Shown piece by piece: positions 1 to 33,807 of a stretch of 33,807 nt of DNA (positions within the stretch are counted from its first letter, which is position 1; the number at the start of each line of letters is the position of its first letter). The DNA is from Bacteroidota bacterium (GTDB taxonomy: Bacteria > Bacteroidota > Bacteroidia > Chitinophagales > Saprospiraceae), in the NCBI GenBank assembly GCA_024642705.1, contig JAHEAQ010000035.1:10809-44615 (forward strand), given 5' to 3'. The notes under the pieces are model-generated. The model was not told the origin of the DNA. It ran no database searches and was given only the letters and a program-made list of their open reading frames with translations. A program made the translations under genes and the position numbers.

Positions 1-809
1 TCAAAAATATCTCCTGTTCTACTGTATTCATTTTTTACTAGGCTCCAAAATTCATATGCATTTTTGCTTATCCTTTCTTGATACACCCTCATGCAGTAAT
101 TTACTGCAAATCTATAATCAATTACCTTTTGGAGCACCAATTGATTTCTCAATTTACCTCCAATAATTTCTTTGTTAGAAGCAAGTGAAATATTATCCAA
201 ATCAATGGTTTCCTGAACAAAACAATGAAGGGGGTTTAAATTTCCTCGACTACCAATCTCTCTGTACTCAAAAATTCCTTTTACAGTATATCTAATGTAA
301 TTATCTTGATTTTCAGGAAAATTAGAATCTGCATACACATTTACAAGGTCCGTCGTTATAATATTTCCAAAGGAATTATTTCTTTCTTCCTTAGTCTGTG
401 AGGTTCTAATTTCTAAAATTGGCACCGATGGCAGTAAAGTTTCCGTTCCAGAACTATATTCAATACCTTTATATTTAATATAAAGCTTGTAATTATTTCC
501 TTCTTTTAATTTTAATTTATTGTTCCAATAAATACCTAAATCATTATTATTTGCAAAGTCAAATCTGTCGCCATTGTTTTCCACTACATAAACCTGTGCA
601 TCATTAACAGGTTGATCGGCCTGAAAATCATTTGAAAGGGGAGTGTTCAATTTTATTTTAATAGAATGTAAAGTTTCATTATCCCTCAATTCAGCGTCCA
701 CAATTAAATATTCTTGCACGCTTTCATTTATGGTAATTGGTATTTGATCAATACAAGAGTGAAAACCACTAATTAATACAATTCCAATTAATAATTTAGT
801 TAAACTCAT
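1..809 (-). CDS. DUF4249 family lipoprotein, 3' end cut by window edge
   Basis: At least 269 residues, running off the left edge with no stop. The N-terminus (MSLTKLLIGIVLISGFHSC) is a lipoprotein signal with the acceptor Cys at residue 19. The mature part fits DUF4249: a beta-rich start (PITINESVQEYLIVDAEL), then 'NDAQVYVVENNG' and later 'RNQLVLQKVIDYRFAVNYCMRVYQ', the pattern of outer-membrane partners of TonB-dependent receptors in Bacteroidota. It begins 3 bp after the stop of the receptor gene, so it is the last visible gene of a six-gene operon. DUF4249 has no assigned reaction. A role as surface accessory or lid for the receptor is inferred from the constant pairing. The start is the ATG at 807-809, chosen for the signal peptide and tight spacing. 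Confidence 0.85.
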   Translation of the reverse strand, partial: MSLTKLLIGIVLISGFHSCIDQIPITINESVQEYLIVDAELRDNETLHSIKIKLNTPLSNDFQADQPVNDAQVYVVENNGDRFDFANNNDLGIYWNNKLKLKEGNNYKLYIKYKGIEYSSGTETLLPSVPILEIRTSQTKEERNNSFGNIITTDLVNVYADSNFPENQDNYIRYTVKGIFEYREIGSRGNLNPLHCFVQETIDLDNISLASNKEIIGGKLRNQLVLQKVIDYRFAVNYCMRVYQERISKNAYEFWSLVKNEYSRTGDIF

Positions 810-812
810 TAT

Positions 813-3533
813 TTAAAAATTAAAATTATAAGTTAAGGATGGAATAGGTCGCGCAAGAACGGCAAGCCTGTTTGCTTGTGGGCTTTGAAATGGTTTCTGA
901 GTAAAAAAGACTGAAAAAGCATTCTTCCTACCATACAAATTGTAGACAGAAATTGTCCAACTGCTTCTCCATTTCTGAGTTTTCTTATGCGATTGTTCTA
1001 TGGTATAGGACACGTCCAACCGATGATAACTTGGGATTCTGTAGATGTTTCGAGCACCATATATTGGAATATTAACCGCATTTCCAATACTAATATTTCC
1101 GGTTGGCGCAGAGGTAGGTCTTCCACTGCTATAAACAAAGTTTACTGAGGCATAAGTTCTCTTGGTAAATTGGAACGTAGAAGTCATACTTAAATCATGC
1201 GGTCTATCATAATTCGATGGAAACCAATTGTTATTATTGACTTTTTCCTTTGGAAAAGTACCATTTGTTTTGGATTCCGTTCTAGACAAAGTGTATGCTA
1301 ATCTTCCCGTCAATCTTCCTACATTTCTTTTTATAGAGACTTCAAGGCCATAAGCTCTGCCAATTGCGGGAACCAATTCTGTTTCAATATTTTCATTTAA
1401 AAATAAATCTGCGAGATCTTTATATTCTATTAAGTTAGAAATATCGCGATAGAAAATTTCAGCTGAATTCTCCCATTTATTTTGGAAAAGGCTAAAAAAG
1501 TATCCTAATGAATAATTTTCTGCATAAATAGGATCAAGGAAAGAATTGCTCATTTGCCATAAATCGACAGGTGTCACTGCTGTCGTGTTGAATAATTGAC
1601 TAAGATATTGCCGAGTTATATTATAACTCATTTTTAATGAACTATTTTCTGAAGTTTCAAGTTTAAGTGAGGCCCTTGGAGAAAGACCATTAAAGGATTT
1701 AATCACCTCATTTTTGCCAAATTCTTCATTTCCAGTCCTTGTATCTTCAGTTAATTCGGTCCCAGGTTCATAAGAAGCTACTGATTGTGGACCTAGATTT
1801 ATAAAGTGGCTAAATCGAAGGCCAAAATTCAATTGTAAAATCCTTGCAAAACTTTTCTCTAAATCAATAAATGCTGCAGTTTCGATACCTTTTTGATCTC
1901 TTAGTTTATTGGGTTCAATTGCTGAGTCAGCATCCAAAGGATTGATTTCACCACTTTTAATAATATATAAATCTGACTCAATTCCTATAAAACTATGAAA
2001 TCCATAAAAATTATTTAACTGAAAATAAGGCTTAATTTTTAAATCATTTATTCCATTTTGATAGCTAAAAGATCTCCCCACTACAGGATTTACCAATTCA
2101 CTCACATATGTAGAATAGGCGCTTTTTAATGCAAATGAAACTCTTGGCTTTATTACGTAGTTAAAATTTAAATTTACTGCCTTCGAATTCCAATTGAAAT
2201 CAAAATTATCGTCAAACTTAAATCTGTCATAGGATGAATAACCCGAAATTATTAGTTTTCCTTTTGTGCCAATTCTGGCAGAAATTTTCGCATTTGCATC
2301 ATAAAAGGTAGCCTTACTATTCGAAATTTCAGCAACTCTTATGGATTTAAATATCCAATCAGAAAAAGAATATCTAGCACCTGCAATGAATGAAATTTTT
2401 TCATCTAAAATTGGCCCTTCAACTGTAAATCTTGATGATATTAAACCAATTCCTCCACGACCTTTAAATTTATTAAAATTACCTTCTTTCAATTCAACAT
2501 CCATTATGGATGCTACCTTGCCACCAAAACGTGCTGGCATCGAGCCTTTGTACAGTTCAATGGATTTCACTATGTCTGGGTTGAATAATGAAAATAGACC
2601 CAACACATGCGAAGCATTGAATAATGGGATACCATCTTGCAAAATTAAGTTTTGATCCACAGAACCTCCTCTAATATTTACTCCACTCGCTCCTTCCCCA
2701 ACCGTCGAAACTCCTGGAAGCAGCAACAATGTTTTAATCACATCTGCTTCACCCATTAGGGATGGCAATTTTTGGATATCTTTTGCACTTAACGCCTCAA
2801 GACCTATTTCGCCTCTGTTTATGCTATTCTCTCCAGCTTGCGCACTAATGGTAATTTCTTCTAACTGATAAGCTTCCTTAGAAAGTAGAATTTCAAGTTT
2901 GCCATCACCTATTACTTCAACAGAAATTTGCTTTGTCAAATATCCAATATAACTGATACTAAAAAGGTACACACCTTTTTCTAAATCAAATTCTAAATTT
3001 CCAATCTCGTCTGTAATATTAGCTTTATTGGTGTTTTCTACAACAACTGTCACTCCAATTAAAGGTTCTTTTATATTGTCATCCACAACATATGCTTTAA
3101 TCTTAAATGAGGTTTTATTGGTTTTTATAGAAGGATCGCCAATGACAAAATTTTCTATTTCAATCTTAGGAGCTAATGTTGAATTTTCAGTTGCAATTAC
3201 TGGCCGAAAATTAGTATTTGAAATGATATTTTTTGGACCTATTATAATGTTTTTGTCATCATAACTAAAAAAATCCAAAATACTAGCTTCTAACATTTTC
3301 TCAATTGCCTTATTAATATCAATGCTTTTATAATTTTCAGGTAAACTTACTTTAGCAGGTTGGTAATTTTCTGGGCAATAAATTCTAACATTGAATTGCT
3401 TTTCTAAGAGAATTATGGCTTCTGGAAAAGTTAACTCCAAATTCGATTGAGACTTCACATTAATTGTGAAAAAACAAAAAAGGAGTACTATAAGTAATAA
3501 TTTATTCTTCATAAATGCATTTATTTTCTTCAT
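813..3533 (-). CDS. STN-domain TonB-dependent outer-membrane receptor
   Basis: A 906-residue TonB-dependent receptor that imports a ligand across the outer membrane using TonB/ExbBD energy. Visible order: signal peptide (about 1-28), STN domain (about 36-100), carboxypeptidase-regulatory-like beta-sandwich (about 145-215, 'PLIGVTVVVENT'), plug (about 250-350, with 'GVNIRGGSVDQNLILQDGIP' and 'YKGSMPARFGGK'), then the 22-strand barrel ending in the aromatic 'TYNFNF'. The STN domain often marks receptors that signal to an anti-sigma factor, but no sigma/anti-sigma pair is in the window. It is not a classical SusC: no SusD adjoins it, and its partner is the DUF4249 gene 3 bp downstream. It overlaps the preceding FG-GAP gene by 32 bp. 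An internal ATG at residue 8 (position 3512) would also give a good signal peptide and cut the overlap to 11 bp. The ligand is unknown. Confidence 0.93.
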   Translation of the reverse strand: MKKINAFMKNKLLLIVLLFCFFTINVKSQSNLELTFPEAIILLEKQFNVRIYCPENYQPAKVSLPENYKSIDINKAIEKMLEASILDFFSYDDKNIIIGPKNIISNTNFRPVIATENSTLAPKIEIENFVIGDPSIKTNKTSFKIKAYVVDDNIKEPLIGVTVVVENTNKANITDEIGNLEFDLEKGVYLFSISYIGYLTKQISVEVIGDGKLEILLSKEAYQLEEITISAQAGENSINRGEIGLEALSAKDIQKLPSLMGEADVIKTLLLLPGVSTVGEGASGVNIRGGSVDQNLILQDGIPLFNASHVLGLFSLFNPDIVKSIELYKGSMPARFGGKVASIMDVELKEGNFNKFKGRGGIGLISSRFTVEGPILDEKISFIAGARYSFSDWIFKSIRVAEISNSKATFYDANAKISARIGTKGKLIISGYSSYDRFKFDDNFDFNWNSKAVNLNFNYVIKPRVSFALKSAYSTYVSELVNPVVGRSFSYQNGINDLKIKPYFQLNNFYGFHSFIGIESDLYIIKSGEINPLDADSAIEPNKLRDQKGIETAAFIDLEKSFARILQLNFGLRFSHFINLGPQSVASYEPGTELTEDTRTGNEEFGKNEVIKSFNGLSPRASLKLETSENSSLKMSYNITRQYLSQLFNTTAVTPVDLWQMSNSFLDPIYAENYSLGYFFSLFQNKWENSAEIFYRDISNLIEYKDLADLFLNENIETELVPAIGRAYGLEVSIKRNVGRLTGRLAYTLSRTESKTNGTFPKEKVNNNNWFPSNYDRPHDLSMTSTFQFTKRTYASVNFVYSSGRPTSAPTGNISIGNAVNIPIYGARNIYRIPSYHRLDVSYTIEQSHKKTQKWRSSWTISVYNLYGRKNAFSVFFTQKPFQSPQANRLAVLARPIPSLTYNFNF

Positions 3534-4980
3534 TTAAATAGGATCCCCATTTAATGAGTCCCCTAAAATCGTAATTATATTCGTTTCGGAGTAACTTTAT
3601 TCCTAAAAATTCATGAAATACTGGTGTATTCTCTGCAATAACACTTATTAAATCTAAATTGTTATCGTTATCGAGATCTCCAATCCATGGTGTAGAACTG
3701 ATATTTTTGCCAAATAAAGAAGTTCTATCGAATTGTGATATAGTATCTAATCCAAAGATAAACAAAGAAGTCATATTAAAGGTAATGTTGTATCGTTGAC
3801 AATCAAAATCATTAATGTATAATAATGCTTCATCTTCTGAGTCTTCATCTACATTCATGGTTAACGGGGATGAAAATCCACTACACCCAATTTGATAAGT
3901 CTTCATTATTTTTCCATCTTTCCCATCTACAAAATATTGTCTAGAACCTTTATTTTTTGGCCATTGCCCTAAAGCGCCATTGATAAAAATGTCTAAAATA
4001 GAATCGTTATTGAAATAGCCAATTGTAGGCTGTGCATTTAACTCAACATCTGGCAATTCAGTTTGCCAAATTACTTTTAAATCATTTTTGCCGTCATGCA
4101 GACTTATAAATCCGCCATGATTTACAGCTAGCAAGTCCTTGTAACCATCACCTGTAAAATCGGCAATAATCGGTGGTGCAATAAATCCGTGATGATTGTA
4201 ATACTTGAGAATGGTTTTTGATTTGCTTAGATCATTTTTTAAGAGTTGATCAAGGCTCGCCACATGAAGATTCCCGGAGACAGTTTCACCCCCAGTTCCA
4301 AAAATAATTTCTTGAATGCCATCTTTATTAAAATCATACATAACAGGAGTCATGTAGGACTCTTTTCCATCTGGCATGGTGTCTAAAGCAAGAATTTCTC
4401 CTGATTTTGAACTCATTACCATTAGTACACCAGGATATCTATTAATAGAATCATAAGCTGCAGCAGCAACATTTCCACTATTCATCAACAAAAGGTCATC
4501 AAAGTTATCACCATTGATATCATTAATAAATTGAGGATTATAAAAATTAAACCTAGCTAGCCCTTTTGGCGTGTAATCATCTGCTAGCAATTTGTATTTC
4601 CATATGTATTTTCCATTTTTTCCATCAAGGCACATTAAATTCATTGTTCTCCCTGTTATAAATACTTCAGGAATGCCATCATTGTTAATGTCTTGAAAAA
4701 TAGGAGAACCATATATTTGATCATAGGCAGGAGCAGTCCACAAAGTATCCCCATTTTTTCCATTCACCGCTATAACTGCAATATCAGAACTTTGAAATTC
4801 ATTTCTTCCAGCTCCCAAAACAATATCTAGGACGCCATCATTATTCAAATCGACACATTTAGGTGAAGAATTTGATCCAATTATTGCAAGATTCAATGTC
4901 CAGTTGTTAAGATTGTTATTTTTTTGACAACCTGTAAGAATACAAACGATAATGAAAGAAAATGTAATTAATCTAATCAC
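3502..4980 (-). CDS. FG-GAP/VCBS-repeat lipoprotein (492 aa)
   Basis: A lipoprotein with lipobox LTGC (Cys18), followed by a beta-propeller of FG-GAP/VCBS repeats. About eight Ca2+-binding-type loops are visible, for example DLNNDGVLD, DINNDGIPE, DINGDNFDD, DFNKDGIQE, DFTGDGYKD and DLDNDNNLD. Between loops it carries 'GKNGDTLW' and 'GKNGKYIWKY', which resemble the blades of PQQ/outer-membrane-assembly-type propellers, but no PQQ-binding or catalytic residues can be assigned. Its start codon is GTG (4978-4980), which shares bases with the TGA of the upstream 704-residue gene (GTGA), so translational coupling is likely. Its 3' end overlaps the receptor gene. It has no ASPIC/UnbV domain, unlike its three upstream relatives. 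Function is unknown; a ligand-binding outer-membrane surface protein serving the receptor is an inference. Confidence 0.85.
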   Translation of the reverse strand: MIRLITFSFIIVCILTGCQKNNNLNNWTLNLAIIGSNSSPKCVDLNNDGVLDIVLGAGRNEFQSSDIAVIAVNGKNGDTLWTAPAYDQIYGSPIFQDINNDGIPEVFITGRTMNLMCLDGKNGKYIWKYKLLADDYTPKGLARFNFYNPQFINDINGDNFDDLLLMNSGNVAAAAYDSINRYPGVLMVMSSKSGEILALDTMPDGKESYMTPVMYDFNKDGIQEIIFGTGGETVSGNLHVASLDQLLKNDLSKSKTILKYYNHHGFIAPPIIADFTGDGYKDLLAVNHGGFISLHDGKNDLKVIWQTELPDVELNAQPTIGYFNNDSILDIFINGALGQWPKNKGSRQYFVDGKDGKIMKTYQIGCSGFSSPLTMNVDEDSEDEALLYINDFDCQRYNITFNMTSLFIFGLDTISQFDRTSLFGKNISSTPWIGDLDNDNNLDLISVIAENTPVFHEFLGIKLLRNEYNYDFRGLIKWGSYLNEENKCIYEE

Positions 4981-7091
4981 TTTTTAAATTTTATAATTGA
5001 GCAATCTCGCTCTAAAATTTCGTATTTGTTATTTATTTCAATATTGTCAAATGTACAATAAGTCTTATTTTCATTTGGCCAATTAATATGAATAGAATCG
5101 ATTATTGTACTTGAGCCAATACCAATTTCCAATTGAAGGCTATTGTTTCCAAAACTTCCACCTGTATTGATAGTTCTAAATATGTTTCTGCTTTTGCCGT
5201 TTTCAGAAATCGATAATTTCACCCTCGCCCCAATTCCTGATTTGTTGGAATTTTCCCCTACGATTTTAAGTTTAATCCAATTATTTGATGGAGATTTATT
5301 TTCATACAAATAATTCATAAAAACATCCCCTTCGACAGCTCCTCCTATTGTATGGAATATATCTTCGTCTCCATCTTCATCAAAGTCGCCAAAAGATATT
5401 CCATGCCCTTTTTGAATCATTGCTAAGCCAGACGAAAAGCTTTGATCTTCAAATTTTTGACCGTTCGCATTTACGAATAATCTATTTGGCATAACAGCCC
5501 ACATATTGAATTCTCCTGTTCCTAAATAAATGTCTAGAAATCCATCACCATTTACATCGCCAAAGTTTCCACCCATTGCAAATAATTCATGATCCAAATT
5601 CATTTCTAGCGTTACATTTTCAAATCTTTCTCCATTAACATTTTTGTACAATCTTGGATATGAAAAATCTATGGTATCGCCAATGAAATCTTTTATAGTC
5701 TCAGATAAAAGTTGATCTTTATTGTCAATATTATAACCTCCAACATACAAATCCTCATAACCATCGTTGTCGTAATCGAAAAAGAAAGTCACAAAACTAG
5801 TTTTAGGCTCCAAAACATTATATTCTGCTGAAACATCTTTAAAATTTCTTATTTGACTTCCTTGATTCAGAAATAAATAATTATTTCCGCCTAAAATAGA
5901 AATATAAATATCTGGAAAGCCATCATTATTAACATCACTTGCTACTATTCCTTTAACAAATGCAGTAACATCAATGCCACTTTTGACAGTGATATCTTCA
6001 AAACTGGAACCCGTGTTTTTGAAAACTTTTACTGGTATATCTAATCCACCTGTCGCTTCAGCTCCCAAAACTAAATCTAATTTTCCGTCTAAATCAATAT
6101 CTGTAAAAACTGCCGATTGAGTTGGTTGATATATTAGTAAACCCCATTCTTCAGTTTGATCTTGAAATGTACCATTTTTTTGATTAATCAATAATGAAGG
6201 AGGAAATTGACCATAGACGCCAAGCCACGCACCACGTAAGATTAAAATATCTAAAAAACCATCATTGTTTACATCAGCATGTATAAAATTCAATCCTCCA
6301 GTTATTCCATCTAGATTAGCTTTTTTAGTTTTATCAATAAAAACGCCTTTGCTATTTTCATAATATTTAACATTTTCATCAAGATGATAGGAACTCACAA
6401 ATAGATCTAAATCGCCGTCATTGTCAAAATCGTCCATTGATGAACCTCCCGCATGACCCATTTCAGGATCATTAAAGATGTTTTCAAAATAAACTTCACT
6501 TTGTCCAAGTCCTGGAAGGTTCACTAAAAATTCGCTTTTGATTTCATTTTCTTTGCCTAGGGTTCTTGCAGCTATATTATAGAGCCATCTGCTCTCTAAA
6601 TCTTTAGGGTTGTATTGTAACATCTTTTTATACAATTCTATCGCCTTAGTAGAACCCAAGGTATTTTGGTGCATTGTCTTGTCGGTGAAAGGTAGAGTAC
6701 AGGCATTAATTCCGGATGTATGGAAACAATTGGTTTGCTCCCCTAAACGCAAATATGCATTGGCTAATAACCTATAATATTTATAATTACTTGACTTGAC
6801 AGGTTCATCAGCAATAACTGGAGAAATTAAAACAATGCAATCTTGGTTTCTGCCAGCTTGTAATAATTCGAGTCCTGCATCATACCGAGCCTCTACAGGG
6901 ATATTTGCAGGTATACCATTTAATTGAGCCAATAGTTTATCGGCTTTTGAAGAATTGTGATATGGATAATTTAGATTTTGTAAACTTTCATGATACAAAT
7001 TTGCCAATCTATCAATAGCTTTTTGATTAATATTTTCTTTTTGGCAAGAAAATATCAAAATTGAAGCTGCAATAATCAGGAAATTTTTCAT
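4977..7091 (-). CDS. FG-GAP/VCBS and ASPIC/UnbV lipoprotein with helical N-terminus (704 aa)
   Basis: Lipoprotein signal MKNFLIIAASILIFSC (Cys16) followed by QKEN, which resembles the acidic QK-D/E surface-export signals described for Bacteroidota lipoproteins (weak match). Residues about 20-185 are helical and TPR-like, including 'KAIELYKKMLQYNPKDLESRWLY'. About seven FG-GAP/VCBS loops follow (DFDNDGDLD, DVNNDGFLD, DIDLDGKLD, DVNNDGFPD, DYDNDGYED, DVNGDGFLD, DFDEDGDED). The C-terminal part, about 610-695, is an ASPIC/UnbV domain ('GIGARVKLSI', 'GGSFGNNSLQLEIGIG', 'IDSIHINWPN'). This is the CRTAC1-like architecture common in Bacteroidota and Planctomycetota, where it is of unknown biochemical role. 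One base separates it from the upstream gene and its TGA overlaps the next start. A calcium-dependent adhesive or carbohydrate-binding role is plausible only by analogy. Confidence 0.88.
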   Translation of the reverse strand: MKNFLIIAASILIFSCQKENINQKAIDRLANLYHESLQNLNYPYHNSSKADKLLAQLNGIPANIPVEARYDAGLELLQAGRNQDCIVLISPVIADEPVKSSNYKYYRLLANAYLRLGEQTNCFHTSGINACTLPFTDKTMHQNTLGSTKAIELYKKMLQYNPKDLESRWLYNIAARTLGKENEIKSEFLVNLPGLGQSEVYFENIFNDPEMGHAGGSSMDDFDNDGDLDLFVSSYHLDENVKYYENSKGVFIDKTKKANLDGITGGLNFIHADVNNDGFLDILILRGAWLGVYGQFPPSLLINQKNGTFQDQTEEWGLLIYQPTQSAVFTDIDLDGKLDLVLGAEATGGLDIPVKVFKNTGSSFEDITVKSGIDVTAFVKGIVASDVNNDGFPDIYISILGGNNYLFLNQGSQIRNFKDVSAEYNVLEPKTSFVTFFFDYDNDGYEDLYVGGYNIDNKDQLLSETIKDFIGDTIDFSYPRLYKNVNGERFENVTLEMNLDHELFAMGGNFGDVNGDGFLDIYLGTGEFNMWAVMPNRLFVNANGQKFEDQSFSSGLAMIQKGHGISFGDFDEDGDEDIFHTIGGAVEGDVFMNYLYENKSPSNNWIKLKIVGENSNKSGIGARVKLSISENGKSRNIFRTINTGGSFGNNSLQLEIGIGSSTIIDSIHINWPNENKTYCTFDNIEINNKYEILERDCSIIKFKK

Positions 7092-7092
7092 T

Positions 7093-10000
7093 TTAATTTA
7101 CAAAATTGTAAGGGAAATGAACAATGCTGTTGCCGTTCCTGCTAATGTAAACCTCGTTATTTTTGAAAATAAAATCTTTTAAGTCGCCTTTAATAATGGG
7201 AATTTTTCTTTGTTCTGAAATTAATTTGCCATCATTATATGAAATTATAGAACCTCTGGAGGCATTAAATTTTCCCCAAAATTCTCTTCCAAAAGAAACA
7301 TTTCCTCCAAGAAAAATTGAGTTTTCTAACATTCCTCCCATACAAACTGGGGAAAGTTGAATGTCGATTGGCAAATCTATTTCTTGATATCCAGAAGGAG
7401 AGGATACAAATGCAATGGATTTCAAATTGTCAACATCATATTTAACAGCTCCAACTAATTCTTCGGAATCGAAAAAGTTTGTTAAATCAGCATTTGCATA
7501 ACTTTCATAATCCGTGTAATTTTTCTTTTTGGAAGGAATTTGACTAATTATTTCATCTTTAAGGTCAAAAGGTGTCATTGTTTTTTCTCCGTTAAAGTGA
7601 TAAAAAACAATTGGATCCAAAGTTCCATTTTTATCAAAATCCTTTACAAACATTTGGACTGGGGCATTTCCAAAATTAGTATTTGTGCCTAAATTTCCGA
7701 AAATTAAATCTGGTATTTGATCATTGTTTAAGTCTCCTGTGACAATGCTATTATAGAATCCCTTTTGTATTCCAAGCGGTTGTTCAGATTTATCTAATTC
7801 AATTGTACCTTTGATGTTTTTGAACAAATGAATGCCTTGCCAATGTCCAGTTACAATTAAATCAGGGAAACCATCATTTTCTAAATTTACCCATTCAGCA
7901 TCCATTACTGCGAAATCATGATTTATTTCTTTAAATTCCAAACCTGGTTTGCCTAGTTCTTTCATTTTATTAACAACGAGATAATTTTGATAATGGTCTG
8001 GATATTGCCCATATTTATAGCACGAACCTAGAAAAATATCTTCATCTCCATCCCGATCAAAATCAGCTTTCTTTAATACAGAATATTGACCAATAACAGA
8101 TTTAAAGAAATCTTCATTTATTTCATATTTACCATTTTTTTGAAGCAAAATGACAAAATTATTTCCTGACACATTTTTATTTTGGTAGGATGCCTTTGTT
8201 AACAATAAATCTTTTTCTCCGTTTCCATCAATGTCAATTTGAATTCCATTGGTTATTCCTTTTAATTGTTCAAACCAATCAAATTTAATGGCTTCACCTT
8301 CTTTTATAATAAAAGGGTAATCATTTAAACCCATACATGCAATTAAACCCAAATCGCTTTCAATCAGCATTGGACTATTATGACTATAATCGAATGGAAT
8401 TGTGGATTGTAAATTCGCATCGAAATACATCACATTATTTACTTCTAGCTTAATTTCATCGTAAGGAAGAGCAATGTTTTGGTCTAATTTATACGAAAAA
8501 TTTGTGGTTGAATTATTATCAATTTCTTGCCTTGTATTGGTTGGAATATTTGTTAAAGTTTTCTTTTCCAAATTTGGGAAAATGACAACAATTGAATCAA
8601 CGATAGAGCTTTCTCCTAGACCAAAAGTCAAAATTGGAGACGCAGAACTCAAATAAGCATGATGAGGGTAGTATTCTTTGTACTGCACTTTCCCCTCAGA
8701 ATAGACAAATATTTTAGCACCAATTGCTTTACTTAAAGCAATATCTTCAGTCCATTTAATTTGTAAATAATTGTTGTTAAATGTTTGATTTTCAATAATA
8801 AATGATTCTTGATTTATATTGTTACTTATAATATCTAGGTCACCATCATTGTCTAAGTCTGCAGCTATTGCACCATTAGAAAAAGAAGGATTTTCCAAGC
8901 CTTTTATCTTGGTTTGGTCTTCAAATTTCAGATTTCCTTTATTTTCGAAATAAAGATTAGAAATTTTTACTTCAGGAATAAATTTAAGTATTTCATTCCT
9001 ATTAAAAGCTAAACTTCTATTTGCCTTGTAACTTATAAAGTCAAGATCTGTAATATCTTTTGGGAAGCCATTAGTAATATAAATATCCACATCCCCATCA
9101 AGGTCAAAATCTTCGCACAGAGGTGTCCAACTCCAATCCGAGGCAAAAACTCCAGAATAATAGGCCATTTCTGTAAAAGATCCATCGCCATTATTGCGTT
9201 GCAGCATATTTCTTACATTCTGTTCCTCGTAGTTATATTTTTTATCTGCAACCAAATTGTTGTAATGACTATTGTTATTTAATTTTTTTAATCTATAATT
9301 TTTATGCGCAAGCATGTCTAAAACAAAAAAATCATTATTGGTATCGTTGTCAAAATCAGCTGAAGCCACACCCATGGAGAATTTACTTTGTTTAGTTAAT
9401 CTATCAGCTATTTCATTTTTAAATGTCCCATCTTTTTGATTAATATAGAATAAGTCATTAGTCAAATAATCATTGGCAATATAGACGTCAGGATAACCAT
9501 CTTTATTAATATCTGTAACTGAAATTCCTAGTCCATAGCCTTCAACAACAATTCCAGCTTGAAAACTGATGTCCGTAAATGTTCCATTACCATTATTGAT
9601 GTAAAATTGGTCGGTGTTAGGAGCAATCCCATCTTTCTGTTTTGGCCTATAATCCGTAGGACTTTGGATGTCAAGTATATTATTTAGCAGATACAAATCA
9701 AGATCTCCATCCAAATCATAATCAAAAAAGGCTGCATGCATTGTGTGTTTTCCTCCTTGAATACCATATTCTTTTGCCGATTCTTCAAAGATTGGAATCC
9801 CTTGTTTATCTAGACCCTTATGAATAAATAATAAGTTATTTGTTTCCTCTGAAGTATTAAAAGAGTTTACACTTACATAAATATCTGGCCAATTGTCATT
9901 ATTGATGTCAACTATTGAAACTCCAGTGCACCATTTTTTAGGTGCTTCTATTTTGGATGTTTTGCTAATATCTTGAAATTTAAGTTTTCCAAGATTAAGG

Positions 10001-10284
10001 TAAAGAGCATTATTGACCAAATTACCTGAAAAGAAAAGATCTAATAGGCCATCTTTATTAAAGTCTGCAACTCCGACGCCCCCTCCATTATAAAGATATT
10101 CAAAAGATAAAATATTAAATACATCAGAGTCAGGGATACTATTGGTAAAAGTTACATGTGTTTGATTAGATTTTAAGAATCTGAAAGTAACATCATGTGA
10201 ATTGTTACATGAAAACATCAAAAATATCAACCCTGCGATTATTATATTAAAGTGCTTCTTTCGGATATATTTGCTTTTCTTCAC
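7093..10284 (-). CDS. Large FG-GAP/VCBS and ASPIC/UnbV lipoprotein, paralogue 2 (1063 aa)
   Basis: A lipoprotein (lipobox MFSC, Cys26) with two FG-GAP/VCBS propeller regions flanking a central ASPIC/UnbV domain at about 510-595 ('AIGAKIFVYS', 'PILTFGLGESSIVDSIVVIFP'). About twelve calcium-type loops are readable, including DFNKDGLLD, DYDLDGDLD, DLDNDGDLD, DFDRDGDED and DFDKNGTLD. It is clearly a paralogue of the next gene upstream: both open with 'F-x-NSIP-(E/D)SD', then 'YNG-G-GVG-ADFN-DGL-D-FF-GNLVNN-LYLN'. The start is GTG (10282-10284), because no ATG lies in frame before the signal peptide. It overlaps the upstream paralogue by 38 bp and ends one base before the 704-residue gene. Such proteins are often labelled 'VCBS repeat-containing protein' and sometimes misnamed RNA-binding. 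Substrate and function are unknown. Confidence 0.88.
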   Translation of the reverse strand: MKKSKYIRKKHFNIIIAGLIFLMFSCNNSHDVTFRFLKSNQTHVTFTNSIPDSDVFNILSFEYLYNGGGVGVADFNKDGLLDLFFSGNLVNNALYLNLGKLKFQDISKTSKIEAPKKWCTGVSIVDINNDNWPDIYVSVNSFNTSEETNNLLFIHKGLDKQGIPIFEESAKEYGIQGGKHTMHAAFFDYDLDGDLDLYLLNNILDIQSPTDYRPKQKDGIAPNTDQFYINNGNGTFTDISFQAGIVVEGYGLGISVTDINKDGYPDVYIANDYLTNDLFYINQKDGTFKNEIADRLTKQSKFSMGVASADFDNDTNNDFFVLDMLAHKNYRLKKLNNNSHYNNLVADKKYNYEEQNVRNMLQRNNGDGSFTEMAYYSGVFASDWSWTPLCEDFDLDGDVDIYITNGFPKDITDLDFISYKANRSLAFNRNEILKFIPEVKISNLYFENKGNLKFEDQTKIKGLENPSFSNGAIAADLDNDGDLDIISNNINQESFIIENQTFNNNYLQIKWTEDIALSKAIGAKIFVYSEGKVQYKEYYPHHAYLSSASPILTFGLGESSIVDSIVVIFPNLEKKTLTNIPTNTRQEIDNNSTTNFSYKLDQNIALPYDEIKLEVNNVMYFDANLQSTIPFDYSHNSPMLIESDLGLIACMGLNDYPFIIKEGEAIKFDWFEQLKGITNGIQIDIDGNGEKDLLLTKASYQNKNVSGNNFVILLQKNGKYEINEDFFKSVIGQYSVLKKADFDRDGDEDIFLGSCYKYGQYPDHYQNYLVVNKMKELGKPGLEFKEINHDFAVMDAEWVNLENDGFPDLIVTGHWQGIHLFKNIKGTIELDKSEQPLGIQKGFYNSIVTGDLNNDQIPDLIFGNLGTNTNFGNAPVQMFVKDFDKNGTLDPIVFYHFNGEKTMTPFDLKDEIISQIPSKKKNYTDYESYANADLTNFFDSEELVGAVKYDVDNLKSIAFVSSPSGYQEIDLPIDIQLSPVCMGGMLENSIFLGGNVSFGREFWGKFNASRGSIISYNDGKLISEQRKIPIIKGDLKDFIFKNNEVYISRNGNSIVHFPYNFVN

Positions 10285-13200
10285 CTTTGGTATTTGTTAC
10301 ATAAACGGCATTTATTTTATCACTGTTGAAATAAAATATTTTTGATTGTTGACTGAAATAAGAAGCACCATTGTAATATTCTTGTATATAAGAATCATTA
10401 TTTTTATCTACAGTTCTGATTCTAAAAACATCAAATGGCAATTCAACAAAATCTTGTTTTTGATTGAACTGGAAAACTAAAGGAGTATCATTATTTCTGC
10501 CTACTAAAATTTCTTCTGCTGAAGTCTTGGCATTTTGAAATCCAACAATCCCCCGAGTATTTCCGCCCGCATAAAAATTTGATTTGTAAGATGGAAGAGC
10601 GTTAAATTGAGTGCCATTGTTTAGCATTATATTTCCATATCCAGCATCAGTTCTTCCTGAAAAAACCTCTGTTCCATAATCATTGCCAACTGAAATCAGA
10701 TCTGGAAACATGTCATCATCCATGTTTTTAATCATAATTCCATGAACGCAACTAAATTGTGTCTCATAAGGGAGTGCTTGTAAGCTAAATTGCATATCAC
10801 CTTTATTCCATAAAATGGAGCTTTCTAGGGTTTCAGCTGCATAATAACTCATTCCTGTGGTATCTAAATTACTCAGTATAAAATCAGTATTAGCCTCAGC
10901 AAAACTTTTATAATTTTTGAAGACTTTACTTAAACTTTTAAGTTGCTTTGTAACGTCATTTCGAACATTGTAAGGACGATAATCATTCTCAATGTAGTGG
11001 CTCATGATCAAATCAATGCTTCCATTTTTGTCAAAATCTTTAGCGTATAATTTTATTGGATGTGCTGCATCAAAGCGATATTTATTGTTCAATCCTTGAT
11101 TTCCTAATATATAATCAATATCGCCATCATTATCAAGATCTGAACCAATAATACTTGTCCACAATCCATTTGATTTAGGAATTTTTTGCGTTTTAAATGA
11201 TTTTCCGCTTTCGCTTAAATGTATTAAAATGGGGTTCCATTTACCAACCGTTATAAGATCAGGCCAAGAATCATTGTTCACATCAGACCAAATTGCTGAA
11301 TTAATCAAATAATTCTGTTCATTAAAGTTGAAAAATTGTTCAAATTGATCAACCAGCACCCCATTATTGTTGATTAGTAATTGAGGTTTTCCTGATAAGG
11401 GAAATTTAGAAGGAATGCTGTGAGCGCCTAAAAATAAATCGATATCGCCATCTTTATCAAAATCGCAAGCCGTTATACAAGAATGTCCAAAATCTTCCTT
11501 TGATTGAAGAAGGGTAGTGTCTTCTTGGAAAATTTGATTGCCTTTATTAATATAAATTCGATTTTTATATTTTGATTGACTGTTTACTTCCGAAGAGCCT
11601 TGTGTAAAGAAAATATCTTGCAAGCCATCTTGATTTAAATCAAAAACCAATATGGAAGCAACGTCTGTATCCGTTTTTTTAACCAATTCCTTTAAAGAAA
11701 ATCTACCTGTTTCATCCTGATATGCAATATTAGTAGGGTAGAAAAGATTACCACCGAATACGATGTCATCCGTTCCATTATTATCTAAATCGGCAACTGC
11801 AATTGGAGGGCCATTTTCTGAATTCAGGCTTTGGACTAATGCTTGAACATCAAAATCATAAAATTTCTTTTCTTCATGTTTGAACTGTAAAAGTGAAGAA
11901 CTATCGATCTTTGTAAACATAGAAAAGTCGGAAATTTTTGGGACTTTTTGTTTTTCAGTTTTGTAAATTATAGTGTGTTTTTTATTGACCTCAGGAGAAA
12001 CTATAGTCTGAATGTTGCCATCAGGCCAAACCACTTGAATTGAGTCAACCAATTCTTTACCCAATCCGAAATGTGCAATATTTTGTGAAGTAGAACAATA
12101 TCCTCTGTTGGGTTGGAAAACTTGTAATTGTGATTTTTCTTTTGTAAAACAATATATTTTGGATCCAATTGGATTGACAATTGAATTTGATTTTTTTAAA
12201 TCGATTTGAATATAATTAAATTTTGAATTTTCTGTATTTTCATATACAAATGCAGGATCATTAATATTTGACACAATCAAATCTAAGTCTCCATCATTAT
12301 CGAGATCTCCATATGCAGCACCATTCGAATAACTAGCTACTTCTTTAATCCATGTTTTTGAAACATCTTTGAATTGAAGATTACCTTCATTTTCTACGAA
12401 AATATTTGGAATCTTAACTTGGGGAATAATAGACAACAATTGTTCATCTACGGAACGAAGAACGTTGATACCAGAATGATAATCACTAAAATCGAGATCT
12501 GTGATATCTCTCGGAAAACCATTGCTGATGAACATATCTTTCAGACCATCATTTGTATAATCTTGCATCAAAATGCTCCAGCTCCAATCCGTATTGTGTA
12601 AATCTGAAATCATACTAATATCTGAAAATTTTCCATTACCTCTATTGAATTGAAAAACATTGCGCGCATATTCCAATTCATATTTTTTGGTCAGCATGAT
12701 GTCATAGTAATAATGATTAAGACCACCAAACATCATTTTCATTCTTGCATCTTTTCTTGGAAGCATATCAAGTGTAAATATTTCTTCCAAACCATCATTA
12801 TTAATATCGGCAATATCGTTTCCCATGGATGAAAAACTTTGATGATTTAAATAGTCACCAATTTTATTTTCAAATGTTCCATCTTTTTGATTAATGTATA
12901 AAAGATCATTAGTTACAAAATCATTTGAAATATAAAGATCGGGCCAAGAATCGTCATTTGCATCTATAAGCGCAATTCCAAGTCCAAAACCAAAATCTTT
13001 TATGTTTGCTTCAAGTGTTACATCAGTAAAAATCCCATTGTCATTCCTATATAACCGATCATTTGACGGTGAATCTCCAGTTCTAAATTTATTGAATAAT
13101 GCTCCAGTTTTTGAAACTTCTAACATGTTGTTCAATAAATATAAATCAAGATCTCCATCTTTATCATAATCAAAAGCTAAACTATGTGTAGTGAAATTGG

Positions 13201-13702
13201 TGTCATCCAAATTGTATTGTTCGGCTTGATTTTCGAAAATAGGCACATTGTTTTCATCATTTCCTTTATTGATAAATAAAATGTTTTTTCTAAGTTCTGG
13301 ATCGGAATTGAATGTGGCAGTAATATAAATGTCTAAAAGGTCATCATTGTTAATATCAAAAATATTCACACCTGAAAACCATTGTCCTTTTCCTTCTATT
13401 TTTGAAATTTCAGATACATCTATAAATTTTAAATTGCCTTTATTTAAGTAAAGTTTATTATTAACTAGATTGCCAGCGAAAAATACATCCTGTAAACCAT
13501 CATTATTAAAATCAGCAATACCGACTCCAGCACCATTATACATATAATTATTGATGATAATGTTCAGCGAATCACTTTCAGGAATTGAATTTTGGAAAGA
13601 AATTCCAGTTTTATGTTCATTTAATATTTTGAATTGCCTTTTTGAGTTATTGCAATTGCTAAATAATGTAAGGCATAATGCCATAAAAATAAATCGATTC
13701 AA
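10247..13702 (-). CDS. Large FG-GAP/VCBS and ASPIC/UnbV lipoprotein, paralogue 1 (1151 aa), first gene of operon
   Basis: Signal MNRFIFMALCLTLFSNC (Cys17), then FG-GAP/VCBS loops through most of the length: about fourteen, including DFNNDGLQD, DYDKDGDLD, DLDNDGDLD, DLDNNGTDD, DFDKDGDID and DFDKNGSID. A central ASPIC/UnbV domain lies at about 500-585 ('PIGSKIYCFT', 'NIAHFGLGKELVDSIQVVWPDG'). The only start that keeps a charged signal-peptide N-region is TTG (13700-13702), since an in-frame TAA lies just upstream. The first ATG, at residue 7 (position 13684), would leave a signal with no basic residue, so the TTG is preferred with moderate confidence. It is the promoter-proximal gene of the minus-strand operon and is divergent from the GH109-like gene at 14028. 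It likely sits on the outer membrane, possibly surface-exposed; the ligand is unknown. Confidence 0.86.
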   Translation of the reverse strand: MNRFIFMALCLTLFSNCNNSKRQFKILNEHKTGISFQNSIPESDSLNIIINNYMYNGAGVGIADFNNDGLQDVFFAGNLVNNKLYLNKGNLKFIDVSEISKIEGKGQWFSGVNIFDINNDDLLDIYITATFNSDPELRKNILFINKGNDENNVPIFENQAEQYNLDDTNFTTHSLAFDYDKDGDLDLYLLNNMLEVSKTGALFNKFRTGDSPSNDRLYRNDNGIFTDVTLEANIKDFGFGLGIALIDANDDSWPDLYISNDFVTNDLLYINQKDGTFENKIGDYLNHQSFSSMGNDIADINNDGLEEIFTLDMLPRKDARMKMMFGGLNHYYYDIMLTKKYELEYARNVFQFNRGNGKFSDISMISDLHNTDWSWSILMQDYTNDGLKDMFISNGFPRDITDLDFSDYHSGINVLRSVDEQLLSIIPQVKIPNIFVENEGNLQFKDVSKTWIKEVASYSNGAAYGDLDNDGDLDLIVSNINDPAFVYENTENSKFNYIQIDLKKSNSIVNPIGSKIYCFTKEKSQLQVFQPNRGYCSTSQNIAHFGLGKELVDSIQVVWPDGNIQTIVSPEVNKKHTIIYKTEKQKVPKISDFSMFTKIDSSSLLQFKHEEKKFYDFDVQALVQSLNSENGPPIAVADLDNNGTDDIVFGGNLFYPTNIAYQDETGRFSLKELVKKTDTDVASILVFDLNQDGLQDIFFTQGSSEVNSQSKYKNRIYINKGNQIFQEDTTLLQSKEDFGHSCITACDFDKDGDIDLFLGAHSIPSKFPLSGKPQLLINNNGVLVDQFEQFFNFNEQNYLINSAIWSDVNNDSWPDLITVGKWNPILIHLSESGKSFKTQKIPKSNGLWTSIIGSDLDNDGDIDYILGNQGLNNKYRFDAAHPIKLYAKDFDKNGSIDLIMSHYIENDYRPYNVRNDVTKQLKSLSKVFKNYKSFAEANTDFILSNLDTTGMSYYAAETLESSILWNKGDMQFSLQALPYETQFSCVHGIMIKNMDDDMFPDLISVGNDYGTEVFSGRTDAGYGNIMLNNGTQFNALPSYKSNFYAGGNTRGIVGFQNAKTSAEEILVGRNNDTPLVFQFNQKQDFVELPFDVFRIRTVDKNNDSYIQEYYNGASYFSQQSKIFYFNSDKINAVYVTNTKGEEKQIYPKEAL

Positions 13703-13733
13703 AACTTTTTATTTTGGGTGATAGTCAAGTAAA

Positions 13734-13751
13734 TTGAAGTTTTGACTTCAA
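13734..13751 (-). promoter_or_regulatory. Perfect hairpin/operator candidate in the operon leader
   Basis: TTGAAGT, loop TTTG, ACTTCAA: a perfect 7-bp inverted repeat with a 4-base loop. It lies just downstream of the -7 element at 13757-13764, so it would overlap the start of transcription or form the very 5' end of the mRNA. It could be an operator or an mRNA 5' stem. The sequence alone cannot decide between them. Confidence 0.45.
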
Positions 13752-13756
13752 AAATG

Positions 13757-13764
13757 CAAAGATA
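13757..13764 (-). promoter_or_regulatory. Bacteroidota -7 promoter element for the FG-GAP/TonB operon
   Basis: Read on the minus strand this is TATCTTTG, an exact match to the Bacteroidota sigma-A -7 consensus TAnnTTTG. It lies 55 bp from the predicted start codon at 13702. I could not find a convincing TTTG/TTG -33 element at the usual distance upstream (about 13782-13790), so the promoter may be weak or activator-dependent. Confidence 0.5.
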
Positions 13765-13957
13765 ATCTTTATAAAGGTAAATGTTGATTTACATTGTAGT
13801 AATTTTAATACCCTAGCCAAACTTAAAAATTTGTTTTGGATAGTTAGAAGTGAGTCAATGCATTCTAATCAATTACTGTGAGTTTTAAATTAAGAATCAT
13901 GAGGCAATTGGCGAGTCTTTTCTTTCTAAATTAAATATATTGAGGATTATATAGAAA

Positions 13958-13978
13958 TGTGCCTTACAAAATGGCACA
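13958..13978. promoter_or_regulatory. Inverted repeat upstream of the GH109-like gene
   Basis: TGTGCC, 9-base loop, GGCACA: a 6-bp perfect GC-containing stem in otherwise AT-rich DNA, ending 49 bp before the start at 14028 and followed by CTTTTT. No plus-strand gene precedes it, so a terminator role is unlikely. A regulator-binding site or attenuator-like stem is more plausible. Confidence 0.35.
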
Positions 13979-14027
13979 CTTTTTAATTATTTTCATACAT
14001 TAGTTTTTGCTTATCAAATAAATCAAA

Positions 14028-15416
14028 ATGAAAAATATAGATAGAAGAAATTTTCTTAAAAAAACTACTCTTTCTGCCGCAGCATTGGCTGTATTGCCTG
14101 GTTTTTCAAATTATAATCCAGCTGTTGCTTCGGGAGGCCAATATATGGGAGGATTCGCAGCTCCCAAATTAGACAAAGTTAGAGCAGCATTTATAGGGGT
14201 TGGAGCTAGAGGCCCTGGACATGCTAAATTTGCTGCAATGCTTGACGGAACTGAAGTTGTTGCCATTAGTGATTTATACGAAGATAATGTAAAAAAAGCT
14301 GTGGATTTATGCGTTGAAGCTGGAAAAGGTACTCGTCACAAGAATATTGCTCAATATTATGGTGGTGAGGAAAAATGGAAATTGATGTTGGATGAAGTAA
14401 AACCAGATATAGTATTCATTTGTACCAATTGGAAAAATCATGCTCCAATGGCAATTGAAGCAATGAATAAAGGAGTTCATGCATTTGTAGAAGTTCCTAT
14501 TGCTATTACCATCGACGAAATGTGGGAAATAGTTAATACGTCTGAACGGACAAAAAAACACTGTATGATGATGGAAAATGTAAATTACAGCAGGGACGAA
14601 TTAATGTATTTAAACATGTGTAGGCAAGGAGTAATTGGAGAATTATTGCATGGAGAAGCAGCATACATTCATGAACTAAGAACTCAAATGGAGGAGCAAG
14701 ATAGAGGAACAGGATCTTGGCGAACAAATCATTATGCTAATAGGAATGGCAATCTTTATCCGACACACGGTTTAGGCCCAGTTGCCCAATACATGAATAT
14801 AGGAAGAAAAGAGGATACATTTTATTCTATGGTTTCCCTTTCATCTCCTGCAAAAGGTAGGCAAGATTATGCAAAGAAGAATTATCCAGCAAATCATAAA
14901 TGGAATGAATTAAATTATAAAGGTGGGGATATCAATACATCAATTATTAAGACTATGATGGGTAGAACTATTATGGTGCAATGGGATGAAACTAGTCCGA
15001 GACCATATACAAGGCATAATCTAATTCAAGGTACAAAAGGAACACTTGCAGGATTTCCGACAAGAGTTGCTCTGGAAGGTGGTGTTGAAGGTGCGACAGA
15101 AAGTCACCACAGTTGGGCACAAGGCGATCAATTAGAAATTTTGTATCAGAAATATGACCATCCTTTATATACTCGATTAAATCAGACTGCCAAAAATAGT
15201 GGTCATGGAGGCATGGATGGAATTATGATGTACAGAATTATTGAATGCTTAAGAAAAGGATTACCACTTGATCAAAATGTATATGAAGGTTGTCTTTGGA
15301 GCGCAGTTTCTCCATTAAGTGAACTTTCAGTTGCAATGGGAGGAGTTCCTCAGGCTTTTCCAGATTTTACGAGAGGTAAGTGGGAAATCACAGAACCGTT
15401 GGGAATTATTGAATAA
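14028..15416 (+). CDS. GH109-like Gfo/Idh/MocA family protein (alpha-N-acetylgalactosaminidase-type), Tat-exported
   Basis: A 462-residue protein with a twin-arginine signal (DRRNFLKK, residues 5-12). Its NAD-binding Rossmann motif is 'AAFIGVGARGPGHAKF' (about 53-68). Features point to glycoside hydrolase family 109 rather than an ordinary oxidoreductase: 'CMMMENVNYSRDEL' (179-192), 'GNLYPTHGLGPVAQYMNIGR' (241-260), and EVP (155-157) where classical Gfo/Idh/MocA enzymes have the catalytic EKP lysine. GH109 enzymes keep NAD bound and cleave by oxidation at C3, elimination and re-addition of water; the type activity is removal of terminal alpha-GalNAc. Tyr244 and His247 fall where the family's catalytic Tyr/His are expected. 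Tat export fits delivery of folded, NAD-loaded protein to the periplasm. It leads a plus-strand operon with a DUF1080 gene 48 bp downstream. Substrate specificity is inferred, not shown. Confidence 0.85.
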   Translation: MKNIDRRNFLKKTTLSAAALAVLPGFSNYNPAVASGGQYMGGFAAPKLDKVRAAFIGVGARGPGHAKFAAMLDGTEVVAISDLYEDNVKKAVDLCVEAGKGTRHKNIAQYYGGEEKWKLMLDEVKPDIVFICTNWKNHAPMAIEAMNKGVHAFVEVPIAITIDEMWEIVNTSERTKKHCMMMENVNYSRDELMYLNMCRQGVIGELLHGEAAYIHELRTQMEEQDRGTGSWRTNHYANRNGNLYPTHGLGPVAQYMNIGRKEDTFYSMVSLSSPAKGRQDYAKKNYPANHKWNELNYKGGDINTSIIKTMMGRTIMVQWDETSPRPYTRHNLIQGTKGTLAGFPTRVALEGGVEGATESHHSWAQGDQLEILYQKYDHPLYTRLNQTAKNSGHGGMDGIMMYRIIECLRKGLPLDQNVYEGCLWSAVSPLSELSVAMGGVPQAFPDFTRGKWEITEPLGIIE

Positions 15417-15464
15417 TTATTAAGACTAACTCCTAATGCAAAAATTAAGTTTAAAAATAACTAA

Positions 15465-16142
15465 ATGAAAAAGAACCTTTTGCTAAATATGATCTATCTG
15501 ATTTTAATGTTTTTTGGCATAGTGAAGTTCAGTATTGCTCAAACAACAGATGAATTAAATTTTGTCTCTTTGTATAATGGAGAAAATTTGGATGGTTGGG
15601 TTGGAAATAAGGTCGCTTATAAATCAGAGGATGGAGCTATAGTGGTTGACCCATCAGGTGGTGGAAGTGGAGGGAATTTATATACTGAAAAGGAATATAG
15701 CAATTTTATATTGCGTTTTGAATTTCAATTAAGTCCTGGAAGTAATAATGGATTAGGCATACATGCACCTCTCGAAGGGGATGCCGCTTATGCTGGAAAA
15801 GAACTGCAAATTTTGGATAATTCAGCTTCAAAGTATGCAGATTTGCAGCCATATCAATATCATGGTTCTGTTTACGGAATTATTCCAGCCAAACGGGGTT
15901 TCTTAAAACCTGTTGGAGAATGGAATGAACAAGAAGTAATTGTGAATGGGCCAAAAATAAAAGTTATATTGAATGGTGCCACAATAGTAGACGGTGACTT
16001 TTTAGAAGCAAGTAAGAATGGAACAATGGATGGTAAAGATCATCCTGGCCTAAAAAGAACAACAGGACATATTGGTTTTTTAGGACATGGGGATCCATTG
16101 AAATTTCGAAATATTAGAATAAAAGATTTAGATGGCAATTAA
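15465..16142 (+). CDS. DUF1080 (3-keto-disaccharide hydrolase family) secreted protein
   Basis: A 225-residue protein with a Sec signal peptide (probable cleavage after 'SIA', before QTTDE) and one DUF1080 jelly-roll domain over about 33-223. Family hallmarks are 'FVSLYNGENLDGWVG' at the start, 'NNGLGIHAPLEGDAAYAGKE' with 'LQILDN' in the middle, and 'GHIGFLGHGDPLKFRNIRIK' at the end. DUF1080 proteins are now described as 3-keto-glycoside/disaccharide hydrolases or lyases. That suits its place between two Gfo/Idh/MocA genes, one of which could supply the 3-keto substrate. It is periplasmic or cell-surface. It differs from the second DUF1080 protein in the window (18574), so the two may act on different glycosides. 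Confidence 0.87.
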   Translation: MKKNLLLNMIYLILMFFGIVKFSIAQTTDELNFVSLYNGENLDGWVGNKVAYKSEDGAIVVDPSGGGSGGNLYTEKEYSNFILRFEFQLSPGSNNGLGIHAPLEGDAAYAGKELQILDNSASKYADLQPYQYHGSVYGIIPAKRGFLKPVGEWNEQEVIVNGPKIKVILNGATIVDGDFLEASKNGTMDGKDHPGLKRTTGHIGFLGHGDPLKFRNIRIKDLDGN

Positions 16143-16222
16143 TGTTTGAAAAGGATAGCCTTAAATTGAAGTCGAGTCCCAACGAAAAATAATAAATACT
16201 AAGAAGACAAAAATAAATTAAA

Positions 16223-17569
16223 ATGAAAAAAAGAGAATTTCTAAAAAATGCTGCTTTATTGACAACAGGTGCTGCTTTGCTACCTTCTTGCGGTGTGATG
16301 AAAGGAGCAAGCAGTTCTGGTAGATTGAGAACTGCTCATATTGGAGTTGGAGGGATGGGTGCATCAGATCTTCAATCTATTTCATCCCATAGTTTAGTTG
16401 ATGTTGTCGCACTTTGTGATATAGATTCAAAAAATTTGGCTTCTGCAAAAAAGAAGCACCCAAATGCCAAAATATTCTCTGACTATCGTGTCATGTTTAA
16501 AGAAATGAAAGATGGAATTGATGCTGTGATTGTATCTACTCCAGATCATACTCATGCTCCAGCGTCAATGTTAGCAATGGAAAATGGAAAACCCGTATAT
16601 TGTCAAAAACCTTTAACACATCATGTTTCTGAGGCAAGAGCGATGAGTAAATTGTCAAAAGAGAAAAATTTAGTCACACAAATGGGAATTCAAGTTCATT
16701 CATTTTATGATTATAAATTGGCAACCATATTAATTCAATCTGGAATTATTGGCAAAGTAAGCAGTGTTCGAGCATGGTCTCCTAAGAATTGGGGATATGA
16801 CGGGCCGAAACCGACTGGAAGTGATCCAATTCCTGATACTGTAGATTGGAATCTTTGGTTGGGAACTGCCCCGCAAATACCATATAAATCAGGTGTTTAC
16901 CACCCAGCAAATTGGCGGAAATTAGTGGATTATGGATGTGGAACACTTGGAGATATGGGAGTACACATTTTTGATACACCTTATAATGCTTTAGCTTTGG
17001 ATGTACCGAAAACAATAACTAATAATTGTAGACAGCCCAATGGTTTTGGATACCCAGAAAATAATAAAGTTACTTATGAGTTTCCTGGTACAAAATATAC
17101 GACAGATAATTTTAAGTGGGTATGGTATGATGGTGTGGGCGCACCTGAAATGCATCCAGACTTAGAATTGCCAAATGGTGACAAACTGCCAGAACAAGGA
17201 GCTATGTTTATGGGTGAAAAAGGTAAATTATTATTACCACATTTCATGGAATTACCTAAGCACATTATAGATGGAAAATATGTGGATTTGGATCTTTCAG
17301 TAGTTAAAGAGTCAGATAAATTAGGACCTCCCACATCAGATTATGGAACTGAAAGTAATAAACATTATCATCAATTTGTCGATGCTTGTCTCGGAAAAGA
17401 TAATACTACAGCACCATTTTCTTATGCATCTAGACTAACTGAAACTATTTTGTTAGGAGTTATTGCTGGTAGATTTCCGAATCAAACTTTACACTGGAAT
17501 AATGCTACTGCTAAATTTGCTGAAGATGAGGCAAATAAGTTTTTAGAAGGCAATTATAGAAGTTTTTAG
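16223..17569 (+). CDS. Gfo/Idh/MocA family oxidoreductase, exported lipoprotein-like
   Basis: A 448-residue NAD(P)-dependent oxidoreductase. The N-terminus MKKREFLKNA is a Tat-like signal with KR in place of RR, followed by 'LLPSC' (Cys23), a possible lipidation site. The Rossmann motif is 'AHIGVGGMGASD' (38-49). The catalytic-lysine motif reads QKP (Lys129) in place of EKP, so the lysine is kept, unlike the GH109-like gene upstream. 'GCGTLGDMGVHIFDTPYNAL' is the typical C-terminal-domain signature of secreted Gfo/Idh/MocA proteins in Bacteroidota and Planctomycetota. The likely reaction is oxidation of a sugar hydroxyl, commonly C3, with bound NAD. It lies 80 bp after the DUF1080 gene and is followed by a strong AT-rich hairpin at 17599-17651, so it probably ends this transcription unit. 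Substrate unknown. Confidence 0.87.
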   Translation: MKKREFLKNAALLTTGAALLPSCGVMKGASSSGRLRTAHIGVGGMGASDLQSISSHSLVDVVALCDIDSKNLASAKKKHPNAKIFSDYRVMFKEMKDGIDAVIVSTPDHTHAPASMLAMENGKPVYCQKPLTHHVSEARAMSKLSKEKNLVTQMGIQVHSFYDYKLATILIQSGIIGKVSSVRAWSPKNWGYDGPKPTGSDPIPDTVDWNLWLGTAPQIPYKSGVYHPANWRKLVDYGCGTLGDMGVHIFDTPYNALALDVPKTITNNCRQPNGFGYPENNKVTYEFPGTKYTTDNFKWVWYDGVGAPEMHPDLELPNGDKLPEQGAMFMGEKGKLLLPHFMELPKHIIDGKYVDLDLSVVKESDKLGPPTSDYGTESNKHYHQFVDACLGKDNTTAPFSYASRLTETILLGVIAGRFPNQTLHWNNATAKFAEDEANKFLEGNYRSF

Positions 17570-17598
17570 TTTTATACTATTTTGCTTTTGAATGCAAT

Positions 17599-17651
17599 AA
17601 AAAATCCAAAAAAATGAATCTTAATATTTGGTTTATTTTTTTGGATTTTTT
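17599..17651 (+). terminator. AT-rich intrinsic terminator-like hairpin
   Basis: A perfect 17-bp inverted repeat (left arm 17599-17615, right arm 17635-17651) with a 19-base loop. The arms are mostly A-runs and T-runs around TCC/GGA, so the right arm supplies the U-tract on the plus strand. It lies 30 bp after the stop at 17569 and 64 bp before the next start, and separates the GH109 unit from the isomerase unit. Its near symmetry means it might also act on the minus strand. Confidence 0.6.
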
Positions 17652-17714
17652 CATAAAGTGAGGTGACAAAAATTAATAAAGTAAACCTTATATTTTTACA
17701 TAATTTTAATACTT

Positions 17715-18554
17715 ATGACAAATCGGAGAAGTTTTTTAAAAACAGCTGGAATAGGAATGACTATCCCTTCAGTTTTGAGTCTAGGTAGAAATTCATTAGA
17801 GTCAAATTTTATTAATAAAAACGATATTTCATTAAACTTAGGGGTTGCTTCTTATTCTTTTCGGAATTTTACTTTGGAACAAACTCTTGAAATGACGGAA
17901 CGTGCTGGTCTAGATAGGATAACATTCAAAAGTATGCATTTAGGGTTAAATTCTTCAAAGCAAGAAATTGAACATGCTTTAATGCTTTGTAAATCTAAAG
18001 GGATAACTTTATATGGTGCTGGTGTGATAACAATGAAAACAAAAGAGGATGTGGATCAAGCATTTGATTATGCAAAAAACGCTAAATTGGAAATGATCAT
18101 TGGAGTTCCATACCCTGATGTGTTAGAATATACTGAACAACAAGTAAAACAATATAATATTAAATTGGCTATCCATAATCATGGGCCTGGCGATGATTTG
18201 TATACAAGTGGCCCAAAAGCATACGATATTATAAAGAAAATGGATAAAAGAATGGGTCTTTGTCTAGATATTGGCCATGTTAAAAGAATTAATAGAGATC
18301 CCGTTCAAGATTTTAAATATTGTTTTGATCGAATTTTTGATGTTCATTTGAAAGATGTAACAGCCCCGACAGCTGATGGGACCAATTGCATTATTGGAAA
18401 AGGGGTAATAGATATGCCTCATTTCTTGAAATCAATTATAAAATTAAAATATAAGGGAACTTGTGCTTTTGAGTATGAAGCAGAGGAAAATGATCCACTT
18501 CCAGGTTTAATGGCTTGTGTTGGATATGTTAGAGGAGTATTAGCAACACTGTAA
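17715..18554 (+). CDS. Tat-exported sugar phosphate isomerase/epimerase (TIM barrel)
   Basis: A 279-residue xylose-isomerase-like TIM-barrel protein with a clear twin-arginine signal (NRRSFLKTAG, residues 3-12). The barrel begins at 'NLGVASYSFRNFTLEQTLE'. Candidate metal-binding positions are in 'LAIHNHGPGD' (His154), 'LCLDIGHV' (Asp185), 'FDVHLKDVT' (His211) and 'AFEYEAEE' (Glu253 or Glu255). Export of a member of this family implies a substrate in the periplasm. Related TIM-barrel proteins act as epimerases, dehydratases or, in the DgpB/C type, C-glycoside-cleaving enzymes on 3-keto sugars, so the generic name may mislead. A second DUF1080 gene follows 19 bp downstream, so the two are probably co-transcribed. 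Reaction unknown. Confidence 0.87.
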   Translation: MTNRRSFLKTAGIGMTIPSVLSLGRNSLESNFINKNDISLNLGVASYSFRNFTLEQTLEMTERAGLDRITFKSMHLGLNSSKQEIEHALMLCKSKGITLYGAGVITMKTKEDVDQAFDYAKNAKLEMIIGVPYPDVLEYTEQQVKQYNIKLAIHNHGPGDDLYTSGPKAYDIIKKMDKRMGLCLDIGHVKRINRDPVQDFKYCFDRIFDVHLKDVTAPTADGTNCIIGKGVIDMPHFLKSIIKLKYKGTCAFEYEAEENDPLPGLMACVGYVRGVLATL

Positions 18555-18573
18555 ATTTAAAAAAAACAATATT

Positions 18574-19215
18574 ATGAAATTTATTTTCAAAACGAGTTTT
18601 AGAATTTTTTCAATTGGCTTATGTTGGTTCGTATTCATTGGATTTGTTTTTCAACCTAATCTTACAGCTCAAAAAACAATTTCATTGTTTAATGGAAAAG
18701 ATTTGAGCGGATGGAGCATTCAGAATAATGGGCAATTTTCAGTTGAAAATGGACTTTTAAAAATAAATAAAGGCACAGGTTGGTTGCGTTCAGATAAAGA
18801 TTATGGAGATTATATATTGATTTTAGAATTTAGATTTTTAGAAAAAAGTGCAAACAGTGGAATTTTTGTTAGAACAATGCCAACAAGTAAGAATGATGAA
18901 AATGGATGGCCAGATAATGGTTACCAAATTCAGAACATGGATACCCTTGATGGTAGAGCACTGGGACAAATGATTCCTTATGGTGCGCCACCGTTTGAAA
19001 GTGTTTTTGATAAAGAAGCATTGAATAGCGCTTATTTACCTTTTGGGAAATGGCAAATTTTTGAAATTAAAGTCCAGGGAGAAGATTTATGGGTAAAACT
19101 TAATGGAACTTTAATTACTGCCGCAACAAATATTAAAAATTTAAAAGGTCGTATTGGACTCCAAGGAGAACACGGAATGCTAGAGTTTCGCAAAATTGAA
19201 CTTATAAAATTGTGA
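18574..19215 (+). CDS. DUF1080 (3-keto-disaccharide hydrolase family) secreted protein, second copy
   Basis: A 213-residue protein with a Sec signal peptide (hydrophobic to about residue 30, probable cleavage before 'QKTISLF'). It holds a single DUF1080 domain: 'ISLFNGKDLSGWSI', 'LILEFRFLEKSANSGIFVRT', 'GYQIQNMDT', 'WQIFEIKVQGEDLWVKLNG' and 'GRIGLQGEHGMLEFRKIELIKL'. This is the more canonical DUF1080 form ('NSGIFVR', 'GxIGLQxHG'), distinct from the copy at 15465. It lies 19 bp after the Tat-exported isomerase, forming a likely enzyme pair acting on 3-keto glycosides in the periplasm (inference). A PPK2 gene starts 58 bp downstream without a clear terminator between. Confidence 0.87.
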   Translation: MKFIFKTSFRIFSIGLCWFVFIGFVFQPNLTAQKTISLFNGKDLSGWSIQNNGQFSVENGLLKINKGTGWLRSDKDYGDYILILEFRFLEKSANSGIFVRTMPTSKNDENGWPDNGYQIQNMDTLDGRALGQMIPYGAPPFESVFDKEALNSAYLPFGKWQIFEIKVQGEDLWVKLNGTLITAATNIKNLKGRIGLQGEHGMLEFRKIELIKL

Positions 19216-19273
19216 AGAAAAATATACTAAAAGTCGATCGATTTGAACTAATGACATTAAAAAAGGGAATGAA

Positions 19274-20122
19274 ATGGGATTTAATTCAGCACAATTATTA
19301 AGTGCAAAAACAAGAAAAGATTTAATAGCAATTGCCAATAAAGAAAAAATAAACATTGATAAAACATTATCTGACTTAAAATATGAATTGGAAATTAGCA
19401 AATTGCAAAGTGAACTGGTCAATTTGCAAAAATGGATTACAAACAATAAAATGCGTGTAGTCATCATTTTTGAAGGTCGAGATGCTGCTGGAAAGGGAGG
19501 AACCATTAAAAGATTTTATGAACATTTGAACCCGCGTTCTTCCAAAATTACTGCTTTAACAAAGCCTACCGAAGTTGAAGCAGGTCAATGGTATTTTAGA
19601 AGGTACATTAAGGCACTTCCGGATCCAGGGGAAATTGTATTTTTTGATAGAAGCTGGTACAATCGGGCTGTAGTGGAGCCCGTGATGGGTTTCTGTACAG
19701 AAGAACAGTATGATAAATTTATGGTGCAAGTCCCCGATTTTGAACATTTGCTTTATGAGGATAATGTAAAAATTATCAAGTTCTGGTTTTCTATTTCTAA
19801 AAATGAACAGAAAAGCAGATTTGATAGCAGGATTCAAAATCCACTCAAGCAATGGAAGTTTAGCAAAGTAGATGTGAAAGGACAAGAATTGTGGAACAGC
19901 TACACGCATTACAAAGAATTAATGTTCAATAAAACGCATTCTAATTTTAGTCCATGGATTATAGTGAAAACTGATGATAAAAAAGAAGCTAGACTTGAAT
20001 CAATGAGGTATGTTTTATCTCAATTTAATTATGAAAGAAAAGGAGAGGCAAAAATTCAACTTTTACCGGATCCAAATATAGTAATGAGTTATCACAGAAG
20101 TTCAGCTCAATTAATATTTTAA
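19274..20122 (+). CDS. ppk2: Polyphosphate kinase 2 (PPK2), copy 1
   Basis: A 282-residue cytoplasmic PPK2 of the class I type. It transfers phosphate between polyphosphate and nucleotides, typically making GTP or ATP from the diphosphate. The Walker A motif is GRDAAGKGG (68-76, Lys74) and the Walker B region is 'FFDRSWYNRAVVEPVMGFCT' with Asp125. The lid region has 'PTEVEAGQWYFRRYIKALPDPGE', and length is normal for the family. The start ATG is preceded by AAAAAGGGA, a good ribosome-binding site. It is followed after 11 bp by a second PPK2 gene. Its place between sugar-oxidation genes is unusual; there is no visible link beyond energy or phosphate supply. All expected catalytic motifs are present. 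Confidence 0.93.
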   Translation: MGFNSAQLLSAKTRKDLIAIANKEKINIDKTLSDLKYELEISKLQSELVNLQKWITNNKMRVVIIFEGRDAAGKGGTIKRFYEHLNPRSSKITALTKPTEVEAGQWYFRRYIKALPDPGEIVFFDRSWYNRAVVEPVMGFCTEEQYDKFMVQVPDFEHLLYEDNVKIIKFWFSISKNEQKSRFDSRIQNPLKQWKFSKVDVKGQELWNSYTHYKELMFNKTHSNFSPWIIVKTDDKKEARLESMRYVLSQFNYERKGEAKIQLLPDPNIVMSYHRSSAQLIF

Positions 20123-20133
20123 ATTAAATAGAA

Positions 20134-20907
20134 ATGAAGAAAAAAGAGTTGTCAGAGGAAGATTTGAGCTTAATTAATTCTAAAATTGGTCTTGAAGTGT
20201 TATTCAGGAACAAAAAAATTAATATTAAGGAAACTCTGGAAGAAATAAAATATGAAATTGAACTCAAATCATTACAAGTTGAATTGATTAATTTGCATAA
20301 TTGGGTAATAGACAATAATAAGAAAGTAGTAATTCTTTTTGAAGGCAGGGATGCTGCGGGTAAGGGTGGAGCTATAAGACGAACTACAGAATTTATCAAT
20401 CCACGGCAAATAAAAATTGTTGCATTAGATATACCTACTGATGATGAAAAACACCAATGGTTTTTTCAGAGATACATTCAACATTTGCCTAAGCCTGGAG
20501 AAATTGTTTTTTATAATAGAAGCTGGTACAACAGAGCTGTAGTCGAGCCTGTAAATGGATTTTGTACTGCGAAAGATTATCAAATCTTTATGAATCAAGT
20601 GAATGATTTTGAGAAAATGTTGGTTGAATCTGATACCTATCTTATTAAGTTTTATTTTTCTATAACTAAAAAAGAACAAGCTAAAAGATTCTCTCAAATC
20701 AAAAAGACTCCTCTGAAAAGGTGGCGAATTACAGAAGTTGATGAGAGGGCTCAAGAACTATGGGATCAGTACACATTTTATAAAGAAGAAATGTTCCGTT
20801 TAACAAATACAACCATTGCTCCATGGGTGGTTATTGATGCAAATATAAAGATGAAAGCTAGGACTCAAGCCATTGCTCATATCTTAAAAACCATTCCTTA
20901 CAAATAA
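20134..20907 (+). CDS. Polyphosphate kinase 2 (PPK2) paralogue with Asp-to-Asn change in Walker B
   Basis: A 257-residue paralogue of the preceding PPK2. Walker A (GRDAAGKGG, 71-79) is intact, but Walker B reads 'FYNRSWYNRAVVEPVNGFC', so Asn128 stands where copy 1 has Asp125. The codon is AAT, one base from GAT. That Asp helps bind Mg2+/phosphate in the family, so activity may be lost, altered or dependent on pairing with copy 1. The lid 'QWFFQRYIQHLPKPGE' and the rest of the fold are kept, which argues against a decaying gene. The 11-bp gap from copy 1 implies co-transcription. It could be a regulatory subunit of a mixed oligomer or a PPK2 with different nucleotide preference. Asn at this site may occur in other PPK2 subfamilies. 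Confidence 0.88.
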   Translation: MKKKELSEEDLSLINSKIGLEVLFRNKKINIKETLEEIKYEIELKSLQVELINLHNWVIDNNKKVVILFEGRDAAGKGGAIRRTTEFINPRQIKIVALDIPTDDEKHQWFFQRYIQHLPKPGEIVFYNRSWYNRAVVEPVNGFCTAKDYQIFMNQVNDFEKMLVESDTYLIKFYFSITKKEQAKRFSQIKKTPLKRWRITEVDERAQELWDQYTFYKEEMFRLTNTTIAPWVVIDANIKMKARTQAIAHILKTIPYK

Positions 20908-21162
20908 TAATATTAAGATTTCTAATTGATTTTTTCCGTTTTAGATTCATTTGGTTATCCCAGAATTGTTATTTAAATAATCTTATTAGGAAATGTTTTG
21001 ATTGATATCCGATATTGATTTTTAAATCCTTATCGTCATTTATTTTCTTTTATAAATAATTTTATGCTGTAATTTTAATAATTGACTTAAGTCATCTAAG
21101 TCAGACCATATTAATTTGCAGATTAATCTTTATATTTCAGTTGAATCAACAAAATATAACCT
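20908..21162. other. Intergenic region with palindromic operator candidate
   Basis: 255 bp without a gene between the PPK2 pair and the cytochrome lipoprotein gene. No clear intrinsic terminator was seen after 20907. The notable content is the perfect palindrome at 21083-21094 with an extra half-site at 21097-21103. A promoter for the gene at 21163 is expected here, but I found no exact TAnnTTTG; the closest is TATATTTC at 21131-21138. Confidence 0.5.
21083..21103. promoter_or_regulatory. Palindrome TGACTTAAGTCA plus direct half-site
   Basis: A perfect 12-bp palindrome (21083-21094), then two bases and TAAGTCA (21097-21103), giving AAGTCA twice at a 9-bp spacing. It lies 60-80 bp upstream of the start at 21163, a usual place for a dimeric regulator. 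No regulator gene is in the window. This is a sequence observation with an inferred role. Confidence 0.4.
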
Positions 21163-24100
21163 ATGGCCATTAAAAAGACTTTTCTTATGACCTTCAGCAT
21201 GAAATTATTTTTATTTGGTGCTGTCTTTTTCAGTAGTTGTTCCAATAATGAGTTAAGAGAAATTTATGATTTTGAAATTGACTTAAAAAACGAATCAATC
21301 AACGGAGTTATGAAAATTCTAAAAGTGAATGATTCTTTGGAAATCAATTTGAGTTCTTTGGATTTTGGAGATATTGCAATGCAGAATCCTGTAAAATTCA
21401 ATGATAGTTTGAAGGCTAAAATTACTTTTTGGGGAAAAGATTATAATTTATCTGGAGTTTTTACGGAAAATGGCTTTAATGGAGGAATTGAAGAAAAGGG
21501 GAATATTTTTGCTTTTACGGCTCAAAAGCAATCTGAAATTGCCGTTATAATTGATCGGTCTAATATTGAATATTTGTTGTCTGAAAGTGATCTTCCGGAA
21601 TCAGAAAAAGATATTGATCATGCTGGTATAATTGCAGATTTGGGTCCTGCTGCCTATGAACGAGGAAGCAGAATCTATAATTCTATTTGCATTGATTGTC
21701 ATGGAAATCAGGAAATGGAGGGTTCAATTCCTCTTTCTACAAAATTTTGGAATCAGAAAATTAGAAGTGGCAGTGATGCTTATTCTATGTATCAGACAGT
21801 AACACGAGGTTTTGGATCAATGCCTCCTCAAATTACACTTACTCCTCAAGAGAAATATGACGTCATTTACTTCATACAAGAATCATTCATTCGGAATGAA
21901 AATAGCGATGAATATGTTCAAGCAACACCTGGATATTTGAAGGAAATTCCTAAAGGTTCTAATCGAGGCCCAGAAATTAAACCATATCATCCATGGTCAG
22001 ATATGGATTATGGTAACTTTTTTATGAACACGTATGAATTAGTTGATGAAGAAACAGGCTTAGAAAGATATCATTCACCTGGACCTTCACCCTTTAAGGA
22101 TGAGGATTATTTGAAAAATAATTTTGCATATAAAGGAATAGCAGTAAGACTTGATGAAGGTGAAGGAGGAATATCTAAGGGCAAAGCTTGGATGATTTTT
22201 GATCATGATTTAATGAGGGTTGCAGGAGGATGGACAGGTGAAGGGTTTATCGACTGGAATGCCATATTGCTTAATGATAGGCACGAAACTTATCCAAGAA
22301 CCGTTGGAAAACTTCATTTTGAAACACCTGTGTCTGCAGGATGGGCAAATCCTACAAATGGAAAGTTTAAAGATGAGCGTTTTCAAGCAAGAGATGGCAG
22401 AAAGTTTGGACCATTGCCTAAAGAATGGGCAAATTATAAAGGATTATATCACAACAATGAAAATATCATCATTTCATATTCTGTCGGGAATTCAGATATA
22501 CTTGAAAAGTTTGGTTTAGAGAAATCAGATAAAGGGGCAGTGTTTACCAGGAATTTAAATATTAGCGCATCAAATTCAATTTTAAAAATGAAAATTGCGA
22601 CTATTGGAACTCAGGTTGAAATAAAAGGAAATGGTGCTACAATAGAAAATTTTGAAGGTTTTGTAATATTGAATATAAAAAAGGCTGTTGATACTAATGT
22701 CAAAATATTTATTGCAGACAGCATGGTATTAGATTTTAAAGAAGTTGTTGCAAATGCAAAAGGTCCAGAGTCACTTTTAGAATTTACAAAAGGAGGTGGT
22801 TCGGCCCACTATCCTGAAATTCTGACCTCTACCATTACAAAAGGCCAAGAAGACGGGTTGTTTGCAACTGATATTTTAACTCCACCATTTCAAAATCCTT
22901 GGAAAGCAAGAATGAAATTAAGTGGAATTGATTTTATGAAAGATAATAACCAAGCTGTGGCATGTGCTACAGATGGCGATATTTGGTTAATTAGTGGTTT
23001 AACAGATGGATCATCTGAATTAAAGTGGCAACGAATTGGATCTGGTCTTTTCCAGCCTCTTGGAATTAAAGTTGTAGATGAAAATATATTCGTTACATGC
23101 AGAGATCAATTGGTATTACTCAGAGATTTTAATGGGGATAGAGAAACTGATTATTATGAAAGTTTTAATCATGACCATCAAGTTACAGATCATTTTCATG
23201 AATTTGCTATGGGATTACAAGCGGATAAAATGGGCAATTTATATTATGCTAAAAGCGGTAGACATGCACGAGAAGCATTGATACCACAACATGGTACTTT
23301 AATAAAAGTAAAAAATGATGGTTCAAAATCGGAAATTATAGCCACAGGGTTCAGGGCGGCAAATGGGGTTTGCATTAATCCTGATGGTTCATTTATTGTT
23401 ACAGATCAACAGGGATATTGGAATCCTATGAATAGAATCAATTGGATAGAAATTGGCGAAAAAGAGAAGTTTTTTGGAAACATGTGGGGTTACAATCCTC
23501 CAAAAGATTCTTCTAGAGCTGCTATGGAACAACCTATGGTATGGGTAGATATGGATTTTGATAGGTCTCCCTCTGAACTTTTATGGGTTGAGAGCGATAA
23601 ATGGGGTCCACTCAATGGCAGCTTGTTAAGTTTTTCATATGGCTACGGAAAAATTCAATTGGTTATGCATGAAAAAATAAAAGGCCAAATGCAAGGTGGG
23701 GTTATTGATTTGCCAAATATAAAATTTGCAACTGGGGTGATGCGAGGAAGGTTCAATCCTTCAGATGGTCATCTTTATGCTTGCGGAATGTCAGCTTGGG
23801 GAACATCACAATTGATGAAAGGTGGAGGCTTGTATAGAATTCGGTATACGGGTAAACCTTTGACTTTCCCGTTAAATTTGCATGTCAAAAAATCTGGTAT
23901 ATTGCTTGAATTTGCAACTTTATTGGACAAAAATAAAGCAGAAAATATAGTTAATTATAAAGTTGAAACATGGGATCTTTTAAGATCTAAAAAATATGGT
24001 TCTGATAGGTTAAATAGGCAATCTGTTTCAATTGTTAGTGCTAAAATATTGGAGGATGGGAAAAGCATAATGCTAAAGATGGATAATATTAAACCAGTAG

Positions 24101-24192
24101 ATGTAATGACTATTTCTTATGATATAATGGATACAAAAGGTCAAATTATGAAAGGAGTTTTGCAAAATACTATTCATAAAATTGGAGATTAA
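21163..24192 (+). CDS. Cytochrome c, DUF6797 and beta-propeller lipoprotein
   Basis: A 1009-residue exported lipoprotein (acceptor Cys26 in 'VFFSSCSNN'). Visible order: a beta-rich N-terminal part (30-150), a c-type cytochrome domain with haem motif CIDCH (176-180) and candidate Met ligand in 'GFGSMPPQ', a DUF6797 region (about 325-550, with 'KGIAVRLDEGEGG', 'MRVAGGWTGEGFIDW', 'FGPLPKEWANYKGLYHNN'), then a six-bladed-propeller-like region (about 560-930) with 'GLFQPLGIKVVDENIFVTCRD' and 'GVCINPDGSFIVTDQQGYW'. Similar multidomain proteins occur in Planctomycetota, Verrucomicrobiota and Bacteroidota next to sugar-oxidation genes; their substrates are unknown. Electron transfer by the haem domain is certain only at the family level. 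In-frame ATGs at residues 9 and 13 are alternative starts; residue 13 would give a compact lipoprotein signal. Confidence 0.85.
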   Translation: MAIKKTFLMTFSMKLFLFGAVFFSSCSNNELREIYDFEIDLKNESINGVMKILKVNDSLEINLSSLDFGDIAMQNPVKFNDSLKAKITFWGKDYNLSGVFTENGFNGGIEEKGNIFAFTAQKQSEIAVIIDRSNIEYLLSESDLPESEKDIDHAGIIADLGPAAYERGSRIYNSICIDCHGNQEMEGSIPLSTKFWNQKIRSGSDAYSMYQTVTRGFGSMPPQITLTPQEKYDVIYFIQESFIRNENSDEYVQATPGYLKEIPKGSNRGPEIKPYHPWSDMDYGNFFMNTYELVDEETGLERYHSPGPSPFKDEDYLKNNFAYKGIAVRLDEGEGGISKGKAWMIFDHDLMRVAGGWTGEGFIDWNAILLNDRHETYPRTVGKLHFETPVSAGWANPTNGKFKDERFQARDGRKFGPLPKEWANYKGLYHNNENIIISYSVGNSDILEKFGLEKSDKGAVFTRNLNISASNSILKMKIATIGTQVEIKGNGATIENFEGFVILNIKKAVDTNVKIFIADSMVLDFKEVVANAKGPESLLEFTKGGGSAHYPEILTSTITKGQEDGLFATDILTPPFQNPWKARMKLSGIDFMKDNNQAVACATDGDIWLISGLTDGSSELKWQRIGSGLFQPLGIKVVDENIFVTCRDQLVLLRDFNGDRETDYYESFNHDHQVTDHFHEFAMGLQADKMGNLYYAKSGRHAREALIPQHGTLIKVKNDGSKSEIIATGFRAANGVCINPDGSFIVTDQQGYWNPMNRINWIEIGEKEKFFGNMWGYNPPKDSSRAAMEQPMVWVDMDFDRSPSELLWVESDKWGPLNGSLLSFSYGYGKIQLVMHEKIKGQMQGGVIDLPNIKFATGVMRGRFNPSDGHLYACGMSAWGTSQLMKGGGLYRIRYTGKPLTFPLNLHVKKSGILLEFATLLDKNKAENIVNYKVETWDLLRSKKYGSDRLNRQSVSIVSAKILEDGKSIMLKMDNIKPVDVMTISYDIMDTKGQIMKGVLQNTIHKIGD

Positions 24193-24262
24193 TTAATAAT
24201 TTGAAATAAAATTAGATTTTAACCTTCTATGCTCTAGGACCAAAATATTGCAAAATTTCTGA

Positions 24263-24280
24263 TTTTTAGATTGCTAAAAA
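24263..24280 (+). terminator. Small AT-rich hairpin between the two large cytochrome genes
   Basis: TTTTTAG, loop ATTG, CTAAAAA: a perfect 7-bp stem ending 22 bp before the start at 24303. There is no T-tract after it on the plus strand. It could be a weak terminator, a leader stem affecting translation of the 1304-residue gene, or chance in AT-rich DNA. Confidence 0.25.
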
Positions 24281-24302
24281 CCTTATTATTAATTTAACTC
24301 AA

Positions 24303-27300
24303 ATGAACAAATATTTTTTATTCCAAATTGCGGTTCTTGTTTTAATTATTTTTAGTTGCACGCCGCAGAATTCAACAAATTCGGAGAAAAAAAACGATTT
24401 AGTTAGTTTTTCAATAAGCGCTGAATCAGAACAGTTTTTAATTTTCAAACATGGTTTCAAAAATCCAATAATAATTCAAAATGTACAAAAAGATTTTCGA
24501 CCATATCTTCACCCATTAACAGCTCCAAATTCTGAAGTTTCGCTCACGGAATTTAGCCCATCTCACCATAAACATCAGACCGGTCTATATTGGGGCTTTA
24601 CAAGAGTCAATGGTTTAGGGATTGAAAAAGACAGTCTAGACAAATGGTTTTATGTAAAGGATAAACCTAAAAATATTTCAGATGGAATCGGCAGAGATTA
24701 TTTCCATAACCCAGGATCAGATTTTTGGCAAAAAGTTGGAGCTGAAGTTATAATTGGTGAAGGTCCAGAGGTGAAATGGAAAACAAGCTATAATATGTTA
24801 GATGCAAATGGGAAATCAATTTTATTGGAAACCCAAACTTGGACACTAACAGAAAAAGAGAACATGTATTTCCTGAAATTGGAATGGAAAGGTGAAGCAT
24901 TAGAAGATTTTACTGTAAATGAGTTTGATTATGGTGGATTATTTTTGAGAATGCCTTGGAAAGAAGGCGTGTCGGGAGAAGTGAGTAATGCTGCAAGGCA
25001 AAAAAACAATAATGCTGAAGGGCAAAGGGCAATGTGGGTTGACGCGGGAATGGAAATTAAAGGACTAGATAAACCCGGACATATTGCAATTTTTGATCAT
25101 CCAGATAATGACGGATTCCCGCAATCTTGGAGAGTGGATAATCAGCTTGGAATTGGGCCAGTTAGCGCACGTGAAGGGGATTGGTCGATCAAGAAAGGAG
25201 AAGTCAAATCATTTCAACATCAAGTTGTAGCTTATTCAGGGGATAGAAATGATATAATATTGAATGACTTGTGGGGTGACTATGCAGGTGACAAAGGTAT
25301 GTATAATACTGCTTCTCTTTGGGGGATTGCACAAAAAGAAGCTAGGGAAGCAAAATTTTTGAGTCCTGAGGAAGCAGTTAAAGCGATGACTATTAAGGAA
25401 GGTTATAAAGTAAATATTTTTGCTGCAGAACCAATGATTACTCAGCCTATGGCATTTTGTTGGGATGACAAAGGCAGATTGTGGATTGCAGAAAACAGAG
25501 ATTATGAATCAAGACAAAGAGGATTTTCTAATTTTGGCGATAGTAAGATACTAATTCTTGAGGATTCAGACCATGATGGAGTCGTAGACACAAAAAAAGT
25601 GTTTTTAGAAAATATTCCATTCCCCTCGGCAATCGCTGTAGGTCATGGCGGGTTATTTTTGGGAGCACCACCAAATTTATTGTTTGCACCGGATTCAGAC
25701 GGTGATGATAAGGCAGATTTTGAAAATATAAAGGTATTGTTGACGGGTTGGGGAATTAGAGATAGACATGAAACAATAAATAGTTTCCATTGGGGTCCTG
25801 ATGGATGGTTGTATGGTCTCGAAGGTTTTGCAACGCCGTCAAAAATCAGAAAACCTTTGGGTAAGGGTAAAATTTATAAGCATAGAGAATCTTTCCCAGA
25901 TGATTTATTGGAAGGAGAAGGAGTGGATATCAATGGAGGAGTATGGAGGTATCATCCATTGAAAGAAAGATTCGAAGTAGTTGCACATGGATTTAGCAAC
26001 CCATGGGGAATTGATTATGATGAAAAAGGCCAGTTATTTATTTCAGCTTGCGTAATTCCTCATTTATTTCATATTATTCCAGGAGGCATTTACCAACGTC
26101 AAGGAGGAAGTCATTTTAATCCTTATGTATATGAAGATATACAAACAATAGTTGATCATAGGCACAGATCTGCACATGGCGGAGCTAGAATTTATCAATC
26201 TGATGCTTTTTCGTCAGATCAACAAGGAAGGATTTTCATGGCAAATATTCACGAGCATGCTGTTCTTTCAGATGTGCTAACCAAGAATGGATCTGGTTTC
26301 AATGCAAGCCATGGTGAGGATTTCTTGTTGGCAAATAATGCTCAATGGATTGGCTTTAGTTTGGAAGTAGGTCCAGATGGCGGAATCTATGTGTTAGACT
26401 GGCATGATGCAGATATCTGTGGTATGGAGGTGGCAAACAAGGAGACAGGAAGGGTGTTTCGTATTATGCCTGAAAATAGTAAGGCTGAAAATTGGGAAGG
26501 AAGATATAAAGATTTAGCTCTATTTTCTGACGAAGAATTGGTCAATTTGCAATCAAGTAAAAGTAATTGGCACGCTCAACGAGCTAGAATAATTTTACAA
26601 CACAGGGCTTCTACAAAGGCTTTATCTGAATCTTCAATTTTTGAGTTGAAGCGATTATTAATAAAGGAGAAAAATGGGAGCATTAGATTAAGGGCACTTT
26701 GGACATTATTTACCACTAATAATATTTCTACTCTTGATTTGGTAAATTTATTAAAAGACAAAGATGAATATATTAGGGCTTGGGCGATTCAATTTCTTTG
26801 TGAAGATGGATTATCAGATAATGCAACTCTAGATGCATTAAACCAATTGTCAAAAAATGAAAAATCTGCTGTCGTTCGACTTTATTTAGCTTCTGCATTG
26901 CAGAAAATAAATAAAGATGAAAGATGGAATATAGCTCAAGAGCTTTCGAAATATGATAAAGATGCAAATGATCCAAATATCCCGTTCATGTTATGGTTTG
27001 CAATAGAGCCATTAATAATGGAAAATCATAAAAAAGCATTGAACCTTGCAAAAACATCTAAAATACCTTCCATCAGTAATAAAATAGCTAGAAGAATAGT
27101 TGACGGAGGAAGCCTTAATATATTGGTTGATGCATTTAAAGACGAGTCCAAAGGCAGAAAAGATATGCTTGAAGGATTGTTAGCTGGACTTCAAAATCAT
27201 TCCGATTTAACGGAGCCTTCAAATTGGGAATCCGTAAAAAAAGTAATAAAATTAGATAGGAATTTGAGTCAATTGATAGAGGATGTTGACCAGCAATTTG

Positions 27301-28217
27301 GAAATTCTGAATCTGCATTGAAAATGATGGAATCATTAAAAAATATTAATACAAAATCGGATGTAAAACAGAAGGCAATAATAAATCTGGCAGCACAGCA
27401 AAGAAAAGAGCTAGAAAAGTTGATTCCAGAACTAATAAAACAGCCAGAATTGCGAATAGAAGCGATTCGAGCCATTGCAGCTTACGATAATGAAGAACTT
27501 GGAAAATTGTTATTGATAAATTATTCCAACCTTAATGCAGCTGAGAAGCAAGAAGCTTTGCAAACTTTATCCTCTAGGTCTGTATACGGGTGGCAACTAG
27601 CGAAAGCAATTGAAAATAAATCGATTCCAAAATCAGAAATTCCTGCTTATATAGCAATGCAAATTAGAAGAGTAGTCGGCAATGGGTTTGTTGAAATATG
27701 GGGTCCGATAGATAATGTTACAAGCAATATTGAAACTCAATTAAAAAAATACCAAAGATTGTTAACAGAAGAAAGATTATACAAAGCTGATTATGAACAT
27801 GGACAGGTAGTATATCAGAAAACTTGTTCTCCTTGTCATAAATTGTTTGGAAATGGTGGACAACTAGGTCCTGAACTAACAGGATCTAATCGAACAAATA
27901 TTTCGTATTTACTTAGCAATATTTTGAATCCAAATGGTGAAATTCAAGAAGATTACAAAATGGTGATAGTCTCGACAAATGACGGCAGAATTTATAGTGG
28001 AAATATCATAGCAGAAAATAGTCAAAATATAACATTGAGAACGGTTGGACAAGATGCAATTTCGATCAACAAGTCTAAAATTCAAGATAGAGAGGTGTCA
28101 GATAAATCAATGATGCCTGAAGGCCTTTTGGAAACATTATCAGATAAAGAAATTGTAGATTTAATAGGATTTTTGAAAAAATTGGAACCTAACAAAACCT
28201 TCAAAGAAATAAATTAA
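24303..28217 (+). CDS. DUF6807 (PmoA-like), dehydrogenase propeller, HEAT repeat and cytochrome c fusion lipoprotein
   Basis: A 1304-residue lipoprotein (acceptor Cys19 in 'IIFSCTPQ'). The DUF6807 domain, often named PmoA-like, covers about 40-345 ('SPSHHKHQTGLYWGF', 'FDYGGLFLRMPW'). Next comes the 'membrane-bound dehydrogenase' propeller known from planctomycetes and Verrucomicrobia (about 365-720; 'AAEPMITQPMAFCWDDKGRL', 'WIAENRDYESRQRG', 'HFNPYVYEDIQTIVDHRHRS'), then HEAT-like helical repeats (about 735-1140). The end is a haem-binding cytochrome c domain with CSPCH (1175-1179) and 'SMMPEGLLETLSDKEIVDLI' carrying a candidate Met ligand. All parts are in one uninterrupted frame, so this is a true fusion. 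It likely oxidises or binds a sugar-like substrate and passes electrons through the haem; neither is proven. It lies 110 bp after the other cytochrome gene, and both are probably periplasm-facing or surface lipoproteins. Confidence 0.87.
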   Translation: MNKYFLFQIAVLVLIIFSCTPQNSTNSEKKNDLVSFSISAESEQFLIFKHGFKNPIIIQNVQKDFRPYLHPLTAPNSEVSLTEFSPSHHKHQTGLYWGFTRVNGLGIEKDSLDKWFYVKDKPKNISDGIGRDYFHNPGSDFWQKVGAEVIIGEGPEVKWKTSYNMLDANGKSILLETQTWTLTEKENMYFLKLEWKGEALEDFTVNEFDYGGLFLRMPWKEGVSGEVSNAARQKNNNAEGQRAMWVDAGMEIKGLDKPGHIAIFDHPDNDGFPQSWRVDNQLGIGPVSAREGDWSIKKGEVKSFQHQVVAYSGDRNDIILNDLWGDYAGDKGMYNTASLWGIAQKEAREAKFLSPEEAVKAMTIKEGYKVNIFAAEPMITQPMAFCWDDKGRLWIAENRDYESRQRGFSNFGDSKILILEDSDHDGVVDTKKVFLENIPFPSAIAVGHGGLFLGAPPNLLFAPDSDGDDKADFENIKVLLTGWGIRDRHETINSFHWGPDGWLYGLEGFATPSKIRKPLGKGKIYKHRESFPDDLLEGEGVDINGGVWRYHPLKERFEVVAHGFSNPWGIDYDEKGQLFISACVIPHLFHIIPGGIYQRQGGSHFNPYVYEDIQTIVDHRHRSAHGGARIYQSDAFSSDQQGRIFMANIHEHAVLSDVLTKNGSGFNASHGEDFLLANNAQWIGFSLEVGPDGGIYVLDWHDADICGMEVANKETGRVFRIMPENSKAENWEGRYKDLALFSDEELVNLQSSKSNWHAQRARIILQHRASTKALSESSIFELKRLLIKEKNGSIRLRALWTLFTTNNISTLDLVNLLKDKDEYIRAWAIQFLCEDGLSDNATLDALNQLSKNEKSAVVRLYLASALQKINKDERWNIAQELSKYDKDANDPNIPFMLWFAIEPLIMENHKKALNLAKTSKIPSISNKIARRIVDGGSLNILVDAFKDESKGRKDMLEGLLAGLQNHSDLTEPSNWESVKKVIKLDRNLSQLIEDVDQQFGNSESALKMMESLKNINTKSDVKQKAIINLAAQQRKELEKLIPELIKQPELRIEAIRAIAAYDNEELGKLLLINYSNLNAAEKQEALQTLSSRSVYGWQLAKAIENKSIPKSEIPAYIAMQIRRVVGNGFVEIWGPIDNVTSNIETQLKKYQRLLTEERLYKADYEHGQVVYQKTCSPCHKLFGNGGQLGPELTGSNRTNISYLLSNILNPNGEIQEDYKMVIVSTNDGRIYSGNIIAENSQNITLRTVGQDAISINKSKIQDREVSDKSMMPEGLLETLSDKEIVDLIGFLKKLEPNKTFKEIN

Positions 28218-28351
28218 ATGTATTTTTAATAAATTGTAATTTTTAACATTTGTTGCAGATATAAATTTTTTTATAAAGTATTGATTTGAGAAGAATTACA
28301 GATAATCTGAAGTATTTATTGCATTATTAGAATTAAATTAAAATAAAACGA

Positions 28352-29197
28352 ATGAGAATTGGAATGAATATGCTCCTTTGGACAAATCATGTAACAAATG
28401 ACCATATACCATTAATAGATACAATTAAAGAAATCGGGTATGATGGAATTGAAATTCCTTTAGGTGAGGGTGATTCGAAACATTATAGCATGTTAGGCAA
28501 AGTACTAAGTGAAATGGGTATAAAAACAACAGCTGTAACATCTCTTCTTGAGAATACTAATATTGCTAGTCCTCATAAAAGTATAAGAGCAGCAGGCTTA
28601 GAAAGAATTAAATGGGCTATTGATATGGCAAGTGAAATTAAAGCTGAATTAATTTGTGGACCGATTCATTCTGCTTTTGCTTATTTTACAGGTGTGCCAC
28701 CTACGGAAAGTGAATTGAAATGGAGTGTAGAAAATCTTCAGAAAGCAGGTGAATATGCAGCAAAATCAAATGTTATCCTAGCTCCTGAAGCATTAAATAG
28801 ATTTGAGTGTTATTTGGTAAATACTATGACAGATTTGGGTAAATTATTAGATGATGTGAATCACCCTAACGTTGGTGCTATTTATGATACGCATCATGCA
28901 AACATAGAAGAAAAAAATCAAGGAAAAGCCATCCAAGAAATTTCAAGACATTTGAAGCACGTGCATATTAGTGAAAATGATAGGGGGACACCAGGAGCCG
29001 GTCAAGTAAATTGGGATGAAGTATTTTCTGAACTGGCAAGGATAAATTACCAAGGTTGGGTGACAATTGAGGCATTTAGCAGGGCAGTTCCTGAATTTTC
29101 AAATGCTATCAATGTGTGGAGAGAATTTTCGCCGCCGGATGAAATTTGTCGTAATGGTTTTGATTTTGTAACCAAAATGATAAAGAATAGGAAATGA
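28352..29197 (+). CDS. D-tagatose/D-psicose 3-epimerase-like TIM-barrel enzyme
   Basis: A 281-residue cytoplasmic protein with no signal peptide. Four putative metal ligands are Glu146 ('VILAPEALNRFE'), Asp179 ('GAIYDTHHANI'), His205 ('KHVHISENDRG') and Glu240 ('WVTIEAFS'). Their spacing (33, 26, 35) equals that of Glu152, Asp185, His211 and Glu246 in Pseudomonas cichorii D-tagatose 3-epimerase, which strongly supports this subfamily. Such enzymes epimerise ketoses at C3 with Mn2+ or Co2+. In this locus it might act on 3-keto sugars or ketoses released by the upstream exported enzymes. It begins a close series of four cytoplasmic genes (gaps 26, -4 and 33 bp). Substrate not determined. Confidence 0.88.
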   Translation: MRIGMNMLLWTNHVTNDHIPLIDTIKEIGYDGIEIPLGEGDSKHYSMLGKVLSEMGIKTTAVTSLLENTNIASPHKSIRAAGLERIKWAIDMASEIKAELICGPIHSAFAYFTGVPPTESELKWSVENLQKAGEYAAKSNVILAPEALNRFECYLVNTMTDLGKLLDDVNHPNVGAIYDTHHANIEEKNQGKAIQEISRHLKHVHISENDRGTPGAGQVNWDEVFSELARINYQGWVTIEAFSRAVPEFSNAINVWREFSPPDEICRNGFDFVTKMIKNRK

Positions 29198-29223
29198 TGA
29201 TTTATTTAATAATTTGAAATGAT

Positions 29224-30123
29224 ATGAAAAGACCAAAATTTTCTATTGGCAGTTGGGCATTTTCATTTGGACCATTCGAAAAGAACCCGTGGTCTTTTGA
29301 TAAATTTTTGGCATATGCAAGAAATGCAAAATATGACGGCATTGAAATAAATGGATTTATGCCTCATCCACATCCGGATGTTTTTAACACATTTGCAAAA
29401 TGTAAAGATCTTAAAAATAAAATTGAGGATTTTGGATTGGGTATTTCAGGTTATGCACCTGATTTTAGAGATGTTCCACCTGCAGAAGTTTCTGAGGATA
29501 AGTATTTGGAATTGATTAGAAAAACTGCTGAGTTTTGTAATCATCTAGAAATAAACACATTACGAATTGACACTATAAGTCATCCTAATAGGATGCCCGA
29601 AAATGAATACATCACTAGATTCAATAGGCTCAGTAAAACTTGGCATTCAGCTGCTGAATTATGCTTGGATGCAGGGATTAAACTTGTTTGGGAATTTGAA
29701 CCAGGCTTTTGGCTAAATAAGCCAAGTGAAATTATTGCAATTGTTGAAAATGTTGGGCACAAAAATTTTAAGGTCCTTTTTGATTCAAGTCACGCCTATA
29801 TGTGCTCAGTTATAGGTGCTAGACAATCGGGAGAAAAAGAAACTTTGGAAGGTGGAATAAATGAGTTTGCAAAATTATTAAAAGATCACATTGGACATTT
29901 TCATTTAATAGATAGCGATGGAACTTTGCATAATAATGAGACCAGCACTCATGCACCATTTGGGCAAGGTTTTATAAATTTTCATGAGTTAATTAGAACT
30001 GTCCGTCAAGAAGTGGAAAGTCTTTCATGGTGGTGTTTTGATTTTTGCTTTTGTCCGACAACAGAAGAAGATGGAAAAAAAGCAATTCCATTTGTAGAAA
30101 AAATATTAAAAGAAATAGAATGA
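29224..30123 (+). CDS. Sugar phosphate isomerase/epimerase (TIM barrel) with atypical last metal ligand
   Basis: A 299-residue cytoplasmic xylose-isomerase-like TIM-barrel protein. Probable metal ligands are Glu157 or Glu159 ('LVWEFEPGFW'), Asp187 ('VLFDSSHAY') and His227 ('GHFHLIDSDG'). The final strand reads 'SWWCFDFCFCP', putting Asp273 where the family normally has Glu. The N-terminal barrel strand is 'FSIGSWAFSFGP'. The TGA stop overlaps the ATG of the next gene (ATGA), so the two are translationally coupled. Specific reaction unknown; candidates are epimerisation, dehydration (IolE-like) or C-C/C-O lyase chemistry on keto sugars. Confidence 0.85.
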   Translation: MKRPKFSIGSWAFSFGPFEKNPWSFDKFLAYARNAKYDGIEINGFMPHPHPDVFNTFAKCKDLKNKIEDFGLGISGYAPDFRDVPPAEVSEDKYLELIRKTAEFCNHLEINTLRIDTISHPNRMPENEYITRFNRLSKTWHSAAELCLDAGIKLVWEFEPGFWLNKPSEIIAIVENVGHKNFKVLFDSSHAYMCSVIGARQSGEKETLEGGINEFAKLLKDHIGHFHLIDSDGTLHNNETSTHAPFGQGFINFHELIRTVRQEVESLSWWCFDFCFCPTTEEDGKKAIPFVEKILKEIE

Positions 30124-30917
30124 AATATGCAATTTCTAAAGGAATAAAAATATTTTATCAAATTCGAGGAGTAGGGGATCCATTAGTCTTAATAATGGGT
30201 TTTGGAGCAGATGGGAATACTTGGGAAAAACATGTGCTGGAATATGAAAAGCATTTTTGTTGCCTTTTGATCGATAATAGAGGCATTGGTTTGTCCGGAC
30301 AGCCAGAAGGACCTTATACTACATCAATGATGGCTGATGATGTGATTGCAGTGATGAATCAAGAAAACATAAAAAAGGCAAGAGTTGCAGGAATCTCAAT
30401 GGGAGGCGCAATTACTCAACAATTGGCTATTAATTATCCTGAACGCGTTCAATCTATTGCTTTGATTAGTACTTGGGCAAAATTTAATAATTTTGCTAAA
30501 TCAATGTATTCTAATTTGAAAAGCTTGAGACTTACCAGTGATCCGGGTGTTTTCATGGGATTATTGCAACTTTGGATTTTTGCTCCTCCTTATTTTGAGA
30601 CCAATTTATTGGATTTGGAAGAAGGTAAAATTGGTGCAAGAAATAATTCGAACCCTCAAACCCAAAATGGATTTGAAGGTCAATTAAATGCATGTGTACA
30701 GCACGATGTTATAGACCAATTACATAAAATCAATGTGCCTACTTTAATTACAGTTGGAGATTTGGATATCATGACTCCACCTTCTTTCTCTAAATTATTG
30801 CATCATGGAATAAAGAATTCTTTGTTTGTTAATTTTCCAAATGGAGGGCATGTTCATCATTGGGAAGACTTAGAAAGGTTTAACCAGATTACTACGGAAT
30901 TCTTTTTGAATAATTAA
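30120..30917 (+). CDS. Alpha/beta hydrolase
   Basis: A 265-residue alpha/beta-hydrolase-fold enzyme, cytoplasmic, with no signal peptide. The oxyanion-region motif is 'LVLIMGFGADGNTWE' and the nucleophile elbow is 'GISMGG' with Ser93. The acid is probably in 'TVGDLDIMTPP' and the catalytic His is His244 in 'NGGHVHHWED'. The start is set at 30120, where ATGA overlaps the stop of the preceding isomerase; an upstream ATG at 30045 would add 25 residues (many Arg/Lys) lying wholly inside that gene and unlike the fold. It may remove an ester or lactone from the sugar product, for example hydrolysing an aldonolactone or an acylated sugar. This is inference from context; the fold alone does not give the substrate. 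Confidence 0.87.
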   Translation: MKYAISKGIKIFYQIRGVGDPLVLIMGFGADGNTWEKHVLEYEKHFCCLLIDNRGIGLSGQPEGPYTTSMMADDVIAVMNQENIKKARVAGISMGGAITQQLAINYPERVQSIALISTWAKFNNFAKSMYSNLKSLRLTSDPGVFMGLLQLWIFAPPYFETNLLDLEEGKIGARNNSNPQTQNGFEGQLNACVQHDVIDQLHKINVPTLITVGDLDIMTPPSFSKLLHHGIKNSLFVNFPNGGHVHHWEDLERFNQITTEFFLNN

Positions 30918-30950
30918 GATGCATAAAGAACACTTAAGCCAAATCAAAAT

Positions 30951-31769
30951 ATGGGGAATATCAAAATAGCATGTGAAACATATACGTGGCAGATGCCAGG
31001 TGAGATTTATAAGGGTAGATTAGGTCATATTATGAAAATTATGTCAAAATCTGGTTTTTTGGGTATTGAAGCTGAAACAAGTTTTTTTGGCGATTTTTCA
31101 GATCCAATTAAAATGAAAGAAGAATTGCATAAAAATGATTTAGAACTCGTAGCATTGTGCCATGTGGAAGATTGGTTGCATAATAAAGAAACTGAAGAAG
31201 AAAAAGCAAATTCAAATAAGTGGATTAAATTTTTAGCTCACTTTCCAAAAACGATTTATCTTCCAGTACAAATGCCTGGTCAAAATCGAAATAACCTAAA
31301 AGAACGACAAAATAATCTAATAAGTTGCATCAATAACCTTTCTGAGAGAGCTGCAGATAAAGGGATAAATTGTTCATACCATCCAAATTCGCCTTCGGGC
31401 TCGGTTTTTAGAACCGAAGAAGATTACAAGATATTATTAAATGGCTTGAACAATAAATGGGTTGGATATACACCAGATGTTGGGCATATAGCAAAGGGAG
31501 GAATGGATCCACTTTCAATAATAAAAGAATATCGGAATTTGATAAATTTAGTTCACTATAAAGATATGAACGAAGATTTGAGTTGGGCACAGACTGGGGA
31601 TGGAATCATTGATTTTGTAGGTATCACTAATTTTCTTTTGGAAACCAATTATAAAGGTTGGATTATTATGGAGGATGAATGTGACAAATGCATAACATTT
31701 CCTGATGAAGTAACTTTAGAAGATGGATTTTACATAAATAGAAATATAAAGCCATTGCTCGAAAATTAA
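30951..31769 (+). CDS. Sugar phosphate isomerase/epimerase (TIM barrel), third cytoplasmic copy
   Basis: A 272-residue cytoplasmic xylose-isomerase-like TIM-barrel protein. Putative metal ligands are His144 ('CSYHPNSP'), Asp176 ('YTPDVGHIAKGG'), His202 ('LVHYKDMN') and Glu241 ('WIIMEDE'). The pattern 'PDVGHIAKGGMDP' resembles the inosose-dehydratase/IolE branch more than the tagatose-epimerase branch. It starts 33 bp after the hydrolase and precedes the ThuA-like gene by 41 bp, so it is likely part of the same transcript. With the genes at 17715, 28352 and 29224 it makes four members of this superfamily in 14 kb, each with a different active-site signature, which suggests different steps and not simple redundancy. 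Confidence 0.86.
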   Translation: MGNIKIACETYTWQMPGEIYKGRLGHIMKIMSKSGFLGIEAETSFFGDFSDPIKMKEELHKNDLELVALCHVEDWLHNKETEEEKANSNKWIKFLAHFPKTIYLPVQMPGQNRNNLKERQNNLISCINNLSERAADKGINCSYHPNSPSGSVFRTEEDYKILLNGLNNKWVGYTPDVGHIAKGGMDPLSIIKEYRNLINLVHYKDMNEDLSWAQTGDGIIDFVGITNFLLETNYKGWIIMEDECDKCITFPDEVTLEDGFYINRNIKPLLEN

Positions 31770-31810
31770 TCTATCTTTCATTATTAATATAAACAGAAAT
31801 TAATCATTTT

Positions 31811-32956
31811 ATGAAACACGCAAAATATTTATTTAACACTCTTTTTTTACTATTTCTAACGCTGAGCTGTAATTCCAATAAAGCTGAAGTTCAGGAAGAG
31901 AAATCTGAAAGTATCGAGCAATGGATTACTTATGATGGGAAAAAGGAAATGCCTAAAATCGTTTTAGTTTCTGGTGATGAAGAATACCGTTCTGAAGAAG
32001 CTTTGCCTCAAATAGCAAAAATACTTACTGAACAACATGGGTTTAATTGTACGGTATTATTTGCTCAAGATCCAGAAAAACCTGGTGTTGTAAATCCAAA
32101 TAACACGCATAATATTCCTGGTTTAGAAAAATTAGACTCTGCTGATATGATGATTATTTTTACAAGATTTAGAGCATTGCCAGATGACCAGATGAAACAT
32201 ATTGACAATTTTTTAACATTAGGAAAGCCTGTTATTGGAATGCGTACATCGACTCATGCGTTTATGTTTAGCGATAAAGATAATTTTGAATCCTCATATG
32301 CGCGTTATGGGAATAATTATGGGGAAAAAGATGCGTGGCAAGATGGATTTGGAAGATTAGTGATGGGTGAAAAGTGGATCTCGCATCACGGAAATCATGG
32401 TCATCAAAGCACTCGCGGAATCATTGCAGAAAATGCAATAGACAATGCAATACTGAATGGTATTTCAAATGGTGCATTATGGGTGCCTACAGATGTGTAT
32501 GGCGTTCGATTGCCTTTGCCTGGGGATTCTCAGCCGCTTTTATTAGGTCAAGTAATGGATAGAGAAGGCACAAGAGATGATAACGATATTTTTTATGGGA
32601 TGCGTTCTACAGATCAAAAAATACCAGCTATAATTGAGAGAAAAAATGAAAAAGGAGATTTGACACCACTTGATCAAAATAGTCCTATGATGCCAGTGGC
32701 ATGGACAAAGACTTATCAATTGCCAAATGGTAAAGCTGGTAATTGTTTTTCAACAACAATGGGAGCATCTGCAGATTTGTTAAATGAAGAAATGAGGCGA
32801 TTAATTGTAAATGCCGTTTATTGGGGCTTAAAAATGGACATTCCTGAAAAAGCAAATGTTAACTTGGTTGGAGATTACAAACCATCGCAATTTGCATTTA
32901 AAACGGATGATTATTGGTTGGAAAAGGATTTGATTATTGGTAAAACATTGAAATAG
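31811..32956 (+). CDS. ThuA-domain lipoprotein (trehalose-utilisation-like)
   Basis: A 381-residue lipoprotein (acceptor Cys20 in 'FLTLSC') with a ThuA domain, a class I glutamine-amidotransferase-like fold, over about 45-340. Family features: 'PKIVLVSGDEEYRSEEALPQ', 'LDSADMMIIFTRFRALPDDQ', 'GKPVIGMRTSTHAF', 'GEKWISHHGNHG' and 'MMPVAWTKTY'. ThuA works with the Gfo/Idh/MocA dehydrogenase ThuB on 3-keto-trehalose in rhizobia. Secreted ThuA-domain proteins are very common beside sugar-oxidising genes in Bacteroidota and Planctomycetota, with reactions undefined. It ends the plus-strand series. Its periplasmic or outer-membrane location places it with the exported oxidoreductases and not with the cytoplasmic isomerases just upstream. 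Confidence 0.87.
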   Translation: MKHAKYLFNTLFLLFLTLSCNSNKAEVQEEKSESIEQWITYDGKKEMPKIVLVSGDEEYRSEEALPQIAKILTEQHGFNCTVLFAQDPEKPGVVNPNNTHNIPGLEKLDSADMMIIFTRFRALPDDQMKHIDNFLTLGKPVIGMRTSTHAFMFSDKDNFESSYARYGNNYGEKDAWQDGFGRLVMGEKWISHHGNHGHQSTRGIIAENAIDNAILNGISNGALWVPTDVYGVRLPLPGDSQPLLLGQVMDREGTRDDNDIFYGMRSTDQKIPAIIERKNEKGDLTPLDQNSPMMPVAWTKTYQLPNGKAGNCFSTTMGASADLLNEEMRRLIVNAVYWGLKMDIPEKANVNLVGDYKPSQFAFKTDDYWLEKDLIIGKTLK

Positions 32957-32967
32957 TAATTTAAATT

Positions 32968-32982
32968 AATCTGAATCAGATT
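32968..32982 (+). terminator. Short hairpin after the ThuA-like gene
   Basis: AATCTG, loop AAT, CAGATT: a 6-bp perfect stem 11 bp after the stop at 32956, followed by GCTTCTTC, a poor U-tract. It is the only terminator-like stem right after the operon end, and is weak. Confidence 0.3.
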
Positions 32983-33080
32983 GCTTCTTCGGGTAAATTT
33001 ATTAAATTCCTTAAGCTTATCAATACAAAAAACTATTGCTACTGATGCATTTGTAATTCTAAATATGATTAGAAATCATT

Positions 33081-33272
33081 GATGTCCAATAAAAAATTAA
33101 AAATCTTTTATACTCCTTTGAAATAAGGGATTTTGAAGTGGTCGCCCCTCTAAGGCTTATTTTGTTATTGACATACATTGATACAAACAATTCATTCCTA
33201 CGGGATTTTTTAGCCTAAGTAATGGCTAACTGTTTGTAAAAAGAAATATAAAAATGACAATTAGCTCCGTAG
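33081..33272. repeat. Dispersed-type direct repeat, copy A (structured)
   Basis: About 190 bp that align to 33399-33590 at a nearly constant 318-bp offset. Shared blocks include GATGTC, ACTCCTTTGAAA, ATTTTGAA, GGCTTATTTT, TTATTG, AAACAATTC, GGGATTT, TTTGT and TCCGTA. Copy A keeps complementary segments: ACAAACA (33183-33189) with TGTTTGT (33231-33237), TTAGCC with GGCTAA (33210-33215, 33224-33229), and TCCTACGG (33196-33203) with CCGTAGGA (33267-33274). No open frame covers it. It resembles intergenic repeats carrying CTCCGTAGGA that I recall from other Bacteroidota; that recollection is unverified. Confidence 0.65.
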
Positions 33273-33398
33273 GATCGGTCTTGTCTTAGATAATAGTGAC
33301 ACCAAAATTAGTTGCATGGTTAAAGGCTTTGAAAAAGGGAGCTCTTTTTATTCAATTTTTGCTCAATCAAAAAATGAAAAGATAACTTCTAAAACAAA

Positions 33399-33590
33399 GA
33401 TGTCTAATAAATCAATTTTAAGCCTTTCAACTCCTTTGAAACAAACAATTTTGAACAGATCATCTATTTAGGGCTTATTTTCTTATTGTCAATGTTTGCA
33501 ATAAACAATTCGTCCTTTTTGGGATTTATAGTCTGAGTAAGGGCAATGAGTTTGTGAAAAGAAAAATGAAAAGGATATTGAGTTCCGTAA
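33399..33590. repeat. Dispersed-type direct repeat, copy B (decayed)
   Basis: The second copy of the element at 33081-33272. Length is nearly unchanged, with only single-base indels near 33521, but there are many substitutions. The complementary pairs seen in copy A are mostly broken here: TCCTTTTTG replaces TCCTACGG, TTCCGTAA replaces CTCCGTAGG, and the TTAGCC/GGCTAA stem is lost, though AAAC/GTTT remains. It looks like a decayed relic of the same element. Confidence 0.6.
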
Positions 33591-33645
33591 GCGAGAAATT
33601 TAACCTAACAATGTGAAAAAAAATAATAGCTTAAAATAATAAAAA

Positions 33646-33679
33646 AAATAGCCGCTGTCAATTAAAACAGCGGCTATTT
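33646..33679 (-). terminator. Intrinsic terminator of the SusD-like gene
   Basis: A perfect 13-bp inverted repeat (AAATAGCCGCTGT at 33646-33658 with ACAGCGGCTATTT at 33667-33679, 8-base loop) with a GC-rich core. On the minus strand it is followed by a run of eight T then further T-rich sequence. It starts 26 bp beyond the SusD-like stop, which is the classic position. Confidence 0.88.
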
Positions 33680-33704
33680 CTTATAATTAAACTTTGAAAA
33701 AAGA

Positions 33705-33807
33705 TTAGAAACCTTCGTTCTGAGTTAATGTAGGATTTCCATTATCATCATTAGACTGATCAATTGCATCCTGAGGAATAGGGAATCTAATGTTTTTATC
33801 TTGGAAT
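33705..33807 (-). CDS. SusD/RagB-like outer-membrane lipoprotein, C-terminal fragment
   Basis: Only the last 33 residues and the TAA stop are in the window; the rest lies to the right. The visible end 'NIRFPIPQDAIDQ' through 'NPTLTQNEGF' is the typical C-terminus of SusD/RagB nutrient-binding lipoproteins (FPIPQ-E/A-ID, then N-L-QN-G-F/Y). SusD proteins sit on the cell surface over a SusC transporter and bind glycans or peptides. A susC-like gene is expected upstream, to the right of the window. The strong hairpin at 33646-33679 ends this transcript, so it is a separate operon converging on the ThuA-like gene. Confidence 0.85.
   Translation of the reverse strand, partial: FQDKNIRFPIPQDAIDQSNDDNGNPTLTQNEGF

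Follow-up and report, generated by a model that had tools for sequence, protein, structure and literature searches.

Do the genes at 14028-32956 of this window (the whole stretch of Bacteroidota DNA that we analysed, 33,807 nucleotides) make up a single pathway for oxidative glycoside breakdown, and what part do its two giant haem lipoproteins play? A sequence-only reading had joined all of them into one route, in which exported Gfo/Idh enzymes oxidise sugars and the cytochromes would re-oxidise their NADH. We find that the region is not one system. It consists of block A (14028-19215), a Gfo/Idh/MocA and DUF1080 module with GH109; a pair of PPK2 genes; and module C (21163-32956), comprising CYT1, CYT2, TIM2, TIM3, ABH, TIM4 and ThuA. 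The explanation we tentatively prefer, at slightly less than even chances, is that two modules lie side by side and that module C carries out respiration-linked sugar oxidation with its propellers as the dehydrogenases.

Organization of the region

Domain profile searches of the window ORFs recovered every gene that the earlier reading had listed, all on the + strand: two Gfo/Idh/MocA genes, one of them GH109-like; two DUF1080 genes; four xylose-isomerase-like TIM barrels, as AP_endonuc_2 matches at 17715, 28352, 29224 and 30951; and two giant lipoproteins with one CxxCH each (C176 in the first, C1175 in the second). The ThuA-domain lipoprotein is also there as a gene, but its domain score falls under Pfam's cut-off. 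Three genes were missing from that list, the tandem PPK2 pair and a PcaD-like alpha/beta hydrolase.

14028-15416, + strand, GH109 glycosidase of Gfo/Idh/MocA fold, Tat-type signal (PF21252 199.5 bits; 6T2B 545.6 bits)
15465-16142, + strand, DUF1080 (3-keto-disaccharide hydrolase family), Sec-type signal (PF06439 150.1 bits)
16223-17569, + strand, GFO2158, glycoside 3-dehydrogenase-like Gfo/Idh/MocA, N-terminal signal (NF058561 306.1 bits)
17715-18554, + strand, TIM1, xylose-isomerase-like TIM barrel, twin-arginine-type N-terminus MTNRRSFLK (PF01261 69 bits)
18574-19215, + strand, second DUF1080, Sec-type signal (PF06439 121.2 bits)
19274-20122, + strand, PPK2a, polyphosphate kinase 2 (TIGR03707 342.1 bits, cut-off 301.8)
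20134-20907, + strand, PPK2b, polyphosphate kinase 2, tandem (TIGR03707 314.4 bits, cut-off 301.8)
21163-24192, + strand, CYT1, lipoprotein with c-type cytochrome, DUF6797 and beta-propeller (PF20601 108 bits; PF13442 34.7 bits)
24303-28217, + strand, CYT2, lipoprotein with DUF6807, DUF7133/PVC-type propeller, HEAT and C-terminal CxxCH (PF23500 223.7 bits; PF14100 128 bits)
28352-29197, + strand, TIM2, ketose 3-epimerase-like TIM barrel, no signal peptide (NF051856 173.7 bits; 7DZ5)
29224-30123, + strand, TIM3, TIM barrel, no signal peptide (PF01261 111.4 bits)
30120-30917, + strand, ABH, PcaD/lactonase-like alpha/beta hydrolase (PF00561 92.2 bits)
30951-31769, + strand, TIM4, IolE-like TIM barrel, no signal peptide (TIGR04379 91.6 bits)
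31811-32956, + strand, ThuA-like lipoprotein (PF06283 30.1 bits, cut-off 33.4)

The N-termini of the TIM barrels were judged by eye from the translations; TIM1, with its twin-arginine-type start, is probably exported, and TIM2-TIM4 have no evident signal peptide. The pattern TTTG-N17-23-TANNTTTG, which we take to be the Bacteroidota promoter consensus, gave 3 matches against 3.6 by chance, and a sigma-70 scan gave 103 against 90.6.

Block A

Block A combines Gfo/Idh/MocA and DUF1080 genes in a module of a type already known for 3-keto-glycosides, and its GH109 member is genuine. The product of 14028-15416 has the C-terminal domain of that family, strongly matches the solved GH109 protein 2 (6T2B), carries SGHGG of the GGHGG loop and has a twin-arginine signal (TAT_signal_seq 20.8 bits, cut-off 16.7). 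Both DUF1080 proteins belong to the 3-keto-disaccharide hydrolase family (PF06439 cut-off 26.8), the first with 4JQT and 8TDA as solved relatives. GFO2158 aligns with the solved 8TDF and 8TDH at E about 1e-48. BT2156-BT2159 form the 3-keto-glycoside pathway of Bacteroides; block A shares with it a BT2158-family relative, DUF1080 proteins and a TIM barrel with predicted export, but GFO2158 reaches just 306 of the 750 bits that define BT2158-type glycoside 3-dehydrogenases, the two window Gfo proteins score only 18.4 and 50.4 bits against the BT2159-type model (NF058563, cut-off 650), and GH109 is present. Block A would be a glycosidase set of the BT2158/DUF1080/GH109 type that works by oxidation and elimination and whose enzymes bind the NAD themselves.

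Recurrence of the two modules

The surroundings of the two modules differ in other genomes. GFO2158 orthologues (at least 64% identity) occur in 23 of 150 family genomes, our own included; DUF1080 lies directly upstream in 11 of the 22 other family loci, and the 396 kb around those 22 loci hold one ThuA gene and one CYT2-like gene, with no TIM, MFS or CYT1 gene found. The counts exclude a piece of CYT2 in G139 and a second, broken GFO2158 copy (60%) in G078 that contains stops. For CYT1 we examined 80 loci in public genomes, taking as neighbours genes of at least 39% identity no more than 8 ORFs away; five TIM2 matches of 38-39% were left out, as were CYT1 matches of 29-35%, taken as other classes. 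At least one module C neighbour was present at 22 of the 80 loci (ThuA 18, TIM2 18, ABH 8, TIM4 7, CYT2 4, TIM3 3), and the other 58, some on short contigs, had none of ThuA, TIM2-TIM4, ABH or CYT2 nearby. Parts of module C do recur in Bacteroidota: L157 and L158 carry CYT1-MFS-TIM2-TIM3-ABH-TIM4-ThuA, L165 has the same gene set minus MFS, TIM3 orthologues (62-70%) lie within the same block in these three loci and in G050, G095 and G101, and ThuA orthologues (54-55%) lie directly upstream of CYT1 in G014, G045 and G121. By record titles, Bacteroidota carriers of the CYT1-type unit include Maribacter, Flagellimonas and Saprospiraceae. An earlier view, in which the cytochromes had nothing to do with the other genes, was dropped, since public CYT1 loci carry module C neighbours.

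In one and the same search, TIM genes reach 2.84 per 100 kb around the 80 CYT1 loci against 0 around the 22 GFO2158 loci, and ThuA genes 1.80 against 0.25; ABH-like genes, in a loose search, are no denser near CYT1 (0.55) than near GFO2158 (0.51). At none of the family loci examined elsewhere is module C intact: 16 family CYT1 loci (271 kb) yielded no TIM and no MFS gene, family CYT2 loci have almost no neighbours in common with the window, and the examined stretches of family genomes never showed CYT1 near CYT2. Across the phylum, CYT1 and TIM neighbours were absent from all 11 CYT2 loci examined, out of 14 found. The family-level neighbour counts and the ABH density reduce our confidence in the two-module explanation. 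At the level of whole genomes the two haem proteins co-occur: among 149 family genomes beyond our own, CYT2 is found in 14 (15 of 150 with our own), CYT1 in 17 and both in 14 (p 4e-17, kinship ignored), and in a phylum sample of 394 genomes each is found in 14 and both in 8, five of these eight from one family. CYT2 is present in 8 of 11 TIM4 carriers and, as a control, in 5 of 22 GFO2158 carriers (p 0.04).

The differing recurrent contexts and the intervening PPK2 genes are why we reject a single system; PPK2 had no match around the CYT1, GFO2158 or CYT2 locus sets and hence was not seen in either module elsewhere. That all genes of 14028-32956 serve one pathway, with Gfo/Idh enzymes oxidising glycosides and haem lipoproteins re-oxidising the bound NADH, is in our view very improbable. 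The shared strand speaks for it, as do mixed loci: in L182 some 10 kb hold CYT1, ThuA, a GFO2158 orthologue at 73% identity and two DUF1080 genes, and in L157 a Gfo gene stands divergent from CYT1 together with a HEAT-DUF1080 protein, its DUF1080 sharing 68% identity with the first one of the window, so the juxtaposition of block A with CYT1 is not unique to this genome. DUF1080 genes lie near CYT1 at 10 of the 80 loci and GFO genes at 12. Further points against one pathway are that GFO2158 orthologues keep a context of their own without CYT1, TIM or MFS genes, that GFO2158 and CYT2 co-occur only weakly, that domain profile searches gave no NAD-binding match in CYT1 or CYT2, and that GH109 is self-contained, its mechanism being transient oxidation inside a single enzyme in the part of the source available to us (PMC10628242). 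For re-oxidation of Gfo/Idh-bound NADH by the cytochromes we found no positive evidence; GFO genes are at few CYT1 loci, and the CYT1 propeller is sugar-dehydrogenase-like.

The haem lipoproteins as candidate dehydrogenases

CYT1 has its haem site at C176-x-x-C-H180, with Met220 as likely distal ligand, and its AlphaFold model (pLDDT 81.9) has an sGDH-like beta-propeller fold. The top three PDB matches of the model are the sugar dehydrogenases 2ISM (E 8.6e-10, TM by target 0.67), 7CDY and 3A9G, with two more, 3DAS and 1C9U, at ranks 5 and 7. On this predicted model CYT1 shares its propeller fold with the soluble PQQ glucose/aldose sugar dehydrogenases (1C9U, 2ISM, 3DAS), but both haem proteins lack a sequence-profile match to them, add DUF6797, DUF6807 or HEAT domains, and would use PQQ only putatively. 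A Pfam search gave no GSDH match (PF07995) in either, and hhalign probability against the GSDH profile was 1.6 for CYT1, not significant, and 29 for CYT2, over one short stretch. His679, Arg731 and Asn734 of CYT1 are conserved, and propeller His/Arg/Asn/Trp residues are conserved across three architectures; the His679/Arg731 pair presumably resembles the His/Arg pair of sGDH (aligned by eye), and the PQQ-contact motif is only partly recognisable. A search for PQQ synthesis found none, with PqqE above cut-off in 0 of 40 genomes; sub-threshold radical-SAM matches in 39 of the 40 are uninformative, because all 14 control genomes have them too.

CYT2 passes both curated cut-offs for PVC-type haem-binding CxxCH proteins (TIGR02604 296.4 bits, TIGR02603 122.7 bits) and differs from them in its added DUF6807, whereas CYT1, which carries DUF6797, lies below the TIGR02604 cut-off (30.5 bits) and is not such a protein. 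The CYT2 model (pLDDT 53.3) is too poor for fold comparison. Pfam gives the function of DUF6797, DUF6807 and DUF7133 as unknown. A literature search that covered few subscription papers found none pairing any two of DUF6797, DUF6807, DUF7133, PSCyt1, DUF1080 and Piru_Ver_Nterm, and none naming 'PVC-type heme-binding CxxCH'; the gene set of module C is apparently undescribed.

Relatives join these domains in single chains. All 22 long-frame relatives retrieved combine cytochrome c, PA14, a CYT1-like propeller and DUF1080 in one protein, with an MFS homologue near the fusion gene in 9 of the 22; propeller, haem and DUF1080 are a single polypeptide in at least 22 family genomes. In G051 and G016 a protein with ThuA, GSDH, PKD, cytochrome c and CBM6 lies directly upstream, and ThuA-DUF1080 proteins lie near CYT1 in L134 and L141. 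As domain architecture, these natural fusions speak for a chemical connection of haem-propellers with DUF1080 and ThuA. Because the CYT1 propeller best resembles PQQ sugar dehydrogenases and because of the DUF1080 fusions, we suggest that the haem proteins are probably dehydrogenases themselves rather than re-oxidisers of Gfo/Idh-bound NADH.

It is also conceivable, if unlikely, that the propellers only bind or act as a scaffold, that the haem handles peroxide or another enzyme's electrons, and that the neighbours reflect general clustering of sugar genes. Beta-propellers are often non-catalytic, and non-redox ones including WD40-type folds also resemble the CYT1 model; CYT1 has no GSDH profile match, most CYT1 loci lack module genes, and GFO2158 too co-occurs somewhat with module C genes (p 8e-5 with ThuA). 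This alternative sits poorly with sugar dehydrogenases as the best fold matches, with the conserved propeller residues, and with a cupredoxin match in place of a cytochrome match beside DUF7133, in our own genome (L063) and in G048 (L064, adjoining DUF1080). This exchange of the redox domain also favours the explanation that we prefer.

A proposed route through module C

In the two-module explanation, the CYT1 and CYT2 propellers would oxidise a sugar, presumably a glycoside, outside the cytoplasm in quinoprotein-like fashion, and would pass the electrons to their own c-type haem and from there to respiratory oxidases. Once oxidised, the sugar may be handled further outside by ThuA and, in relatives, also by fused or adjacent DUF1080; an MFS permease encoded elsewhere in our own genome (C35), outside the cluster, might import the product. 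Cytoplasmic work-up would then involve TIM2 as a ketose 3-epimerase-like enzyme, TIM3, ABH for hydrolysis of a lactone or enol, and TIM4 as an IolE-like dehydratase. Extracytoplasmic oxidation, electrons to cytochrome c and cytoplasmic isomerases had all been proposed from the sequence; they fit 21163-32956, not the whole region as one pathway.

Other systems offer partial parallels. In the sections of PMC9007349 available to us, Caulobacter LacABC is a membrane-bound system for periplasmic C3 oxidation of glycosides, with DUF1080 proposed as 3-keto-lactose hydrolase and sugar epimerases and a transporter nearby. Periplasmic C3 oxidation, DUF1080, epimerases and transporter would be alike here, but the dehydrogenase there is LacABC and the candidate here a haem beta-propeller; domain profile searches found no flavin-dehydrogenase family match among the window genes. 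CcPDH (AA12) is a quinohaemoprotein pyranose dehydrogenase in which, by the part of the report available (PMC4332668), a cytochrome domain receives electrons from the PQQ domain that oxidises the sugar within the same chain; its haem is b-type, unlike the c-type of CYT1 and CYT2.

ThuA and ThuB serve trehalose utilisation in rhizobia; the window has a ThuA-like domain at 31811-32956, but in a lipoprotein and below Pfam's cut-off.

We speculate further, and regard it as doubtful, that Bacteroidota produce 3-keto-glycosides outside the cytoplasm with cytochrome-fused propeller quinoproteins as primary enzymes linked to respiration, and that the same chemistry is split here into CYT1/CYT2 with partner genes. 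If true, this would be oxidative glycoside cleavage free of NAD and flavin, with respiratory energy gained at the first step; it would tie exported oxidative glycosidases to respiration and name an uncharacterised Bacteroidota sugar catabolic unit. The fusions suggest a testable role for DUF6797, DUF6807 and DUF7133 in an electron-transport-linked sugar dehydrogenase feeding 3-keto-sugar enzymes.

The cytoplasmic enzymes might also point to another substrate. Module C could degrade an inositol-like cyclitol or a uronate by outside oxidation, TIM4 dehydration, ring opening or lactone cleavage by ABH and TIM2 epimerisation, which we consider improbable. TIM4 matches IolE (TIGR04379, and 3CNY at E 1.1e-11), TIM2 matches IolO (153 bits), and L132 encodes an IolM-like dehydrogenase (145.5 bits) at a distance of six ORFs from CYT1. 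However, all Iol matches are far under curated cut-offs (290 for TIM4, 300 for TIM2 as IolO), no IolB, IolC or IolD family match was found among the scanned window genes, and the DUF1080 fusions indicate glycosides. The best solved matches of TIM2 are ketose 3-epimerases (D-tagatose 3-epimerase 7DZ5, E 3.2e-41), with a score below the D-psicose/D-tagatose 3-epimerase cut-off (NF051856, 300). ABH likewise scores below its curated model (TIGR02427, 141.7 bits, cut-off 255.85); its ATG overlaps the TIM3 stop, and it adjoins TIM4 in 10 of 11 other family loci.

Gene content and arrangement

The genes listed in the sequence-only reading are all present on the plus strand, and two features that it overlooked, a pair of PPK2 genes and an alpha/beta hydrolase, were found in addition.

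3502-13702, minus strand: four consecutive FG-GAP-repeat proteins, three of the four with an ASPIC/UnbV domain, adjoining a TonB-type receptor and DUF4249 proteins
14028-19215, plus strand: block A, comprising GH109, DUF1080, the BT2158-like Gfo/Idh/MocA gene GFO2158 (16223-17569), TIM1 and a second DUF1080
19274-20907: two tandem PPK2 genes, placed between both sugar modules without evident reason
21163-32956, plus strand: module C, comprising the haem-bearing propeller proteins CYT1 and CYT2, TIM2, TIM3, ABH, TIM4 and a ThuA-like lipoprotein
30120-30917: the alpha/beta hydrolase ABH, whose ATG overlaps the TIM3 stop codon

Judged by eye, without a signal predictor, the N-termini of GH109 and TIM1 look like Tat export signals, those of both DUF1080 proteins like Sec signals, and those of CYT1 (C26), CYT2 (C19) and ThuA (C20) like lipoprotein signals; no signal peptide was evident by eye in TIM2, TIM3, ABH or TIM4.

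Block A is of a known kind

GH109, DUF1080/Gfo chemistry and PQQ propeller dehydrogenases are already known, and block A is of the known oxidation-elimination kind. It opens with a GH109 gene (545.6 bits to 6T2B), and GFO2158 is similar to 8TDF/8TDH (E about 1e-48) and resembles the BT2158 family with a score below the family cut-off. Orthologues of GFO2158 (at least 64% identity) occur in 23 of 150 family genomes, own genome included, these 150 being a sample drawn from a larger group. A DUF1080 gene lies immediately upstream in 11 of the 22 other family loci; a 73% GH109 orthologue is immediately downstream in G017, and in G058 the first DUF1080 has a 72% orthologue two genes upstream.

Recurrence of module C

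As far as our searches show, the module of CYT1/CYT2, ThuA, TIM-barrel proteins and hydrolase is new. We took the best 80 of at least 592 public stretches matching CYT1 and called neighbours up to 8 ORFs away at a minimum of 39% identity; 22 of these 80 loci have at least one module neighbour (ThuA 18, TIM2 18, ABH 8, TIM4 7, CYT2 4, TIM3 3). Two of them, from Allomuricauda (L157) and Flagellimonas (L158), share the order CYT1-MFS-TIM2-TIM3-ABH-TIM4-ThuA, a third (L165) reads TIM2-TIM3-ABH-TIM4-ThuA-CYT1, and four from Maribacter and Flavobacteriaceae (L127, L130, L132, L133) carry CYT2, CYT1, ThuA and TIM2. An MFS permease of a single family is present in 10 of the 22 neighbour-bearing loci and in 11 of the best 80. 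Its homologue in our genome (72%) is on another contig, C35, outside the cluster, where the nearest neighbours scanned belong to unrelated families; among family homologues, the one in G080 adjoins ThuA, and those in G063, G094 and G125 adjoin a DUF1080 gene.

Within the family, TIM4 is found in 11 other genomes, with TIM2 nearby in 10, ABH in 10, a ThuA-like gene in four (G050, G086, G088, G095) and TIM3 (62-70%) in three (G050, G095, G101). Of the 16 family CYT1 loci, three (G014, G045, G121) have a ThuA orthologue (54-55%) immediately upstream of the gene; so does G414, at 51%, and its small contig also carries a CYT2 piece (189 aa, 55%).

Homologues around four sets of loci (phmmer, E 1e-6)
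CYT1, best 80 of at least 592 public loci (1444 kb): TIM 41, ThuA 26, GFO 18, DUF1080 11, MFS 11, ABH 8, CYT2 8
CYT1, 16 family loci (271 kb): ThuA 4, ABH 3, GFO 3; TIM, MFS and DUF1080 0 each
CYT2, 11 phylum loci (207 kb): ThuA 1, GFO 1; TIM 0
GFO2158, 22 loci (396 kb): DUF1080 14, ABH 2, ThuA 1, CYT2 1; TIM, MFS and CYT1 0 each

Counting against a module are the absence of TIM, MFS and DUF1080 genes around the family CYT1 loci, that of TIM genes around the phylum CYT2 loci, and the equal density of ABH-like genes around GFO2158 and CYT1. The sequence-only reading had joined both blocks in one pathway and proposed a search for neighbourhoods linking DUF1080, Gfo/Idh/MocA and the cytochromes. 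The best 80 of at least 592 CYT1 loci give GFO 18 and DUF1080 11; the 22 GFO2158 loci give no CYT1 and one CYT2.

CYT2 orthologues occur in 15 of the 150 family genomes, the G038 copy being cut by a contig end and the G148 copy divided between two frames. CYT1, at a cut of at least 47% identity that we chose, occurs in 18 (G019 partial). Both counts include the own genome; G139, with CYT1 and a CYT2 piece, was left out of the CYT2 carriers. Among the other 149, uncorrected for kinship, 14 carry CYT2, 17 CYT1 and 14 both, versus 1.6 expected; the stretches fetched from these genomes, some of them short contigs, did not show the two genes near each other. In the phylum sample (394 without our own, likewise uncorrected), 14 genomes have CYT2, 14 CYT1 and eight both, leaving six carriers of each without the other; the eight span four families, with five of them in one. 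Part of this signal is shared lifestyle, because GFO2158 also overlaps, more weakly than CYT1 and CYT2 do with each other, with ThuA (p 8e-5) and with CYT1, CYT2, TIM2 and TIM4 (p 0.01-0.04), all uncorrected for kinship.

Propeller fusions and the likely oxidant

About 47 family matches to CYT1 fall at 29-35% identity, most in open frames above 1,200 aa. In all 22 relatives fetched from among these (L234:5254-12399 and 21 more, L235 and L245-L264; frames 1,223-1,336 aa) the domain order is cytochrome c, PA14, CYT1-like propeller, DUF1080, with Pfam confirmation for two; the set was selected by length, so the count excludes shorter, DUF1080-free relatives of about 770 aa. Within three genes of the 22 lie an MFS homologue (9), Gfo (5), ThuA (3), GSDH (3) and TIM (2). 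Immediately upstream of the fusion in G051 and G016 stands a protein that combines ThuA, GSDH, PKD, cytochrome c and CBM6 (by Pfam for G051 only). In our genome a ThuA-GSDH relative lies on C17 (51%) and a GSDH relative on C150 (41%); CYT1 is the genome's sole match above the CYT1-search threshold, with no propeller-DUF1080 fusion above it. ThuA-DUF1080 proteins lie near CYT1 in L134 (both domains by Pfam) and L141 (DUF1080 by Pfam, ThuA by phmmer only). A cupredoxin match in place of a cytochrome match is seen in DUF7133 propellers of our genome (C98, L063:10194-13103) and of G048 (L064:8772-11636), at 22.7 and 24.8 bits against a Pfam cut-off of 21.2, the latter adjoining DUF1080. A redox domain, a propeller and DUF1080 or ThuA are thus a recurrent combination, which makes it likely that the propeller is the oxidant and a keto-glycoside the product. 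PMC9007349 already describes LacABC-type membrane-bound glycoside oxidation with DUF1080; the cytochrome-propeller-DUF1080 fusions are new as far as our searches show.

The best fold matches of the predicted CYT1 model (39 sequences, pLDDT 81.9, pTM 0.77) are three sugar dehydrogenases, 2ISM, 7CDY and 3A9G (E 8.6e-10 to 1.1e-8; TM by target 0.65-0.67), and 3DAS and 1C9U rank fifth and seventh. The list also includes many other propellers, which for the most part superpose worse, and comparing the profiles of CYT1 and GSDH gave no significant match. Positions conserved at 95% or more across 40 of 98 CYT1-class rows (same-locus duplicates included), 22 fused and 4 short (about 770 aa) sequences include Phe678-His679-Glu680-Phe681, Gly684-Leu685, Gly729, Arg731, Asn734-Gly735, Asp748, Gly751, Trp753 and Pro755. 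In an alignment by eye, His679 and Arg731 seem to correspond to the histidine that serves catalysis and the arginine that contacts PQQ in soluble glucose dehydrogenase. The CYT2 propeller is of the PVC type. PqqE scored above cut-off in none of 40 genomes, own included; the cell would need an external supply of PQQ, or else another cofactor is used. As to regiochemistry, C1 oxidation to a lactone would also suit the lactonase-like ABH, while oxidation at C3 is favoured by the links to DUF1080 and ThuA.

The contig end

The draft genome comprises 5.7 Mb in 194 contigs, and the window, at positions 10809-44615 of contig C26, runs to a contig end. Its last bases (to 33807) overlap exactly, over 121 bases, with the end of C42 (C42:42091-42211), probably its downstream continuation. 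Close by, a dispersed intergenic DNA repeat occupies about 33062-33393, followed by a degenerate second copy, seen by eye, at about 33427-33570; besides the window itself and the contig-end overlap, it has at least 44 partial matches (69-94% identity; 40 of 112 candidates scored) scattered over the draft genome.
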